Shown piece by piece: positions 1 through 64,000 of a DNA stretch of 64,000 nt (its first letter is position 1; every line of letters begins with the position of its first letter). Below the pieces are notes generated by a model, which saw only the letters and a list, made by a program, of their open reading frames with translations, ran no database searches and was not told the origin of the DNA. Made by a program: the position numbers and the translations under genes. Location of the stretch: positions 248,001-312,000 of the forward strand of contig NZ_JAMOIM010000001.1 of assembly GCF_026130545.1 (NCBI RefSeq), read 5' to 3'. The stretch comes from Lichenifustis flavocetrariae (lineage in GTDB: Bacteria; Pseudomonadota; Alphaproteobacteria; Rhizobiales; Beijerinckiaceae).

Positions 1-138
1 AGCGGTTGGCGTGCGGATCGAAAGGCAAAACCGTCAGACGCCATTCCCCGTTTCTGGCCCGGCCGAGATCGTCGCCGGGATCCGGCCTGAAACTTGCAGC
101 ATCACCCTTTTGCGGACAGCGCCTGGAAGGAACCCGCT

Positions 139-672
139 ATGTCGCTTCAAGACATCACCAAAACGGAGCCGGGTCTGCGTGGCTCAGGTCCCACCCGCGA
201 GGCATTCCGGGACGCCATGGCGAGACTCGGGGGCGCCGTGAATGTCGTCACCACCAGCGGTCCGGCCGGTCAGGCGGGCTTTACCGCCTCGGCGGTCTGT
301 AGCGTTTCCGACAGCCCGCCAACGCTGCTCGTGTGCCTCAACCGCAGCGCGTCGGTCTATGACACGTTCAAGGCCAATGGCATCCTCTGCGTCAACACGC
401 TGGCCTTCGGGCAGGAGGGGATTGCGAGCCTGTTCGGCGGCAAGACGCCGATGGCCGATCGCTTCGCCTCGGCCAAGTGGACCACGCTCACCACTGATGC
501 GCCGGTGCTCGACGGCGCCCTGGCGTCATTCGATTGCCAGGTCGCCGAGATCGTCGAGAGCGGCACGCATGATGTTCTGTTCTGCTCGGTCCTGGCGGTT
601 CGTTCGGCAACGGCCGGCCACGGGCTCATCTATTTCGACCGGCGGTTCCATGCCGTCGCCGACCAAAGCTGA
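139..672 (+). CDS. rutF: RutF-type flavin reductase
   Basis: Small flavin reductase of the HpaC/RutF family, expected to reduce FMN with NAD(P)H and supply reduced flavin to the RutA oxygenase in pyrimidine ring opening. The 177-residue product has the family features: an N-terminal FRDAMARLGGAVNVVTT segment, the FTASAVCSVSDSPPTLLVCLN flavin-binding stretch near residues 50-70 and a C-terminal LIYFDRRFHAV segment. ATG 139 is preferred over an upstream in-frame ATG at 94 because a GGAAGG ribosome-binding site lies 8 bases before it and homology begins shortly after. rutA follows after 66 bases on the same strand, which supports the Rut assignment over a generic flavin reductase. The first 138 bases of the window carry no gene I can support. 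Confidence 0.88.
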   Translation: MSLQDITKTEPGLRGSGPTREAFRDAMARLGGAVNVVTTSGPAGQAGFTASAVCSVSDSPPTLLVCLNRSASVYDTFKANGILCVNTLAFGQEGIASLFGGKTPMADRFASAKWTTLTTDAPVLDGALASFDCQVAEIVESGTHDVLFCSVLAVRSATAGHGLIYFDRRFHAVADQS

Positions 673-738
673 TTGTCGCATGGCATGTCGCTTGCCTCGC
701 ATCAACAGTTCCCGCCTCACGCTTGAAGGAGATTTGAT

Positions 739-1818
739 ATGGATATCGGCGTCTTCATTCCGATCGGCAACAACGGCTGGCTGATTTCGGAAGCGGCACC
801 CCAGTACAAGCCGAGCTACGATCTGAATAAAGCAGTGGTGCAGAAGGCCGAACATTACGGGTTCGAATTCGCCCTCTCGATGATCAAGCTGCATGGCTTC
901 GGCGGCAAGACGGAGTTCTGGGACTACAACCTCGAATCCTTCACGCTGATGGCGGGCCTCGCGGCCGTGACGACCAAGATCAAACTCTACGCCTCGACGG
1001 CCGTGTTGACACTGCCGCCCGCGATCGTGGCCCGGATGGCGACGACGATCGATTCCATTTCCGGCGGCCGGTTCGGGATCAATATCGTGTCCGGCTGGCA
1101 AAAGGCCGAATACGACCAGATGGGGTTGTGGCCTGGCGACGATTACTTCGGGCACCGCTACGAATATTCGTCCGAATACGTTCAGGTGATGAAGGATCTC
1201 TGGTCGACCGGCGAGTCGAACCACAAGGGCCGCTTCTTCACCATGACCGATTGCGCCATGAAGCCGCTGCCTTCGGCCGACATCAAGATCGTAGCGGCAG
1301 GCCAGAGCGGTCGCGGCATGGAATTCGCCGCGAGCTATGCGGACTATAATTTCGTCATGGGCACGGGGGTCAATACGCCAAGGGCATGCGCACCGACCTG
1401 CCAGAAGCTGGTAGAGGCGGCTGCCAAAACCGGCCGCGACGTCGGCTCTTACGTGCTCTTCATGGTGATCGCCGACGAAACCGACGAGCTCGCTCAGGCG
1501 AAATGGCAGAAATATCGCGATGGGGCCGATGTCGATGCCCTGTCCTGGATGGCCGATCAGGGCAGCAAGGACGCGGGCGATAACGGCACTGCCAAACACA
1601 TCAACCTTCCCGAGGGCGCGGTGAATTTCAACATGGGAACGCTCGTCGGTTCCTATGCCAACGTGGCCCGCATGCTGGACGAGATCGACACGATCGAAGG
1701 CGCCAAGGGCATCATGCTCACTTTTGACGATTTCTTGATCGGACTCGACCAGTTCGGCGAACGTATTCAGCCGCTGATGCAATCCCGTGCGACCGTTCAG
1801 ACCCGGCTTGCCGCGTGA
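739..1818 (+). CDS. rutA: RutA pyrimidine monooxygenase
   Basis: Flavin-dependent monooxygenase of the bacterial luciferase-like superfamily. RutA uses reduced FMN and O2 to open the ring of uracil or thymine, giving ureidoacrylate peracid. The 359-residue product starts [17 protein letters not shown], keeps the luciferase-like TIM-barrel signature ([15 protein letters not shown] near residues 115-130) and the [14 protein letters not shown] and [13 protein letters not shown] segments, and has the family's usual length. A ribosome-binding site (GAAGGAG) precedes ATG 739. It is the partner of rutF upstream, and its TGA stop overlaps the GTG start of the following amidase gene by 4 bases, so the three genes are probably one transcript. 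rutB, rutC, rutD and rutG are not seen in this window. Some may lie to the left of position 1. Confidence 0.92.
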
Positions 1819-3410
1819 GCAACGCGGTTTCGGCGGACACAATTCGCGCCACGATCATGGCCGGGACCGTGGCGCCTCGGTCGGCTGTCAAAAGCGAACT
1901 GCCGCCCCCCTATGACACGTCGTCGCCCGAACCGGCCTGGGCCGAACGAAGCTTCGCCGCCGCGGCGCCCCGACGGATGACGGTCGCGCCCGCCGGACCG
2001 GTCTCGGATGATCCGATCGACGCGCCTGTCCACACATTGGGCATCGGCGGCCTTTTGGCCGCCTACGCGGCTGGTGCAACGGACCCGGTCGCGGTCATGG
2101 CAGGCCTGAACGAGAGAATGGCATCGCACCCCTCGGGACGCGATGCCGTGCTGGCCGCGATCCCGCGTGCGGAGGCCGCGGCGGTGGAGAGTCGGCGGCG
2201 ATTGCGGGCCGGGGAGGCCCGTGCGCTCGAGGGCATCCCGTTTGGGGTGAAGGACATCATCGACGTCGCGGGCGCGCCGGTCACCTGTGGGTCTCTGCAG
2301 ACGGGGCGCCGCGTAGCCACCCTGGATGCCGAAGTGGTGGCTCGGCTGGTGCAAGCCGGCGCGATCCCGGTGGCGATGCTGGCGACCACGGAATTCGCCT
2401 GCGGCTCCGCCCACAACCCGCGCTATGGCGCGGTCCGTAATCCTTGGCGTGCCGACCGGTGGACGGGAGGGTCCTCGACCGGCTCCGGTGCCGCGCTGGC
2501 GGCGCGGCTGCTGCCGCTGGCGCTCGGCACGGACACCGGCGGATCGATCCGTATTCCGGCCGCGTCCTGCGGCATTACGGGCTTGAAGCCGACCCGCGGC
2601 CTCGTCCCCCGCACCGGGGTGGCGAGCTTGTCCTGGACCTTGGATCATGTGGGTCCGCTGGCCCGTTCGGCCGACGATCTCGCGGTCGTCATGCCGCTGA
2701 TCGCCGGCCCGGACGGTCGGGATGCCTATGCGGTCGCGGCCTATGCCGGGGACCGGGCACGGCTCGACCTTTCCGGCCTGCGGATCGGTGTGCCGAATGG
2801 CTGGTTCGTGGAACTGCAGGACGAGGCCGTCCTGGCCGCGTGGCGCGAGGCGTTGACCGTGTTCGAGAGCCTCGGGGCGCGGCTCGTGCCGGTGGATCTC
2901 GGCCCGATCCAGACCGCCCATGAGGACGGCTATCTGCTCATGATGTGCGAATTGGCGAGCCTGCAGGAGCCCGAGATCGACCAGATGGAAGCCTTCGATC
3001 CCGGCACGCGGGCCCGTATCGAGCAGGGTCGTATGTTCGACGCGATCGACTATTTGCGCGCCCTGCGCCGCCGTCCGCTGGTGCAGACGCGGATCCTCAG
3101 CGCAATGGCCGAGACCGACGTGCTCATCACGCCCGGCCTTGGCGGCGAGGCCGCATTCCTCGACGATCTGACCATCGCGGTGAACGGCGAGCGTCACCCG
3201 CTCCAGCGCGTGGTCCCGCGCAACACCATGATCTTCGACTATACCGGTCTGCCTGCCCTGATGCTGCCCTCCGGCCTTGGCTCGACGGGGCTGCCAGTGG
3301 CGATCCAGATCGTCGGCAAGTTGTTCGACGACGCGCTCTGCCTGTCTGTCGGCAGCGCGTTTCAGCGTGCGACGGGACACCACCGGCGGGCGCCCCCCGA
3401 GGCAGCGTGA
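1815..3410 (+). CDS. Amidase-signature hydrolase coupled to rutA
   Basis: Amidase-signature family enzyme, hydrolysing an amide or carbamoyl bond through a Ser-cisSer-Lys triad. All three positions are visible, counted from GTG 1815: Lys146 in GIPFGVKDI, the cis-Ser in GGSSTGSG (220-221) and the nucleophile Ser244 in [10 protein letters not shown]. Of known subfamilies it resembles AtzE/GatA-like hydrolases; the substrate cannot be read from sequence. The GTG start overlaps the rutA stop (GTGA), suggesting translational coupling, but it gives a 54-residue Ala/Pro-rich N-terminus without family similarity. ATG 1857 or ATG 1977 are alternatives, and none has a clear Shine-Dalgarno site. In the standard Rut pathway this place is taken by RutB, an unrelated isochorismatase-fold amidohydrolase, so this enzyme may act on ureidoacrylate or a later intermediate. 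That is inference. Confidence 0.85.
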
Positions 3411-3485
3411 CGCTCTGCCATTGCCATAGGACGGCGATTGGTTGAAGGCGCCGGCCGGTTCACCGTAAGCGCGTCGTCACCTTAG

Positions 3486-4526
3486 TCACGCTGTCTCACC
3501 CTCGACGATCTCGTACCCCGTGTCGATGATTTCGGGCGTCCCCGGTCGCTCGGACTGCTGCAACATCTTCTCGACCGCCATCCGCCCGATGAGAAACCGG
3601 TTCGACCGGATGGTCGAGAGCCGCAAAGGCAGGGCTTGACCGATGTCGAGCCCGTTGAAGCCGAAGAGGCCCAGATCCCGTTTCGGGGTAATGCCAGCTG
3701 TCATGCAGTGAAACACTCCGCCAACCGCCATATCGTCGTTGGAGAAGACGGCCACATCGACGTCGGGGCTGGACCGGAGAAGTGCGTCCAACATGGACCG
3801 GCCCGCCCCGGTGGAACTCGGCCCCTGAGTCATGGCTTCGCCCGCGAAAACGTGCCCGGCATCGCACAAGGCCTGCCGCAAGCCGTCGTAGCGCAGCTTG
3901 GCGCGCCGGTCTGCACTCCAGTCGTGACCGACATAGCCGAAGCGCCGGTAACCGCGGCGGAGAAGATGCCGGCCCGTGTCGTAGCCCGCGGCCCGATGTG
4001 ACAGGCCCACCGCGAGATCGATCGGCGTCGCGTCGATATCCATGAGTTCGGCGATGCGGATGCCGCTCGTCTGCAGCCGTCGGCGCGTCATGGGCGTATG
4101 GTCGAACCCCGCGATGATCATGGCCGCTGGTTTCCAGGCGAGCAGCGAGGCGACGAGTTTCTCCTCCGTCGTCGCATCGTAGTCCGTGATGCCGACGACG
4201 GGCCGATATCCCGAGGGCTCGAGCCCGGCATTGATCCCCTGCAGGACTTCGGGAAACACGATATTCGACAAGGAAGGAATGATCACCCCGACGAGACTCG
4301 ACACCGAGGAGGCAAGCGTGCCGGCGACACGATTGGGCACATAGCCCATCGCGTCGACAGCCTCCATCACACGTTCCCGCGTACTGTCCGCGATTGGACC
4401 GACGCCGCGCAGGATGCGTGACACCGTGATCTCGCTAACCTTGGCGCGAGCCGCGACGTCAGACAGCGTGATGGGCTGCTGACCCGTCGAGCGGCGGCGC
4501 TTCGATCGTTCAGAGGGAGCTGACAT
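3486..4526 (-). CDS. LacI/GntR-type transcriptional repressor
   Basis: DNA-binding repressor of the LacI family, gluconate-repressor-like branch. It has an N-terminal helix-turn-helix (about residues 18-65, ITLSDVAARAKVSEITVSRIL, followed by hinge helix VPNRVAGTLAS) and a periplasmic-binding-protein-like sugar or sugar-acid sensor domain (about 70-345). Length, about 346 residues, is normal. ATG 4526 is chosen over the TTG just upstream because GAAGG lies a few bases before it. The gene is divergent from the dehydrogenase gene starting near 4720. The intergenic region holds a 16-bp palindrome (4649-4664) that fits the operator type of this subfamily, so it probably represses the dehydrogenase gene and perhaps itself. 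The effector is unknown; a sugar acid is a reasonable guess. Confidence 0.9.
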   Translation of the reverse strand: MSAPSERSKRRRSTGQQPITLSDVAARAKVSEITVSRILRGVGPIADSTRERVMEAVDAMGYVPNRVAGTLASSVSSLVGVIIPSLSNIVFPEVLQGINAGLEPSGYRPVVGITDYDATTEEKLVASLLAWKPAAMIIAGFDHTPMTRRRLQTSGIRIAELMDIDATPIDLAVGLSHRAAGYDTGRHLLRRGYRRFGYVGHDWSADRRAKLRYDGLRQALCDAGHVFAGEAMTQGPSSTGAGRSMLDALLRSSPDVDVAVFSNDDMAVGGVFHCMTAGITPKRDLGLFGFNGLDIGQALPLRLSTIRSNRFLIGRMAVEKMLQQSERPGTPEIIDTGYEIVEGETA

Positions 4527-4648
4527 CAACCTTCGCCACGAAAACCCGTGGGCCGCCGAACGGCGTCACACGACGCCACCTTAGGTGCAGAGAGGATGAT
4601 CCTCAAACCGTGTCGCGCATCCGGATGCGGCTCATGTCCACTTAATTC

Positions 4649-4664
4649 ATGTTAGCGCTGTCAT
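4649..4664. promoter_or_regulatory. Probable LacI/GntR-type operator
   Basis: The sequence ATGTTAGCGCTGTCAT is an inverted repeat centred on AGCGCT, with 12 of 16 positions symmetric. Gluconate-repressor-like LacI proteins typically bind ATGTTA..TAACAT palindromes with a central CG step, so the site matches the regulator encoded next to it. It lies 55 bases before the preferred ATG of the downstream dehydrogenase gene. No second copy was noticed in the window. Confidence 0.65.
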
Positions 4665-4719
4665 TTCGGGGATGACGGCGCTGACGGTTCCTGCGATGGT
4701 ACGTTCCAAGAACAAGCAG

Positions 4720-5652
4720 ATGCAGGACATCATGCAGCAGGGTGGACCACAGTCGGCCGTGATCGGCCTCGGTTCGATGGGCCTCGGCATGGCTCGGAGC
4801 CTTCTCCAGGCTATGCCGGTCGTCGGCTTCGATCGCGATGTCGCGGCGGTCGAGCGTTTTATCGCGGATGGTGGGCGGGGCGCCGCTTCGGTGATGGAAG
4901 CCGCTCAAGGTGCATCTATCCTGGTGCTGGTGGTCGTCAATGCCGCTCAGACGGAAGCTGTGCTGTTCGGTGAAGCCGGTACGCAGGGAGCGGCGGCGCA
5001 GCTGGCGAAAGGCGGTGTCATCATCTCATGCGCCACGATGGCGCCCGATGACGCGCGGCGGCTCGCATCGCGGTGCGCGGAGCATGGCTTGCACTATCTC
5101 GACGCGCCGATCAGCGGTGGCGCAGCCCGCGCCGCAAGCGGTGAACTGACCGTGATGGCGTCGGGCACCCCCGACGCTTTCGCGGCGGCGCAGTCTGCGC
5201 TCGATGCCATGGCCAAGACCGTCTACCGGCTGGGTGACGAGGCCGGCATCGGTGCGTCCTTCAAGATCGTCAATCAATTGCTTGCCGGCGTCCATATCGC
5301 GGCGGCCTGCGAGGCAATCACGCTCGCCAAGCGTCTCGGTCTCGACCTCGAAAAGGTCTACGAAGTCATCACGGCCGCGGCCGGCAATTCCTGGATGTTC
5401 GAGAATCGTATCCCGCATGTGCTCAAGGGCGACTACCGGCCCGCGAGTGCGGTCGATATTTTCACGAAAGATCTCGGCATCGTCGCCGATATCGGTCGCT
5501 CGACCAAGTTTCCGACGCCGATCGCGGCAAGCGCGCTGCAAATGTTTCTCATGACGTCGGCTGCCGGCATGGGACGTGACGACGACAGTTCCGTGGCGCG
5601 GCTGATCGCGCAGATCGCGGGCCTCGACTTGCCCGGACAGGCCAAAACCTAA
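4720..5652 (+). CDS. 3-hydroxyisobutyrate dehydrogenase-family enzyme (LtnD-like)
   Basis: NAD(P)-dependent beta-hydroxyacid dehydrogenase of about 310 residues. The N-terminal Rossmann motif VIGLGSMGLGMA (residues 11-25), the substrate-loop motif DAPISGGAARAASGELTVM and the catalytic Lys in GASFKIVNQLLAG are all present. The closest recognised group is L-threonate dehydrogenase (LtnD/YgbJ), which oxidises a four-carbon sugar acid. That fits a LacI/GntR-type regulator next door, but no threonate kinase, isomerase or aldolase gene follows. ATG 4720 is preferred because homology begins at once and it leaves the operator at 4649-4664 in the 5' region. In-frame ATGs at 4672 and 4696 are possible; 4672 would leave only 7 bases after the operator. 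Substrate assignment is tentative. Confidence 0.82.
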   Translation: MQDIMQQGGPQSAVIGLGSMGLGMARSLLQAMPVVGFDRDVAAVERFIADGGRGAASVMEAAQGASILVLVVVNAAQTEAVLFGEAGTQGAAAQLAKGGVIISCATMAPDDARRLASRCAEHGLHYLDAPISGGAARAASGELTVMASGTPDAFAAAQSALDAMAKTVYRLGDEAGIGASFKIVNQLLAGVHIAAACEAITLAKRLGLDLEKVYEVITAAAGNSWMFENRIPHVLKGDYRPASAVDIFTKDLGIVADIGRSTKFPTPIAASALQMFLMTSAAGMGRDDDSSVARLIAQIAGLDLPGQAKT

Positions 5653-5921
5653 AGCTTGGTCAACGGGCTCCAGGCATCCCGATGGGGAGGGTGGATCGTG
5701 CGGAGTGTTGACGGTTCGGCTGTCAGGCGCGGCCCAGCCCCGGATGTCGGCTGGCGCCCCGGTTCGCTATTGGAAATTCGGCAACTCAACGCCCTCACGG
5801 CGCTCATCCTGTCCGCGGCGTTGATCGATTCCTTGAAGCCCTATTTCCCCACCAACGACAATCTGCTGGGCGTCTCGGCGCTTTGAAGGCTGTCGGATCG
5901 CTGTCCAAAATGGAGCATACC

Positions 5922-6827
5922 TTGGCCAAGAACATCGTTTTCACCGGCGGCAGCGGCAAGGCCGGCAAACACGTCGTCGCCTATCTGGTCGAGCAGGGCT
6001 ACAATGTCCTTAACCTGGACATGAAGCCGCTCGACCACCCCAAGGTCCGCACGCTCATCACCGACATCACCGACAGCGGCCAGGTGTTCAACGCTCTCAC
6101 GAGCACGCTGGAAAAACACGAATTCGCGCCGTCGCTGCGGGCCCCGAAAATCGACGCCGTGGTGCATTTCGCCGCGATCCCGCGCATCATGATCACACCC
6201 GACAACGAGACCTTCCGCATCAACACGATGGGAACCTACAATATCGTCGAGGCGGCTGAAAAGCTGGGGATCCGCAAGACGATCATCGCCTCGTCCGAGA
6301 CCACCTATGGCCTCGTTTTCTCCAACGAGCCGCGCGATCCGGCCTATTTCCCGTTCGACGAAGACTATCCCGTCAACCCGATGGACAGCTACGCCCTGTC
6401 GAAAATCTGCAACGAGCGTACCGGCCATGCCTTCGCGCAGCGCTCGGGTGCGGACATCTACGCGATCCGCATCGGCAATGTGATCGAGCCGCATGAATAC
6501 GCGAACTTTCCCGGCTTCTTCGCCGATCCGGGCTTCCGCAAGCGCATCACCTGGAGCTACATCGACGCGCGCGATCTCGGGCAGATCGTCGATCTCTGCA
6601 TCAAGAAGGACGGGCTCGGCTTCCAGATCTTCAATGCCGGCCAAAACGATTGCTCGTCCGACCTGCCGACCGCAGACCTCTTGAAGCGCTTCTATCCGAA
6701 TGTTCCGGTCCACGGCCAACTCGGCGAATACGAGGCGCTATTTTCCAACAAGAAGGCGCGCGAAATGCTCGGTTTTGTCGAGCATCACAATTGGCGCAAA
6801 TACGTGTCTTCGACGGCCAAAGTCTGA
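5922..6827 (+). CDS. NAD-dependent epimerase/dehydratase-family protein
   Basis: Extended short-chain dehydrogenase of about 301 residues. It has the N-terminal NAD-binding motif FTGGSGKAGKHV and the active-site Tyr-x-x-x-Lys in SYALSKICNE (about residues 154-163), preceded by a Ser/Thr-rich SSETTYG strand. The TTG start at 5922 is favoured because GGAG at 5912-5915 sits 6 bases before it and the product then begins MAKNIVFTGG; ATG 5910 in the same frame is the alternative. The gene lies 269 bases after the LtnD-like dehydrogenase on the same strand and may share its sugar-acid pathway, though the gap leaves co-transcription open. It is not a close match to the D-erythronate dehydrogenase (DenD) type. 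The substrate is unknown. Confidence 0.8.
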   Translation: MAKNIVFTGGSGKAGKHVVAYLVEQGYNVLNLDMKPLDHPKVRTLITDITDSGQVFNALTSTLEKHEFAPSLRAPKIDAVVHFAAIPRIMITPDNETFRINTMGTYNIVEAAEKLGIRKTIIASSETTYGLVFSNEPRDPAYFPFDEDYPVNPMDSYALSKICNERTGHAFAQRSGADIYAIRIGNVIEPHEYANFPGFFADPGFRKRITWSYIDARDLGQIVDLCIKKDGLGFQIFNAGQNDCSSDLPTADLLKRFYPNVPVHGQLGEYEALFSNKKAREMLGFVEHHNWRKYVSSTAKV

Positions 6828-6853
6828 AGAACTGCCGTTCTCAGGATAGTTAC

Positions 6854-6882
6854 GGCGTATCCATGCGAGCCATGGATGCGCC
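6854..6882 (+). terminator. Hairpin after epimerase gene
   Basis: A 12-bp stem with one G-T wobble (GGCGTATCCATG against CATGGATGCGCC) and a 5-base loop, 27 bases after the stop of the epimerase gene. No run of T follows, so it is a poor intrinsic terminator and could instead stabilise the 3' end of the mRNA. The rest of 6883-7114 holds nothing I can identify. Confidence 0.4.
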
Positions 6883-7114
6883 GCCGGCAAACCCAAATGT
6901 CGGGAGCGGCGGTAGGGATGCCATTCGAAGCACCTGGCCCGAGGCCCTGCCTGACCGGGATGCCAGATAAATCCATTGTTACCCATGCCGGAGGAGATGT
7001 CGTCAAGCCATCGCGGCGACGAGCTGCCATCACCGGAAACGAACGGCAATTCACGTAAATGCAATCTATTGCAGGCTGATCAGTGGATGACCGACCCGGT
7101 CTGAAGCGGTGGGC

Positions 7115-10100
7115 ATGGAACGCAAGACTCTCCCGTCATGGCCCCTCGGCCTGTCCGCTGCTGTCGCACTTTTAGCTGCCGTGATCATCCTTGGTGTCGG
7201 CGGCTGGCAGATCCACCGCACGCGTGAAGCGATCCTGCGCGATGCCGAACAGAACCTGCAGAGTCTGTGTAGATCCCTCGCGCAGCATGCCGGTCGAACG
7301 ATCGAAGCTGTGGATCTGGCGCTCGTGGAAGCGGTCGACCGGGCCGAGGATCCGTTGGGGAGTCCCGGATCGGCGGACTACCTGAAGCGCCGGGCTGAGA
7401 TGCTGGGCCAGGTGCGTAACCTCGTACAGACCGATGCCGAAGGCGTGTGGATCAACGACTCCGACGCGCCGCACCGTCCGGTCGACAGTGCCGACCGGGT
7501 CTACTTTCAATGGCACCAGACTCATCCGGACCGGGCACTTCATGTCGACCAGCCCATCGTAGGACGCGCCAGCGGCAAGGTCAGCATTCCATTGTCGCGC
7601 CGGATCAATGCGCCGGACGGATCGTTTCGCGGCATTGTGGTGGCGACGCTCGCGCCTGAATATTTGGAGCAGTTTTACCAAAGCCTCAAAACAAGCACGC
7701 ATAGCGCCATTTCGCTTTGGATGGACGACGGTCATCTCCTGCTTCGCTATCCTGCTATTCCGAACAACACGAAAAGCGATCCCTCCGCTCCTCAGGCCGC
7801 CGCAGCTGAACTCTTCAAGAACCGATCCGGCCTAAACCGCTCCCGCTCGCCTTGGGATGGCATCGACAGGCTCTTTGCTTTCGAACACATCGACGAGCTT
7901 CCGCTGGTCGTTGCCACGGGGGTGTCGGTCGACGATGTTCTCGCCGATTGGCGCCAGGACGCGATCGTTCAGTCCATCGTCGTCGGCGGAGCCGCCCTGG
8001 CGTTTGCCGTCCTTGGCTTTGGCATCGAAATACATCGGCGCCGGATCCGAATCTACCATGCCGCGTCGCGTGAGACGGACCGTCAATATCGGCTTCTCGC
8101 TGAGAATTCCTATGACCTGATCATTTTGAAGCCAAGCTTCGACGCCGCTCTCGCCTATTGCTCGCCTTCGTCGCGCGCGATGGTCGGATGGGACCCCGAA
8201 GAGATGATCTCGATGCCGACCGAGGTCTTTGTCCATCCGGATGATCTCGTCCGCGTTCAGGCCGAGTTCCAATCCCTCACGCCCGAGAATCCCGTGCTGA
8301 CCAGCCAGCATCGGGTTCGCCACAAAGGAGGCTATTTCATCTGGATCGAGGTGGTGTTTCGCCGGACCCGCGATGGCAGCGTGCTGGAGTCGGCCCGCGA
8401 TATTACCGTGCGCCGCCAGGCCGAACAGGCTCTGGCGGATAGTGAGGGCCGCTTCCGATCCCTGGCCGATGCCTCTCCCGACATGATCCAACTGCTCAAC
8501 CTCTCAGGATTGCGCCGGTATGTCTCACCGGCCGCTCGAGAGATCTTCGGACGCGAGCCGGACGAGATGCTCGGAACGCATCCGCTCGATTTCATCCATC
8601 CCGACGACGGTCAAGGTGTCAGTGAACTCCTGCGGGGCATGACGTCAGGTGAACAAGATCGAGCCCGCAGTGTCCACCGCGTCCATCACAAAGCCGGGCA
8701 CTGGGTGTGGGTTGATGTCCAATTCCGCCTCATGCGCGATGCCGCCTCCGGCCAGCCGTTTGAGATCGTTTCGCAAGTCCGGGACGTCGCGGAACGCGAA
8801 GCCCTACAGGCGCGCCTCAAGGAGGCCAACCGCCTGCTTCGGCTTGCCGAAGAGATCGCCCAGATGGGGCATTGGCGTCACGAGATCTCCAGCAACACCC
8901 TGAGGTGGTCGGAGGAAGTCTATCGCATCCATGGGGCACAGCCGGCCATTTTCATCCCCACGGTCGAAGCCGCCATTGCGATGTACCACCCGGATGATCA
9001 GGCCTCCGTCGAGCGATGCGTCGCATCGGCCATAAACCAATCCCAGAACTACGAGTTTCGGGCGCGGATCATTCGGCCGGATGGGGAAACACGCCATGTT
9101 TTGGCACGGGGCATGTGCGAGGTCGACTCCGCGGGCATGATGATCGCACTCTTCGGCATCATCATGGACGTCACCGATCTGCGGCGGGCCGAGCTCGCGG
9201 CCATGGAAAACGAGGCTCGATATCGTCTGCTGGCCGACAACACCACAGACATGATCACCCATATGGATCTGGACGGTCGACGGTTGTTCGTGTCGCCCGG
9301 ATCACGCAACTTGCTGGGCTATGATCCCGATGAACTGAACAATACCAACCCGCATGACATGATCCATCCGGAGGATGCGCCCCAACTGCGGCAGGTGTTC
9401 GCCGATCTCTCCTCGGGGCGCGTCGCGCAGGCCGTTAACGTCAACCGGCTACGTCACAAACAAGGACAGTGGATCTGGGTCGAAGCGTCCTTGCAGGTGC
9501 TTCTTGATCAGGAGGGCAAGCCGGCCGGCTTCGTGGGCGCGGTTCGCAATATCATGGATCGAAAGCTCGCCGACGAAGCGATGCGGGCCAGCGAAACGCG
9601 ATATCGCGTCCTTGCTGAGACGACCTCTGACGTCATCACCCAGCTCGATCTCTCGATGCGGCGGCAATATGTCTCGCCCGCCTGTCGTCATGTGCTCGGC
9701 TACGAGCCGGAGGAAATGCTCGGGTTGCGCCCGTCCGACGCGATCCACCCGGAAGACGCGGCGGATATCCGCGCCCTTGCGGCGCGCCTCGTCGCCGGCG
9801 ATGTTTCAGGCGACAGGGCTCTCACGACCTATCGGATGCGCCATAAGGCAGGGCATTGGCTTTGGGTCGAAGCCGGCCTCAATCTGATCCGGGACGAGGT
9901 CACCAATGCTGCGGCGTCGATCATCTGTTCGCTGCGGGATGTGACGGAGCGCCAGCGCGCGGCCCGGCACCTGGAGCGAGCCAAAGCGGCAGCCGAGCAG
10001 GCGTCGCGCGTCAAGGCGGATTTTGTCGCCAACATGAGCCACGAGCTCCGGACGCCGCTCACCGGCATTCTTGGGGTGCACGATTTGCTGCGTCAGGATC

Positions 10101-11488
10101 CCAGCCTGAACGACGGGCAGCGGCGACTCGTCGGCCTTGCCAGCGATGCCGGAACATCGCTGCTCGCCATCGTCAACGATGTGCTAGATTTCAGCAAGAT
10201 CGAGGCCGGCCAACTTATATTGGAGCGTGTGCCCTTCGATCTCGATGACTTGGTTGGAAGCTGCCGCGATCTGGCCGTCAAGGACATCAAGGGCAAGCCA
10301 CTCGAAATTCGGATCGATCTTCACCCGGCCGTGCCTCGACGCCTCACCGGCGATCCGACGCGACTGCGGCAGATCCTGCTGAACCTCCTGACCAACGCGG
10401 TCAAATTTACAGAGCGCGGCACGATCACGGTTGAGGTCGGTTATGCCTTCGACACCGGCATGGTCCGGATCGATGTGACGGACACCGGCATCGGCATTCC
10501 TCCCGACCGGGCCGCACAACTCTTTGACCGTTTTACCCAGGCCGACACTTCGATGACCCGTCGATACGGCGGCACCGGGCTTGGGCTCGCGATCTGCAAG
10601 AAGCTGATCGAGCTGATGAAAGGCCGTATCGGGGCCGATAGCATGCCCGAAGGCGGTTCGCGCTTCTGGTTCGAAGTTCCGCTCGACCCGCATGTCCACA
10701 TCTCGAGCAGCCGCGCTGTGGTCGGTGGCCGCCCGTCGCATGTCGCGAGCAGTCGCCTTCTGCTCGCGGAGGATCATGCCATGAACGCTGAGATCATCAG
10801 CGCCATGCTGACGGCACGTGGTCATCAGGTGGAGATCGTGTCGAACGGCGCCGAGGCCGTCGACGCGGTGCGGTCTGGATCCAAGTTCGATCTCGTTCTC
10901 ATGGACATGCAGATGCCGGTCATGGACGGGATCAAGGCAACGACCGCGATCCGTCAGCATGAGGCCGTTGCGGCTCGGCCCCGTGTGCCGATCGTCGGGC
11001 TGACCGCCAATGCGATGGTCGAGGACGCGGCCATGTGCCTCGAAGCCGGCATGGACGCCCATATGGCCAAACCCGTCGTCTGGGCGGATCTTTTCACCAC
11101 GATCGATCGGCTGCTTCAGGAGCGCACGGAGGTCGACGCGGGCCAGGATCCGATCTATCCAAGCGAATTTGACCGTGCGGTTCTCGATGAACTGGCAGGG
11201 GCGATCGGTACTGAGCGGCTCGACCACCTCCTTGACCTCTTCGTTTCCGAACTGCCGGTGCGAATGGCCCTGATCGCGGAAGCAAACGAGGTCGAGGTCG
11301 CTCAGCATGCCCATATGCTGGGGAGCATTTCGGGACAACTCGGCTTCAAGCGGCTATCCGACCTGTGCCTTGGGGTCGAACGCGATCTCAGGGCAGGCCG
11401 AAAGCCAAGCGGTATGAACGAAATGCGGGATCTCGCCGGTCGAGCTGCGGCCATGGTGGCGAATTGCAGCTACGCCGCCAAAGCCTGA
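7115..11488 (+). CDS. Membrane-bound five-PAS hybrid histidine kinase with REC and Hpt
   Basis: Sensor kinase of 1457 residues. Order: membrane segment (about 12-31), periplasmic Cache-like sensor region (about 35-280), second membrane segment (about 284-305), five PAS domains each ending in a PAC-like stretch (about 325-435, 445-560, 575-690, 700-810, 825-945), HisKA with phospho-acceptor His976 in NMSHELRTP, HATPase (about 1080-1195, with DTGIGIPPD and GGTGLGLAI boxes), a receiver domain with Asp1264 in VLMDMQMP and a C-terminal Hpt domain with His1400 in HAHMLGS. All parts of an intramolecular His-Asp-His relay are therefore present, but no separate output regulator lies beside it. ATG 7115 is used; a GTG two codons earlier is possible. 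The signal sensed is unknown. Confidence 0.93.
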   Translation: MERKTLPSWPLGLSAAVALLAAVIILGVGGWQIHRTREAILRDAEQNLQSLCRSLAQHAGRTIEAVDLALVEAVDRAEDPLGSPGSADYLKRRAEMLGQVRNLVQTDAEGVWINDSDAPHRPVDSADRVYFQWHQTHPDRALHVDQPIVGRASGKVSIPLSRRINAPDGSFRGIVVATLAPEYLEQFYQSLKTSTHSAISLWMDDGHLLLRYPAIPNNTKSDPSAPQAAAAELFKNRSGLNRSRSPWDGIDRLFAFEHIDELPLVVATGVSVDDVLADWRQDAIVQSIVVGGAALAFAVLGFGIEIHRRRIRIYHAASRETDRQYRLLAENSYDLIILKPSFDAALAYCSPSSRAMVGWDPEEMISMPTEVFVHPDDLVRVQAEFQSLTPENPVLTSQHRVRHKGGYFIWIEVVFRRTRDGSVLESARDITVRRQAEQALADSEGRFRSLADASPDMIQLLNLSGLRRYVSPAAREIFGREPDEMLGTHPLDFIHPDDGQGVSELLRGMTSGEQDRARSVHRVHHKAGHWVWVDVQFRLMRDAASGQPFEIVSQVRDVAEREALQARLKEANRLLRLAEEIAQMGHWRHEISSNTLRWSEEVYRIHGAQPAIFIPTVEAAIAMYHPDDQASVERCVASAINQSQNYEFRARIIRPDGETRHVLARGMCEVDSAGMMIALFGIIMDVTDLRRAELAAMENEARYRLLADNTTDMITHMDLDGRRLFVSPGSRNLLGYDPDELNNTNPHDMIHPEDAPQLRQVFADLSSGRVAQAVNVNRLRHKQGQWIWVEASLQVLLDQEGKPAGFVGAVRNIMDRKLADEAMRASETRYRVLAETTSDVITQLDLSMRRQYVSPACRHVLGYEPEEMLGLRPSDAIHPEDAADIRALAARLVAGDVSGDRALTTYRMRHKAGHWLWVEAGLNLIRDEVTNAAASIICSLRDVTERQRAARHLERAKAAAEQASRVKADFVANMSHELRTPLTGILGVHDLLRQDPSLNDGQRRLVGLASDAGTSLLAIVNDVLDFSKIEAGQLILERVPFDLDDLVGSCRDLAVKDIKGKPLEIRIDLHPAVPRRLTGDPTRLRQILLNLLTNAVKFTERGTITVEVGYAFDTGMVRIDVTDTGIGIPPDRAAQLFDRFTQADTSMTRRYGGTGLGLAICKKLIELMKGRIGADSMPEGGSRFWFEVPLDPHVHISSSRAVVGGRPSHVASSRLLLAEDHAMNAEIISAMLTARGHQVEIVSNGAEAVDAVRSGSKFDLVLMDMQMPVMDGIKATTAIRQHEAVAARPRVPIVGLTANAMVEDAAMCLEAGMDAHMAKPVVWADLFTTIDRLLQERTEVDAGQDPIYPSEFDRAVLDELAGAIGTERLDHLLDLFVSELPVRMALIAEANEVEVAQHAHMLGSISGQLGFKRLSDLCLGVERDLRAGRKPSGMNEMRDLAGRAAAMVANCSYAAKA

Positions 11489-11849
11489 ACGCAGGTGCAT
11501 CCCGTGGCGAAGGAGCGAATCCGGCGCGCCTCGTGTGATGCGGCGCTCAGGTGCGGTGCCGCGTTGGAGCTATGATTGTAAACCATTAAGATCGAACGAA
11601 GCTCTTTGTCCTTTCGACGCCAAGGTCGCGTATCTCTGCATGCCTGTTTACATCGCGATAACTTCCGTAGGCATAGAGTCGTACTTTATAATGTGCCCGT
11701 AAACCTCGTGCTTCCGGTCGGAGCCTATCCCTTGATGGTGCCAACCCAAGCAGGAGCGATCCTATCACAGTAGAGTCGAAAAATAATCTTATCAATTTGC
11801 TGAGAGCTCTTGCACATATGCGCAGGGCCAGTCCATCGAGGTTCCTGTG
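11489..11849. other. Intergenic region before chemoreceptor gene
   Basis: A 361-base stretch, more AT-rich than its surroundings from about 11570 onward. No reading frame here has credible start signals or family similarity. It presumably carries the promoter of the downstream chemoreceptor gene, but I could not assign -35 or -10 boxes with confidence. Confidence 0.4.
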
Positions 11850-13670
11850 ATGAAGTTGTTCCGCGCGAACCTGTCTGGAAAAGTCGCCATCCTGGTCGTA
11901 GTGTCTCTCATCCTCGCCGCATTGGCGTCGTGGCTATCGGCGTCGACGGCCCTTGAGCGCGAGGCGCGATCGCGCGCCGCCGAGCGCCAGGAGGCCAATA
12001 TGCGGGTTGCCTGGGACATCCTGCATCAATATGGCAAGGAGTTGCGCGTTCAGGACGGGGTTCTCTGGGCCGATCAAACACGGCTCAATGGGCTCATCGA
12101 CCCCGTCGATCGGATCAAGCAACTTGTCGGAGGAACCGCGACCCTGTTCATGGGCGACACACGGGTCACAACCAATGTCGTGAAGGCGGACGGGACTCGC
12201 GCGGTCGGCACGAAGCTCGCCAAAGGCCCGGTCTACGATGCTGTCCTGGGCAACGGAAAAGCCTTTCGCGGGGAAGCCGAGATTCTCGGTGTGTCGTATT
12301 TTACGGCCTATGATCCTTTGCGCGATGCCGCCGGTAAGGTCATCGGCGTGCTCTACGTCGGGATTCCCAAAGACGTGTTCATGAGCAGTACGTCGCAGAT
12401 CGAGACCTCTTTGCTTCTCTTGAGCGGACTGGTCACGATCGTTTTGGGCGGTGCGACCTACCTGATTGGACGACGGTTGTTCTCGCCGCTCAACCGGATC
12501 GTCGGCGCCATGGGGGCTTTGGCGGCGGGCGACCCCTCGGTGCCGATGCCTTGGGCATCGCGTTCCGACGACATCGGGGCCATGGCCAGGGCGATGCTCG
12601 GTTTTCAGCAGGCCGCCGTCGAAAAGGTTCAACTTGCGCGGCAAGCCACCGAAGCACGAACCGCCGTCGAGCATGCGCGTCAGCAGGCGGAAGCTTTGCG
12701 GGCCGAAGAAGTCCGATGGCAGAAGGAGGCCACCGAGGCCATTGCGACCGGCCTCGCGCAACTCTCCAAGGGGAACCTTGCGTTTCGTCTGACTAACCCG
12801 TTTCACGCGACCTACGAAGCCCTGCGGTCGGATTTCAACGCCGCCGGTGCGAAGTTGCAGCAGGCCTTGTCGGCGGTTGCGGCCGACAGTGGCGCCATCC
12901 TTGAGGTGACGGACGAGATCTCCTCGTCGGCCGATGATCTCGCGCGCCGCACCGAAGCGCAGAGTGAAAGCCTCGAAACGACGACAAGGTCGGTCCAGGA
13001 GATTTTCGCGACGGTCCGAAAGACATCCGAAGGCGCGTCGCATGCGCGTGAGATCGTTGCAAAAGCCAAGGCGAGTGCCGAGAGTTCAGGTGAGGTCGTT
13101 CGCCAAGCGGTCGAGGCCATGAGCGGCATCGAGCAGTCCGCCCGTCAGATCGATCAGATCATCGGCGTGATCAATGACATTGCTTTTCAGACCAACCTCC
13201 TGGCGCTGAACGCCGGCGTGGAAGCGGCACGCGCCGGAGAAGCGGGGCGGGGATTTGCGGTGGTGGCGTCGGAGGTCCGCGCGCTGGCCCAGCGGTCCGC
13301 CGATGCCGCCAAGCAGATCAAAACCCTCATCGCGGCTTCGTCTCATCGGGTCGATCAGGGCGTTGAACTGGTCGGCGAAACCGGCCGCGTGCTCGAGCGG
13401 ATCATCGAGCAAGTGGCCGACATCAACACGACCGTCATCGATATCGCGGCGTCCGCCAAGGATCAGGCCGAGGGCCTCGATCGGGTCGTCGCAACGATCG
13501 CTCAAATGGAGAAGATCACGCGACAGAATGCAGACATGGTCGACAAGTCGGCTGCCGCGAGCCATGGCCTCCAGTCATTGAGTGAAAGCCTGGCCTCGTC
13601 GGTGGCGCGTTTCACGCTCGATCACCGTCAGGCCGAGGTGGCCCGACCCGCACTGCGGAAAGCCGCATAG
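11850..13670 (+). CDS. Methyl-accepting chemotaxis protein with single Cache domain
   Basis: Chemoreceptor of 606 residues. Membrane segment at about 7-29, a periplasmic single-Cache sensor domain (about 30-185, with the typical DGTRAVGTKLAKGPVYDAV stretch and the FTAYDPLRDAAGKVIGVLYVG strand), second membrane segment at about 188-210, HAMP (211-265), a further HAMP-like and coiled-coil region, and the cytoplasmic signalling hairpin (about 345-590) with the conserved tip AFQTNLLALNAGVEAARAG. No CheR-binding pentapeptide is seen at the C-terminus. ATG 11850 follows a GAGG at suitable distance; the GTG one codon upstream is less likely. It stands alone after the large kinase. A second receptor lies at 24924-27251. 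The ligand is unknown; Cache domains of this type usually bind small organic acids or amino acids. Confidence 0.93.
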   Translation: MKLFRANLSGKVAILVVVSLILAALASWLSASTALEREARSRAAERQEANMRVAWDILHQYGKELRVQDGVLWADQTRLNGLIDPVDRIKQLVGGTATLFMGDTRVTTNVVKADGTRAVGTKLAKGPVYDAVLGNGKAFRGEAEILGVSYFTAYDPLRDAAGKVIGVLYVGIPKDVFMSSTSQIETSLLLLSGLVTIVLGGATYLIGRRLFSPLNRIVGAMGALAAGDPSVPMPWASRSDDIGAMARAMLGFQQAAVEKVQLARQATEARTAVEHARQQAEALRAEEVRWQKEATEAIATGLAQLSKGNLAFRLTNPFHATYEALRSDFNAAGAKLQQALSAVAADSGAILEVTDEISSSADDLARRTEAQSESLETTTRSVQEIFATVRKTSEGASHAREIVAKAKASAESSGEVVRQAVEAMSGIEQSARQIDQIIGVINDIAFQTNLLALNAGVEAARAGEAGRGFAVVASEVRALAQRSADAAKQIKTLIAASSHRVDQGVELVGETGRVLERIIEQVADINTTVIDIAASAKDQAEGLDRVVATIAQMEKITRQNADMVDKSAAASHGLQSLSESLASSVARFTLDHRQAEVARPALRKAA

Positions 13671-13742
13671 GCGGCGCGATAGACCGCATGTGCGTCGGAG
13701 GCGCAACACTTCGGCAGGCCGAAAACATCAATCTTTCAAACG

Positions 13743-13762
13743 CACTATCCATTTGGACAGTG
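13743..13762. repeat. Short inverted repeat after chemoreceptor gene
   Basis: CACTATCC and GGACAGTG pair as an 8-bp stem with one mismatch around ATTT. It lies 72 bases after the chemoreceptor stop and 59 bases before the next start. It could be a weak terminator or an operator for the next gene; the sequence does not decide. Confidence 0.3.
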
Positions 13763-13821
13763 CATTTCGACCGTTTCCTCCGCATGCAAGCTGCGCGGCA
13801 GTTCATGCACGGAGGACGATC

Positions 13822-14565
13822 ATGCAGGCGTTATTTGGAATTCAGCCGTGGGTCTATGCGCTGGTGACGTTCTCGATTTCAACGGCGGCTTCGGCATCGA
13901 CCTACACCTACGACCTCAACTCGTCTCTGAGCAGCAGCACCGGCGGCCCAGATCTGACGGCCGACGGAGGGACGTTGGGCGCGACGGGATATTCGTTCGG
14001 ACCGAACCAAGGATTGACGTTGAGCAACGTTGGCGGGCCGGCCTTTTCGTCCTACAGCATCGACCTCAGCTACTTTTTCAACGACAATGTGACTGCGCGA
14101 GGCAATGGCTATCGCAAGATCATCGATTTCGCCGATTTGACATCTGACTCCGGTCTCTATTCGCGGTTTGGAAACATCGAACTGTATCCGAATGGGTCTG
14201 GCACTTCGACCTCTGGGTCGACCGAAAACGGCAGATTGGCCGATGTGACCCTGGCGCGTTCGTCGGCCGGCATCGTTACCGTTACGTTGGACGGAACAGG
14301 GATCCTGACATACGACGACTCGGTGTCCAAGACGTATCTGTTCTCGAACACGAGCACGCTGCACTTCTTCGAGGACGACAAGGCCACTGCTCAGGGAGAG
14401 GCCGCAGCCGGGTTCGTCAATGCCATCACGGTGACGACGGGTTCGAGCATCTCCACTGTCCCGCTTCCGGCGGCGGCACCGATGTTCGGCGCTGCCTTGA
14501 TCGCCCTCGCGGGGTTCAGCTACGGCGTGAACCGACGCGGTTCGCCGCTCAAGGCCGCTGCCTGA
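13822..14565 (+). CDS. Secreted protein with VPLPA-CTERM sorting tail
   Basis: Exported protein of 247 residues. An N-terminal signal peptide (hydrophobic residues 8-24, ending TAASAS) is followed by a Ser/Thr/Gly-rich beta-type region. The C-terminus has the tripartite sorting signal: VPLPAAAP (about residues 214-221), a hydrophobic helix MFGAALIALAGFSYGV and a basic end NRRG. This is the VPLPA variant of the PEP-CTERM signal, recognised and cleaved by an exosortase in other bacteria. No exosortase or EPS cluster is present in this window. ATG 13822 has GGAGGA five bases upstream, a strong site. The function of the central region is unknown; such proteins are usually surface or matrix components. 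Confidence 0.85.
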   Translation: MQALFGIQPWVYALVTFSISTAASASTYTYDLNSSLSSSTGGPDLTADGGTLGATGYSFGPNQGLTLSNVGGPAFSSYSIDLSYFFNDNVTARGNGYRKIIDFADLTSDSGLYSRFGNIELYPNGSGTSTSGSTENGRLADVTLARSSAGIVTVTLDGTGILTYDDSVSKTYLFSNTSTLHFFEDDKATAQGEAAAGFVNAITVTTGSSISTVPLPAAAPMFGAALIALAGFSYGVNRRGSPLKAAA

Positions 14566-14592
14566 TCGCAGTCCTGGTCTCTTATGCGATCC

Positions 14593-14618
14593 GCGCCCGG
14601 AGCAATGGCTTCGGGCGC
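14593..14618. terminator. Hairpin between convergent genes
   Basis: GCGCCCGGAGC and GCTTCGGGCGC form an 11-bp stem with one wobble around an AATG loop. It lies 27 bases after the VPLPA-CTERM gene and 50 bases from the end of the oppositely oriented ABC permease gene, the expected place for a shared terminator. There is no clear T run on either side. Confidence 0.5.
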
Positions 14619-14668
14619 TCTCAAGATAAAAGCTTTGTTGCCGATTGCCTGAAGGACGTCGCTGGTTC

Positions 14669-15475
14669 CTACCCTTCGTCTCTAGCCTTGCGGCCGAGCA
14701 TGCCCCTCTGTGGGTCATAGCCCCAGGCGGCCAGAAGAAACGCCACGGCGCCTGCCACGATCGTGACCGCGAGCGCGAGCGGATTGAGCGTCCCGTAGGT
14801 GGAGAAGCGCAACAGTTCGACCACGTAGGCGAAGGGATTGATCCTGATGAGCCAGACAATCCAGGTCGCGCCGCTCTCCTGGACTTTCCAAGCCGGATAG
14901 AGAGCCGTCGAGAAGAAAAACGCGGGAAAGATCACGAAATTCATGGTCCCCGCGAAATTCTCCATCCGGCGCACGTAGACGGTGAGGAGAAGTCCGAGCG
15001 CCGCGAGTGTGAAACTGGAGAGGAACAGCGCCGGAAGCAGTGTCGCGGGCGCGAGCGGCGGGATGTCGACCTGAAACAGGAAGGCGATCAACAGGAACAC
15101 ATAGGCCTGGGTCACGCCGAGCAGCGCGCTCGCCAGAAGTTTGGCCAGCAGAACGAACCAGCGCGGTACCGGCGCCGTCAGCAAAAGCCGCAGCATGCCG
15201 GCCTCGCGGTCGAAGACCAGCGCCAGCGATGATTGCATCCCCTGGAACAACAGAACCATGCCGATCAGGCCGGGCAGCATGTAGACGTCGTAGGTGACAT
15301 AGGTCTCATAGGGGGGCGTGATGGACACGCCGAGGATGTTCTGGAACCCGGCGGAAAACACCACGAGCCAGAGCGTCGGTCGCACGATCGCCGAGACGAG
15401 CCGGCTTGTCTGGAAGCGAAATCGCAGGAACTCCCGCCAGATGATGGCCGACAGGGCCGAGAACCAGGGCGTCAC
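14669..15475 (-). CDS. ABC-2-type permease of the PQQ-alcohol-dehydrogenase-associated transporter
   Basis: Inner-membrane subunit, 268 residues with six hydrophobic segments and an ABC-2 core (GMQSSLALVFDREAGMLRLLLTAPVPRW, split here as GMQSSLALVFDRE and GMLRLLLTAPVPR). It is the type found next to PQQ-dependent alcohol dehydrogenases (the PedC-like permease). Related systems, Ped in Pseudomonas putida and Lut in Methylorubrum, have been linked to growth with rare-earth metals. Its start overlaps the stop of the upstream ATPase gene by 4 bases (ATGA), so the two are translationally coupled. The binding-protein and ankyrin genes lie further upstream on the same strand. Whether the transporter moves metal, a chelator or something else is not shown by the sequence; ABC-2 permeases are more often exporters. 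Confidence 0.87.
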   Translation of the reverse strand: MTPWFSALSAIIWREFLRFRFQTSRLVSAIVRPTLWLVVFSAGFQNILGVSITPPYETYVTYDVYMLPGLIGMVLLFQGMQSSLALVFDREAGMLRLLLTAPVPRWFVLLAKLLASALLGVTQAYVFLLIAFLFQVDIPPLAPATLLPALFLSSFTLAALGLLLTVYVRRMENFAGTMNFVIFPAFFFSTALYPAWKVQESGATWIVWLIRINPFAYVVELLRFSTYGTLNPLALAVTIVAGAVAFLLAAWGYDPQRGMLGRKARDEG

Positions 15476-16260
15476 GCGGCAGCGCCTTCCTGCCCGGTCC
15501 GTGCGACGGACAGAAAGGCGGCTTCGAGTGTGAGGCTGCCCGAGCGCGCCATCAGGTCGGAAGGCGATCCCTCCGCCACGATCCGACCGCGATGGAGGAC
15601 AATGACTTTCGAGGCCTCCTCGATCTCCTGCACGAGATGGGTCGCCCAGAGCACGGCGATGTCGCGTTCGCGGGCGAGTGTGAACAGATCCGCCACGAGC
15701 GCGCGGCGGCTGCCGGTGTCGAGCCCCGAACTTGGTTCGTCGAGCAACAGGATCTCGGGGGTGGTGAGCAGGGCGCGGGCGATCTCGATCTTGCGTCGCG
15801 TTCCGCCCGAGAGTTCGCGGACCTGGCGCGGCCCGAGGTCCCCCAGGCCGAGCTGGCCGAGACAGCTAGCGATGGCGTCTCGCGCCACGCTCCCGCGCAG
15901 GCCGTGCAGGCCGGCATAGAAAGCCAAATTGTGCATCACCGTGAGGTCGAGATCGAGCACCTGTTGCTGGAAGACCAGACCCATGGACGCCAAGGCTGCC
16001 GTCGGCCTTGCGGCGAAATCCTCGCCGAGAACCTGAACCGTGCCGCGATCGGCGACGAACAAGCCTGTGAGGATCTGGAACAGGGTCGTTTTTCCCGCCC
16101 CGTTAAGCCCCAGAAGAGCCGTGACCGAGCCGCGTTCCGCCGCGAAGGAGACATCGTCCAACGCCTTGATGCGTCCGTAGGACTTGCTGAGTCCCCTCAC
16201 ATCGAGGGCTGCCCCGGAACGTGTAATGGCAGGCTGGCTCACTGGACGGGTGTCTTGCAA
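15472..16260 (-). CDS. ABC transporter ATPase of the PQQ-associated system
   Basis: Cytoplasmic ATPase of 262 residues powering the permease encoded just downstream. Walker A GLNGAGKT (about residues 51-58), Q-loop VFQQQ, signature LSGGTRRK, Walker B ILLLDEPSSGLD and the switch His in WATHL are all present, so it should be active. Drug/NodI-type ABC ATPases coupled to ABC-2 permeases share this layout. Its start lies inside the end of the binding-protein gene (22-base overlap) and its stop overlaps the permease start, forming a tight three-gene unit. The first 17 residues are not conserved in ABC ATPases, so a start slightly downstream is possible. Confidence 0.9.
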   Translation of the reverse strand: MQDTRPVSQPAITRSGAALDVRGLSKSYGRIKALDDVSFAAERGSVTALLGLNGAGKTTLFQILTGLFVADRGTVQVLGEDFAARPTAALASMGLVFQQQVLDLDLTVMHNLAFYAGLHGLRGSVARDAIASCLGQLGLGDLGPRQVRELSGGTRRKIEIARALLTTPEILLLDEPSSGLDTGSRRALVADLFTLARERDIAVLWATHLVQEIEEASKVIVLHRGRIVAEGSPSDLMARSGSLTLEAAFLSVARTGQEGAAA

Positions 16261-17486
16261 GGGCTTTCACCCTCGTCGACCCCCAGCGTGTCGAGTGTCG
16301 TGCCAGGATGCAGGAAGCCCTCGAAGGGCGCATATTCGACCACCGCATCGCCCGATGTCAGCATGATGCTCTGCCGGAACTGGTGATCCCACCGCCGGTA
16401 GGATCCCTCGACTCCCTTGCTGACGTCGATCGCGACATCGGGGCCGACGAGAGCCGCGGCGATTTCGGCGCCTGTCTTGGCCTTGCCACGCGTGATCGCC
16501 TCGACGACGGAGCGCACCGCCACCCAGGCGGCCCAGTCGCCATCCGTCATCGGTCGATGCGCCGTGCGTTCGAAGCGGTGGTTGACCTGCGGCGCGCCAT
16601 AGCGTTCCGCGATCGCATCCCAGGCCGACGCCTGCAGCCCTTCGGTGCCCACGACCGGGCGCGGCCGGGACTGCTGGTAGGGCACGAAGCGCCCGAAATC
16701 GCGTGTCGTGTCGGCGAGGAAGAGGGCATCGTAGTCCCGTGACGAGGCGGTCATCAGCGCGACGTTGGTCTGATCGCGCTGGCGGGGATCGTTGCCGAAC
16801 ACGAAGGATTTGGTATCCGAGATCCTGGCGCCGAACTTCTTGGCGGATGCGGCGAAACTGTCGGCCAGCGTCTTATCCGCCGGCAAGGGCCCCACGAGGA
16901 CAAGCGTCTGTTTCCAGTTTTTCTTGACCAGGAATTGCGCCAGCGCGTCGGTGAGCATGGCGGTACTTGGCAGGACGTGGAAGACATTCGTCCCACAGAG
17001 TTCGGCGCGAAGATCCGTTTCGGGATGCCGGATGTTGAACACGGGCGGGCCGTTGGGGGGCAGCGCCTTGCCGATCGCTTCGAGGTCGGCGAGCGGAAGA
17101 TCCACGATCAGGGCGGCGGCATCGCCGTCCGCCGCCTGACGCGCAGCCGCCACCGCATCCGCGTCGGGAGCCAAAACATGCCGCTCCAGCTTGATCGTTG
17201 CACCGACGGCATGCGCGGTGGCGCGCGTGTCACGGATCGCAAGCTCGGCGCCCGCAAAAGGTTCGGGCGGAGGTGCCCGGTAGACCCCATCGTCCGATGC
17301 GACCTCCGCATAGGCGGCATCGCCCTCGCGTGAGAGATATTCGATGCGGATATCGCGTTGTGCGGCTCCGGATTGCTGGGCCGAGGCGGGTGATGGCGCG
17401 ATCCCGGCGAGGACGGCCGCCAAGACCATGCACCAGGACACCTTGACGCACACGAGGGGTCGGTCCGCACGCAGCATCGGCTTCAT
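16239..17486 (-). CDS. Periplasmic binding protein of the PQQ-associated ABC system
   Basis: Secreted protein of about 415 residues with a signal peptide (hydrophobic VSWCMVLAAVLAGIAPSPA, cleavage near ASAQ) and a type I periplasmic-binding-protein fold related to branched-chain amino acid binding proteins. It matches the group found beside PQQ alcohol dehydrogenases together with the ATPase and ABC-2 permease that follow here. The pairing is itself unusual, since ABC-2 permeases seldom use binding proteins. Two cysteines, one in AELCGTN and one near the C-terminus in ESPCKTP, might form a disulfide in the periplasm. ATG 17486 is preferred because the signal peptide follows at once; a longer frame runs to 17549. 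The ligand is unknown. Involvement in lanthanide handling is an inference from related clusters. Confidence 0.82.
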   Translation of the reverse strand: MKPMLRADRPLVCVKVSWCMVLAAVLAGIAPSPASAQQSGAAQRDIRIEYLSREGDAAYAEVASDDGVYRAPPPEPFAGAELAIRDTRATAHAVGATIKLERHVLAPDADAVAAARQAADGDAAALIVDLPLADLEAIGKALPPNGPPVFNIRHPETDLRAELCGTNVFHVLPSTAMLTDALAQFLVKKNWKQTLVLVGPLPADKTLADSFAASAKKFGARISDTKSFVFGNDPRQRDQTNVALMTASSRDYDALFLADTTRDFGRFVPYQQSRPRPVVGTEGLQASAWDAIAERYGAPQVNHRFERTAHRPMTDGDWAAWVAVRSVVEAITRGKAKTGAEIAAALVGPDVAIDVSKGVEGSYRRWDHQFRQSIMLTSGDAVVEYAPFEGFLHPGTTLDTLGVDEGESPCKTPVQ

Positions 17487-17571
17487 TATCGGCTCTTTCG
17501 GGTTGGACAGCTGGAACGGCGTCGAACACATCCACGTCGGCCGTAGCAAGGGGTGGCCCCGCGCGGTGGGA

Positions 17572-18516
17572 TCAGCGTGCAGCGAGCTTCGCCTTCAATT
17601 CCTCGCTCGGTGCGAGGTCGGCCGCCGTCTTGCCCGCTCCGTCGTGTGCATCCCGCGCGGCGCCACGCTGCAACAACAGATCGACGACCTCGTCATGTCC
17701 AAGTTCGGCGGCGATCATCAGCGGGGTTCGGCCCCGATCGTCTTTGGCGTCGATCGTCGCTCCTTTGTCGAGCAGCAGAGATACGAGCTTGACGCCGTCG
17801 TCGACCGGCACGTCGTTGGCGTAGCCTGCGGCCCACATCAGCAACGTCAACTTGTTGGCATAGACCGCATTGACCCCGACCCCTGTCGCCAGAAGGCGGG
17901 TCACCACCGGCACGAACCCGCGTGCGGCCGCATAGAGCACCGCGACCTTGCCGCTGGCATCCGGCGTTGCCGGATCGGCCCCGTGGTCAAGCAGGAGATT
18001 GACCATCGCGAGATCGCCGTTATAGGCGGCGGCAGAAAGTGGCGGAACGCCGGCCCGGCCCGGAAGGCTGACATTGGCACCATGCGCCACCAGCGCGCGG
18101 GCGGCCTTCAGACGGTCCTTCTCGGCGGCGGCATAGAGCGGCGTCGCGCCTTCCACGGTGCGTTCGTCGATGTCGGCACCATGGCCCAGGAGAAGCTCGA
18201 CCACCTTGTCATGGCCGGCGCGCGCCGCATGGGTCAGGGCTGTGCCGCCTGTCCGGTCCCGTGCAGCCGTCGAGGCGCCCGCGTCGAGCAACCGCGCCGT
18301 CAACGTGTCGCATCCATTCTCGGCGGCGGAGAACAGGGCGGCGCTGACCTGGGGCGCCTCCAGAGTCGCATGGCGGGCTTCATATTGCGCCGTAAGCGCG
18401 TCACACGTGCTGTCCGCCGCAACCGCAGCGCTGGCCAGTGGGCAGAGAAGCGCAACGGTCGCGATCCAGATGAGGCCTGAGCGTCTCAAACGGGCAATAG
18501 ATTTGGGCGTCAGCAT
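17572..18516 (-). CDS. Secreted ankyrin-repeat protein
   Basis: Protein of 314 residues with a signal peptide (ARLRRSGLIWIATVALLCPLASA... split after residue 31, ending AVAAD) and at least six ankyrin repeats. Typical units are GGTALTHAARAGHDKVVELLLGH and GRTPLMIAAELGHDEVVDLL, each read here only in part. Ankyrin repeats bind other proteins; location in the periplasm is predicted by the leader. It is the first gene of the set ankyrin, binding protein, ATPase, permease, all on this strand, with 85 bases to the next gene. ATG 18516 gives a normal-length leader but has no good ribosome-binding site. ATG 18597 has GGAAG upstream yet would lengthen the leader by 27 residues. Its partner is unknown; the context suggests the PQQ alcohol-oxidation system. 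Confidence 0.8.
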   Translation of the reverse strand: MLTPKSIARLRRSGLIWIATVALLCPLASAAVAADSTCDALTAQYEARHATLEAPQVSAALFSAAENGCDTLTARLLDAGASTAARDRTGGTALTHAARAGHDKVVELLLGHGADIDERTVEGATPLYAAAEKDRLKAARALVAHGANVSLPGRAGVPPLSAAAYNGDLAMVNLLLDHGADPATPDASGKVAVLYAAARGFVPVVTRLLATGVGVNAVYANKLTLLMWAAGYANDVPVDDGVKLVSLLLDKGATIDAKDDRGRTPLMIAAELGHDEVVDLLLQRGAARDAHDGAGKTAADLAPSEELKAKLAAR

Positions 18517-18670
18517 CGAGGCGGCGATACTGGACGCCGCTGGACCGCACGGGCGCGCCTTGCGTTCGACACACAACCCCATACCTGCCATGTTCATCGC
18601 TGTTCTTCCGCTCGGCACGCTCATGAACCGGCGATCTCCTTCGTGCAATGACGGCGACGATGGACCGAGC

Positions 18671-19624
18671 ATGCCGGTCCTGTCCAGTCTCGGGGCGTCC
18701 CCGCCCCGGGCATCGGGCCTTGGGGTTCTCTGCGGCATCGTGCTGATGCTCTGCGGAACGGGCTTTGGCGCGGCCCAGGATGTGTCGCAGCCGCCGGGCA
18801 TCCTCTACCCGGTCGCCGATACCACCATCCATGTGAATTGCATGGGCAGCGGCGCGCCTGCCGTGATGCTGGAAGCTGGGCTTGGGGGCAATTCTCTCGA
18901 TTGGACCTATGTTCAGGCCCGTGTCGCACCGACGCATCGGATCTGCGCCTATGATCGCGCAGGGGCCGGCTGGAGCGGCCGCACGGCACGTCCACGAAAC
19001 GCCGCGAATATGGCGGAGGAACTGCATCTGGCCGCGGTTGCGGCCAAAATTTCGACCCCCTTCATCCTCGTCGGTCACTCGTTCGGCGGTCTGCTCAGTC
19101 AAAACTATCTCGCGCGTTATCCGGGAGAAATCGCCGGCTTGGTTCTGGTCGATTCGATGCACCCGGATCAGTTCGCACGATTCACCGAAGCCGGGGTCGA
19201 CGTTCCGACGGATCCTCATGGCGTGCTGGGGCACACGCCGGCCGCCGCTGCGGCCTATGGGCTCCCGGAGCCGCTGCAGGCCGTGGCCATCTCCCTGGCG
19301 CGTTCCGGCAAGACGCGCGTTTTCGTGGTGCGTGAGATGAGCGCGATGCTGCAGATCGCCCATGACGTCGACGCCGAGCCGCGTCCGCTTCGGCCAATCC
19401 GGGTTCTCGTCCACGGCAATCGTGAATGGGACGTGCCCTATCCGGATGGACGCATGGAAGCGGCATGGCGGGCCATGCAGGCGGATCTTGCCAAGCGCTT
19501 CGGCGCCTCCACCCTCACGATTGTGGAGGGAAGCGGCCACGAAATACCCCTTGATCGACCGGCCGCGGTCGTCACGGCCATCGAGGATGTGGTTCGCGAA
19601 GTGGTTGCGGCCCGGCCTTTGTGA
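18671..19624 (+). CDS. Secreted alpha/beta hydrolase
   Basis: Alpha/beta-fold hydrolase of 317 residues with an N-terminal signal peptide (hydrophobic LGVLCGIVLMLCGTGFGAAQ). The nucleophile elbow GHSFGG, the oxyanion region EAGLGGNSLDW and the catalytic His in GSGHEIPLDRP are present; the acid is probably the Asp in REWDVPYPDG. It is divergent from the ankyrin gene and is followed on this strand by a small secreted protein and the beta-propeller gene, placing it in the PQQ-associated island. Esters or lactones made by periplasmic alcohol oxidation would be sensible substrates, but this is inference. ATG 18671 gives the best leader; ATG 18623 in frame is an alternative. Neither has a strong ribosome-binding site. 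Confidence 0.82.
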   Translation: MPVLSSLGASPPRASGLGVLCGIVLMLCGTGFGAAQDVSQPPGILYPVADTTIHVNCMGSGAPAVMLEAGLGGNSLDWTYVQARVAPTHRICAYDRAGAGWSGRTARPRNAANMAEELHLAAVAAKISTPFILVGHSFGGLLSQNYLARYPGEIAGLVLVDSMHPDQFARFTEAGVDVPTDPHGVLGHTPAAAAAYGLPEPLQAVAISLARSGKTRVFVVREMSAMLQIAHDVDAEPRPLRPIRVLVHGNREWDVPYPDGRMEAAWRAMQADLAKRFGASTLTIVEGSGHEIPLDRPAAVVTAIEDVVREVVAARPL

Positions 19625-19697
19625 AGGCTCGGCTTTAGGCCTTGTCCGGGATCGGCCGCCATGGTCCGGTAAGGACGTGGGATGTGGGACCGAATCG

Positions 19698-20045
19698 ATG
19701 AAGCGCGTAATTGAAGTCGGATGCTTGATTCTGTTGCTCCAGGGCGGGGCCTTGGCGGCGACCAAAAAGGGCATGCGGTTTTGGAACCTGACGGGAGAGA
19801 CCTTGTCCGAGGTGGCGCTCGCGCCGGCGGGCACCAAGAATTTCGGGGCCAATCAATGTGCGAACGACAAGGACGGCACGGTTGATTTCGATGAGGATGT
19901 GGCGGTCACGGGCGTGACGCCTGGCCGCTATGATGTCCGGATGAAGGATGTCTCGGGCCGCGTGTGCTACGCCAAGGCCGTCGAGGTGAAGGCCAACGCG
20001 ACCTTCTCGGTGCATCAGAAGGAGCTGGTCGACTGTGCGAAATGA
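19698..20045 (+). CDS. Small secreted protein of the PQQ-associated island
   Basis: Predicted secreted protein of 115 residues: a leader with a hydrophobic core (VIEVGCLILLLQGGALA) and a mature part of about 95 residues containing three cysteines. It begins with GMRFWNLTGETLSEVALAP, a pattern of small periplasmic domains, and ends HQKELVDCAK. I do not recognise a named family. Its last 11 bases overlap the GTG start of the beta-propeller gene, so the two are probably co-translated and work together. ATG 19698 is the only sensible start. Confidence 0.72.
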   Translation: MKRVIEVGCLILLLQGGALAATKKGMRFWNLTGETLSEVALAPAGTKNFGANQCANDKDGTVDFDEDVAVTGVTPGRYDVRMKDVSGRVCYAKAVEVKANATFSVHQKELVDCAK

Positions 20046-21045
20046 CCGGCCGGCGTTTCCTCTGGCCGTCGGATGGATCGTCCGGCTTGCCGCCACGGGC
20101 GTGTTGCTGCTTGGCGCCGTGAACGCTGCGGGCGCGAAGGACACGGGGTTGAAATTCGTGTCCAACGAGCGGTCGAGCGAGATCTTCATCCTCGACGCCA
20201 ATGATAATGCCGCCGGCTCCTTCAAGAGCTGCGGCCGTCCGCGAGGCATGAAGTTCACGCCGGATCACATGCGTTTCATCGTGGCCTGCGGCGGCGACAA
20301 CACGATCGCGATCTACGATGTCGGGTCGCACAAACTCGTCAAACGCTTCCGCGACGTGCCGGACCCGGAAGCTTTCGACCTGCACCCGAACGGCCATGAT
20401 CTCTACATCTCGAACGAGGACGATGCGGAGGCGACGGTCATCAATATCGAGACCGGCGAGGTGACAGGCCATTTTCCTGTCGGCGAAGAGCCCGAGGGTG
20501 TTCTGGCGACACCGGACGGCAAATATGTCTTCGTGGCCTCGGAGGCCGCGAACCTCGTGCAGGTGATCGATGTCGCGACCCAGAAGGTGGTGAAGGAGAT
20601 CCTCACCGCGACGAGGCCGCGCCGGCTGGCTCTGACGCCGGACGGCAAGACGGTGTGGGTCTCCGACGAGATCGCCGGGATCCTCGAGACAATCGACGTC
20701 GGCACCCTGGCGGTTACCGGGAGCGTCACCTTCGAGGTGCCCGGCCTGCAGAAAGACCAGATTACGCCGGTGGATATCGCGATCACGCGGGACGGCCGCA
20801 AAGCCTATGTGGCTCTGGGGCGCGCGGACCGTGTGGCCGTCGTGGATGTCGCGACCCGGAAGCCCATCGACTACATCCTCGTCGGCAAACGACCCTGGGG
20901 TCTCCGCCTCACCAAGGACGACAAAAAGCTCTATGTCGCCAACGGCTTGTCCGACGATGTTGCGATCATCGATACCGAGAAGGGCCGCCTCACCAAGGCT
21001 GTGCCGGTGGGTGTGATCCCCTACGCGATCCTCGTCGACGATTAG
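20035..21045 (+). CDS. YVTN-type beta-propeller protein of the PQQ-associated system
   Basis: Secreted beta-propeller of 336 residues. After a leader (hydrophobic VRLAATGVLLLGAVNAAGA) come seven repeated blades built on patterns such as TPDGKYVFVASE, TPDGKTVWVSDE and TKDDKKLYVANG, each about 42 residues. This is the propeller group known to accompany PQQ-dependent catabolism and its ABC transporter. It has no visible PQQ ligands or haem motif, so it is more likely a binding or scaffold protein than an enzyme. The GTG start at 20035 lies 10 bases after GGAG and overlaps the previous gene by 11 bases. Its position opposite the ABC genes suggests that the left arm of the island is expressed from divergent promoters near 18.6 kb. 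Confidence 0.87.
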   Translation: MRNDRPAFPLAVGWIVRLAATGVLLLGAVNAAGAKDTGLKFVSNERSSEIFILDANDNAAGSFKSCGRPRGMKFTPDHMRFIVACGGDNTIAIYDVGSHKLVKRFRDVPDPEAFDLHPNGHDLYISNEDDAEATVINIETGEVTGHFPVGEEPEGVLATPDGKYVFVASEAANLVQVIDVATQKVVKEILTATRPRRLALTPDGKTVWVSDEIAGILETIDVGTLAVTGSVTFEVPGLQKDQITPVDIAITRDGRKAYVALGRADRVAVVDVATRKPIDYILVGKRPWGLRLTKDDKKLYVANGLSDDVAIIDTEKGRLTKAVPVGVIPYAILVDD

Positions 21046-21118
21046 GAACTCCGGGCGTTCTCTGGGCTCGGATGAACCTGCAAGAGAACGATCCGGCAGA
21101 TCATTGATGAGATCGAAG

Positions 21119-21235
21119 CTGTATCCCTTCGCTCCGCTTGCGGGGAGAAGGTGCCGGCAGGCGGATGAGGGGGAAGCATTGGGGAAGACCCTCATCCGGC
21201 TTGTGGCCATCTTCTTCCCATAAGTTGGGGAAGGG
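21119..21235. repeat. Palindromic intergenic element, RIME-like
   Basis: The stretch contains CCGCTTGCGGGGAGAAGGTGC and, about 20 bases beyond, a second arm in inverted order. The pair CGGATGAGGG (21162-21171) and CCCTCATCCG (21189-21198) is a perfect inverted repeat. The composition, GGGGAGAAGGTGCC...GGATGAGGG, is that of the rhizobial intergenic mosaic elements. It lies between convergent genes and could fold into a large hairpin acting as a terminator. Confidence 0.7.
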
Positions 21236-21290
21236 ACTTTTCGGGATCGCAGGGATCAAAGGCCGAGGGTTCGTCTTGACGTCGTTGGCC

Positions 21291-22031
21291 TTAGCCGGCG
21301 GTCGCCTGAGCCTTCCTGACCTCAGCCAGGATCGCCTCGGTGTCCTCGATTGTTCGCCGCCCACGTGGCGCCGGCAGGGCGATGCGGGCCAGGATTCGCG
21401 CCGGTCTCTCGCTCAGGACGATCAGCGTATCGGCAAGGCCGATGGCTTCCACGACATCGTGCGTCACCATCAGAACTGTCGCGCCGCTCTGCCCGACCGT
21501 TTGCGCAAGGACTTCGCGCAACCGATCGGCGGAGGCTCCGTCCAGAGACACGAAGGGTTCGTCCAGCAGCAACAAACCGGGATCGATGGCGAGCGCTCGC
21601 GCGAGGCTGACCCGGCGCGCGAGCCCGAGCGAGAGTTCGGACGGATAGCGGGACAGGACTGACGTGAAGCCGAGCCGATCGGCGAGGTCGGCCGTGTTGT
21701 CCGGCATCGCGGCGGGCCGTGCGAGAGCGATGTTCTCCGCCACGTTTCGCCAGGGCAACAGGCGTGGCTCCTGAAAGACCACGCCCAAGCGGAGAGCCTC
21801 AGGGTTCCGGACCTTGCCCACGAAGCTCTGGTCGAGACCGGCCGCGATCCGCAGAAGCGTGGTCTTGCCGCATCCCGACGGCCCGATGAGCGCGACGAAG
21901 CCACTTTTTGGCAGCGAAAGGATGAAGTCCTGGAGAACGACGACCCGGGTCGCATCGGCCGCGACATGCGCCTTGCGGGTGACGGTGATTTCAAACGCGT
22001 CGGGGACGCCAGCGTGCGGCGCGCCGTTCAA
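21291..22031 (-). CDS. ABC importer ATPase (NitT/TauT-like) in pqq operon
   Basis: ATPase of 246 residues for the importer encoded with it. Walker A GPSGCGKTT, Q-loop VVFQEPRLLPW (typical of nitrate/sulfonate/taurine importers), Walker B LLLLDEPFVSLD and switch His in VTHD are intact. The signature is LSLGLARR, where most ABC proteins have LSGGQ; the Gly at position 4 of the motif is kept. The start lies 41 bases inside the end of the permease gene, so it is the last gene of a unit running pqqA, pqqB, binding protein, permease, ATPase. The substrate is unknown; family substrates include sulfonates, nitrate, pyrimidines and aromatic acids. Confidence 0.88.
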   Translation of the reverse strand: MNGAPHAGVPDAFEITVTRKAHVAADATRVVVLQDFILSLPKSGFVALIGPSGCGKTTLLRIAAGLDQSFVGKVRNPEALRLGVVFQEPRLLPWRNVAENIALARPAAMPDNTADLADRLGFTSVLSRYPSELSLGLARRVSLARALAIDPGLLLLDEPFVSLDGASADRLREVLAQTVGQSGATVLMVTHDVVEAIGLADTLIVLSERPARILARIALPAPRGRRTIEDTEAILAEVRKAQATAG

Positions 22032-22728
22032 ACGGTTGCACCCCGAGGATCTCGACCCCGAGCATGAGGGCGACGAACATCAGCGCATAGGCCAGGATCT
22101 TCGTGACGTCGAACAGGGAGAACGAGGTGCCGAGCACGAAGCCGACTCCGTTGGGACGCCCCAGAAGTTCGACGACGAGGACGATCTTCCAGACGGTCGA
22201 GAGACCCGACCGCGCCGCGATCGCGAGATAGGGCGCGAGTTGCGGCAGCAGCAGATGACGCAGGCGCTTCAGCGCCGAAAAGCGAAACACCTGGGCCATT
22301 TCGGCGAGGTGGGCGTCCATCGCGCGGGCCCCCTCGCGCGTGGTCACGATGACATTGGGCAGTTTGTTGAGCACGACCGCGACGATCGCAGCGGTCTCGT
22401 CGAGGCCGATCCACAGATAGGCAAAGATGATGACGACCAGTGCCGGCAGGTTGAGGAGGATCACCACCCATGGGTCAAAAAAGCGGTCGACAACCGGAAC
22501 ACGCCCCATGGCGGTGCCGATGATCGTTCCCAGCACGAAGGCGACCGTGAAGGCCACGCCGACCCGTCCCAACGTACAGGCAAATTGAAACGGCATCTCT
22601 CCGCTGCGGATCTCTAACCCGATAGTCCCGATGATCGTTCCGGGTGTGGGAAGCAGCCGGGACTGCGCCACCAGGGCCGCGACCTCCCATATCGCAAAGA
22701 GGACGGCCAGGGACAGGGCTTTCGTCAC
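21991..22728 (-). CDS. ABC importer permease (SsuC/TauC-like)
   Basis: Inner-membrane permease of 245 residues with about six hydrophobic segments and the BPD-type coupling motif EGARAMDAHLAEMAQVF near the middle, where the family has EAA-type residues. The GTG start at 22728 begins 3 bases after the stop of the binding-protein gene, and its 3' end overlaps the ATPase gene by 41 bases. All three importer genes are therefore tightly packed. It pairs with the SsuA-like binding protein upstream. Confidence 0.88.
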   Translation of the reverse strand: MTKALSLAVLFAIWEVAALVAQSRLLPTPGTIIGTIGLEIRSGEMPFQFACTLGRVGVAFTVAFVLGTIIGTAMGRVPVVDRFFDPWVVILLNLPALVVIIFAYLWIGLDETAAIVAVVLNKLPNVIVTTREGARAMDAHLAEMAQVFRFSALKRLRHLLLPQLAPYLAIAARSGLSTVWKIVLVVELLGRPNGVGFVLGTSFSLFDVTKILAYALMFVALMLGVEILGVQPFERRAARWRPRRV

Positions 22729-22731
22729 CCA

Positions 22732-23748
22732 TCACTCCACGGCCGACGACAAGCGGTAGTAGAGGGCCGGGTCGAATTTGGTTCCGGATCCGACCAACTT
22801 GCCGGACGCCGTTGCGGCCAGGATCGAAAAGAGCCGTTCGGCATCCGCCGCTTCCTCACGGATCGGTCGGTGTGGAATGCCAGCACGCGTCGTGTCACGG
22901 TAGGCCTTGAAGAGGGCCTCGTCATCGGCATGCATCAGTGGCCGCAACGCGTCCCACTCCGCGTCCGACTCGGCCAGGATCGCGTTGGCTGATTGGGTCG
23001 CCCTCAGAAACGCCTCGAGCGTGGGCTTGTGAGCCTTCGCGAAATCCTCGGAAAACACGTAGCCCGTGAAGGCAACCGGGGACGCGACGCCCAGGTCCCG
23101 TTCCGCCTGGGCGACATCGAGAACGCGATGGAAGCCTTGAACATCGAGTTGGGCACAATAGTTCCAGAATTCGAGGCTGGCATCAGCCTCCCCGGTCCGC
23201 GTCTTTTCATAGATGAGCGGCGGTGCTCCGAACATCAGCGTCGCCTCGTGGCTGAGGTCGAGGCCCGACTTGAGAGCTGCCGCCTGGACGATGAGCCAGC
23301 TCTTGTCGAGCGGGCCGCCCGCGACCGCGAGACGTTTGCCCCGAAGATCGCGCAAAGTGGAGATCCCCCCGTCGCCACGGGCCATGACGGCGCCGGCCGC
23401 GGTCGAGTAGGGGTAGAAGAGGAGCTTGGCGCCGAGCGACCTTTCCCGGACGACCCAAAGCCAGTCCGTGACCGCGAGATCGACCGAGCCGGCGTTGAGG
23501 GCGAGTTTGGCCGCGTCGGGTGAGGCGAGGGACACGGTTTCGAGGTCGAGGCCAGCCTTGGCGTCGAGCCCATGCCGCCGCATCGTGTCGATCTGCCAGG
23601 CGACCGTTCCCGTCGACAGGAGACCGATCCGGATGTGTTCGGCCGCCATGGCGGCTGACATGCAGGACAAGCCCGCCAGGATGACGGAGAGCTGGACCAT
23701 CGCGCATAAGCGAAGCGCGGATCGCGTGGTCAAGCTCACAAGCCTCAC
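22732..23748 (-). CDS. ABC importer binding protein (SsuA/NMT1-like) overlapping pqqB
   Basis: Periplasmic solute-binding protein of 338 residues with a signal peptide (LCAMVQLSVILAGLSCMSA, cleavage near AMAAEH) and the SsuA/NMT1-type fold. The IGLLSTGTVAWQIDTMRRHGL strand, shown here in part, and the GSVDLAVTDWLWV and DLRGKRLAVAGGPLDKSWL segments correspond to family blocks. Its GTG start overlaps the pqqB stop codon as GTGA, giving translational coupling to a PQQ gene. Members of this type are sometimes seen in PQQ clusters, but the substrate is not established. A role in taking up a compound tied to PQQ-dependent oxidation is inference. Confidence 0.85.
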   Translation of the reverse strand: MRLVSLTTRSALRLCAMVQLSVILAGLSCMSAAMAAEHIRIGLLSTGTVAWQIDTMRRHGLDAKAGLDLETVSLASPDAAKLALNAGSVDLAVTDWLWVVRERSLGAKLLFYPYSTAAGAVMARGDGGISTLRDLRGKRLAVAGGPLDKSWLIVQAAALKSGLDLSHEATLMFGAPPLIYEKTRTGEADASLEFWNYCAQLDVQGFHRVLDVAQAERDLGVASPVAFTGYVFSEDFAKAHKPTLEAFLRATQSANAILAESDAEWDALRPLMHADDEALFKAYRDTTRAGIPHRPIREEAADAERLFSILAATASGKLVGSGTKFDPALYYRLSSAVE

Positions 23749-24641
23749 AGGCTGACCGTCATGCCGTCGAAAGCGATCTCCCAGCCGCTGGCCTCTACGG
23801 TTCTGCGCTGGGGCGAATCTTCGATCAGCACGGGATTGGTGTTGTTCAGGTGGATGAAAACCTTCCGCGCGACATTGATGTGCGCCAGAGCGTTGAGCGA
23901 TCCGCTTTCTCCGATCATTGCCATATGGCCCATCCTGGCAGCGGTCTTCGATGAGAGGCCCAGCGCAGGCAATTCATCATCCGTGAAAGTGGTGCCATCG
24001 AAGAAAAGCAGATCCGCGCCAGCGAGCCGCGCGCGAAGAGCGTCCGTCACATGGGCGCACCCGGGGATGTAGACGAATCGGCGTCCGTTCGAGGTGATAT
24101 CGAGACCGACCGTCATTTCCGTTTCCGAGCCGATGCCCTCGCCCTCGGACTGAAAAAACAACGGTCGCTTTCCCGGCACCGCGAAAGCGACAATGTGCAG
24201 CCCCCCACTCGCGAACGGGTGATCGAGCCGAAAAGGGATTCTGCGAACGAAGCTTGGATTGAGAACGCGGAACACCGGATCGGCGTCCAAAGTCTCTAAA
24301 ACCTCAGCCGATGCGTGCAACGCGAAGGAGTGGTTCTCCCGAAGCGCCAGGAGGCCTGCCACATGGTCGAGATCGGCATTGCTCAAAATCACGGATTCGA
24401 TCGGCGAGGACCGGCCTTCGCGCTGTGGATGCAGCTGCGGGGCCGCAAGGATCTGCGCGCGCAGATCAGGCGAAGCATTCAACAAGACCCAGGAAGCACC
24501 GTCGACGCTGACGGCCACGGTTGATTGTGTCCGTGGTCGCACCCGTGGACTGCCTTCCCAGGCAAGGCTGCAGACAGGGCAACGGCAATTCCACTGCGGA
24601 AAGCCGCCCCCCGCCGCCGATCCGAGCACCAGAACGTGCAT
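23745..24641 (-). CDS. pqqB: PqqB, PQQ biosynthesis protein
   Basis: Metallo-beta-lactamase-fold protein of 298 residues acting in pyrroloquinoline quinone biosynthesis, probably as an oxygenase that hydroxylates the Tyr of the processed PqqA peptide. The family start VLVLGSAAGGGFPQWNCRC, with its Cys-x-Cys-x-x-Cys cluster, and the SNADLDHVAGLL metal-site segment are present. The later GCAHV and HLNNTNPVL blocks are also seen. ATG 24641 is preferred; a TTG two codons upstream keeps the frame. It follows pqqA after 29 bases. pqqC, pqqD and pqqE, usually next, are replaced here by an ABC importer, so they must be elsewhere if PQQ is made. Confidence 0.95.
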   Translation of the reverse strand: MHVLVLGSAAGGGFPQWNCRCPVCSLAWEGSPRVRPRTQSTVAVSVDGASWVLLNASPDLRAQILAAPQLHPQREGRSSPIESVILSNADLDHVAGLLALRENHSFALHASAEVLETLDADPVFRVLNPSFVRRIPFRLDHPFASGGLHIVAFAVPGKRPLFFQSEGEGIGSETEMTVGLDITSNGRRFVYIPGCAHVTDALRARLAGADLLFFDGTTFTDDELPALGLSSKTAARMGHMAMIGESGSLNALAHINVARKVFIHLNNTNPVLIEDSPQRRTVEASGWEIAFDGMTVSL

Positions 24642-24670
24642 CCTCAAACGCGGATCGAGCCGCTCGACCC

Positions 24671-24763
24671 TCAGATCTCGATGTCGGCCGACTCGTAGCT
24701 CGTCACTTCCATGCCGATGCAGACTTCTTCGACCACCGGGGTCGTCCAGATCAACTGCTGCAT
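24671..24763 (-). CDS. pqqA: PqqA, PQQ precursor peptide
   Basis: A 30-residue peptide that supplies the Glu and Tyr which are cross-linked to form PQQ. It reads MQQLIWTTPVVEEVCIGMEV then TSYESADIEI. The invariant Glu19 and Tyr23, spaced E-V-T-S-Y, match the cross-linked pair of known PqqA peptides. A GGGAGAA ribosome-binding site (24773-24779) lies 9 bases before ATG 24763. The short stem-loop at 24787-24802 sits just upstream in the leader. The gene is the first of the set pqqA, pqqB and the ABC importer. Confidence 0.96.
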   Translation of the reverse strand: MQQLIWTTPVVEEVCIGMEVTSYESADIEI

Positions 24764-24786
24764 TACAAAGTTCTCCCTAAGCATCC

Positions 24787-24802
24787 AGCGATCTTCATCG
24801 CT
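24787..24802 (-). promoter_or_regulatory. Leader hairpin before pqqA
   Basis: AGCGAT and ATCGCT form a perfect 6-bp stem around a 4-base loop, 8 bases upstream of the pqqA ribosome-binding site. It could affect mRNA stability or translation of pqqA. Further upstream, a TTGACG at about 24837-24842 (reverse strand) might be a -35 box, but the matching -10 is weak. Confidence 0.3.
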
Positions 24803-24923
24803 TTGACAGGTCGATGGTGCTGCAATTCCGCTGTAGCGTCAATCCGACGTGTAATCCTCTGAGAGCTTTCTCGGCGATCCACAAAGGTGCATTGGCTGAT
24901 CCCGGTCGCTGCTTCTGCAAAGG

Positions 24924-27251
24924 TCACGCGGCCATCTTTCGCACGCGCCCCGAGGGGGCTGCGGCATCCACTTCAAAGCGACCGACGAGCTGCGCGAGGG
25001 CCTCGGTGTCCCGTGCCAAATTATGGCTGGAGGCTGTCGTTTCCTCCACCATGGTGGCGTTCTGCTGTGTCACGGTCTCGATGTTGGTCACCGCCAAATT
25101 CACTTGGTCGAGGCCCGCGGCCTGCTCATTCGCGAGGGCTGCGATATCGGTGACGATGTCGTTGATTTCGACCACCTGACCGAGGATCCGCTTCAAAGCC
25201 ACGCCGGACTCGCCCACGAGGTGCACGCCCTTGTCCACCTGCTGCGTCGCCGCGATCACAAGGTCCTTGATCTCCCGCGCGGCTTCCGCGGATCGTTGAG
25301 CCAGGGCCCTGACTTCCGAGGCGACGACCGCGAACCCGCGTCCGGAATCGCCGGCTCGCGCGGCCTCGACGCCGGCGTTGAGGGCCAGCAGGTTGGTCTG
25401 GAATGCGATCTCGTTGATGACGCTGATGATCTGCCCGATCTGGCTCGATGATTTCTCGACGTCGGTCATGGCCTCTATGGTCTGGCGCATCACGTCGCTC
25501 GAATGTTCGGCGTCCGTCTTGGCCGTGCCGACGATGTCGCGTGCGTGGATCGCACCTTCTGCCGATTTGCGCACCCGCGCGGTGATCTCGTTCAGGGTCG
25601 CGGCGGTTTCCTCGACGCTTGCCGCTTGCTGCTCGGTGCGTCTGGAAAGGTCGTCGGCGGCCGTCGAGATTTCATCGGTCCCCGACTGCAATTCCTGTGT
25701 CCCGACGATGATCTGCTTCATGACATCTCGAAGCTCGGTCACGGCGGCATTGAAGTCGCTGCGCAATCCTTCGTATTCAACCGAGAACGGAGTGCTGAGC
25801 CGGTAGGTCAGGTCGCCCTTGGCGAGATGCGCGAGACCTTTTGCCAGGCTGTCGACAACCGCGGCTTGGCGGGCGGCAGCCTCGGCCCGGTCCGCGTCGG
25901 CTTTCTGTCGAATGGTTTCTTGTTCCTTTCCGAGGCGGGCTGCCTCGGCCGCCAACTCATCGCCCCGGAGCATATTGCTCTTGAAGACCTGGACGGCGCC
26001 CGCCATTTTCGTGATCTCGTCGTGCCCCTCGTTTTTCACCTGCGCATTGCGATCCCCCTGCGCCAGACGCTCCATACTGGAGGCCAGGGCGCTGAGTCGC
26101 CGAATGACCACCCGGCCGACATAGAGCCAGCCGATCGCAACCGAGATGAGAAGCGCCACGCCGCTCAGAACCACGCTGATCGTCAGGCTTTGGTCCGTGA
26201 CACCCTTCGAATGAGCCACTGCGCCGGCGACGGCCTCCTGCTGTCCGCTCACAAGCTTTTCAACCTCGACGCCGAGTTCGGCGGCGGCAGCCGTCATGGT
26301 CTGGAGAAGTGCGACCGTGTTGGCGTCGAGCTTCTCTTGCTCGGCCCGCAGCGCGAAGACGCTGTCCTGGCCTGTTCCCGCAAGGAACAGCCTTTCGCTC
26401 AGTGCGTTCAGCTTGGCTCGGTCAGGGCCGTCGCCGTAGACGCCGATGATCCTGTCATAGGCCTTCAGCGCATCCATCAACCGGCTGTGAGCCGTCGTAT
26501 AACGTTGCTGGACGTCCGCCGCGGCATCGCTCTTGACGCTGCTGGCGGCGGACAGCATGCCGATCGTCAGGTTGCCGTCGGCCTGAACTTCCATGAGCGC
26601 GCGGAGCGCCGGGATCGCGACGTCTCCGAGCCGGCGTTGGATCGTATCGACGGCCGAGGGTGAATTGGTCCGCTTCAGCCCGACAAGAAGGACATTGGCC
26701 GTGTTTTGCGCCGTATCGACGAGTGGTTGCAGGAAATTCGTGAAATCCTGGTAGGCCGTCAAGGCGCTGGCGACTTTCTCGTCAAGCTTGGCCGCCAGAG
26801 CGATCCGTGACTCGGCCACGCCTCGCAAGTTGTTCATTTTCTCGGCGAGCGCCGTATTCTTGGCGTCAATCTTCGCGAGGACCTCGGGTGAATCGGTCAT
26901 CCCCCGCAGAACGGCCAAGCGTTTGTTCTGTTCAGCTAGGAGGCCTGACAAGCGATTTGCCTGATCGCTCAACGCGGCAGTGTCCTTCCGGGTCGCCAGC
27001 GCGGGAGCCTCGGCGGCGAGGACCGACGATCGTTGCGCGAAGGTCAAGGACTCCGTAACCGTGGGAATCGTCCGCGAGCCGAGTTCACTGACGATATCAC
27101 CTCCCTTGGAGGTCAGCCAGACAGACGACAGACCCGAAAGGATCGTCAAGCTGGCCACACAAGTAAAAGCCGCGATTAACCTTGCGCCGATCCCGAACCG
27201 CACGGTTGGTATGTTTGGTGTTGAAGGATGAGCCGACGCCAACAAAGTCAT
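24924..27251 (-). CDS. Methyl-accepting chemotaxis protein beside the PQQ genes
   Basis: Chemoreceptor of 775 residues. Membrane helix at about 20-45, a long periplasmic region (about 46-352) that looks entirely helical and rich in Ala/Lys/Glu, as in four-helix or double helical-bundle sensors, second helix at about 355-378, HAMP (about 380-435) and further HAMP-like region, then the signalling hairpin with tip AFQTNLLALNAGVEAARAG and the glutamine/glutamate-rich methylation helices. The C-terminus ends RVRKMAA with no CheR pentapeptide. ATG 27251 is used; GTG 27266, with AGAGG before it, is an alternative. It lies between pqqA and the cytochrome/alcohol dehydrogenase genes on the same strand. 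That position suggests taxis related to PQQ-dependent oxidation, though no operon link is shown. Confidence 0.92.
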   Translation of the reverse strand: MTLLASAHPSTPNIPTVRFGIGARLIAAFTCVASLTILSGLSSVWLTSKGGDIVSELGSRTIPTVTESLTFAQRSSVLAAEAPALATRKDTAALSDQANRLSGLLAEQNKRLAVLRGMTDSPEVLAKIDAKNTALAEKMNNLRGVAESRIALAAKLDEKVASALTAYQDFTNFLQPLVDTAQNTANVLLVGLKRTNSPSAVDTIQRRLGDVAIPALRALMEVQADGNLTIGMLSAASSVKSDAAADVQQRYTTAHSRLMDALKAYDRIIGVYGDGPDRAKLNALSERLFLAGTGQDSVFALRAEQEKLDANTVALLQTMTAAAAELGVEVEKLVSGQQEAVAGAVAHSKGVTDQSLTISVVLSGVALLISVAIGWLYVGRVVIRRLSALASSMERLAQGDRNAQVKNEGHDEITKMAGAVQVFKSNMLRGDELAAEAARLGKEQETIRQKADADRAEAAARQAAVVDSLAKGLAHLAKGDLTYRLSTPFSVEYEGLRSDFNAAVTELRDVMKQIIVGTQELQSGTDEISTAADDLSRRTEQQAASVEETAATLNEITARVRKSAEGAIHARDIVGTAKTDAEHSSDVMRQTIEAMTDVEKSSSQIGQIISVINEIAFQTNLLALNAGVEAARAGDSGRGFAVVASEVRALAQRSAEAAREIKDLVIAATQQVDKGVHLVGESGVALKRILGQVVEINDIVTDIAALANEQAAGLDQVNLAVTNIETVTQQNATMVEETTASSHNLARDTEALAQLVGRFEVDAAAPSGRVRKMAA

Positions 27252-27331
27252 TCGAGGAACCCTCACGTGTTCCTCTGTTGTGACACCGAACATTTAATGG
27301 CCGGTTCCATCCGGTCCGGCCGATCGGTTGC

Positions 27332-27931
27332 TTAGTAGCTTCCGGCCAGCCCTGCCAGATACGTCGACACCTTGACGAGATCGTCCTCAGGCGTGGCCTT
27401 CATCAGACTCGTCATGCCGGGATTGTTGCCGCGCACACCGTTCCGGAACTCGGCGGTGGTCTTCACAAGGTAGTCGTGGCTCTGGCCGGCCAATCGTGGA
27501 ACCGTGCTATTGCCTTGAAAACGCTCAAGATGACAGCTCGTGCATTGCACGGATGAATTGACCGTCTTGGCAATCCGGGTCACCTCGTCGGAGGCAGCCG
27601 GCTGATCCAGGACGGGCCAAGTCTTTTGTGCGAAATACGCCGCCAGAGCCTTCATATCGTCTTTCTCCAACGTGGAGGCGATCTGGCTCATGACTTCGTT
27701 CTGGCGCGCGCCCTTTTTGAAATCTCGTAATTGAAGGTAAAGATAACCTTCTGTCTGCCCCCAGATGATCGGGATATTCTTTGCCGTCGGCACGCCGTTA
27801 GCGCCGTGACAGGAGGCGCAGACCCCGGCTTTCTCTTCGATCGTATCGGCTTTCACGGGCCCACCGGCATCTTTTAGCCCAAGGAGCGCCAAAACGCCCA
27901 GAGCCACGGCTTGCAGCCTCGACACCCTCAT
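27332..27931 (-). CDS. Dihaem cytochrome c (c4-like)
   Basis: Periplasmic c-type cytochrome of 199 residues with a leader (hydrophobic residues 8-19, ending VKAD) and two haem-binding motifs: CASCH at 38-42 and CTSCH at 130-134. Each sits in its own cytochrome c domain, and later methionines (one near 81 in NEVMSQ, one near 173 in NPGMTSL) are placed to be axial ligands. The two-domain layout and spacing are those of cytochromes c4/c553-like. It is encoded 77 bases downstream of the PQQ alcohol dehydrogenase, so it probably takes electrons from it, directly or through another carrier. ATG 27931 is used; the TTG at 27940 has a better-spaced GGA and is possible. Confidence 0.92.
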   Translation of the reverse strand: MRVSRLQAVALGVLALLGLKDAGGPVKADTIEEKAGVCASCHGANGVPTAKNIPIIWGQTEGYLYLQLRDFKKGARQNEVMSQIASTLEKDDMKALAAYFAQKTWPVLDQPAASDEVTRIAKTVNSSVQCTSCHLERFQGNSTVPRLAGQSHDYLVKTTAEFRNGVRGNNPGMTSLMKATPEDDLVKVSTYLAGLAGSY

Positions 27932-27960
27932 GATCGTCAATTTCGTATCCGCCGTTGTAA

Positions 27961-27993
27961 AAGGGGCGGAGTCGTCGAACGACCCCGCCCCTT
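27961..27993 (-). terminator. Strong hairpin between alcohol dehydrogenase and cytochrome c genes
   Basis: On the reverse strand AAGGGGCGGGGTCG and CGACTCCGCCCCTT form a 14-bp stem with one G-T pair around TTCGA, followed by two further T residues (CCCCTTTTAC). It starts 16 bases after the dehydrogenase stop. It looks like an intrinsic terminator or attenuator that would make the cytochrome gene less expressed than the dehydrogenase. Confidence 0.7.
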
Positions 27994-28008
27994 ATTGTGC
28001 TCTAGGCC

Positions 28009-29718
28009 TTAATTGATGGTGAAGGCCATGATCGCATTGCCGCGCTTGTAGTCGAGCTGTGTGTTCCCGCCGGCACCGACCACGATATATTGCTGACCGT
28101 CGACCGAATATGACGACGGTGGAGCATTGACGCCGGCGCCAGCCTGGAACTGCCAGAGTAGTGATCCATTCTCCGACGAATAGGCCTTGAACAGGCCATT
28201 GCCTTCCCCGGTGAACACGAGCCCGCCCGCCGTGGCCAGGATGCCGCCGATCATCGGCTGAGCCGTTTTGACCTGCCAACGGATCTTGCCGGTGTTGTAA
28301 TCGACGGCCGTGACGTTGCCCCATTGTTCCTCGGTCGGGATCACCTTGAAGGCGCCGCCCAGCCATAATTTGCCTGACGGATAGGCCGAGCTCTCCACCG
28401 AATAGGTCATCGGCTGGTGCAAATTGATCGCATAGGCAAGGCCCTGCTTCGGATCGGTGGCGATCGGGGACCATTCGACCCCCCCGTTCGCGCCAGGCAG
28501 CATGCGGGCGCCTTCCTTGGTCGGCAGAGCCCACATATTCTCTTGCGGCACCATGGCTTCGGAGAAGCGGATCAGGCTGCAGTCCTTGGCGTCGTGAACA
28601 TAGAGGTGGCCGGTCTTGCCAGCGTGCAGAATGCCTTTGACCGGCTTGCCGTCCTTGTCTGCCACCTGCGTGATCACGGGCGGGGAGACCGCGTCGAGAT
28701 CCCAGACGTCGTGCGAGATATATTGCTGGTGGCAGATGTATTTCCCCGTATCGAGATCAACGGAGACCAGCGAGTCGGTGTAGAGATTGTCGCCGGGGCG
28801 TGACGCACCATCGAGATCCGGAGAGGGATTGCCAACAACGAAGTAGATTCGATTGGTTTCGAGATCCACGGCCGGGTTCTGCCACACGCCGCCGCCAAGG
28901 GTCTTGTAGGGGTCGCCGAGCTTGGCCAAAGCGGCCTTCTCGGCCGCAATGTCGCGGTGCATGTCGCGTCCGGTCAAATCTTTCTCTGCCCAGACGCCGA
29001 CCGAGTTCTCCGGAACTGTGTTGAAGGTCCACACCAGGTTGCCGGTCTTCGCATCAAAGGCCTTCACGAAGCCCCGGATACCGTATTCGCCACCGTTGGT
29101 CCCGATCAGAACTTTGCCCTTGGCAACCGTGGGCGCCATGGTCTCGCTGTAGCCTTCCTCGGGGTCGGCGACCTCCTTGTCCCACACGGTCTTGCCTGTG
29201 TGGGCGTCGAGCGCGACCAGATGAGCGTCGAGCGTCGCGACATAAACGAGGTTGTCGGCGACTGCCACGCCCCGGTTGTTCGGGCCGCAACAGAATGTCG
29301 TGATCGGCCCCATCTTGTGCGCGTAATGCCAGATCTCTTCGCCGGTGCGCGCATTCAAGGCATAAACGTGACTGAACGATGTGGTCACGTACATGATGCC
29401 GTTCACGATGATCGGCGACGTTTCGAGTGATTCCTTCACCTCGGTTTGAAAGATCCACGCGGGCCGCAGCTTCGCGACATTGGTCGTATTGATCTGACTG
29501 TTGGGGTAGAAACGGGATTGTCCGTAATCCCCGTTGGTGTGCAAGAAGTTCGAGCTGTCGCTCGACGCATGCGTCAGCAGGTCCTGGGTGACGGACGACA
29601 AGTCTCCGAATTTCGTGGCTGACTTGATTTCTTCAGAATATCCCGGGCCTGACAGCGCCATGGCGAAGGCGGCCGCCAGCATGGTCGTACTCAGATGATA
29701 TCTTCGCGGATCCGCCAT
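28009..29718 (-). CDS. PQQ-dependent alcohol dehydrogenase, type I, with Asp-x-Asp motif
   Basis: Periplasmic quinoprotein of 569 residues: leader (hydrophobic 11-24, cleavage near GYSEE) and an eight-bladed PQQ propeller, with no cytochrome domain. Key residues are visible: the vicinal disulfide pair Cys143-Cys144 (TFCCGPNN), metal ligands Glu211 (GGEYG) and Asn297 (VVGNPSP), and catalytic Asp340. Asp342 follows two residues later (HDVWDLDAV). In methanol/ethanol dehydrogenases this extra Asp marks lanthanide-using enzymes such as XoxF, whereas calcium enzymes have Ala, Ser or Thr. The caution is that glucose dehydrogenases also show a D-x-D-like stretch. The start at 29718 has GGGAGG upstream. 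The neighbouring cytochrome c is the likely electron acceptor. Primary alcohols are the expected substrates, but the exact one is unknown. Confidence 0.92.
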
Positions 29719-30354
29719 CTGTGGTCCCTCCCAAAAAGCGCCACGTTCTCGAATTGCGGCGTTAACATGGGAGGATGAACAGTGCCCCTATATTGGTCAA
29801 GCGAATTAGGGAGATGGCGGGATAGGAGCCGGCCGTTGGGTGACGATGAGGGTGCTCCAGAGCCGAATGCGGAGGTTCACTGTCGTTCGCGCGTAAGGTT
29901 GGTAGGCCCGTCGACTTGATCGCTACCCTCGGTCGCACTGCGCATCTGCTCTTGCCAAGCGATGCTGCTGCGGTCTCGGCGTCTCCCGCTGGCTTCGATG
30001 TCGACTCGGATCGAACCAGCTGCGGCCGATAAGTCAAAATCAAGAATTTCTCAAGCATAAATCAGAGAACCCTGGCTTGAAGGTTCCGGAGGAGCCGAGC
30101 CGTCTCGTTTCTTGAGGAAAACGAAAAGTCTTGGCCGGTACTGTGCCTCCAACATGAGGTAGGGCGTCCGCGATGCGAAAGGCGGGGTTGACCGGAGGCA
30201 AGAGGCGGCTTCGCTGTGCGGGTGGGCACCGGCCTGACCGAGCCGCAGGGGCGCATGCCGCGTCAACAATGTGCCGGTGGCCCGCGGAAGCAGCGCCGAC
30301 CGGGAAAGATCGAATCATCTGGCCGGGTGACCCACGGACAGGCTGGCCCAACGC
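29719..30354. other. Non-coding region upstream of alcohol dehydrogenase and cheW
   Basis: This 636-base region separates divergent genes. Short open frames occur on both strands, but none has a convincing start or family similarity. It should hold the promoter of the dehydrogenase. A TTGACC at about 29795-29800 on the reverse strand is the only -35-like box noticed, without a good -10. Confidence 0.4.
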
Positions 30355-30867
30355 ATGGATGCAACGCCGATGAACGTACCAATGACCAGTCTGGACAAAG
30401 CCGCTGCGGCCGGAACGCGCGAGTTGATCGCCTTCCTGGTCGGAGAGCAGGAGTTCTGCGTCGATGTGGTGAGTGTCCGAGAGATCCGGGTATGGACTCC
30501 TGCCACGCCGGTTGCGCATGCGCCTGGCTTCGTCTGTGGCGTCATCAACCTGCGTGGCGCGGTTCTGGCCATCATCGATCTGGCGGTGCGGCTTGGTTTG
30601 CCACCCACCATCCCGACCAGCCGCCACGCCATTCTTGTTGTTGAGATCCGGGAACGGGTCGTGGGGTTGCTGGTCGAAGGCGTCTCCGAGATTCTGACCG
30701 TCAAGAACGATATGATCCAGCCGGCGCCCGATGTCGCGTCGCAGATGGCGCGGGATTTCGTGCGTGGTATCCTGGCGGTCGATGGGCGGCTGATCAGCCT
30801 TTTGGTGCTCGACGCCGTCCTCCCATCGGAAACGGCGCAGTCCAGCCAGGACTGGGACACGTTTTAA
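30355..30867 (+). CDS. cheW: CheW-like chemotaxis coupling protein
   Basis: Coupling protein of 170 residues that links chemoreceptors to the CheA kinase at the cytoplasmic membrane. Almost the whole sequence is one CheW domain: LIAFLVGEQEFCVDVVSVREI, shown in part, then GVINLRGAVLAIIDLAVRLGL and VVGLLVEGVSEIL. The INLRG motif is characteristic. ATG 30355 and ATG 30370 are both possible, since neither has a strong ribosome-binding site. No cheA, cheY, cheB or cheR gene is nearby, so it must serve a system encoded elsewhere, perhaps with the receptors at 11850 and 24924. Confidence 0.92.
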   Translation: MDATPMNVPMTSLDKAAAAGTRELIAFLVGEQEFCVDVVSVREIRVWTPATPVAHAPGFVCGVINLRGAVLAIIDLAVRLGLPPTIPTSRHAILVVEIRERVVGLLVEGVSEILTVKNDMIQPAPDVASQMARDFVRGILAVDGRLISLLVLDAVLPSETAQSSQDWDTF

Positions 30868-30903
30868 AACGCGGAGACCGCCTCCGGGCGCGAGCAACGA
30901 TGC

Positions 30904-31440
30904 ATGTCGGATCATGAGGACGTCGTCATCATGCCGATCATGGCCAGCATGATCGAGAGCTTCCATCGCGCCCTCGACATCGTGGCGCGCGAACGCCGAT
31001 ACCTGACCCTGACGGAGGCGCCCCCGCTCCCCGACACCCGCGCTTTCGTGTTGAACGCAATGGCCGCCGGTGATCCGCGCTTCGTCGCGCTGCTCGGGGA
31101 CGAAGTCATCGGCTGGTGTGACGTGCGGCGGCATTTCTTCCCCGCGCATGCGCATCGCGGCACGCTTGGGATCGGCGTTTTACCGGCTCATCGGGGGCAG
31201 GGGATCGGGGCGCGGCTGATCCGCGCCTGCCTCGATGAAACCGGTCATCTGGGCTTCACGCGGATCGAACTGGACGTGCATTCCGATAATCTGCGTGCGA
31301 TCGCGCTCTACGAGAAGATGGGTTTCAACCGTGAGGGCCTCACGAGGGATGCGGCGCTGATCGACGGTGTGTATCGCGACGCGATCGTGATGTCCCTTGT
31401 CGATCGCGGCGCTGGTGCCCCCGCCCGAACGCTGTCGTGA
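30904..31440 (+). CDS. GNAT-family N-acetyltransferase
   Basis: Acetyltransferase of 178 residues using acetyl-CoA. The GNAT core is seen as GTLGIGVLPAHRGQGIGARLI (acetyl-CoA-binding loop, residues about 87-106, Q/R-x-x-G-x-G/A form) and the C-terminal DNLRAIALYEKMGF block. The overall pattern is like RimI/RimJ or phosphinothricin-type enzymes, but the acceptor is not clear from sequence. It begins 36 bases after cheW on the same strand, so it may be in the same transcript; a functional link is not evident. Confidence 0.86.
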   Translation: MSDHEDVVIMPIMASMIESFHRALDIVARERRYLTLTEAPPLPDTRAFVLNAMAAGDPRFVALLGDEVIGWCDVRRHFFPAHAHRGTLGIGVLPAHRGQGIGARLIRACLDETGHLGFTRIELDVHSDNLRAIALYEKMGFNREGLTRDAALIDGVYRDAIVMSLVDRGAGAPARTLS

Positions 31441-31479
31441 GGGCCGTCCGGTCGTCAGGATTTACTCGCCCTGAGCGAC

Positions 31480-31692
31480 TCAGTTGGGAGGCCTTGTCGC
31501 CGAATCCCGAACCTGCTCGGCTGGCGCGGGTCGCGCCTCCTTGATCCCTGCTCCGGGCGGCCCAACGGCTTCGTCGAAACAGGCAAGCCGCTCGACCTGA
31601 TCCTTGATGGACCAGCAACCGTAAGACGACGGCGCGTTCCCGATACTGCTCGCCGCGAGCAACATCCCGACGATGATGCCATTCCAGCTCAT
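31480..31692 (-). CDS. Small secreted protein with RLACFD motif
   Basis: Predicted exported protein of 70 residues. It starts MSWNGIIVGMLLAASSIGNA, a short leader, followed by a Cys-containing segment with the IKDQVERLACFDEAV motif. That motif, two cysteines and a following Asp, is seen in many small periplasmic or type VI-linked proteins of proteobacteria, but the function is not known. A GAGGG ribosome-binding site lies about 7 bases before ATG 31692. It stands alone, antisense to its neighbours. Confidence 0.6.
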   Translation of the reverse strand: MSWNGIIVGMLLAASSIGNAPSSYGCWSIKDQVERLACFDEAVGPPGAGIKEARPAPAEQVRDSATRPPN

Positions 31693-32054
31693 TGCTCAGC
31701 CCTCGTTGGCCTTGCGGCTGACGATATCCAAAAGCGTTGTCTGGCCGCCGACCAAATTTTCGCTCCTGTCGCAGGACGCCTGCGGCGCATCCTGGCCCCA
31801 TGACCACTGTAACCCTTTCCTCCGACGCAGCGAAGACTGGATAGTGATCCCGCACGTCGTCAGGCGATGCTGACCTCGGTGGAACCCGAAACGCGTCGGG
31901 GTCGCTGACAGCAACGAGAATGCGGACTGGTGCCAAGGGAGCAGGGCGGCAATTGGGTCAGCGTGTCATGATCAATCGTCCATCCCCGCCTTCCTCCCAC
32001 GCCGGCTTGGCCCTAAAGGGAAGGGAACAGTGTTAGGCGGGGATTATAGGCGGC
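31693..32054. other. Non-coding region upstream of ECF sigma factor gene
   Basis: This 362-base stretch holds no gene I can support. It should contain the promoter of the sigma factor operon. A GGGAACAG at about 32022-32029, 26 bases before the sigma start, resembles ECF -35 boxes, which would suit autoregulation, but no -10 partner is clear. Confidence 0.35.
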
Positions 32055-32639
32055 ATGGCTGCGGCCAGTCAGAGAGCGGCGGAACTCGACGGCGAATGGT
32101 CGGCCATGATGGCGGCGGCCCAGACCGGCGATCGGATCGCCTATGAGCGTTTGCTGCGCGGCTGTACGCCGTTGATCCGCCGTGTCGTGATGCGGCAGGG
32201 GGTCTATGCCGACCGTGCCGACGATGTTGTGCAGGAGGTTCTGCTCACCATTCATCGTGCGCGGCAGACCTATGATCCGGCCCGCAGCTTTTCGGCGTGG
32301 CTTTGCGCGATCGCGCAGCGGCGCGCCATCGATGCGCTGCGCCGCCGGGGACGTCAGGACCGGCGCGAGGTGTTCGCGCCGCTGGACTACGAGAACCATC
32401 CCGACCCATCCGACGCGCGCCAGCACGGCATGACGGAGTCGATGCAGGACGCCTCCATGCGCGGGGCCATCGACGAGCTGCCCGACGGCCAGCGCGAGGC
32501 GATCGAGATGTTGGCCCTGCAGCAGATGTCGCTCGATGACGCCGCGATCGCGACCGGAAAAACGAAAGGGGCGTTGAAGGTGAACATGCATCGGGCCCTC
32601 AAAACCCTGCGGGCTCGGTTTGGGGGAGATCTGGGATGA
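32055..32639 (+). CDS. ECF sigma factor paired with an NrsF-type anti-sigma factor
   Basis: Extracytoplasmic-function sigma-70 factor of 194 residues. Region 2 is seen as DDVVQEVLLTIHRARQTYDP followed by FSAWLCAIAQRRAIDALRR (about residues 55-105), and region 4 as LPDGQREAIEMLALQQMSL with the HTH continuing AAIATGKTKGALKVNMHRAL (about 140-190). It directs transcription of a small regulon in response to envelope or oxidative stress. Its last codon overlaps the next gene, the membrane anti-sigma factor, as ATGA. In Caulobacter the comparable SigF-NrsF pair responds to oxidants and heavy metals, so a similar role is plausible. Confidence 0.92.
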   Translation: MAAASQRAAELDGEWSAMMAAAQTGDRIAYERLLRGCTPLIRRVVMRQGVYADRADDVVQEVLLTIHRARQTYDPARSFSAWLCAIAQRRAIDALRRRGRQDRREVFAPLDYENHPDPSDARQHGMTESMQDASMRGAIDELPDGQREAIEMLALQQMSLDDAAIATGKTKGALKVNMHRALKTLRARFGGDLG

Positions 32640-33301
32640 CCGCGCAGATCGACAGGCTCATCGCTGATCTCGGCGCCGACCTGCGGCCCGTCCGTCGCTT
32701 GTCCGCGCCGATTCTGCGGGCGGCCGGGTGGCTTTTGCTCGTCGCGACCCTGGCGATCGTTCTGGCCTACTTTGCGAACCTCCCGGCCATCGCGCATCGG
32801 CTTCGCTTCGTCCCCGACATGTGGCTCGCGGTGCTCGGCTCCACGCTCACCACCGTGCTGGCCGCCATCGCGGCTTTTGAGTTGAGCTTCCCCGATCGCA
32901 AGCCGGTTTGGGCCCTGCTGCCGCTGCCCGGCTTGGCACTCTGGGTCGCGGCGACCGGGATGGGTTGCCTTCGCGCCTGGGTGATCCCCGACACGCATGC
33001 AGCGGACATGGCGGAGGCGACGCATTGTTTCCGTTTCATCGTGCTGCTGTCGATTCCGCTGTCGATCGCAATGATCCTTATGATCCGGCGCGCCTGTCCT
33101 TTGCGCCCCAACCTCACGGCCGCGACCGGTGGGCTGGCGGTCGCGGCGGCGGCCGCGACCTTGCTCAACTTTTTCCATCCCTATGATGCCGGCGCGACCG
33201 ATATGGTCGTCCACATTCTGGCGATCGGTCTCGTGATCGGGGCCAATCGTGTGCTGGGCGGCCGGCTCCTCACCCCCAAAACTTTTGCCCGGCGCCTGTA
33301 A
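32636..33301 (+). CDS. NrsF-family (DUF1109) membrane anti-sigma factor
   Basis: Inner-membrane protein of 221 residues with six hydrophobic segments starting about residue 30 and a short cytoplasmic N-terminus (TAQIDRLIADLGADLRPVRR) that is expected to hold the sigma factor. Conserved features of the family are the N-terminal LI..L...L.PV.RL pattern and paired Cys residues between membrane helices, here in GMGCLRAW and EATHCFRF, which have been proposed to sense oxidation. Its ATG overlaps the sigma factor stop by 4 bases, so the two are translationally coupled. Confidence 0.88.
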   Translation: MTAQIDRLIADLGADLRPVRRLSAPILRAAGWLLLVATLAIVLAYFANLPAIAHRLRFVPDMWLAVLGSTLTTVLAAIAAFELSFPDRKPVWALLPLPGLALWVAATGMGCLRAWVIPDTHAADMAEATHCFRFIVLLSIPLSIAMILMIRRACPLRPNLTAATGGLAVAAAAATLLNFFHPYDAGATDMVVHILAIGLVIGANRVLGGRLLTPKTFARRL

Positions 33302-33402
33302 CCGGATCGCGGATCGGACCGAAGACGAGACAGTGGCGACGACGTCACTGTTCCCCGGAGCGATGCTTCGTGCCGCTCGCTCCATTTCGGAAAGATCCGA
33401 TC

Positions 33403-33648
33403 ATGACCAAATCCCTCGCCCTTGCTTGTTCCGCTCTCGCGCTCTGCGCCGGCTTGTCGTTCGCGTCCGTGGCTCAGGCCGATGACGCCATGAGCGCGGG
33501 CTCGGGCGATGCCATGATGAAGAAGGACAGCATGAAGAAGCACGACACGATGATGAAGAAACACGATGGCATGATGAAGAAGCACGCCATGAAGGGCGAT
33601 GCCATGAAGAAGGATTCGATGAGCAAGGACGCGACATCGGACGAGTGA
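33403..33648 (+). CDS. Pentapeptide MXKDX-repeat secreted protein
   Basis: Secreted protein of 81 residues. A 26-residue leader ends SVAQADD, and the rest is a low-complexity array of Met-Lys-Lys-Asp/His pentads such as MMKKDSMKKHD. This is the MXKDX family of small secreted proteins, of unknown function. The density of Met and His suggests metal binding, but that is inference. GGAAAG lies 8 bases before ATG 33403. It begins 102 bases after the anti-sigma gene on the same strand and is a likely target of that sigma factor. Confidence 0.82.
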   Translation: MTKSLALACSALALCAGLSFASVAQADDAMSAGSGDAMMKKDSMKKHDTMMKKHDGMMKKHAMKGDAMKKDSMSKDATSDE

Positions 33649-33741
33649 GACGTCGGGCAGAAAGCCGAAGCACATCGCCTGCCGCGATCTCAGTTTCTCC
33701 CTTGGCCCCGCTTTACAGCTATCTGATACAGGCCATGATTT

Positions 33742-33764
33742 CCCCTCTCCCTTGCGGAGAGGGG
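33742..33764. repeat. Perfect hairpin in intergenic region
   Basis: CCCCTCTCC and GGAGAGGGG form a perfect 9-bp stem with a 5-base loop CTTGC, between the convergent MXKDX and HAD hydrolase genes. It has the core of the palindromic intergenic repeats of this lineage and could act as a terminator, though no T run follows. Confidence 0.6.
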
Positions 33765-33844
33765 AGCGGATTCGATTGCGACTCTTTTGGAAGATCGTGC
33801 GTCCAAGCTGCTCCTCAATCAACGAGCCGCACTTCGTTAAATAG

Positions 33845-34516
33845 CTACGTGGAAGGCGTCTCGGCTAGAAGGGCCGCCTCAAGCAAGTCCACAATCCGAT
33901 CTATGCTGAGATCGGCTGGCGGATTCGCGGCCAAGACTTTCTCGTCCCGCGCGAACTGCCCCTGGCGCGGGAACACGGTGGTGACGCGCGAACCCCAGGC
34001 TGTCTTGAAGGCGGTGAGGATACGGACCTTGTCGTCGACCAGCACGTGATGCTCGGCCGGAAATTGCGCCAGGATCGCGTCGAGTTCTTCGTCCTTGTGA
34101 ACGGCGATCATCAGGTCGCCGTTGACCGCATCGGCAAGGCCTGAGCGCCGGAGTTTGTTCGGCTGGAACACTGCGTCGCCGTCCGTCAGCAGGGCTGTGC
34201 GTCCGAGACCGCGCATGCGATCCAGCACATCGAGAGCACCCGGATAAAGCAGCGTCTCGTAAGGGTAGTCTAGAATGAAGGCGGCGAGCCGCAAGGCCTC
34301 GCGGTCATCGGGCCGCTCCAATCGGTAGCTCTGGCAGGCACCGAGATAATCGCGGTAGCCGAGCGTCTTGAACAGGTGGTCCTGCAGCGCCCAATATCGA
34401 TCCCGCGCGGCCGCTCCCGAGGTCGCGGCGACATGCGCCTTGAGATCGTCCTGAAAACGGTCGTTGTCGAGAAGCGTGTTATCGACGTCGACCAGGAATA
34501 CGCGTGCGTCCGTCAT
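33845..34516 (-). CDS. HAD-family hydrolase
   Basis: Haloacid-dehalogenase-fold phosphatase of 223 residues. Motif I is FLVDVDNTLLD with nucleophile Asp9 and the general-base Asp11, motif II LLTDGD, motif III Lys in the QPNKLRRSG region and motif IV VLVDDK. The helical cap lies between motifs I and II (about residues 20-95), as in beta-phosphoglucomutase and pyrimidine nucleotidase groups. The substrate cannot be told. It is convergent with the MXKDX gene and 73 bases from the end of the amidohydrolase gene on the same strand. Confidence 0.88.
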   Translation of the reverse strand: MTDARVFLVDVDNTLLDNDRFQDDLKAHVAATSGAAARDRYWALQDHLFKTLGYRDYLGACQSYRLERPDDREALRLAAFILDYPYETLLYPGALDVLDRMRGLGRTALLTDGDAVFQPNKLRRSGLADAVNGDLMIAVHKDEELDAILAQFPAEHHVLVDDKVRILTAFKTAWGSRVTTVFPRQGQFARDEKVLAANPPADLSIDRIVDLLEAALLAETPST

Positions 34517-34589
34517 TCCGTGTCCGCTCCTGGCATGCTGCCGCCCGCGATATCATGCATTGCAAGGGTCTCGGCAAGGCGTTTGGCCA

Positions 34590-35780
34590 TCAGACCACTT
34601 CCGGCACCCGTTCAGCGGGCGGGGTGTTGCGACTGCGGCCGGTCCGCACCACGCCGTCGATCATCACCATGCCGATGCCGGGCAGGTCGCCGAGCTCGAC
34701 CGCTTCGAGCAGCGTCTTGCCGGCGCCATGCTGCGGCCGATCCAGGAAGGTGAAGTCGGCCGCGCGACCGACTTCTACGAGGCCGCAATCGAGCGAGCGC
34801 ATACGCGCCGTATTGCCGGTGCCGAAGCAGAAGGCCACCTCGGCCGGCACCTCGCCGAGCGACGACAGCATGGAGATCATGCGCAGGATGCCGAGGGGCT
34901 GCACGCCCGAACCGGCTGGTCCGTCGGTGCCGAGGATCAGGCGCTCCATCTGGTTCATCTCGCGCGCGGTCCGCAGCGTGTAGAGCGCCGCGCGCTCGTT
35001 GCCGTTGTGAACGATTTCGAGGCCGCGACCGCAGCCCTCACAGATGCAGCGGATCTCGCGATCGGGCAGGGCGGTGTGGCCGCCGTTGATGTGGCCCACG
35101 ACATCCGTGTCGGCTTCGAGCACCACGGCCGAATCGATGAGGCCCGAGCCGGGGATCGAGGGGCCACCCGTATGGATGGTCGATTGAATCCCGTATTTGC
35201 GCGCCCAGCCCACCATCTGCCGCGCCGTCGCGCCGTCCTTCACGCCGCCGAGGCCGACCTCGCCGAGCAACGTGACGCCCGCCGCCGCGAGTTCCTTAAA
35301 ATCGTCCTCCACCATGCCGGGCTCGATCACCGGCGCACCGGCATGGATCTTCATGCCGCCGGGCCGGAAGGCCGTGAAGGCGCGCTGCGCGAAGATCGCC
35401 ATGGCCTTGAGGCCGACGATGTCTCGCGGCCGCCCCGGTGTATGCACCTCGCCGGCCGAGATCATCGTGGTGACGCCGCCATGCAGCGTCGAATCGATCC
35501 AGTTGATCTGGCTCTGGCGCGGCGTCCAATCGCCGGCGACGGGATGGACGTGGCTGTCGATGAGGCCGGGCGATACGCCGCAGCCGTGCGCGTCGATCGT
35601 GGTCTTGGCGCCCTCGGTGTCGAGGTCCTTGAAGCGGCCAATGGCCGTGATCCGCCCATCGACCGCCACGATCGCATCGGCATCGAGGATCGGGCGGCCG
35701 ATGTCGCCGCTGAGCAGCAGGCCGATGTTCTTGATGACGAGCTTGCCCGAAGGGCCGGCCGCCGGTGCGTCATGCGCCAT
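34590..35780 (-). CDS. Enamidase-like amidohydrolase
   Basis: Metal-dependent amidohydrolase of 396 residues. It resembles enamidase, which opens 6-oxo-tetrahydronicotinate in nicotinate degradation. The metal-site motif LIDSHVHP (residues about 74-81), the later GEVGLGGV, the paired His of VGHINGGHTALP and the Asp of LGTDGPAGSG are present, all usual for the superfamily. Nicotinate-pathway genes are not seen nearby, so the real substrate may be another cyclic amide or imide. A 20-bp palindrome of GntR type (35834-35853) lies 54 bases upstream of the start, suggesting control by a GntR/FadR-family regulator encoded elsewhere. ATG 35780 is used. Confidence 0.82.
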   Translation of the reverse strand: MAHDAPAAGPSGKLVIKNIGLLLSGDIGRPILDADAIVAVDGRITAIGRFKDLDTEGAKTTIDAHGCGVSPGLIDSHVHPVAGDWTPRQSQINWIDSTLHGGVTTMISAGEVHTPGRPRDIVGLKAMAIFAQRAFTAFRPGGMKIHAGAPVIEPGMVEDDFKELAAAGVTLLGEVGLGGVKDGATARQMVGWARKYGIQSTIHTGGPSIPGSGLIDSAVVLEADTDVVGHINGGHTALPDREIRCICEGCGRGLEIVHNGNERAALYTLRTAREMNQMERLILGTDGPAGSGVQPLGILRMISMLSSLGEVPAEVAFCFGTGNTARMRSLDCGLVEVGRAADFTFLDRPQHGAGKTLLEAVELGDLPGIGMVMIDGVVRTGRSRNTPPAERVPEVV

Positions 35781-35833
35781 CCGCGTGTCTCCTGGAACGA
35801 TCGGGTGGACCCGCCGCGAGGGCAGGCGGTTAG

Positions 35834-35853
35834 ATCGTTTGTATACGAACGAT
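35834..35853. promoter_or_regulatory. GntR-type operator upstream of enamidase-like gene
   Basis: ATCGTTTGTATACGAACGAT is a near-perfect palindrome, 18 of 20 positions symmetric, centred on GTATAC. Regulators of the FadR branch of the GntR family commonly bind TTGTATACAA-like sites. It is well placed, 54 bases before the amidohydrolase start. No GntR-family gene is found in the window. Confidence 0.6.
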
Positions 35854-35897
35854 GGCGAGCCTAGAGGAGCCAGGGCGCTGGCTCAAGGGTTTGGGCT

Positions 35898-35914
35898 GAT
35901 GCAACGGCGTTGCA
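35898..35914. promoter_or_regulatory. Perfect 17-bp palindrome upstream of HTH gene
   Basis: ATGCAACGGCGTTGCAT is an 8-bp perfect inverted repeat around a single G, 96 bases before the HTH protein gene at 36010 and 118 bases from the enamidase-like gene. It could be the autoregulatory operator of the HTH protein. Confidence 0.45.
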
Positions 35915-36009
35915 TTGCGGCTTCGGGTTGGGAGCTGTTGCGTAATCTTCACCGAAACCGGTGTTGTTCTTGACGTGCTTAGGATCGGCCATCGTCGTGA
36001 GGTCTATGA

Positions 36010-36381
36010 ATGAACGCGATCCACATCAACGCCACCATTGACGGCGACACGGTGACGACGCCGCGCGCCGAGTTCGATCGAATCGTCGAGTTGCTCGAAG
36101 ATGCGCAGGATGCTGCTGCGGCCGATAACATCAGCCGTAAACTTTTGTCTGGTGAGGAAGAGTTGCTTCCCGCCGCATTCGTCGACCGCGCTCTTGCGGA
36201 TGAAAGCCTCGTCCGTTTGTGGCGTGAACATCGTCACCTCACGGAAGAGATGTTGGCCGGTCAGGCCGACATCCCGGTCCAGACATTGTACGAGATCGAG
36301 CAGGGGACACGCGAAAGCAGCGTTGCCGTGCTGAAGGCCATTGCCGTGGCCCTCCAGGTTGGGCTCGACGATTTGGTTTAG
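36010..36381 (+). CDS. Orphan HTH (XRE-type) antitoxin-like regulator
   Basis: DNA-binding protein of 123 residues. The C-terminal third is an XRE-type helix-turn-helix (LTEEMLAGQADIPVQTLYEI followed by EQGTRESSVAVLKAIAVAL, about residues 75-118). The N-terminal part (TPRAEFDRIVELLEDAQD...) resembles antitoxin dimerisation segments, and the layout is that of antitoxins of RelE/HigB-type systems. No toxin gene is found on either side: 145 bases upstream and the repeat region downstream are too short or non-coding. It is therefore an orphan, perhaps acting only as a repressor. GAGG lies 7 bases before ATG 36010. Confidence 0.75.
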   Translation: MNAIHINATIDGDTVTTPRAEFDRIVELLEDAQDAAAADNISRKLLSGEEELLPAAFVDRALADESLVRLWREHRHLTEEMLAGQADIPVQTLYEIEQGTRESSVAVLKAIAVALQVGLDDLV

Positions 36382-36430
36382 CTACGACCTCAAGCGTGGA
36401 TGCCTTCATGGGCGTGCCGCGACCCTGCCA

Positions 36431-36516
36431 CGTCATTGCGAGGCGGCGAAGCCGCCGTGGCAACCCCTGCCGCGCCGAGGTCATGGATCGCTACCGGCCG
36501 GGCCGTCGCGATGACG
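36431..36516. repeat. Palindromic interspersed repeat with terminal inverted repeats
   Basis: The element opens CGTCATTGCGA (36431-36441) and closes TCGCGATGACG (36506-36516), an 11-bp inverted pair with one mismatch. Inside it, GGCGGC-GAA-GCCGCC (36442-36456) forms a tight hairpin. The CGTCATTGCGAGG start is typical of a short palindromic repeat family widespread in alphaproteobacteria. It lies between the HTH gene and the end of glyS. Confidence 0.75.
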
Positions 36517-36566
36517 GGCCAGCGACCCCTGTCAAAGCGGTCCGATCTCAATTGAAGTCGGCCTGC

Positions 36567-38804
36567 TTACCCCGCGACTTTCGAGAAATCCGCCACCGTC
36601 AGCGTCGTCCGCCGCAGCGCGTTGAGCAGCCGCAGGCGGTTGCGGCGGAGGCCGGCATCGTCGGCATTGACCGTGACACGCTCGAAGAAGGCGTCGACGG
36701 CCGGTCGCAGCCGCGCCATGGCGCGCATGGCGGCCTCGAAATCCTCGCAGCCAACGGCGGCGGCCGTGTCGGCCTCAGTGAGCGTCAGGGCTTCGGCGAG
36801 GGCGTGCTCCTCGGCCAGGTCGAGCAGTCCGGGCTCATGGGCGGCCTCGAAGGCGCCGGCACCGTCCTTCTTCTCCTCGGCCCGCAGGATGTTGGCGGCG
36901 CGCCGGTAGCCGGCGAGCAGCGATTTGCCGTCCTCCGTGTCGAGGAAGCGGCCGAGCGCCTCGACGCGGCGGACGATCATCAGCAGGTCGTCCTGGCCGG
37001 GCAGGGCGAAGACGGCGTCGATGAGGTCGTGCCGGGCGCCTTGATCGCGGAGATATACTTTCAGGCGGTCGGCGAAGAAGGCGAGGAGATCTGAAAGAAC
37101 CGGAGTTTCATCATCTTGCCCACCGAGTCCGAAATGCAGTCGGTTTCCGATTTCGGACGCTTGTTGAGCCAGGGCGGTCAGCCGCAAAGTGGTCTGTATG
37201 TTTTCAGCAGCTGGCTTCTGTGCAATCGACCGTTGTTCGGCCATGTTCGAGTGAACGCGAGAAAATCTCAGTGGGTGAACCAGCGCCTGCAGAAGCCGAA
37301 GTTTCATGGCGCGATCCAATACGATCCTAATTACCCCCAACGCCGCTCGCCGCAACGCATAAGGGTCCTTGCTCCCCGTGGGCTTCTCGTCGATGGCCCA
37401 GAACCCGACGAGCGTATCGAGCTTGTCGGCAAGCGCCACCGCGATCGATACCGGATCGCTCGGCACCCGGTCGCCCGGCCCCTGTGGCTTGTAATGCTCC
37501 TCGACCGCCGCCGCGACCGAGGCGTCCTCGCCCTGCGCCGCCGCGTAGTAGCGCCCCATCAATCCCTGCAGTTCAGGGAACTCGCCCACCATGTCGGAGA
37601 CGAGATCGGCCTTGGCCAGAAGCGCCGCCCGCTCGGCCTTGGCCGGATCGGCGCCGACAAGCGGCGCCAGATCCTTCGCCAGCGCCGCGATGCGTTGCAC
37701 GCGCTGACCTTGCGTGCCCAGCTTCTCGTGGAACACGATGCTGTCGAGCTTCGGCAGCCGGTCTTCGAGCCGCACCTTGAGGTCCGATTCCCAAAAGAAC
37801 TTCGCATCCGAGAGCCGCGCCCGCACCACCCGCTCGTTGCCGGCCACGATGGCGGCGCCTCCATCTGGCGCGACGATGTTCGAGGTCAGCAGGAACGCGT
37901 TGGCGAGTGTCTCCTGGCCGAGCCGGCGCAGCACGAAACATTTCTGATTGGCCCGGATCGTGGCCCGGATCACTTCCGGCGGGATGGCGAGAAAACTCTC
38001 GTCGAAGCGGCCCATCAGCACCACGGGCCATTCGACGAGGCCCGCCACCTCGGCCAGCAACGCCTCGTCCTCGACCACTTCCAGCCCTTGTGCGAAAGCG
38101 AGGTCGCGGGCGTCGTGCCGGATGATCTCGGCCCGGCGTTCGCTGTCGAGCACCACCTTGTGCTTCTCAAGCTGCGGCCCGTAGTCGTCGAAGCGCTTCA
38201 CCGTGAAGGGGGCGGGCGCGAGGAAGCGATGGCCGCGCGTGATGTTGCCAGCCAAGATGCCGCCCACGCTGAACGCCACCACCTCGGGGTCCTCGGTCTC
38301 GGCCCCAAAGGTGCAGAGGATGGATTGCAGCGGCCGAACCCAACGCAGCGCCTCGGGCTGTGAGGAGTCCCGACCCCACCGCATCGACTTCGGCCAGGGA
38401 AAGCTCTTAATCAGCGCCGGCAGGATCTCGGCCAGCACCTCGATCGTGTCGCGGCCGGTCCGGGCGATGACGGCGGTGTAGAAGGATCCTTTCTTCGGGT
38501 CCTCGGTCACGCTCGCCTGCTCGATCGAGGTGAGGCCCGCGCTCTTCAGGAACCCTTGGATGGCGCCTTCGGGCGCCCCGACGCGCGGCCCCTTGCGCTC
38601 TTCCCGCGTGTCCGGCTGTTTCACCGGCAGGCCCGCGACATGCAGGGCCAGCCGCCGGGGCGTCGCGAAGCCGCGTGCGCCCTCATAGATCAACCCGCGC
38701 TCGACCAGCGCGTCGGTCACGAGCTTCGTCAGGTCGAGTGCCGCCTGACGCTGCATGCGCGCCGGAATTTCTTCGGAGAAAAGTTCGAGCAGGAGATCGG
38801 GCAT
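36567..38804 (-). CDS. glyS: Glycyl-tRNA synthetase beta subunit
   Basis: Beta subunit of the tetrameric (alpha2-beta2) glycyl-tRNA synthetase, needed for tRNA-Gly binding and charging. The 745-residue product starts [20 protein letters not shown], the typical family N-terminus. It contains the FRKSMRWG-like block as [19 protein letters not shown] and the HD-like segment [15 protein letters not shown]. Its end carries the anticodon-binding domain ([19 protein letters not shown]). ATG 38804 is preferred over an ORF extension to 38861 because homology begins there. The alpha subunit gene glyQ lies about 2.1 kb away, with four genes on the opposite strand in between, an uncommon arrangement. Confidence 0.96.
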
Positions 38805-38938
38805 GTGAGGCTTGCTGTGACTTCGGAATGCCTTCCTAGTCGGCGCCGGCCGCTCTGTCACTTCGGCAGGTGCGACAGTCCCGCATTTGGCATGCGGCTC
38901 TCGCCGTCTTAATCTTTGTTATGATATCGCGACATCCC

Positions 38939-39670
38939 ATGTTCAGTGTCCTGATCCCGACCAAAAACCGGCCCGACCTCCTGGAACGGGCGCTCCGCTC
39001 GGTCCTGCGCCAGCAAGGTCCCTCCTGGGAGGCTATCGTGGCCGACGACGGGGACGGGAGCGGCGAAGCGGCCGTGCTGGCCATGGGCGATTCGCGCATC
39101 ACGGCGCTGCGCACGGGAGCGCGCGGACAGGTGCCGGCGCGCAACATGGCTTTGGCCCGCGCCCGTGCGCCGTTCATCGCCTTTCTGGACGACGACGACT
39201 GGTGGGAGGCGCCGGACCATTTGGCCCATTTGGCGAGGGCTCTCGCGGCGGGTGCCGACCTCGCCTATGCGGATGGACGCATCGTGCGCGAGAACGACGG
39301 CGGCGTGGAAATCCCCTTCCTGGCGGGGATCGACCAAGAGGCTATCCGCCATGACAATATGCTGCTCGTGTCCGGCATCGCCTTCACGCGCGAGGCGGCG
39401 ACCCGTGTCGGCCCGTTCGACGAGACCCTGCCGATTTATTGGGATTGGGATTTCTATCTGCGGCTGGCCGCCGGCGGGGCTCATTTCACCCATGCGGGCG
39501 GCGACGGCGTGCGGATTTCGGCACGGCAGGGCACAGCCTCGTCGGAGACCCACCGGGCCTTGCGACAGGCCCAGCTCGATCGGCTCAGCGCCCTGCATGG
39601 GCTGACGGGGCTTGTGTTGCGCAACCATGAAAGCATCGCGCTCGACCAGGCCGCAGCCCTTGTCGAATGA
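38939..39670 (+). CDS. Family 2 glycosyltransferase
   Basis: Glycosyltransferase of the GT-A fold, 243 residues, probably cytoplasmic. It has the nucleotide-sugar-binding start FSVLIPTKNRPDLLERALRS, the VADDGDGSG segment and the metal-binding acidic motif FLDDDDWWEAP (about residues 79-89). The donor and acceptor cannot be told; cell-surface glycans are usual for this family. ATG 38939 is used; ATG 38921 in frame is an alternative, and neither has a clear ribosome-binding site. It is divergent from glyS. Confidence 0.86.
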   Translation: MFSVLIPTKNRPDLLERALRSVLRQQGPSWEAIVADDGDGSGEAAVLAMGDSRITALRTGARGQVPARNMALARARAPFIAFLDDDDWWEAPDHLAHLARALAAGADLAYADGRIVRENDGGVEIPFLAGIDQEAIRHDNMLLVSGIAFTREAATRVGPFDETLPIYWDWDFYLRLAAGGAHFTHAGGDGVRISARQGTASSETHRALRQAQLDRLSALHGLTGLVLRNHESIALDQAAALVE

Positions 39671-39755
39671 GGTGTCTGGCCCCGCGCACGTTGGGACGTC
39701 ACATGAAAGCTGTTAGGTTCAATCCGCGCATTGAAGGCGCATCGGGAGGCTTACG

Positions 39756-40121
39756 ATGAGTTGGCTTGGCGGGGCACTGGGAAACATCATGGAGTCGATC
39801 GGCTCCTCTGGCATCGGGGGGCAGCTCGCCAAAACCCTCGGGCCAACGGTGCTGCAGAGCGTGATCGCGCAGCTCAACCAGAACGGGCTGGGACCGAAGG
39901 TGAACTCATGGCTGGGCGGCGGCGAGAACCAGCCCATCACGCCCGACGAGATCCGCAATGCGCTGGGCAATCAGAAGCTGCAGGAGATCGCCGCCTCGCT
40001 CGGCATCCCGGCCGACAAGATCTCCGAGATCCTGGCGCAGGCTCTTCCGGCGGCTGTGGATCATGCCTCGCCGAACGGAACGATCGAACCGGAGCCGCAA
40101 GAGCCAGCTAGCAAAAGCTAA
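39756..40121 (+). CDS. YidB-family (DUF937) protein
   Basis: Protein of 121 residues with the YidB-type layout: a Gly-rich N-terminal segment (SWLGGALGNIMESIGSSGIG), a middle GLGPKVNSWLGGGENQPITPDEIRNAL block, shown here in two parts, and a C-terminal Pro/Glu-rich tail. The family is widespread in proteobacteria and its function is not known. A GGGAGG ribosome-binding site lies 6 bases before ATG 39756. It stands alone between the glycosyltransferase and parDE. Confidence 0.85.
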   Translation: MSWLGGALGNIMESIGSSGIGGQLAKTLGPTVLQSVIAQLNQNGLGPKVNSWLGGGENQPITPDEIRNALGNQKLQEIAASLGIPADKISEILAQALPAAVDHASPNGTIEPEPQEPASKS

Positions 40122-40247
40122 AAGGGCGGAGACGAATCGCTGCCGCCGAGGTGGGGCCATCACGCGCGCCGCGGTTGAGACTGTCGTGCTGTCGGCGGAA
40201 GCTGATCGAGAGGCGCACGCTGTCCGTACACGATCATTGCCCGATGA

Positions 40248-40262
40248 TACCAAATATTGGTA
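40248..40262. promoter_or_regulatory. Operator-like palindrome upstream of parDE
   Basis: TACCAAATATTGGTA is a perfect inverted repeat of 6 bp on each side of ATA, 27 bases before the parD start. ParD antitoxins repress their own operon by binding such sites, so this is the probable parDE operator and may overlap the promoter. Confidence 0.65.
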
Positions 40263-40289
40263 CGATGTGGCTCGACCGGGAGAAATCCA

Positions 40290-40535
40290 ATGGCGCGGAA
40301 CACATCTGTTTCGCTTGGCGATCATTTCGCCAGCTTCATCGACCATCAGGTTCAAACGGGTCGCTACGGCTCAGCCAGTGATGTCGTGCGGGCGGGCTTG
40401 CGCCTTCTCGAAGAGCATGAAGCCAAGGTGAAGGCATTGCAGGCCGCCCTCATTGCCGGCGAAGAGTCCGGCGAACCTGTTCCCTTCGAGAGTGCAGCGT
40501 TCCTCGTCGAGATGCGAATGAAGCACGCCCGATAA
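40290..40535 (+). CDS. parD: ParD-family antitoxin
   Basis: Ribbon-helix-helix antitoxin of 81 residues. The N-terminal RHH domain reads RNTSVSLGDHFASFIDHQVQ and continues GRYGSASDVVRAGLRLLEEHE, both typical of ParD/CopG antitoxins. The C-terminal tail neutralises the toxin. GGGAG lies 7 bases before ATG 40290. The toxin gene follows after one base, and a palindromic operator lies just upstream. Confidence 0.93.
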   Translation: MARNTSVSLGDHFASFIDHQVQTGRYGSASDVVRAGLRLLEEHEAKVKALQAALIAGEESGEPVPFESAAFLVEMRMKHAR

Positions 40536-40536
40536 G

Positions 40537-40824
40537 ATGCGTGGCTACAGGTTATCGCCGCTCGCACGAACCGATCTCGAACATATTTGGGTGCACACCT
40601 TCAAGAACTGGTCGGCGGAGCAAGCGGATCGCTATCACCAGAGCATCATCGCTGCCATCGAGGGTTTGCTCCGAGGGGAAAGTGTAGGTCGGCCCGTCGA
40701 TATCCGCGCAGGCTATTTCAAATATGCCGTTGGGGCGCATTTCGTGTTTTTCACACTTTCGGACACTTCCCTCGACGTCATCCGGATCCTGCATCAGCAG
40801 ATGGACGTCAGCAGACATCTGTAA
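40537..40824 (+). CDS. parE: ParE-family toxin
   Basis: Toxin of the ParE/RelE superfamily, 95 residues. ParE proteins poison DNA gyrase. The family start YRLSPLARTDLEHIWVHT, the GRPVDIRAGYFKYAVGAH block and the C-terminal DVIRILHQQMDVSRHL are all present, so the protein looks intact. It starts one base after the parD stop, as is usual for the pair. The system lies between glyS and glyQ. Confidence 0.93.
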   Translation: MRGYRLSPLARTDLEHIWVHTFKNWSAEQADRYHQSIIAAIEGLLRGESVGRPVDIRAGYFKYAVGAHFVFFTLSDTSLDVIRILHQQMDVSRHL

Positions 40825-40905
40825 CTTCGGCTCGCGTTTGCGCGGGTCGGAGAGACTCGGATCTCAAGCAGGCAAACGATTTTCGTCGAGTTAAGGCGCG
40901 GAACC

Positions 40906-41844
40906 TCAGGCGGACGCCGCGCCACCGCCCGCCGTCTTCAGCCAGGCCGCACCGCAGGCTTTCGCGAGTTCGCGCACGCGCAGGATGTAGCTCTGCCGCT
41001 CGGTCACCGAGATCACGCCGCGCGCATCGAGCAGGTTGAACAGGTGCGAGGCCTTGATGCACTGGTCATAGGCCGGCAGCGCCATGGCGTGCCGGCTGCC
41101 CTCGTCGCCGGCCGCCAGGATCGCCTTGGCCTCGCCCTCGGCATCCTTGAAATGCTGGAACAGCAGCGCCGTGTCGGCCTGCTCGAAGTTGAAGCGGCTG
41201 TATTCCTGCTCGGCCTGCTTGAACACATCGCCGTAGGTAATGCGTTCGTCACCGTCGCGGCCGTTGAAGTTCAGATCATAGACGTTCTCGACGCCCTGCA
41301 CATACATGGCGAGCCGTTCGAGCCCATAGGTGAGTTCGCCCGACACGGGAGAACATTCCACCCCGGCCACCTGCTGGAAGTAGGTGAATTGCGAGACTTC
41401 CATGCCGTCGCACCAGCACTCCCAGCCGAGGCCCCAGGCGCCGAGCGTCGGGCTTTCCCAATCGTCCTCGACGAACCGCACGTCATGCAGCGCGAGATCC
41501 ACCCCGATCGCGGCGAGCGAACCGAGATAGAGCTCCTGCAGGTTCGGCGGCGAGGGTTTGATGATCACCTGGAACTGGTAATAGTGCTGCAATCGGTTCG
41601 GGTTCTCGCCGTACCGGCCATCCTTGGGGCGGCGCGAGGGCTGTACATAGGCGGCCCGCCAGGGCCTCGGGCCAAGCGCCCGCAGCGTCGTCGCCGGATG
41701 GAACGTGCCGGCCCCCACTTCCATGTCGTAGGGTTGCAGGATCACGCAGCCCTCAGCGGCCCAAAACCGCTGGAGCGTGAGGATGATGTCCTGGAAGGAT
41801 CGCGTGGGTTCGGCGGGCGCGCCGGCAGTGGCAGACATTGACAT
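40906..41844 (-). CDS. glyQ: Glycyl-tRNA synthetase alpha subunit
   Basis: Catalytic alpha subunit of the tetrameric glycyl-tRNA synthetase, 312 residues. Class II core motifs are seen: [20 protein letters not shown] (motif 1 region, about residues 27-46), [20 protein letters not shown] (motif 2 region, about 66-85) and the [18 protein letters not shown] segment. ATG 41844 is used; a second Met two codons later is possible. glyS is about 2.1 kb further along on the same strand, beyond four opposite-strand genes. The tRNA-Gly gene lies just upstream of glyQ on the same strand. Confidence 0.96.
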
Positions 41845-41955
41845 CCCGCTCGGGTGGCTCAGGCGGCCGGACCCTAGTGAGGAGGAACAAGCGGGTCAAC
41901 CGGCCATCGGCAGCCGGAGAATGTCTGGCTGGACATTGCGAAGGCGTTGGAAAGC

Positions 41956-42029
41956 TGGAGCGGGTGAAGGGAATCGAACCCTCGTATTCAGCTTGGAAGG
42001 CTGCTGCTCTACCATTGAGCTACACCCGC
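41956..42029 (-). tRNA. tRNA-Gly (anticodon TCC)
   Basis: On the reverse strand the gene reads GCGGGTGTAGCTCAATGGTA at the 5' end and CACCCGC then TCCA at the 3' end, giving a 7-bp acceptor stem. The anticodon loop is CTTCCAA, so the anticodon is TCC, and the T loop is GTTCGATTC. CCA is encoded. It lies 111 bases upstream of glyQ. Confidence 0.96.
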
Positions 42030-42074
42030 GTCGCCTCAGCATAGCCGAGCTTGAACCCGAACGCGATATAGTTT

Positions 42075-42159
42075 TGGTGGAGGAGGTAGGACTCGAACCT
42101 ACGAAGGCGTAGCCAGCGGATTTACAGTCCGCCCCCTTTGCCACTCGGGACACTCCTCC
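42075..42159 (-). tRNA. tRNA-Tyr (anticodon GTA)
   Basis: On the reverse strand the gene starts GGAGGAGTGTCCCGAGTGGC, has anticodon loop ACTGTAAAT (anticodon GTA), a long variable arm as expected for type II tRNAs, T loop GTTCGAGTC and an encoded CCA end. The 85-base length fits tRNA-Tyr. It lies 45 bases upstream of tRNA-Gly on the same strand. Confidence 0.96.
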
Positions 42160-42286
42160 GCACCGACCTTGACACCGAAGCGTCATGTGGATGCCGAAAA
42201 AACGGATCCGCCAAGGCGAACCGTCCCTCTCGTGGCGCGCTTATGGGGGATGGGGCGCGGGTCTGTCAATCGGAAAACCGGCGGGA

Positions 42287-43960
42287 TCAGCGCTGTGCCG
42301 ATTGCCAGTTCGGCGCCTCGTAGAAGGGCGCGTTGGAGGCGGGCAGAAGCGGGCGACCGCGAATGTGGTCGGCGGCTTTTTCGGCCAGCATGATGGTCGG
42401 GGCATTGAGATTGCCGGTGGTGATGGTCGGCATGATCGAGCTGTCCGCCACCCGGAGGGCCTCAAGGCCGATGACGCGCGTCTCGCGATCGACGACCGCC
42501 ATCGGGTCGGCCGCGTCGCCCATGCGGCAGGTGGAGCAGGGATGGTACGCGCTCTCCACCCGCGTCTTGATGAAGGCGTCGATCTCGTCGTCGCTCTGCA
42601 CGGCTGAACCCGGTTCGATCTCCTCGCCCCGGTAAGGCGCGAAAGCGGGTCGGGCGAAGATCTCGCGGGTCAACCGCACCGCGGCCCGCATTTCGGTCCA
42701 ATCGTCCGGATGGCTCATGTAGTTGAAGAAGAGCGCCGGCTTGTCGCGCGGGTCCTTCGAGCGGAGTTTGACTTCGCCCCGGCTCTTCGACCGCATCGGC
42801 CCGACATGGGCCTGGAAGCCATGCCGGTCGGCCAGATCCTTACCGTTGTAGGAAATGGCAGCCGGCAGGAAATGATATTGCAGGTCGGGCCAGCGCACGC
42901 CCGGGCGGCTGCGGATGAAGGCGCAACTTTCGAAATGATTCGTCGCGCCGAGTCCGTCGCGGGTGAGCAGCCATTGCGCGCCGATCTTGGCTTTCGCCAG
43001 TAGCCCGAGCGAGGAATAGAGCGTGATCGGTTGCGTGGCGGCCACCTGAAAATAGATCTCCAGATGGTCGGTCAGATTCGCGCCCACGCCTGGGCGGTCG
43101 GCCACGAGCGGGATGGCGTGCTGGGCAAGTTCCCTGGCGGGACCGACCCCCGACAATTTGAGCAGTTGCGGCGAGTTGATCGCGCCGCCCGCAAGAACCA
43201 CCTCACGCCGGGCCCGGGGTGTCACGGACGTGCCGCCGCGCGTGCACACGACCCCGACGGCGCGGCGGCCCTCGAAGGCGATGCGTTCGACCAGCGTCTC
43301 GGTCCAGACCGTCAGGTTCTTTCGCGTCCGCGCCGTGTCGAGGTAAGCACGCGCGGCGCTCCAACGGCGGCCGTTATGGACCGTACGGTCCATGCGGCCG
43401 AAGCCCTCCTGCTGGGCGCCGTTCACGTCTTCGGTCACGGGATAGCCGGCCTGCCGGCCTGCCTCGATAAAAGCTCGATAGAGCGGGTTGTCGAGCCGGC
43501 CGTAACTTGTATGCAGAGGGCCGTCATGGCCGCGATAGCCATCGCCGCCTTCGCCCCGCGTCTCGGCACGGCGGAAATAGGGCAGCACGTCGCGATAGGC
43601 CCAGCCGCGCGCGCCGGCCTCATCCCAACCGTCGAAGTCGAGCGGGTTGCCCCGGATATAGACCATGCCGTTGATGGTCGACGAGCCGCCGATCACTTTG
43701 CCGCGCGGGCAGGAGATGCGCCGTCCGCCGAGCGCCGGCTCCGGCTCGCTTTCGTAGTTCCAGTTCGCGCGTTCGATGTTCATCGCCATCGCCAGGGCGC
43801 TCGGCATCGCCATCAGGATGTGGCGGTCGCTGCCGCCACCCTCGATCAGCAGCACCGTGGCGGTGCCGTCTTCCGTTAGTCGATTGGCGAGAACGCAGCC
43901 GGCCGACCCCGCGCCGACGATGATGTAGTCATAAACGATCGATGGGCCGGCTTGCGTCAC
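42287..43960 (-). CDS. betA: Choline dehydrogenase-like GMC oxidoreductase
   Basis: FAD-dependent oxidoreductase of 557 residues in the glucose-methanol-choline family, very probably choline dehydrogenase, which makes betaine aldehyde and then betaine. It has the Rossmann motif YIIVGAGSAGCVLANRL, GMC signature 1 around GKVIGGSSTINGMVYIRGN, signature 2 GGAINSPQLLKLSGVGP and the catalytic His region ESAYHPCSTCRMG. GTG 43960, with AGAGG five bases upstream, is chosen; the frame is open far beyond, but that part overlaps the regulator gene in another frame. The start overlaps the end of the GlxA/GbdR-like regulator gene by 32 bases. No betB or choline transporter is nearby. Confidence 0.9.
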   Translation of the reverse strand: MTQAGPSIVYDYIIVGAGSAGCVLANRLTEDGTATVLLIEGGGSDRHILMAMPSALAMAMNIERANWNYESEPEPALGGRRISCPRGKVIGGSSTINGMVYIRGNPLDFDGWDEAGARGWAYRDVLPYFRRAETRGEGGDGYRGHDGPLHTSYGRLDNPLYRAFIEAGRQAGYPVTEDVNGAQQEGFGRMDRTVHNGRRWSAARAYLDTARTRKNLTVWTETLVERIAFEGRRAVGVVCTRGGTSVTPRARREVVLAGGAINSPQLLKLSGVGPARELAQHAIPLVADRPGVGANLTDHLEIYFQVAATQPITLYSSLGLLAKAKIGAQWLLTRDGLGATNHFESCAFIRSRPGVRWPDLQYHFLPAAISYNGKDLADRHGFQAHVGPMRSKSRGEVKLRSKDPRDKPALFFNYMSHPDDWTEMRAAVRLTREIFARPAFAPYRGEEIEPGSAVQSDDEIDAFIKTRVESAYHPCSTCRMGDAADPMAVVDRETRVIGLEALRVADSSIMPTITTGNLNAPTIMLAEKAADHIRGRPLLPASNAPFYEAPNWQSAQR

Positions 43961-45014
43961 GATCACCTCTGCGGGGGTTGCGCCGTTCCTGCGACGGCGT
44001 GCGGGAGAAGTGCTCGCTGTAGCACTTCGAAAAATGGGAGGCCGAGACGAACCCGCAGGCGAGGCCGATCGACAGAATCGGCATGGAGGTCTGCAGCAGC
44101 AGGTGGCGGGCGCGTTCGAGCCGCAGGCCCAGATAGTAGCGGGTGGGCGCCTGGCCCAAATATTTACGGAACAGACGTTCGAGTTGGCGAGTGGAAAGCC
44201 CCACGCGGTCGGCAAGATCGGCGCAGGACATCGGTTGCTCGATACAGCGCTCCATCTCACCCACGACGCTGATGAGCTTCGGATGCGCGACCCCGAGCCG
44301 GGCCCGTAGTTCCATGCGCTGCCGCTCGTGCGCATCGCGCATGCGATGGTGAATCAGCTGATCGGTCACCGCGGAGGCGACATCCTTGCCGCGCTGGCGG
44401 GCGATGATCGACAGCATCATATCGATCGCCGCCGTGCCACCCGCGCAGGTGAAACGCGTGCGATCCAGCTCGAACAGTTCCTGAGTGACCGAGAGGTCCG
44501 GGAACTCCTCGTGGAAGCTGTCGAAATTGTCCCAGTGGATGGTGCAGCGGTAGCCATCCAGAAGACCCGCGCGGGCCAGAATATAAGGACCGGTGCAGAT
44601 CGCACCGAGCGTCACCCCGCGACTTGCCAGGCCACGTAGCTTGGCCATCAGGTCGCGCGTGTCGACGGTCTGCACATCGACGCCGGCGCAGACCACGGCG
44701 GCGGCCGCGCCGGCCGCCTCGTCGTAGCTCCCGTCCGCCGGAATCGCGATGCCGTTGGAGGCTTGCACGGGTCTGCCGTCGCACGTCAGGATCAGCCATC
44801 GGTAGGCCGGCCGGCCCAGCGCCCGATTGGCGAGGCGCAGGGGCTCCACCGCGGACGCGAAGGCGATCATCGAGAAATCATGCACCATCATGAACGCGAT
44901 GGTGATGCAACTGGCATCGCTCTCCGAGAGGGTTTCAAATGGCGGAGCCGGCCGCTGCGACCGGAGCGGAAGTATCCTGGCCTTGTCCTCAGACCGAACC
45001 GACACATGGGTCAT
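43929..45014 (-). CDS. GlxA/GbdR-family AraC-type regulator
   Basis: Transcription regulator of 361 residues. The N-terminal two-thirds is a DJ-1/PfpI-like domain (about residues 35-215, with the nucleophile-elbow Cys in GAICTGPYILARAG). The C-terminal third carries two AraC-type helix-turn-helix motifs (about 250-345: MSCADLADRVGLSTRQLERL and MPILSIGLACGFVSASHFSK). This is the layout of GbdR, which activates choline and glycine betaine catabolism. The location, overlapping the betA start by 32 bases, supports that role. ATG 45014 follows a GAGG; a longer frame to 45068 exists. The inducer would be betaine or dimethylglycine by analogy. Confidence 0.88.
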   Translation of the reverse strand: MTHVSVRSEDKARILPLRSQRPAPPFETLSESDASCITIAFMMVHDFSMIAFASAVEPLRLANRALGRPAYRWLILTCDGRPVQASNGIAIPADGSYDEAAGAAAAVVCAGVDVQTVDTRDLMAKLRGLASRGVTLGAICTGPYILARAGLLDGYRCTIHWDNFDSFHEEFPDLSVTQELFELDRTRFTCAGGTAAIDMMLSIIARQRGKDVASAVTDQLIHHRMRDAHERQRMELRARLGVAHPKLISVVGEMERCIEQPMSCADLADRVGLSTRQLERLFRKYLGQAPTRYYLGLRLERARHLLLQTSMPILSIGLACGFVSASHFSKCYSEHFSRTPSQERRNPRRGDRDASRPIDRL

Positions 45015-45244
45015 TGCCACGTGAACCTCATCCAGTGATGGATCGAACGGACCGGCCGCGATTGGCATTTGTCCAATTCAAACCTAGCCTAAACGACCAG
45101 GCTCATGCAATTCCGACACCACTGTCGAATTCACGACACGATTGAGAACCACTTGGCCGCTTCTCAGCCCTTCAGCCCGTAACCCGGAACTCTCCTGGTA
45201 CCAGCCCATTGGACGGAGAGGCTTCTGACGGGACGACGGCTTCG

Positions 45245-45532
45245 ATGCGCAACATCACCCGAATCGCTTTGACGTTTTCAGCGGTGTTTCTGGCGCAAAT
45301 CACTGCTGCGGTGTCCGCTGAGGGCCGATCGGCGAAGCCGCCGGTGTTGGTGGCTCAACTCGGCAACCTCGGGCCGACCAGCCAGCCCTACGGCTATCAA
45401 CCGTATAACGATCGGAATCCAACGGGTTTTTATCACCCGAACGGCATGGGGTACGGCTCCTATTACATGACGCCGAAATATCACGGTCACCGCATTCACG
45501 CGCTGCGGTACCGGAAATTCCGAGGCTATTGA
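45245..45532 (+). CDS. Small secreted Tyr/Gly-rich protein
   Basis: Predicted secreted protein of 95 residues: leader with hydrophobic core IALTFSAVFLAQITAAVSA, then a tyrosine-, proline- and glycine-rich mature part (YGYQPYNDRNPTGFYHP, then GYGSYYMTPKYHGHRI). No named domain is recognised. Similar small Tyr-rich exported proteins occur in many Hyphomicrobiales. It is alone, divergent from the regulator gene, with about 230 bases of non-coding sequence before it. Confidence 0.65.
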   Translation: MRNITRIALTFSAVFLAQITAAVSAEGRSAKPPVLVAQLGNLGPTSQPYGYQPYNDRNPTGFYHPNGMGYGSYYMTPKYHGHRIHALRYRKFRGY

Positions 45533-45642
45533 GGCGAAATCGATTTACCCTGCTGCTAACTTAGGCAAGGAGGCAGCGGGGAAGTGTTAAGGTCCACACT
45601 CCACGCTGCGACAATGCTCCGCACCAGGCAGGGACTGCGACT

Positions 45643-45876
45643 TTGACCGAGCAGCGTCTGACGACCTTTTCGGGGGACATCACCCCGCTGATTGGCTGGT
45701 TCGTGACATCCGGCCATCCTCTCATCCAGCAGCGGTTCTACGCCGCCATCGACAGCTCTGGGCTGCTCTGCTGGACCGACGATCTCGCGGCCGCCGAACA
45801 GTTCCCGTTGCGGGAAGACGCGGAGCGGTTCGCTTCGCTCTTGTGCCCGAACGAAGACTGGTCGGTCATTCGCTGA
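45643..45876 (+). CDS. Small hypothetical protein
   Basis: Possible gene for a 77-residue soluble protein (TTFSGDITPLIGWFVTSGHP at the start, then WTDDLAAAEQFPLREDAERF). The TTG start at 45643 has AGGGA about 8 bases upstream. The composition looks protein-like, with an acidic C-terminal half. Its last 11 bases overlap the end of the convergent glycosylase gene. No family is recognised, so existence is uncertain. Confidence 0.5.
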   Translation: MTEQRLTTFSGDITPLIGWFVTSGHPLIQQRFYAAIDSSGLLCWTDDLAAAEQFPLREDAERFASLLCPNEDWSVIR

Positions 45877-47155
45877 GCGGAACGGCTGGGACGTTCTCGT
45901 CGATCGGAGCTGCACCTCTGTGTGGCAGCACTTGGCCAAGAGCCGATGCCAGATCTCCGCCGCTCCCCACGATCACGCGGTCGAGCCCGAGCCAGGCGGC
46001 CATTAAGGTCAGTTCCGCTGCGAGATGTTCGCAGAGATCGGCGGGCGGGTGGGGCTCGGCATGGGCGTTCTGCACGAGGAGCGCCGAGGCATGGCGGTCG
46101 GCCTTCAGGTCCACCCTGGCCGCCAGTTTGTCGCCGAGCAGAAACGGCAGCACGTAATAGCCGTGCAGCCGTTTGTCCGCCGGGGTGTAGATTTCGATCC
46201 TGTAGCGAAGTCCGAACAGGCGCTCCGTACGGTCGCGGGCCCAGATCAGCGGATCGAACGGGGCCAGGAGGGCCCGCGCCAAGGCCCGCCGCGGCTGCCT
46301 GGCGTCTCGATGCAGGTAGGCCTGCTGCTCCCACCCCTGCACCCGCACCGGAATGAGATCGCCCGCTTCGACGAGCTCATCAAGGCGCGGCTTGGCGTCA
46401 TCGGGCGAAAGGCGGAAGTAATCGCGTAAGTCATTGGCGGTTGCGACGCCGAGAGCCTTCGCGGAAAGTGCGAGCAGGGCCCGGTGCGCCTCGGCCTCTT
46501 CAGGCGTGGGCCTGTCGAGGATGCTGGCGGGCAGGACGCGCTCGGTGAGGTCGTAGACGCGCTCGAAGGTGCCGCGCCGGGTGCGCGTGGTGATTCGACC
46601 GCTCCAGAACAGCCATTCGAGCGCGGCCTTGCTGTCGCTCCAGCCCCACCAGCCACCGAGCCCGCGTGCGCCGCCGAGTTCAGCCGCCGTGAGCGGACCC
46701 ATTTCGGTGATTCGTTGCAGAACGGCCTCGGCTTCGGGCCGGCGCTCCGTTGCAAAAGCTTTTAGCCCGCTCCAGACCCCAATGCCGCGGTCAGCACGCG
46801 CCATCCGCCAGCGCAGCAGCGGCTGCATATCGAGTGGCAGAAGCGAAGCTTCATGGGCCCAATATTCGAACAGGCGCTGCGGCCGGCCCCAGGCGGCAGC
46901 CTCAAGCGTCGACCGGGGGTAGGAGCCGAGCCGCGAAAACAGCGGCATATAATGCGCCCGGGTCAGCACATTGACGCTGTCGATCTGCAGCAGATTGAGC
47001 CGGCCGATGGCGCGACCGAGCGTGCCCCAGTTCATGACGCCTGTCGGACGCGGATCGGCAAGGCCTTGCGCCGCAAGCGCGACGCGCCGGGCAACGGGTA
47101 GGGAAAGTGTCTCGGCCACAATCGGCGTGATAGCCTGTGCGGCCTCTCGGGCCAA
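45866..47155 (-). CDS. YcaQ-family DNA glycosylase (winged-helix)
   Basis: DNA glycosylase of the YcaQ/AlkX type, 429 residues, built of winged-helix domains. The family unhooks interstrand crosslinks and removes bulky alkylated bases. The catalytic Gln-x-Asp motif is seen in LLQIDSVNVLTRAHYMPLFSR, shown here in part (Q-I-D at about residues 57-59), and the EYWAHEASLLPL block follows. The TTG at 47155 is the furthest start; GTG 47119 is an alternative, and neither has a clear ribosome-binding site. It is 29 bases from the end of the MFS gene on the same strand, so it may be co-transcribed with it. Confidence 0.9.
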   Translation of the reverse strand: MAREAAQAITPIVAETLSLPVARRVALAAQGLADPRPTGVMNWGTLGRAIGRLNLLQIDSVNVLTRAHYMPLFSRLGSYPRSTLEAAAWGRPQRLFEYWAHEASLLPLDMQPLLRWRMARADRGIGVWSGLKAFATERRPEAEAVLQRITEMGPLTAAELGGARGLGGWWGWSDSKAALEWLFWSGRITTRTRRGTFERVYDLTERVLPASILDRPTPEEAEAHRALLALSAKALGVATANDLRDYFRLSPDDAKPRLDELVEAGDLIPVRVQGWEQQAYLHRDARQPRRALARALLAPFDPLIWARDRTERLFGLRYRIEIYTPADKRLHGYYVLPFLLGDKLAARVDLKADRHASALLVQNAHAEPHPPADLCEHLAAELTLMAAWLGLDRVIVGSGGDLASALGQVLPHRGAAPIDENVPAVPLSE

Positions 47156-47184
47156 ACACTTTCAGCGTCAGCGAAAGGCCGACG

Positions 47185-48360
47185 TCAGGCCGCTGATCCC
47201 GCAAGGGACAGTCGCCGCCGGGACAAAACTGCGTCCAGCATGAGGACGATCAGGGCGGAGGCGGCCAATATGGCGCTTATCGTGGGAAGCTGCGCATAGG
47301 ACATGCCGGCCGCGATCGCGCTGCCGCCCAGCCAGGCGCCGAGCGCATTGCCGAGGTTGAAGGCGCTTTGATTGAGGGACGAAGCCAAGTTGGGGGCCTC
47401 GGCGGCGCCGTCGACGACTCGCATCTGCAAGGGAGCGCCGCTCGCGAAATGCACGAGGCCCCAGCCGGTGATCGCGGCGGCCGCGCCAACCGGGGTGGTG
47501 ATCGCCAGACCGAGAACCAGCAGCATCAGGACCAGGGTTCCGGTCAGGCCGATCAGGGCGGTGAGCTGCCGCCAATCCGCCAGACGGCCACCGAGCAGGT
47601 TGCCGATGGTGATGCCGACGCCAAACAGCAGCAGCACGGTCGTGACGCCGTGCGACGAGATGCCAGCCACGGTTTCGAGAAGCGGTGTCACATAGGTGAA
47701 GGTGGCGAAGAGGCTCGCCGACAGCAATGTGCTGACCAGCATGGGAAGCAATACCGCCGGCTTGGCCAACACCCTTATCTCTTGGCTGAGCCTGATGCCG
47801 CGCTGCGGCGGCGAGGCGGGGAGCCAGCGCATAATTGCAAAAGCGGCCAGGATCCCGATCGGCACGATGGCCCAGAAGCTCGCTCGCCAGCCAGCCCATT
47901 GGCCGAGCGCCGTCCCAAGCGGCACGCCGAGCACATTGGCCAGCGTCAGGCCGGAAAACATGATGGACACGGCCTGCGAGCGCTGCTTCGGCGGAACGAG
48001 GCTTGAAGCCACGACCGCGCCGATGCCGAAGAACGTGCCGTGGCAAAGCGCCGTGAGAAGCCGGGCCGCCATGAGCAGTCGATAGCTCGGCGCGATTGCA
48101 CAGAGGAAATTGCCGAGGATGAAAAGGCCGACAAGCAGCAGCAGGGCGCGCTTGCGCGACAGCCCCGACAACAACGCCGCCATGACGGGAGACCCGAAAG
48201 TGACGCCGAGCGCATAGCCGCCGATCAGCAGTCCGGCGGCCGGGATCGTCACATCGAGATCCCGCGCGACATCCGGCAACAACCCCATGATCACGAATTC
48301 GGTCGTGCCGATTCCGAAGGATGCGATCGCGAGCGCGATCAGCGACATCGGCAATTTCAT
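47185..48360 (-). CDS. MFS transporter (AraJ/YdhP-like efflux)
   Basis: Major facilitator transporter of 391 residues with twelve predicted membrane segments. The N-terminal GTTEFVIMGLLPDVARDLDV block and the GSPVMAALLSGLSRKRALLL motif A region are typical of the DHA1 arabinose-efflux-like group (AraJ, YdhP, Bcr). The substrate is unknown; sugars or drugs are usual. ATG 48360 is used. It lies 164 bases after ilvD on the same strand. Confidence 0.9.
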   Translation of the reverse strand: MKLPMSLIALAIASFGIGTTEFVIMGLLPDVARDLDVTIPAAGLLIGGYALGVTFGSPVMAALLSGLSRKRALLLLVGLFILGNFLCAIAPSYRLLMAARLLTALCHGTFFGIGAVVASSLVPPKQRSQAVSIMFSGLTLANVLGVPLGTALGQWAGWRASFWAIVPIGILAAFAIMRWLPASPPQRGIRLSQEIRVLAKPAVLLPMLVSTLLSASLFATFTYVTPLLETVAGISSHGVTTVLLLFGVGITIGNLLGGRLADWRQLTALIGLTGTLVLMLLVLGLAITTPVGAAAAITGWGLVHFASGAPLQMRVVDGAAEAPNLASSLNQSAFNLGNALGAWLGGSAIAAGMSYAQLPTISAILAASALIVLMLDAVLSRRRLSLAGSAA

Positions 48361-48524
48361 GAAAGTTGGTCCGCGACGGTCAGGTTGCCCGGCGCGAACC
48401 TACAGCTGGCATGTCACGGTCGGAAGACACGCTTTTGCATTGCAGCATATTGCGGCGCGAATGGTTTGCTGCCGGACCGGTCGCCCATGTGACTGGCTTA
48501 CCCACGCAAAGGGGCATGGATTCG

Positions 48525-50357
48525 TCACACCTTCCGCACAGCCCCCTTCGCCGCGCTCGTTGTCATCGCCGCATAGGCCTTCAGCGCCGTCGTTACCTTC
48601 CGCTTGCGAACCTCTGCCGGGTGCCAGCCCTTTTCCGCCTGTGCCTCACGCCGTGCGGCAAGCTCCGCGTCGCTGACGGCCAGATGGATCGACCGGTTCG
48701 GGATGTCGATCTCGATCGTGTCGCCCTCATGCACCAACCCGATCGTGCCGCCTTCGCCCGCTTCCGGCGAGACGTGACCGATGCAGAGACCGGACGAGCC
48801 GCCCGAGAAGCGGCCGTCGGTGACGAGCGCGCACACCTTGCCGAGACCTTTCGACTTCAGATAGCTCGTCGGATAGAGCATTTCCTGCATGCCGGGACCC
48901 CCGCGCGGCCCCTCATAGCGGATCAGCACGACGTCGCCAGGATGGACGCCGCCATTGAGGATGCCGAGAACGGCCGCATCCTGGCTCTCGAAAATGCGAG
49001 CCGTGCCGGTGAATTTCAGGATCGACTCGTCGACGCCGGCCGTCTTCACGATGCAGCCGTCTTCGGCGAGATTGCCGAAGAGCACCGCCAGCCCACCATC
49101 CTTCGAATAGGCATGTTCGACATTGCGGATCACGCCCGTCTCACGGTTTGTGTCGACGTCGTCGTAACGCTCGCTCTGACTGAAGGCCACCTGGGTCGGC
49201 ACGCCGCCTGGCGCCGCCTTGAAGAATTCATGCACCGACGCGCTCTTGGTGCGCACGACGTCCCAGCGATCGAGCGCGGCAGCGAGGCTCTCGGCATGGA
49301 CCGAACCGACGCTCGTGTCGATCAGCCCGGCGCGGTCGAGTTCGCCCAAGATCCCCATGATGCCGCCGGCATGATGGACGTCCTCCATATGGACGTCGGC
49401 GATCGAGGGCGCGACCTTGCAGAGCACAGGCACCCGGCGCGACAACCGGTCGATGTCCGCCATCGTGAAGTCAATCTCCGCCTCATGGGCGGCGGCGAGC
49501 AGATGCAGCACGGTGTTGGTGGAGCCCCCCATGGCGATGTCGAGCGTCATCGCGTTCTCGAAGGCCTTGAAGCTCGCGACGTTGCGGGGCAACACGCTCG
49601 CGTCATCCTGCTCGTAATAGCGGCGCGCGATATCGACGATCAGATGGCCGGCCTCGACGAAGAGGCGCTTGCGGTCCGCGTGGGTGGCAAGAGTCGAGCC
49701 GTTCCCGGGCAGCGACAGGCCGAGCGCCTCGGTGAGGCAGTTCATCGAATTGGCGGTGAACATGCCCGAACACGAACCGCAGGTCGGACAGGCCGAGCGC
49801 TCGATGACCTTGACGTCTTCATCGTCGACCCGGTCGTCGGCCGCAGCAATCATGGCGTCGACGAGGTCGAGTTTCTTGGTCTTTCCTGACTTCAGTACCG
49901 CCTTGCCGGCTTCCATCGGCCCACCCGAGACGAAGACGCTCGGGATATTGAGGCGCAGCGAGGCCATCAGCATCCCAGGAGTGATCTTGTCGCAGTTCGA
50001 GATGCACACCATCGCGTCGGCACAATGGGCATTGACCATATATTCCACACTGTCGGCGATCAGCTCGCGCGACGGGAGGGAATAGAGCATTCCGTCATGC
50101 CCCATGGCGATGCCGTCATCGACCGCGATGGTGTTGAATTCCTTGGCGACGCCGCCTGCCTTCTCGATTTCGCGCGCGACAAGCTGGCCGAGATCCTTCA
50201 GGTGCACGTGGCCGGGCACGAATTGCGTGAAGGAATTCACCACCGCGATGATCGGCTTGCCAAAATCCGAATCCTTCATCCCCGTGGCGCGCCAGAGACC
50301 GCGTGCGCCGGCCATGTTGCGGCCATGAGTTGTGGTGCGGGAGCGATAGGCGGGCAT
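48525..50357 (-). CDS. ilvD: Dihydroxy-acid dehydratase
   Basis: Iron-sulfur dehydratase of 610 residues in isoleucine and valine biosynthesis, turning 2,3-dihydroxy-isovalerate and its homologue into the 2-oxoacids. Cluster-binding cysteines are visible in [19 protein letters not shown] and [11 protein letters not shown]. The MAYRSRT-like start ([20 protein letters not shown]) is normal. It is the only branched-chain amino-acid gene in the window. It is divergent from the aldolase gene, with 289 bases between; no leader peptide or T-box-like structure was noticed. Confidence 0.96.
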
Positions 50358-50646
50358 AGCGAACCTTCTGGGCTTGGAGCGCCGGTGCGCCCAAGGATAC
50401 GGTCATGATTTTATGTCTGATCTAAACCTCTCCGAGCACCTTGGCCAGAGCAACCCGTTGTGCCGCCGGACATGCGAGGAGCTAACAAGGACTTTCACCC
50501 GCCCCGCCCGAGCGGGCCGCGATTGCGCGCGATTAAGCGATGTCGAACGTTGGCACCGGGCCCGTTCCCCAATATCCTGGCGCCGTCAACAGCGGCCGGT
50601 CGACGGGTCGGCGTGGCATTAAATGCGCCTCAGGCGGGGAACGAAC

Positions 50647-51540
50647 ATGGCGGAAAACAAAATGTTGGCGCAGATGTCCGAGAAGAGCGGCTTCATCGCC
50701 GCCTTGGACCAGAGCGGAGGATCGACGCCGGGAGCCCTGCGGGCCTATGGCATCCCGGCCAGCGCCTATAACGGCGACGCTGAAATGTTCAAGCTCGTGC
50801 ACGAGATGCGCGTGCGTATCATGACGGCGCCTGCTTTCACGGGCGACAAGGTGATCGGCACGATTCTGTTCGAGAAGACGATGGACGGCGAGGCCGAGGG
50901 CAAGCCCGTTCCGACCTTCCTGTGGGAGCGTGGCATCGTGCCCTTCGTCAAGGTCGACAAAGGGCTCGAGGCCGAGAAGGACGGCGTGCAACTCATGAAG
51001 CCGATTTCCGATCTCGACACGCTGCTGGCCCGCGCCGCCAAACTGGGCGTGTTCGGCACCAAGATGCGGTCGGTCATCAACCTTGCGTCACAGGACGGTA
51101 TCGCGGCCATCGTGGCTCAGCAATTCGAAGTGGCAGCGCAGATCGGCAGGCATGGGCTGATCCCGATCATCGAGCCCGAAGTGTCGATCAAGAGCCCGGA
51201 CAAGGCCGGCGCCGAAGCGATCCTCAAGGCCGAACTGGCCAAGCATCTCGATGCGTTGCCCCATGACCGCAACGTCATGCTCAAGCTGACGATCCCGGAT
51301 GTCACGGACACCTATGCGCCTTTCGCCGGGCACGACCGCGTGGTCCGCGTGGTGGCGCTGTCGGGCGGCTACAAGCGGGACGATGCCTGCCGGCGCCTGG
51401 CGAAGAACCACGGCATGATCGCGAGCTTCTCGCGGGCGCTCGTCGATGACCTGAAATATTCGATGAGCGACGCGGAGTTCAACGCCGCGCTGGGCCATGC
51501 GATCGCCGAGATCTATCAGGCGTCGACCGTCAAGCACTGA
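50647..51540 (+). CDS. Class I fructose-bisphosphate aldolase
   Basis: Schiff-base (class I) aldolase of 297 residues, splitting fructose 1,6-bisphosphate to triose phosphates. It starts MAENKMLAQMSEKSGFIAAL and has LDQSGGSTPGAL, and the Schiff-base Lys is expected in VMLKLTIPDV (about residue 216). Another conserved block, IIEPEVSIKSPDK, is also present. ATG 50647, with GGGGAACGAAC before it, is chosen over an upstream frame at 50623. The enzyme is the short bacterial class I type found also in Staphylococcus. It has no neighbouring glycolytic gene. Confidence 0.92.
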   Translation: MAENKMLAQMSEKSGFIAALDQSGGSTPGALRAYGIPASAYNGDAEMFKLVHEMRVRIMTAPAFTGDKVIGTILFEKTMDGEAEGKPVPTFLWERGIVPFVKVDKGLEAEKDGVQLMKPISDLDTLLARAAKLGVFGTKMRSVINLASQDGIAAIVAQQFEVAAQIGRHGLIPIIEPEVSIKSPDKAGAEAILKAELAKHLDALPHDRNVMLKLTIPDVTDTYAPFAGHDRVVRVVALSGGYKRDDACRRLAKNHGMIASFSRALVDDLKYSMSDAEFNAALGHAIAEIYQASTVKH

Positions 51541-51549
51541 GCGCCGCAT

Positions 51550-51577
51550 GGCCCTCCAGTCTTGAATGCAGAGGGCC
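51550..51577 (+). terminator. Hairpin after aldolase gene
   Basis: GGCCCTC and GAGGGCC form a 7-bp perfect stem around a 14-base loop, 9 bases after the aldolase stop. There is no T run, so termination is possible but not proven. Nothing else is seen up to 51689. Confidence 0.4.
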
Positions 51578-51689
51578 GTGACTGAGCCTGCTCTTGCAAA
51601 AGCGGGATCAGTCATTTGGACCCGCACATTGAAGCAGAATTGAAAATGTCTGCTTCAATGTGCTTCGCGCAATCGGACTACTGTTCCGG

Positions 51690-51923
51690 CTAGAGGCCTG
51701 CGGCCAGGCGAAGAGCCGCGTTGATCCGCTCCTGCCATCCAGGTCCGTCCGCCTGGAATTTCTCCAGCACGTCCTGGTCGATCCGCAAAGACACCGTTTC
51801 GCGCGCACCGGGAAGCGCGGCCGAGGGAGCCGGACCCTCGATCGGCTTGGTCGTCACTTTCTTGAACGCGGCCTCGGCGGCCTGCACCGCGTCCATGGGA
51901 CGTCGTGTTCTCTCGAATGCCAT
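51690..51923 (-). CDS. Orphan BrnA-family antitoxin
   Basis: Protein of 77 residues with the BrnA-type ribbon-helix-helix C-terminus: ETVSLRIDQDVLEKFQADGP then GWQERINAALRLAAGL. BrnA partners the BrnT toxin, but no brnT is found: only 58 bases separate this gene from the end of the upstream LuxR-type gene. GAGGAAAG lies 4 bases before ATG 51923, a strong site, which favours a real gene. It may be a solitary transcription regulator. Confidence 0.82.
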   Translation of the reverse strand: MAFERTRRPMDAVQAAEAAFKKVTTKPIEGPAPSAALPGARETVSLRIDQDVLEKFQADGPGWQERINAALRLAAGL

Positions 51924-51981
51924 AAACTTTCCTCGCTCTCGCGTGTCGTCCGCGATCTCGATCTTGCGGGGCTACCAAGCC

Positions 51982-53151
51982 TCACCCTGCAAAAATCTTC
52001 TCTCGGCCGTCCGGACCGTTGATCTGCGGTGCGGCCGGGATCCCGCGCAGCCTGTGAATCAGCTCGGCCTGGCGCGCGGTCTCCGTCTTGTTCATCAATT
52101 GCGCAAGCTGATTGCGCAAGGTGTTGATGCTGCGTCCGCGTCGTGTCGAGATTTCGCGTAGGTCGAAACCGGCGAGCAGGTGGGCTGCGAGATCGGCCTC
52201 GGCATCGGTCAGGCCGAAGAACTCCGCAAGCTGGGCCGCCGAAGGACCTTTGGCCTTGGGATCCGTCACGAGCACCAGCAGAGCGGGCTGCGGCAGCATC
52301 ACGGCATGTGCGCTTCTGCTCAGGGGCAACGTCATCAGAACCAGCGGCGCGCCGCCGCTTGGCCGCGGCAGCCGGACCGTGCGCGCCGTGCGTCGCAACG
52401 CTTCGGGATGAAGCGCGGACGCGATGGCATGCTGCAGAGCCCGGTTGGCAGGGCCAGTCTGGGCCGCGAGATGCCGGCCGGCGAGGGTGAGACCATCCTT
52501 CTCGCGCAGGAGGCTCTCGGCTGGCCCGTTCAGCATCACGGGATAACCGGAGGCGTCGAGCAGCATGACCCCGAATCCCGCCGCGTGGAGCGCCAGAAAT
52601 CCACCTTCGGTTCCCGCTTCCGCATAGGCAAGCCGCCGAGCGATCTTCGCCGAGCGTTGCAGGTGAGGCAGAAGAAATTGGCCGACCGCGATGTCCTTCG
52701 CGTCGAAAGCTCCCGCCGACCAGGGCCGGAGAAGGGAGATGTCCTGAATGCCGTAGTCATCCGACCAGATGGCCAAGCGAAGCCCCTCGTGCAATCCGCG
52801 AGGCTCGAGGTAATCCGCATAGATCTGCGTTCGTTTCAGGTCGTCAACCTCCACCATCTGCCGTGTGGAGAGCACTTCGCCCGAAATCTTGACCGGTTTG
52901 CTGATGCCCCAGATGTTGCGCTTGAACCACGTGTCGAGGAATTGGTCCTGATAGTCGGATTGATCGAGGCCACAGGCGAGCCCGATATACTGCGTCTTAT
53001 CGTGACTCCTGGTGAACAGGTCAGCGAAATGTGCATCGAACAAAGATGACAGATTTTCGAGCACAGTCAGCCAGCCTGAAGGCGCCAATGCCGCGTCGTA
53101 GATCGACTCCAGCATACGTTCCATCACGTCGCTGGAAAGTCCGTTCATCAT
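51982..53151 (-). CDS. LuxR-type HTH regulator with PAS-like domain
   Basis: Transcription regulator of 389 residues. The C-terminal helix-turn-helix reads LTDAEADLAAHLLAGFDLRE and continues STRRGRSINTLRNQLAQLM (about residues 320-365), of the LuxR/GerE type. The N-terminal 290 residues have a PAS-like stretch (GFGVMLLDASGYPVMLNGPA), which senses an unknown signal. ATG 53151 follows CAGGA. It has no sensor kinase partner nearby and no autoinducer synthase, so it is probably not a quorum sensor. Confidence 0.85.
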   Translation of the reverse strand: MMNGLSSDVMERMLESIYDAALAPSGWLTVLENLSSLFDAHFADLFTRSHDKTQYIGLACGLDQSDYQDQFLDTWFKRNIWGISKPVKISGEVLSTRQMVEVDDLKRTQIYADYLEPRGLHEGLRLAIWSDDYGIQDISLLRPWSAGAFDAKDIAVGQFLLPHLQRSAKIARRLAYAEAGTEGGFLALHAAGFGVMLLDASGYPVMLNGPAESLLREKDGLTLAGRHLAAQTGPANRALQHAIASALHPEALRRTARTVRLPRPSGGAPLVLMTLPLSRSAHAVMLPQPALLVLVTDPKAKGPSAAQLAEFFGLTDAEADLAAHLLAGFDLREISTRRGRSINTLRNQLAQLMNKTETARQAELIHRLRGIPAAPQINGPDGREKIFAG

Positions 53152-53283
53152 CGATCGTCCTGAAGCCAAACTTGCCGCAAGCTAGGCATCAAAGAGAGCG
53201 GTCGCAACGCTATTTCGTCGTGATGATAAAGACAGCGAGATGATCTGGTCATTCGGCCGTGCCCGGTCGGTCATCTCCGCCGA

Positions 53284-53955
53284 TCACGCGGCGGGTTCGA
53301 TCAAGGACGGACTGTCGTCATCCTGGCCGCTCATGTTCACGCGATTGGAGACGATCCATTTCCGCAGGGCAGTCTCGGCTGCCGGTTGCAGCATTTCCGG
53401 ACCGGCGGTTCCAGAAAGCCAGGCGTCGAATTGCTCCGGCATCAGGATGACCGGCATCCGGTCGTGGTAAGGTGCCATCCAGGCCGTCGCGCCCGAGACC
53501 AGGATCGTGGCGGACAGGATGTCCTCGCCGGTCGCCTTGTCGCGCCATCGGTCCCAGAGGCCCGCGAAAGCCAGCACGGGGGATCCGTCCGCCGCGGTGA
53601 ACAGATGCGGCACCTTGGCGCCCCTTGCTCCGGTCCATTCATAGAAGCCGCTCGCCGGGACCAGGCAGCGCCGTCCCCGGAAGGCCGTGCGGAAGATCGG
53701 CTTCTCGGCGGCCGTTTCTGCGCGAGCGTTGAACGTGGCCGGGACATCCTTCAGCGGCTTCGACCACCAGCCTGGCACGAGGCCCCATCGCATGCGAACC
53801 AATTCGCGTTGCCCTGCCGGATCAAGACGCACGACATCGATGATCGTCGTCGGGGCGATATTGTAGCGTGGCTGCAGGTTAAGCGGAGCGCCGACGAGCT
53901 TCAAAAACGCCTGCACTTGGGCCCATGTGTAGTTCTGGGTGAAACGACCACACAT
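53284..53955 (-). CDS. SOS-response-associated (YedK/HMCES) protein
   Basis: SRAP-domain protein of 223 residues. It forms a covalent thiazolidine link to abasic sites in single-stranded DNA through Cys2. The start MCGRFTQNYTWAQ is diagnostic, and the NIAPT, ATFNARAET, RRCLVPASGFYEW and YHDRMPVIL blocks follow in order. ATG 53955 is chosen because Cys2 must become N-terminal after Met removal; the frame is open further upstream. It is a single gene with no SOS box noticed. Confidence 0.94.
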   Translation of the reverse strand: MCGRFTQNYTWAQVQAFLKLVGAPLNLQPRYNIAPTTIIDVVRLDPAGQRELVRMRWGLVPGWWSKPLKDVPATFNARAETAAEKPIFRTAFRGRRCLVPASGFYEWTGARGAKVPHLFTAADGSPVLAFAGLWDRWRDKATGEDILSATILVSGATAWMAPYHDRMPVILMPEQFDAWLSGTAGPEMLQPAAETALRKWIVSNRVNMSGQDDDSPSLIEPAA

Positions 53956-54106
53956 CGAACACTCGTCAAGCCACTCTCGGGAGTGCGACCCTGCCGAGCC
54001 GCGCCGAGGCTCTTTGTCGCCCTTTGAAGGCCGCAGAGGCGTTGTCACCTCATAGCCAGGGTGTCGGACGGTGTCGAGACGCCCAGTTCCACAGGGTGGT
54101 GTGGTC

Positions 54107-54487
54107 ATGAGGATGATTTACGGTCTCGCCGCGCTGGCGGGGTTCATGGGACTGGCGGTTCCGGCCGCCAGCCTGCCGCTGGGGGCCAGCCTGCAGCTCG
54201 TGGGCCGCGCGCAGGAACTCTCCCGAGCCGGTGCTTCCTGGGGCACCCCGCAGTTCATCAGCGACCGCCATCGGATCCGGAGGCGCCGACCAGTCGCGGC
54301 GACCGCTCCGCAAACCGTCGAGCCGAGCAGCGGTGACATGGGCGGCTACGTGGTCAATCGTTACGGCTATGGCAATTACGTCGCAGGCCCGGCGGGATAT
54401 GGGGGCTATCCGACCGGAAGTGCCGAGGCTCAGATCTGGAAACAGCGGCAGGAATGGAAATGCCAGGCTGTCCCTGAGAGATGCTGA
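54107..54487 (+). CDS. Small secreted protein of unknown function
   Basis: Predicted secreted protein of 126 residues: leader with hydrophobic core IYGLAALAGFMGLAVPAAS, then a basic stretch (HRIRRRRPVA) and a Gly/Tyr-rich end (GGYVVNRYGYGNYVAGPAGY) closing with two cysteines. No named family is recognised. It is divergent from the YedK/HMCES gene. ATG 54107 is the best start; ATG 54116 is close by. Confidence 0.65.
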   Translation: MRMIYGLAALAGFMGLAVPAASLPLGASLQLVGRAQELSRAGASWGTPQFISDRHRIRRRRPVAATAPQTVEPSSGDMGGYVVNRYGYGNYVAGPAGYGGYPTGSAEAQIWKQRQEWKCQAVPERC

Positions 54488-54633
54488 GTGGCTCGCCGTT
54501 CGCAAGATCACGACAATGTGCGTCTTGATGAGCCACGAGGCTGCACATCTCAGATGACGTTATGGATTGTTCGAAGCGACCCTTATGGTCGCAGTGATAT
54601 TTTAAAGTGCTTTGTTCAACGCGGAGCAGGTGG

Positions 54634-54969
54634 ATGTTTGATTTTATCACCATCAGCAATGGCATCGCGATCGTCCAGCACACCGAAGACGGGCATGTCT
54701 ATCGTTTCAAGCCAGTGCAGCCCGGTAAATGGGACAAGCTGATCTTTTTGGGATCGGACGCAAATGAAGCCGCGAGTTCGTCGACTGAGATGTTTGCGGT
54801 TGCGGCACTCCGATTCGCCGAACGCGCGGCAGCCGAATGCATGTGCGGAAATGCCGATATTCCTGAGGCGACCTCCGTCCAAGACAGAGGCGGATTGTCG
54901 GCTTGGCTCAACAGGCTTCGGATCGGGCCCCGGCTGCCCCCAAAAGCACTGGAGGAGACGGGACACTGA
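54634..54969 (+). CDS. Small hypothetical protein
   Basis: Possible gene for a 111-residue protein beginning MFDFITISNGIAIVQHTEDG. A GGAG lies 10 bases before the ATG. The N-terminal half looks like a small beta-rich fold; the rest is not recognised. No clear operon partner. It may be a real but lineage-restricted gene. Confidence 0.5.
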   Translation: MFDFITISNGIAIVQHTEDGHVYRFKPVQPGKWDKLIFLGSDANEAASSSTEMFAVAALRFAERAAAECMCGNADIPEATSVQDRGGLSAWLNRLRIGPRLPPKALEETGH

Positions 54970-55123
54970 AGCCTCTCGATCGAAGATGATGTGCAGGATC
55001 GCTTCAGGCTCTCGTTGCGGCGCTTCCAGTCAGAGGCCGGCGTCTGCGCCAGTCTGTCGCGACCGTCGGTCAAGATCGTGCCGTGTTGGATTGGCAATTT
55101 GAACATCGCGGACATGGACCCGG

Positions 55124-55756
55124 ATGACTTCGCTCGAGCCGCGTCGACCTGTCTCGACGCCAGATCCCCAGGAATGTGAGCCGGAAGGCTTCGGCGACGC
55201 CGTCGAAGCGGCGGCCCTGATGCTGGGCCTCGTTACGGCGCTCGCGTTTGTGGGTTTTCGATGGGAGCGCAACCGGGAGGAGGCGGCCCACACTTTTGCA
55301 GTCGAACTCATGGAACGCGTGGCCCGTCACGGCGAGCATGCGCTCGTCCCGGTCTGGAGCGGCGCCGGAAAAGGGCCGACATCCAGTTCGGCCCGCCATA
55401 CGTTCCGCGCCTTGCGCGGCCTTGGCGCCCTGGTCCCCACCGAGGCCGGAGCCTGCAAGGTCGTGACACGCTTTTCGGTCTGCAGCGGCACACGGTTTCA
55501 TTGTTATGTCTCAGGCACAACACCGGTTGGTCCCGTCGAGGCCTCGATCGGGCTTTGCGACGATGGATCAGGGGCGTCCTACAGTTTCGACACGTTCGAC
55601 GTGACGCTGCCGCTCATGGGAGCCGATCACGGCAATCGCGCCGAGGTCGACGTCAGCCGGGACGGAATGATCCGCTATGGCACGACACCGCTGCCACCCG
55701 AGGCCCTGCCGGTGCGGCTCCACAGGCGTGCCCCAATGGGTCCGCTTCGGTGGTAG
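55124..55756 (+). CDS. Hypothetical protein with a membrane segment
   Basis: Protein of 210 residues with one hydrophobic stretch near the start (AALMLGLVTALAFVGFRW, about residues 30-47) and a soluble C-terminal part of about 160 residues containing three Cys residues (ACKVV, SVCSG and HCYV). A signal anchor is likely. No named domain is seen. Its end overlaps the GTG start of the DUF2293 gene, so the pair is probably translated together. Confidence 0.6.
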   Translation: MTSLEPRRPVSTPDPQECEPEGFGDAVEAAALMLGLVTALAFVGFRWERNREEAAHTFAVELMERVARHGEHALVPVWSGAGKGPTSSSARHTFRALRGLGALVPTEAGACKVVTRFSVCSGTRFHCYVSGTTPVGPVEASIGLCDDGSGASYSFDTFDVTLPLMGADHGNRAEVDVSRDGMIRYGTTPLPPEALPVRLHRRAPMGPLRW

Positions 55757-56109
55757 GCGGCCGGCCATCGGGCGCCTCCCAGTCGGGCGCCCCCGCCGCC
55801 CTTGCGCGACGTGACCAGATCGCGGCGGTCCTGCGGGTCCTGGCGCCGCGTCTGCCCGACTACGAAGCCGGCGTCGTGGTCGACCGCGCGATGGACAGCC
55901 GCGGCCTGCATCGGGCGCACCCGGGCGAGGCCGCTTGGCTGGCCCTCGTGGCCTATGTTCGCCATGTTCTGACCGACTACGATGAGTTGCTGGCCGACGG
56001 ATACGATCCCGAAAGCGCACGGTTCTTCGTGCTGGATAGCATGAACGAAGCTCTGGCCGCATGGGGTGTGCGCAGAAAGGTCGTCGAGGACGGGACTTCT
56101 ACGCCTTGA
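55750..56109 (+). CDS. DUF2293-family protein
   Basis: Protein of 119 residues with the DUF2293 pattern: LRVLAPRLPDYEAGVVVDRA, then SRGLHRAHPGEAAWLALVAY and RHVLTDYDELLADGYDPESA. The family is common in alphaproteobacteria and is of unknown function. The GTG start at 55750 overlaps the previous stop by 7 bases. No ribosome-binding site is clear, which suits translational coupling. Confidence 0.75.
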   Translation: MVGGRPSGASQSGAPAALARRDQIAAVLRVLAPRLPDYEAGVVVDRAMDSRGLHRAHPGEAAWLALVAYVRHVLTDYDELLADGYDPESARFFVLDSMNEALAAWGVRRKVVEDGTSTP

Positions 56110-56125
56110 GCCGGCCTCCCGGCCG

Positions 56126-58741
56126 CTAAGCGGATTGCAAACCGCAGAGGCGCTCGGCGAGTTTGTCTATGCTGACGTCGCCTTTGTTGAGGATCTGGGT
56201 CGCACCCTGAAGACGACGCCGATCTGCCTGCGTCAGGTCGAGCGCCGTGAGCACCACGACCGGAATGGTCCCGCAGCCAGGTCTCGCCCGCATTGTTTCG
56301 AGAAATGTGAATCCGTCCATGATCGGCATTGAAAGATCGAGCAGGACGATCCCGGGACGGGCCGCGGCGAGTTGTGCCAGTCCTTCTTGCCCATTGCCGG
56401 CCTCGGTGACAGACCAGCCGTCCCGTTCCAGTGCCGTACGGATCAGGGTCCGTGTGTTCGGGTCGTCATCGATAATCAAGGCGTCGGTTTCGGGCGGCCG
56501 GTAGCGGTCCATGACCGACTTCAGGCGGTCCCAGCGCACAGGCTTCATGACGTAATCCGCCGCGCCGAGCGAGGCCGCCAGGGCTCTCTGCTCCACGAAG
56601 GTCACCATGATGACCGGGATCTCCTTGAGCGCAGGGTCATCCTTGAGAGCGCTCAGCACCGACCAGCCGTCGACACCCGGCATCATGACGTCGAGGACGA
56701 TCGCGCGTGGCTTCAACTCCTGGGCCAAGGCGAGACCATTGATTCCATCCGCCGCGGTTCGGGCCCGAAACCCCTCGCGACGCAGGAAGCGGGTCATCAG
56801 GGCGCGCTGATCCGCATCGTCATCAATCACCAGCACGAGGTCACCCGTCTCCTCGCTGTGCTGGTCAGCCTGGCTTTCGGCATCGATCTCCGTCGAGGCG
56901 ATCGTGGCCGGGAGGCTGACCGTGAAGGTACTGCCCTGGCCCTGGATGCTCTCGACGTCGATGCGGCCGCCGAGCATCGTGGTGAAAGCCCGCGTCAGCG
57001 AAAGGCCCAACCCCGTCCCGCCGAAGCGCCGCGTCGTCGACTCGTCGGCCTGTTGAAACCTTTGGAACAGCTTGGCCAGTTGTGGCTGCGACATGCCGAT
57101 GCCGGTGTCGGAGACTCGAAAGAGAATCCGGTCCCCCCGCAGCCCATGCTCGCGCGACACCGCGAGGGTCAGAACGCCGGCTTCGGTGAATTTGGCGGCG
57201 TTGCTCAGAAGGTTCAGGAGGATCTGCCTGACCTTCGTCACGTCCGAGCGCATTTCGCCGAGATTGGGGGCGAGTTGGAGATCGAGACGGTTGTTCTTCT
57301 TGCCGACCAGGCTCTGGACGGTCGTGGCGAGATCGCGAACGACGCTCTCGATCCCGAATTCCTCGGAGAACACCTCCATCTTGCCGCTCTCGATCTTGCT
57401 CAGATCGAGAACGTCGTTGATGAGCCCCAGAAGGTGCCGGGCATTACTCTCGATCTTGGTCATGTCGGCCGCCAAGCCGAGCGTATCCTCTCCGTCCGCG
57501 ATCTCTTCGAGCATCATCTCGCTATAGCCGATGATGGCCGACAGCGGCGTCCTGAGCTCATGGCTCATGTTGGCGATGAAGGTGCTCTTGGCGAGGTTCG
57601 CTGCTTCGGCTTCATCCCGCGCGGCTTTGAGGGCCATTTCGAACTCGCGCCGTTCCGTAATGTCCTCGTGCACCCCCACCCATTCGCGAATTCTGCCATC
57701 CGGCTCGAGCACCGGCACAGCCCGGATGGAGAACAGGCGATAAACCCCGTCGTGCCGCCGAACCCGGTGTTCGAAGAGGAAGACTCGCCGGTGCGACACC
57801 GCTTCGTTCCAGGCGTTGACCGTGGGTTGCACATCGTCGGCATGCACGGCTTTGGCCCAGCCAAAACCCTGATATTCGGCTTCGGTCTGGCCGGTGAACC
57901 GCTCCCAGTCGGGCTGCGGCCCGCGCATTTCGCCCTGTGCGTCATTGGTCCAGATGATGTCCCCGACCGCCTCGGCCGCAGCCCGGAACCGCTCTTCGCT
58001 GGCCCGAAGCGCGCCCTGTATCCTCTGCTGGTCGAACGAGGAGGCCAGCATGGCGAGAAACAGGATCAGGAACGTCGCGCCTGCAACCGAGAGAGCGAGG
58101 TTCTGCTGTCCCATGGCAGCGCCCAGATGTGCGTGAGCCGCCATGCCGCCCGCCGCGAATGTGAATGTGGCAGCGCTCATGCCTGTGTAGTGCATGCCGG
58201 CCACCGCCAAACCCATGACGGCCGCGGCGGCGAGCTTCTGCCACACTCCATTCTGCCGAAACGTCAGCCAAAGCGCCGCGGTCGCGGCCGTGACGGCAAT
58301 CAAGATTGAGGCGACGATGAGGAGGGGGTTGTAGGCAATGGTGCCCGACATCTCGATCGCGGCCATGCCGGTGTAATGCATGGCGGCAACACCCGCGCCC
58401 ATGACGAGGCCGCTCACCAGGACATCCCGGCGGCCGGCCTCGCGTCGGCTGGACCAGGCGAACGCCACCCCGGTGACACCGACGGCGATCAGAAGCGACG
58501 CGAGTGTTCGCCCAACGTCATAGGCGACCGGTAAAGCCGTGTCGAAGGCGAGCATGCCGACGAAATGCATCGACCAGATGCCTCCGCCCATGGCAACCGC
58601 CGCGGCGAGCACCCATGCCCAGCGCGGCCCCGTGAACGTGCCCCGCAGACGCCCGCCGAGATCGAGCGCCGTATAGGACGCGAACATCGCGATGGCGATC
58701 GACAGCACGACCAAGACCGAGTTGTGCCTCATAGGGTCCAT
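56126..58741 (-). CDS. MHYT-domain hybrid histidine kinase with two receiver domains
   Basis: Membrane kinase of 871 residues. The N-terminal MHYT sensor has seven hydrophobic helices (about 1-235) with three motif repeats: MHFVGM at 58, MHYTGM at 121 and MHYTGM at 183. These are proposed to bind copper and sense a diatomic gas or redox state. Next come PAS (about 245-370), HisKA with the phospho-acceptor His in NMSHELRTP (about 400), HATPase (about 505-620, DTGIGM and GGTGLGLSL boxes) and two C-terminal receiver domains (about 640-755 with VLDVMMPG, and 765-865 with LLDLSMP). No response regulator with an output domain is adjacent. ATG 58741 is used; ATG 58732 is possible. Confidence 0.93.
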   Translation of the reverse strand: MDPMRHNSVLVVLSIAIAMFASYTALDLGGRLRGTFTGPRWAWVLAAAVAMGGGIWSMHFVGMLAFDTALPVAYDVGRTLASLLIAVGVTGVAFAWSSRREAGRRDVLVSGLVMGAGVAAMHYTGMAAIEMSGTIAYNPLLIVASILIAVTAATAALWLTFRQNGVWQKLAAAAVMGLAVAGMHYTGMSAATFTFAAGGMAAHAHLGAAMGQQNLALSVAGATFLILFLAMLASSFDQQRIQGALRASEERFRAAAEAVGDIIWTNDAQGEMRGPQPDWERFTGQTEAEYQGFGWAKAVHADDVQPTVNAWNEAVSHRRVFLFEHRVRRHDGVYRLFSIRAVPVLEPDGRIREWVGVHEDITERREFEMALKAARDEAEAANLAKSTFIANMSHELRTPLSAIIGYSEMMLEEIADGEDTLGLAADMTKIESNARHLLGLINDVLDLSKIESGKMEVFSEEFGIESVVRDLATTVQSLVGKKNNRLDLQLAPNLGEMRSDVTKVRQILLNLLSNAAKFTEAGVLTLAVSREHGLRGDRILFRVSDTGIGMSQPQLAKLFQRFQQADESTTRRFGGTGLGLSLTRAFTTMLGGRIDVESIQGQGSTFTVSLPATIASTEIDAESQADQHSEETGDLVLVIDDDADQRALMTRFLRREGFRARTAADGINGLALAQELKPRAIVLDVMMPGVDGWSVLSALKDDPALKEIPVIMVTFVEQRALAASLGAADYVMKPVRWDRLKSVMDRYRPPETDALIIDDDPNTRTLIRTALERDGWSVTEAGNGQEGLAQLAAARPGIVLLDLSMPIMDGFTFLETMRARPGCGTIPVVVLTALDLTQADRRRLQGATQILNKGDVSIDKLAERLCGLQSA

Positions 58742-58929
58742 CTGGCGTCAACTCCGTCGGCATCGATCAATGGCGGTTTTTCGATCTCTGCGCATGGAGT
58801 GTCGCCGGTCCCCCGAAAAACATCGCTAACATGGGCAGGAAACTGGAGAATTCCATGCTTCTGCGCGTTCGAAGCAGATTGCTCTCCGACCTCCACGGAG
58901 GCCACGGCACCTGATTTTCGAGGAAGCAG

Positions 58930-60366
58930 ATGGGCGTTCTGCAACGCGTGTTCGAACGTAAGCCGATCGGCCCCGAGGCCGATCACGGGCTCGGCCGCAC
59001 GCTCACGGTTGCCGATCTCGTCACGCTTGGCATTGGCGCCACGGTCGGGGCCGGGCTGTTTTCGCTGACCGGGATCGCGGCAGCGGATTTTGCCGGCCCC
59101 GCTGTCGTGATCAGCTTCGCAATCGCGGCCGTTGGCTGCGCTTTGACCGGGCTTTGCTACAGCGAACTCGCGGGGATGATCCCCTCCTCAGGCTCGGCCT
59201 ATGCCTACGCCTATGCGGCCCTTGGCGAAGTGGTCGCCTGGATCATCGGTTGGGATCTGCTGATGGAATATGCGATCGGCGCCGGGACGGTGGCGTCCTC
59301 ATGGTCGAGCTACGTCCGGTCGCTGCTGCATGGGTGGGGATGGGATCTCCCGCATTGGTTCACTGCCGTTCCGTCGGCCGGCGGCCTCATCGATCTGCCG
59401 GCCGCCGCGATCATCGTGATGCTGTCGCTGCTGCTCATTGCCGGCATCCGTGAATCGACCCGTGTGAACGCGATCTTCGTGGTCCTCAAGGTTGCAGTGG
59501 TCCTTGTGGTCACGGGCCTCGGTGCTTTCTACGTGAACCCGGCCAATTATCACCCGTTCGTACCCGATAACACGGGGCAGTTCGGGTCCTTCGGCTGGTC
59601 AGGCGTGCTGCGAGGCGCCGGCGTCGTGTTCTTCGCTTACCTCGGCTTCGATGCGGTGAGTACGACGGCCGCCGAGGCGGAAGAACCGCAACGGTCGGTG
59701 CCGATCGGCATCCTCGGCTCGCTGGTGATCTGCACGTTGCTCTACATGGCCTTCGCGGTCGTGCTGACCGGCATGGTGAACTACCAGAAGATGCACGGGG
59801 ATGCGGCACCGGTCGCGACCGCCATCGAGCGGACGCCCTTCCTCTGGCTGCAGGTAACGGTCAAGCTGGGAGTCATCCTCGGCTTCACCTCGGTTCTGCT
59901 CGTGGGCCTGCTGGGTCAAGCCCGGGTGATGTTCGCCATGGCTCGGGACGGCATGCTGCCCGCCGTCCTGGGTCGTCTCCATCCTGGCCGGAAAACGCCA
60001 TGGGTGGCCCATCTCACCATGATGGGGCTGACCGTCCTCTTGGCCGGCTTCGTGCCCGTGGAGGCATTGAGCAAGCTGACCTCCGTCGGCACGCTCCTGG
60101 CCTTCGCGATCGTGTGCGGCGGTGTGCTCGTGCTGCGCGTCCGTGAGCCGGAGCGCCCGCGGCCATTTCGCGTGCCCTGGAGCCCTTTCGTCCCGGCCTT
60201 GGGGATCGTCACCTGCCTGGGTATGATGGTGTTCCTGCCCTGGCAGACGTGGTTGCGGCTGGGCGGATGGTTGGCCCTCGGCCTTGTCGCCTATGGCCTC
60301 TACAGCCATCGGCGGGCCACGAGTGTGCGTGCCGCCGCGGCAAACCAAGGGCCTGGTGCATCCTGA
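58930..60366 (+). CDS. APC-family amino-acid permease
   Basis: Amino-acid/polyamine/organocation transporter of 478 residues with twelve or so membrane segments. The start has the family pattern LGIGATVGAGLFSLTGIAAA (about residues 33-52), the GLCYSELAGMIPSSGSAYAY block and VFFAYLGFDAVSTTAAEAEE. It looks like the cationic amino-acid transporter (YfnA/CAT) group, but the substrate is uncertain. AGGAAG lies 4 bases before ATG 58930. Confidence 0.92.
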   Translation: MGVLQRVFERKPIGPEADHGLGRTLTVADLVTLGIGATVGAGLFSLTGIAAADFAGPAVVISFAIAAVGCALTGLCYSELAGMIPSSGSAYAYAYAALGEVVAWIIGWDLLMEYAIGAGTVASSWSSYVRSLLHGWGWDLPHWFTAVPSAGGLIDLPAAAIIVMLSLLLIAGIRESTRVNAIFVVLKVAVVLVVTGLGAFYVNPANYHPFVPDNTGQFGSFGWSGVLRGAGVVFFAYLGFDAVSTTAAEAEEPQRSVPIGILGSLVICTLLYMAFAVVLTGMVNYQKMHGDAAPVATAIERTPFLWLQVTVKLGVILGFTSVLLVGLLGQARVMFAMARDGMLPAVLGRLHPGRKTPWVAHLTMMGLTVLLAGFVPVEALSKLTSVGTLLAFAIVCGGVLVLRVREPERPRPFRVPWSPFVPALGIVTCLGMMVFLPWQTWLRLGGWLALGLVAYGLYSHRRATSVRAAAANQGPGAS

Positions 60367-60464
60367 ATCCGGCGCTGTCTCGGCCACGCAACGGCGGCGC
60401 CGATCACACTATCACTTTAAAGCAATCGACTGCGGCCATCGCTTCAGAAGCCTGAATTCGCCGA

Positions 60465-60851
60465 TCAGGCGGTCATGCGCCGCATGGCCGCGATGATGTC
60501 TTGTTCTCTGTAGGGTTTTGGAAAAAATACACTTCTTGGCGGCAGCGGCACGCTGTCCGGATCGTAATAGCCCGAGGTCACAATGATCTCGATCGGAGGC
60601 CAGCGATCACGAATGGCGGCCGCAAGCTGCATCCCGTCCATTCCATTCGGCATGTCGATATCCGTGAAGACGATCCGGATGTCGGTACGGCTTTCGAGGA
60701 TGCGAACCGCCTCGATGGCGTCGGCTGCCTCCACGACATCAAACCCCGCGTCCTCCACGAGGTCCACGGCCATCATGCGCAGGAGCGGTTCGTCCTCGAC
60801 GACGAGAACGACTTGCTTCGTTTCGACGGGCTCGCTGGTCACGTTCGTCAC
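60465..60851 (-). CDS. Single-domain response regulator of the HWE kinase
   Basis: Receiver protein of 128 residues with no output domain. Acidic residues at the start (VVEDEPLLRMMAV), the phospho-acceptor Asp in IVFTDIDMP and Lys in FFPKPYREQD are all present. Its GTG start overlaps the stop of the HWE kinase gene as GTGA, so the two are translationally coupled partners. Receiver-only proteins beside HWE kinases are common and usually act by docking to another protein or as phosphate sinks. Confidence 0.92.
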   Translation of the reverse strand: MTNVTSEPVETKQVVLVVEDEPLLRMMAVDLVEDAGFDVVEAADAIEAVRILESRTDIRIVFTDIDMPNGMDGMQLAAAIRDRWPPIEIIVTSGYYDPDSVPLPPRSVFFPKPYREQDIIAAMRRMTA

Positions 60852-63361
60852 GAGTGCCTGACCTGATCGAGAGGAGCTTCGAAGTCGGCTTCGAAGCCGG
60901 AGGCGGGGTAACGTAGCTCCACCCCGCCGGTTCCCACGAGACCCATGCGAATGAGTCGCGACCCGAACCCCCGGCGGCTCGGTTCGCGGGGTGGCGGACC
61001 GCCGTGCTCGCGCCACGCGAGGATCAACCTCGTATCGTCGCCAGCATCTTCGGCGTGCCACGAGATCTTCACGTGACCACCCTCACAGGAGAGCGATCCG
61101 TATTTCATGGCATTGGTCATGAGTTCGTGGAGCAACAGCGACAGGGAGAGGGTCGCGCGTGGTCCGAGTTCAATGGCCGGTCCGGACACTTGGAACCGCT
61201 CCGGCAACGTGAGCCTGAGCAATGTGGCAGTGGCGATCGTTTCGATCTTGGCCGCCGTCCAATTTTCGTCCAACAGGACGTCATGCGCGGTCGAAAGAGC
61301 GTGAAGGCGCCGCGTGAAGGCCTCGACCGCCTCCCGATCCGGCACAGATTTGAGCGTCTGCACGGCCACGGCCTGGACCATCGCGAGCGTGTTCTTCATG
61401 CGGTGGCTCAGCTCGTAATTGAGCAGGCGTTGCTGGTGCTCCGACTGGAGGCGAGCGACGCCGACTTCCAGCCGATCGGCCACGGCCCGGAGGAAGCCGA
61501 CCTCTTCGGCCGTCCAGTGACGCGGGCGGCTGTCCTGGACGATGAACACCGACACTGTGCGGCCGCGCTCCCGCACAGGCATGTTGATCAAGGCGTGGAT
61601 CTGAACGGCGAGCATCGGGCCCGGATCGGGAGCGGTCCGTGGATCGGTCCGGACATCTTCGATGATGAGCGGTTCGCCGCGCATGAGATCAGCGCGAATG
61701 TCGCCGTAGTCAGCGAACCGGTGTCGCCCTGCGATGCTGGACATCCCGGCAACCGTCCAATCCGGCTCGATCTCGACATATTCCGCAGTCGCGTCGAGCC
61801 TCCCGAAGCCGGCGCGCGTCACTCCCATGGTGCGGCCGACGATTTCAGCCGCGACCTGCGTCATCTGCGGCACGGTTTCGATGTCGCGCAGACGATCACC
61901 GAGTTCCAGCAGGGCTTCTTTCCGTGCTTCGTTGGCCCGGCGAGCCCGCTCGGCCAGGACCCGCTCCGTCACTTCGAGGAACAGAACCGCGAACGTGTCG
62001 TCGGTGATCTTGTGTGCCCGGCCTTCGTACCAGCGCGCCATATCGCCCGCCCGGCGCGTGAAGGTGATGGATCGGCCGTGGTCGACCACCTGTGCGAAAT
62101 CTTGGATCCACTCATCCTCGATCCCGGGGAACACTTCACGAATGGTATGTCCGACGGCGTCCTGCGACGACACCCCGACGAGGTCGCCCCAGGCCTTGTT
62201 GACCTCCTCATAGCGCCAGTCGACGATATGGCCCACATCATCCCGGATCACACGGCCGACGATGAACCCTTCCCGAAGCCGTTCGAACAAGTCGCGCCAA
62301 TACGCGTCCTTGATCTCGACGGCTTTGAGCGCGGCGACTTCGCTGACTTCCGTAAGGCCGGCCGTCGCTGCGGCGGAGAACAATTGCGTGATCTGCAGAT
62401 CCCGCGCCGTGAAGGCATTCGGCAAGCTGGACTGCAGTTTCAGGACGCCCAAAACTTGGTCGCCCCGTGTCACGGGGGCCAACACGGCCGACCGCGATTT
62501 CAGCCGGAGCGCGAGGTCGCGATTGGTACGCGGATCGGCCAGCACGTCGGCCGCGAGGATCGGCGCACTTGCCCGGACGCAATGTCCCGCAAGACTGTCC
62601 GAGAGCCGCACCCGCTCGCCGACGAAAGGCGCGAGGGACCCTTGCACCGCCCGGTATTCCAGAATGTCGCCATCGACCAGTTCAAGCACACCGCCCTCGG
62701 CGGCCGGGACAGCCTGCATCGTGCCGGCCACCAGGGCGTTCAGAATGACGTCGATGTGTCCGCCAGCCGAAGCGATTGCGGCCTGCACGGTCGCAAAGGC
62801 GTTTCGCTCGCGCCGCGTGGTTTCCCGCTCTGTCAGAAGAGCATCGCGGCTCTGCAGGGATCGCCGCAGCTCCATCTGGCTCATGACCTGCCGGGCCAGC
62901 GCTTGCAGTCCGGTCAATTGCTCCTGCGTAAGCCCCGCGGGCCGGGGCAAATGATCGATGACGCACAAGGTGCCGAGCACGCGCTGATCCGGCGCCACGA
63001 GGGGAGCACCTGCATAAAACCGGAGGTGTGGATCGGCCGTGACGAGAGGATTGGCTTGCGTCCGCGGATCGAGAGTCAAATCCGGAATCTGCAGCACCGT
63101 TGTCTGGGCCAGCGCATGAGCGCAGACCGACTCGTTCAACGAGGTCTCGCACCGAGGGAAGCCGATGCGCGCCTTGAACCATTGGCGGCTCTGATCGACG
63201 AAGCTGATGAGGGCGACCGGCGTATGGCAGAGCTGGGTTGCCAGCAGCACGATATCGTCGAAGCCCTGCTCATCCGGCGTGTCGAGAATATTATAGCTGG
63301 CGAGGGCGGAGAGCCGTTCCTGTTCGTCGACAAAGAAGGGGTCGTCGATCGTGCCCGCCAT
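60848..63361 (-). CDS. HWE-family histidine kinase with GAF and PAS domains
   Basis: Soluble sensor kinase of 837 residues. Order: GAF (about 20-165, FDDIVLLATQLCHTPVALIS, read here as its start), a second GAF (about 190-345), PAS (about 360-470), a third GAF (about 485-635), then the HWE kinase domain. The phospho-acceptor His is in YELSHRMKNTLAMV (about residue 656), the N box in HELMTNAMKYGSL and the HWE-type WREHGGPP further on. ATG 63361 follows GGAAG by 8 bases and starts MAGTIDDPFF; ATG 63367 is two codons earlier. There is no membrane segment, so the signal is cytoplasmic, perhaps light, redox or a small molecule. It is coupled to the receiver gene just downstream. Confidence 0.93.
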   Translation of the reverse strand: MAGTIDDPFFVDEQERLSALASYNILDTPDEQGFDDIVLLATQLCHTPVALISFVDQSRQWFKARIGFPRCETSLNESVCAHALAQTTVLQIPDLTLDPRTQANPLVTADPHLRFYAGAPLVAPDQRVLGTLCVIDHLPRPAGLTQEQLTGLQALARQVMSQMELRRSLQSRDALLTERETTRRERNAFATVQAAIASAGGHIDVILNALVAGTMQAVPAAEGGVLELVDGDILEYRAVQGSLAPFVGERVRLSDSLAGHCVRASAPILAADVLADPRTNRDLALRLKSRSAVLAPVTRGDQVLGVLKLQSSLPNAFTARDLQITQLFSAAATAGLTEVSEVAALKAVEIKDAYWRDLFERLREGFIVGRVIRDDVGHIVDWRYEEVNKAWGDLVGVSSQDAVGHTIREVFPGIEDEWIQDFAQVVDHGRSITFTRRAGDMARWYEGRAHKITDDTFAVLFLEVTERVLAERARRANEARKEALLELGDRLRDIETVPQMTQVAAEIVGRTMGVTRAGFGRLDATAEYVEIEPDWTVAGMSSIAGRHRFADYGDIRADLMRGEPLIIEDVRTDPRTAPDPGPMLAVQIHALINMPVRERGRTVSVFIVQDSRPRHWTAEEVGFLRAVADRLEVGVARLQSEHQQRLLNYELSHRMKNTLAMVQAVAVQTLKSVPDREAVEAFTRRLHALSTAHDVLLDENWTAAKIETIATATLLRLTLPERFQVSGPAIELGPRATLSLSLLLHELMTNAMKYGSLSCEGGHVKISWHAEDAGDDTRLILAWREHGGPPPREPSRRGFGSRLIRMGLVGTGGVELRYPASGFEADFEAPLDQVRHS

Positions 63362-63627
63362 ATTCATGACTTCCGCACCTTCGAAAAGCGCCGCGATGCC
63401 ACGCGAACCGGTTTGGCCTGCGCTGGTTGTTTCGGAGCATGCCGTGGACGTCCGGCTTGCCCGTTCGCGGCGCCGCCGCAATAAGCCACGCGAGGCACCA
63501 GGATTTTGCTCACACGCACGGCTCGGAATAGCGTCTCGGATAATTGGCGCGGCATTCTGCTTTAGCGCACGAATCAATCCAACACACAATGTTGGACGCG
63601 TAATCGGGTTAAAGTCAGCGCGCGCCG

Positions 63628-63951
63628 CTAGGCCGGGGACACCCGGAGCGCCGCCTCGTAGGCCAGCCGCACCCACTGCGCCATCTCGTCGGCATCGTCG
63701 AGTGCACTTTCGGGGACCGACCAATAGGGCATTTTGATCGGCTTCCCTTTGCGGCCCTCGTACGTCCACTGACGCGCCCCAGCCGCCTCGAACGCGATGG
63801 CGCTATCGGCATCGGCTTTGAGCAGGATCTCGCCCTTGAACTCAACCGCGACGATCAGGCCAGCGTGATAGATGCCTTTGCCGCCGAACATCCGCTTGAT
63901 GGTCACCGGCCCGAGACGCGAGAACATGTCTTCGATATCGGCATTCGTCAT
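63628..63951 (-). CDS. TfoX N-terminal-domain protein
   Basis: Protein of 107 residues consisting of one TfoX-N domain: start TNADIEDMFSRLGPVTIKRM, then GGKGIYHAGLIVAVEFKGEI, the usual core. The family includes the N-terminal half of the competence regulator TfoX/Sxy, but in alphaproteobacteria single-domain copies are common and their role is unknown. ATG 63951 is used. The last 49 bases of the window hold nothing I can assign. Confidence 0.88.
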   Translation of the reverse strand: MTNADIEDMFSRLGPVTIKRMFGGKGIYHAGLIVAVEFKGEILLKADADSAIAFEAAGARQWTYEGRKGKPIKMPYWSVPESALDDADEMAQWVRLAYEAALRVSPA

Positions 63952-64000
63952 GCGCTTGTCCTCGTCGGGGCCGAGGCTCCCTATCCGGAGTTTCGCCGAC

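Follow-up and report, generated by a model that had tools for sequence, protein, structure and literature searches.

A recurrent dehydrogenase module on a separate D-x-D quinoprotein branch in Lichenifustis flavocetrariae, probably linked to lanthanides

Gene content of the island

The window analyzed here is a 64,000-nt stretch of the genome of Lichenifustis flavocetrariae (Pseudomonadota; Alphaproteobacteria; Rhizobiales; Beijerinckiaceae), a relative of the lichen-dwelling Lichenibacterium, taken from the forward strand of assembly GCF_026130545.1 (contig NZ_JAMOIM010000001.1, positions 248,001-312,000). Coordinates are positions within this window, in which the island occupies 14669-29718. 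The island genes that an earlier sequence-only reading had named were all recovered in place, by profile matches or by reading.

At the left end, on the minus strand, lie an ABC-2 permease (PedC/LutF-like; 14669..15475; PF01061), an ATPase (PedB/LutE-like; 15472..16260) and a substrate-binding protein of a divergent subgroup (PedA1/LutA-like; 16239..17549), while a PQQ-associated beta-propeller protein (PedA2-like) is encoded on the plus strand at 20035..21045. The permease (TIGR03861, 332.1 bits against a curated cut-off of 241.35) and the propeller (TIGR03866, 300.6 against 287.3) exceed their cut-offs. For the ATPase and the binding protein, the best matches, TIGR03864 (295.5 against 302.25) and TIGR03863 (384.5 against 413.6), fall short, and we therefore call the system Ped/Lut-type rather than an equivalent of PedA1A2BC/LutABEF. 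ABC-2 permeases are a class typical of exporters, and this permease type fits poorly with an import role.

A single Ped/Lut-type transporter had been proposed for the island; this holds for 14669-17549 together with the propeller, but the SsuABC-like genes at 21291-23748, beside pqqA/pqqB, form a second, separate system of PqqT type. On the minus strand, it comprises an ATPase (21291..22031; PF00005), a permease (21991..22728; PF00528; closest NCBIfam family SsuC at 90 bits, far below the cut-off of 347) and a periplasmic binding protein (22732..23748) that is closest to PqqT, the PQQ-binding protein of Methylorubrum, and matches it strongly (PDB 9b1u, E 1.4e-61 over 298 residues). The binding protein keeps the LDKxW segment including its Lys, which from the numbering would be K142 of the PqqT literature; a homologue at locus L041 has Ala at this position. 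PqqT has been solved with PQQ and Gd (PDB 9B1V; PMC12828617). The neighboring pqqB (23745..24647, minus strand; TIGR02108, 395.6 bits, cut-off 245) is intact and overlaps the binding-protein gene by 4 bases. Since pqqB of the genome's main pqq operon is decayed, the island gene is probably the working copy. It is followed by pqqA (24671..24763, minus strand), whose 30-residue product carries, by eye, Glu and Tyr, the residues from which PQQ is made. The second ABC system most likely serves PQQ recapture.

Between the two systems are an ankyrin-repeat gene (17572..18516, minus strand; Pfam Ank_2, 5e-55), encoding 314 aa from the chosen ATG with a signal-like N terminus, and two plus-strand genes for secreted proteins, an alpha/beta hydrolase (about 18671..19624; PF00561) and a 115-residue protein (19698..20045). 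The hydrolase is a facultative member, being present in loci L035, L037, L039, L050, L053 and L057 (and in L051, L054 and L055, which duplicate the contigs of L039, L037 and L035) and not seen in the Lichenibacterium loci L040, L042, L048 and L049. The island closes on the minus strand with an MCP gene (24924..27293), a secreted diheme cytochrome c with two CxxCH motifs (27332..27940) and a PQQ alcohol dehydrogenase (28009..29718), which narrowly misses the curated TIGR03075 score (471.1 against 480.05 bits).

The dehydrogenase branch and its partners

The D-x-D motif previously ascribed to the dehydrogenase was borne out by alignment, in which it lines up with D-F-D of PedH. The enzyme carries all four lanthanide-type ligands (Glu, Asn, Asp and the extra Asp) as E211, N297, D340 and D342, together with the vicinal cysteines C143-C144. 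Ligands and cysteines were found in all 21 aligned branch rows (window copy included), in 8 further relatives at 65-76% identity and in two relatives at 51%, and the ligand set was identical across the 28 relatives read. The second Asp is missing from the aligned ExaA, MxaF and two quinohaemoproteins, which we take to be Ca enzymes. On the tree, the branch (18 rows, support 100/100) lies outside XoxF, MxaF and PedH, and the enzyme does not group with PedH (ExaF/PedH, type 2b), so that its position rules out a PedH/ExaF or an XoxF. None of the groups with proven lanthanide use contains the branch; long branches meet at its base, as the tree software warned. The branch is highly conserved, with 70-85% identity to the window dehydrogenase within the order, and could belong to the uncharacterised ADH types of Keltjens. 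The dehydrogenase is the sole PF01011/TIGR03075 match found in its genome. We rejected the idea of the dehydrogenase as the only user of PQQ, because contig 114 carries, next to the pqq operon, a sugar-dehydrogenase-like gene (L044:7591-8931), assigned by reading the sequence and given only a weak domain match by NCBIfam; the claim is therefore limited to one PF01011-type enzyme.

We analyzed the co-occurrence of these genes using the best candidates per genome (at most 3, 4, 7, 15 or 30, depending on the search), and absences are as strong as that sampling. Searches at E<=1e-40 recovered the ankyrin gene in 14/149 family genomes and 11/297 order genomes, all of which also hold the dehydrogenase; three branch-bearing family genomes of one genus (G043, G106 and G129) have no ankyrin match at 1e-40, and at L180 (G355) both genes are in pieces. 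Of 12 order loci selected by the dehydrogenase, 11 have the diheme cytochrome gene directly beside it, and the twelfth is ended by a contig edge. The two 51% relatives, from small genomes, have neither ankyrin nor cytochrome. Because no PedF- or XoxJ-like protein exceeds its cut-off in the window's own genome (24.6 against 122 and 21.7 against 212 bits), the diheme cytochrome is the obvious candidate acceptor. At the level of titles and abstract openings, no system was described that pairs an ankyrin protein with PQQ and lanthanide, with methanol dehydrogenase or with a quinoprotein.

The Ped/Lut-type system follows the same enzyme. A strong match to the Lut-type binding protein (TIGR03863, E<1e-90) is present in all 17 branch-bearing genomes among the 149 of the family, compared with 69/149 overall (enrichment p 6e-7, kinship ignored); the window's genome has one TIGR03863 protein, which falls in a lower-scoring subgroup. 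In loci picked by the enzyme alone, PedA1 and/or PedA2 genes flank it in 8/12 order loci and 5/8 class loci; neither binding protein nor propeller occurs in the flank taken of the other four order loci (L172, L175, L176 and L182). The Lut-type binding proteins beside this branch include both closer (47-48% identity; L171, L181) and more distant ones (34-37%; L177-L180).

For the 115-residue protein, neither Pfam nor NCBIfam yielded a family at E<=0.01. Its alignment shows a conserved acidic loop, N-D-x-D-G-x-V-D-x-D-E, which in the window copy places five carboxylates within ten residues. The AF2 model is a beta-sandwich; a Foldseek search with it matched no PDB entry at E<=0.001 (the best being 2mca at 0.0096, then transthyretin-like 5aq0 at 0.03). 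The acidic loop could be a metal site. As an EF-hand it was rejected, since no EF-hand matched in Pfam at E<=10; of the lanmodulin signature, EF-hands with the lanthanide-type Pro, the protein has only one EF-like acidic loop, by eye. Also rejected was an identity as LutB, LutC or LutD: Methylobacterium-like locus L129 has a propeller in the LutB place, then a cupredoxin-like ORF and a short ORF, with no 115-residue match (E<=0.01), and in its source genome, G049, the match is on another contig. The protein belongs to a conserved family that lies near PQQ/Lut genes in 73/80 loci and is tied to Lut-type genomes in 35/38. At these loci, 88 dehydrogenase ORFs extend as far as the motif, and all of them are of E-N-D-D type (62/80 loci have such an ORF), a count made mostly of near copies from Bradyrhizobium; 9 more ORFs do not reach the motif.

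Together, these results establish that a module of dehydrogenase, ankyrin protein, two-haem cytochrome and often the small secreted protein recurs across many relatives; we found no description of these partners for such a system. The ankyrin and 115-residue genes, earlier put forward as new components, are indeed tied to the system, and by p values that ignore kinship, chance falls far short of explaining the association of the genes.

A probable lanthanide module and its alternatives

From gene identities, ligands, co-occurrence and gene order, all read from the sequence, we consider it probable that the island encodes a module for PQQ-dependent oxidation of alcohols (or aldehydes) in the periplasm, built on a separate D-x-D quinoprotein branch, most likely holding a lanthanide. 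The metal, substrate, electron path and roles of the ankyrin and 115-residue proteins are our proposals. Alcohol would be oxidized in the periplasm by a PQQ-Ln dehydrogenase, and the neighboring diheme cytochrome c would accept the electrons and relay them to the oxidase. The ankyrin protein may be a dedicated periplasmic partner of this pair, as a scaffold or a maturation/protection factor. The Ped/Lut-type system and propeller would supply or sense lanthanide, the PqqT-type system, apparently in one operon with pqqA-pqqB, would recapture PQQ, and the 115-residue protein could have an accessory periplasmic function at lanthanide/PQQ loci, perhaps by binding a metal or a cofactor.

The Ped/Lut-type system might instead export, for example, cytoplasmically made PQQ, as its ABC-2 permease could suggest and as the lack of any PQQ exporter known to us would invite. 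We regard this as highly improbable: the system includes a substrate-binding protein, and the idea is contradicted by PedE-dependent growth of Pseudomonas putida without pedA1A2BC (excerpt of PMC6839425), from which it follows that PQQ still reaches the periplasm. A Ca or multi-metal enzyme, with an inherited second Asp and a transporter serving, e.g., a substrate-derived compound or regulation, would leave the module intact. Membrane glucose dehydrogenase (m-GDH) also has D-x-D and reportedly forms complexes with Ca, Mg, Zn and Sr, and D-x-D is therefore insufficient by itself; the authors of that work read the motif as indicating that lanthanides are used facultatively (excerpt of PMC11996626). 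The position outside XoxF and PedH and the divergent, sub-cut-off binding protein also suit a Ca enzyme. Against it stand the Lut-type binding protein in all 17 enzyme-bearing family genomes and the pairing of one branch with both closer and more distant binding proteins. PedA1A2BC of P. putida, moreover, is required for PedH-dependent growth at low La and is not for carbon uptake (excerpt of PMC6839425), and lutE/lutF are likewise required in Methylorubrum extorquens (excerpt of PMC7391723). We thus judge a Ca enzyme unlikely and lanthanide use likely; the earlier proposal of a lanthanide-linked alcohol-oxidation system with undescribed components stands as the best reading, with its lanthanide dependence inferred.

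It is quite conceivable, though we lean the other way, that the core is limited to dehydrogenase, cytochrome and ankyrin protein, with the 115-residue protein and PqqT-type importer being general PQQ-locus genes clustered loosely around a shared cofactor. No more than 2/12 order and 2/8 class loci have PqqT-type genes close to the enzyme. In Bradyrhizobium-type loci, the 115-residue gene accompanies genes of PqqT type as well as other D-x-D dehydrogenases, including XoxF, and searches of the branch-bearing family genomes G066 and G131 did not recover it. Its tie to Lut-type genomes argues otherwise, and such clustering is compatible with our main reading of the enzyme. That main reading could be extended, doubtfully, to a new class of Ln-dependent ADH in which the ankyrin protein serves to assemble or protect the dehydrogenase and its diheme cytochrome, and the 115-residue acidic loop binds Ln or Ln-PQQ for delivery in many Hyphomicrobiales, as a non-EF-hand counterpart of lanmodulin.

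Confirmed lanthanide enzymes are few, namely the XoxF and ExaF/PedH types (excerpt of PMC11996626), and a separate conserved branch with a fixed partner set offers a defined target to widen the list. The ankyrin pairing gives such a protein a role alongside a quinoprotein that can be tested, and the 115-residue proteins become candidates for handling lanthanide or PQQ in the periplasm, e.g., in Bradyrhizobium.

Comparison with known systems

The island shares with the P. putida ped cluster a PQQ ADH with D-x-D and a four-part ABC system with propeller. However, its enzyme is on another branch (34% identity to PedH), a diheme cytochrome replaces the c550 PedF, no PedG-like protein exceeds the cut-off in this genome, and an ankyrin protein and a PqqT-type importer are added. 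With the lut cluster of M. extorquens, it has in common LutA-, LutE- and LutF-like proteins and a propeller, which in L129 takes the LutB place; in contrast, no TonB receptor or lanmodulin was found among the 20 ORFs scanned between 13582 and 33301, and the 115-residue protein is unmatched in L129, whose genus was assigned in this analysis. Unlike PqqT of M. extorquens (9B1U/9B1V), the island gene apparently forms an operon with pqqA-pqqB. Systems built on XoxF methanol dehydrogenase have the same ligands and PQQ family, whereas the island enzyme, at 30-31% identity, is on another branch, with no XoxJ-like protein over the cut-off in its genome. For the ankyrin protein, the likeness, by description, is to AnkB of Pseudomonas aeruginosa, a periplasmic ankyrin protein reportedly needed for the catalase KatB: in both cases, a secreted ankyrin protein is paired with a redox enzyme, but the partner in the island is a quinoprotein.

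The dehydrogenase branch and its metal site

The PQQ alcohol dehydrogenase of the window (28009-29718, minus strand) was the only dehydrogenase found by PF01011 and TIGR03075 in the host genome (7.5 Mb in 180 contigs, 99.7% complete). Its closest solved structures were 6zcv and 6zcw, which have near-identical sequences and the second of which is PedH (PMC11996626), and the D-x-D motif proposed in the sequence-only reading was confirmed, D340-x-D342 aligning with D-F-D of PedH. E211, N297, D340, D342, and the vicinal cysteines showed no variation across the 21 branch rows of the alignment (window included) and 8 more members at 65-76% identity, giving 29 sequences, 28 of them relatives of the window's enzyme. 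Four reference Ca enzymes carry Ser, Thr, Thr, and Ala in place of the second Asp.

A 38-row tree placed the enzyme in an 18-row branch (support 100/100) outside XoxF, MxaF, PedH/ExaA, and the quinohaemoproteins, although the deepest forks were weak (74/54) and the program flagged long branches that join at its base. Identity to the window's dehydrogenase was 38% for the quinohaemoproteins, 34% for PedH, and 30-31% for XoxF. The sister rows, at 44% identity, came from loci L183 (ORF from ~9325) and L184 (ORF from ~9579), where Arg replaces the metal-ligand Glu and Gly the catalytic Asp; these enzymes would be quinoproteins without a normal metal site, and neither an ankyrin nor a cytochrome match was found in their flanks. 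Within the order, the branch is sharply set off from other sequences: 13 of 297 genomes (own included) carried it at 70% identity or more, and the next best match dropped to 47%. Beyond the order, apart from the organism's own genome, 8 of 385 class-level genomes held relatives at 65-76% and two at 51%. The latter two (L205 and L206, from genomes of 0.8-0.9 Mb that are 68-71% complete) kept all ligands, and no ankyrin or cytochrome matches were found beside their dehydrogenases.

Partners of the enzyme and a proposed working

All genes named for the island in the sequence-only reading were found. To define the enzyme's neighbors, loci were selected by the enzyme alone (12 from the order and 8 at class level with at least 65% identity). 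The diheme cytochrome c (in the window, 27332-27940, minus strand) adjoined the enzyme in 11 of the 12 order loci, the twelfth (L181) ending at a contig edge, and the ankyrin-repeat gene (17572-18516, minus strand) came next, tail to tail, in all 10 that extend far enough, including one (L180) with both enzyme and ankyrin genes fragmented. At class level, the cytochrome was present in 7/8 loci, with L204 ending inside the enzyme, and the ankyrin gene in 6/6 that extend far enough, 5 of them tail to tail. PedA1 and/or PedA2 genes flanked 8/12 order and 5/8 class-level loci. Among 149 family genomes, the branch occurred in 17 and the ankyrin protein (E ≤ 1e-40) in 14, all among those 17 (p = 4e-17, ignoring kinship); G043, G106, and G129 had the enzyme and no ankyrin match at this threshold. 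Likewise, the 11 of 297 order genomes with the ankyrin protein were all among the 13 with the branch (p = 2e-18, kinship again ignored). No account of an ankyrin protein with these enzymes was found in the open literature.

The window has the same gene set as its relatives' module in a different order, its ankyrin gene lying ~9 kb from the cytochrome gene, with the propeller, pqq genes, PqqT-type genes, and a methyl-accepting chemotaxis protein (MCP) between them. MCPs and a CheW surround the island (24924-27293, 11847-13670, 30355-30867, and L045:3070-4290; one MCP called from a family scan, the others from sequence), perhaps reflecting alcohol taxis. Also nearby are genes for an ECF sigma factor and, after it, an anti-sigma protein of the NrsF type (PF06532) at 32055-33301, and for a secreted protein without family match (~13820-14565) that ends in a VPLPA-type sorting tail.

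Gene identities, ligands, and linkage being established at the level of sequence, we propose that a lanthanide would occupy the metal site of the dehydrogenase, that its substrate is probably an alcohol, and that electrons may pass to the diheme cytochrome, a candidate acceptor because no PedF- or XoxJ-like protein scored above cut-off in the host genome. The ankyrin protein could act in assembly or protection, the PqqT-type importer would recapture PQQ, and the 115-residue protein may handle cofactor or metal. The metal is the main doubt, because membrane glucose dehydrogenase carries the same D-x-D (PMC11996626).

Two ABC transporters and PQQ supply

The island had been read as holding a single Ped/Lut-type transporter; such a set is present, but two ABC transporters had been merged into one. 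The Ped/Lut-type system comprises an ABC-2 permease, ATPase, and binding protein (14669-17549, minus strand) and a propeller (20035-21045, plus strand). Permease and propeller scored above curated cut-offs and ATPase and binding protein slightly under, the latter being the only TIGR03863 match in the host genome. In related systems, La-dependent growth requires PedA1A2BC when La is low (PMC6839425); in an mxaF background, lutE and lutF mutants did not grow on methanol with La, and lutA and lutB mutants grew slowly (PMC7391723). In locus L129, a propeller occupies the position of LutB.

The second transporter (21291-23748, minus strand), SsuABC-like by family, has a binding protein matching PDB 9b1u/9b1v/9ooz (~1e-61). 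Of these entries, 9B1V contains PqqT together with PQQ and Gd (PMC12828617), and PqqT binds PQQ with a Kd of 50 nM and helps prevent PQQ loss (PMC12124388). Because pqqA (24671-24763), pqqB (23745-24647), and the three PqqT-type genes share one strand, with overlaps or gaps of <30 bases by their coordinates, they probably form one operon.

The main pqq set lies on host contig 114, where pqqC, pqqD, and pqqE score above cut-offs and pqqA has a match. Its pqqB (L044:11557-12374) is decayed, with several stops and matches split over three frames; the island copy (300 aa, 395.6 bits) is intact and looks like its replacement. Provided that the decay is real, and the several lesions make an assembly fault unlikely, it would account for the isolated pqqA-pqqB pair of the island. 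Adjoining the main pqq genes is a sugar-dehydrogenase-like secreted protein (L044:7591-8931), which might be a second PQQ enzyme; the next ORF (L044:8819-9328) is small and carries a CxxCH motif.

The 115-residue protein and known systems

The 115-residue secreted protein (19698-20045, plus strand) represents a conserved family: across 11 members, the positions that never vary include D57, D59, D65, E66, C90, and C113. Its AlphaFold2 model is beta-rich and confident (97-98 for the blocks from residue 31 onward), and no PDB structure matched the fold at E ≤ 0.001. A GTDB genome scan returned 130 relatives, the closest named matches being Lichenibacterium ramalinae and L. minor (Hyphomicrobiales, Lichenihabitantaceae). 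Among the 80 loci kept, 73 had a PQQ dehydrogenase (62), Ped/Lut (60), PqqT-type (55), or pqqB (5) gene in the flanking sequence available, at most 10 kb on either side; of the other seven, three were contigs of ~5 kb or shorter, and one of these short contigs carried a weak dehydrogenase fragment. In Bradyrhizobium, the gene comes after the PqqT-type genes, with genes of the Ped type on its upstream side and D-x-D dehydrogenases on its downstream side; L070, recorded as Frankia sp. RB7, has the same order with XoxF downstream (1078-bit match to 6oc5). In a Hyphomicrobiales MAG, three tandem D-x-D dehydrogenases lie directly 3' of a family member (L052:10686-16648).

Across the 149 family genomes, the protein was present in 38 at E < 1e-10 (39 at E ≤ 0.001). 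A strong Lut-type binding protein was found in 35 of these 38 (G037, G102, and G139 being the exceptions), compared to 34 of the 111 others, and the protein is encoded in 15 of the 17 that hold the enzyme branch. The 115-residue protein is thus part of lanthanide/PQQ loci in general, not of this branch alone.

The words "hypothetical," "ABC transporter," and "PqqT" were absent, by word search, from the main text of the Bradyrhizobium XoxF paper, which lists lutA, B, E, F, and G homologues. The literature compared also includes PMC12997753, PMC13088180, and PMC12628762. In Acidobacteria, small hypothetical proteins of ~110-130 aa are reported with XoxF3 (PMC10875860).
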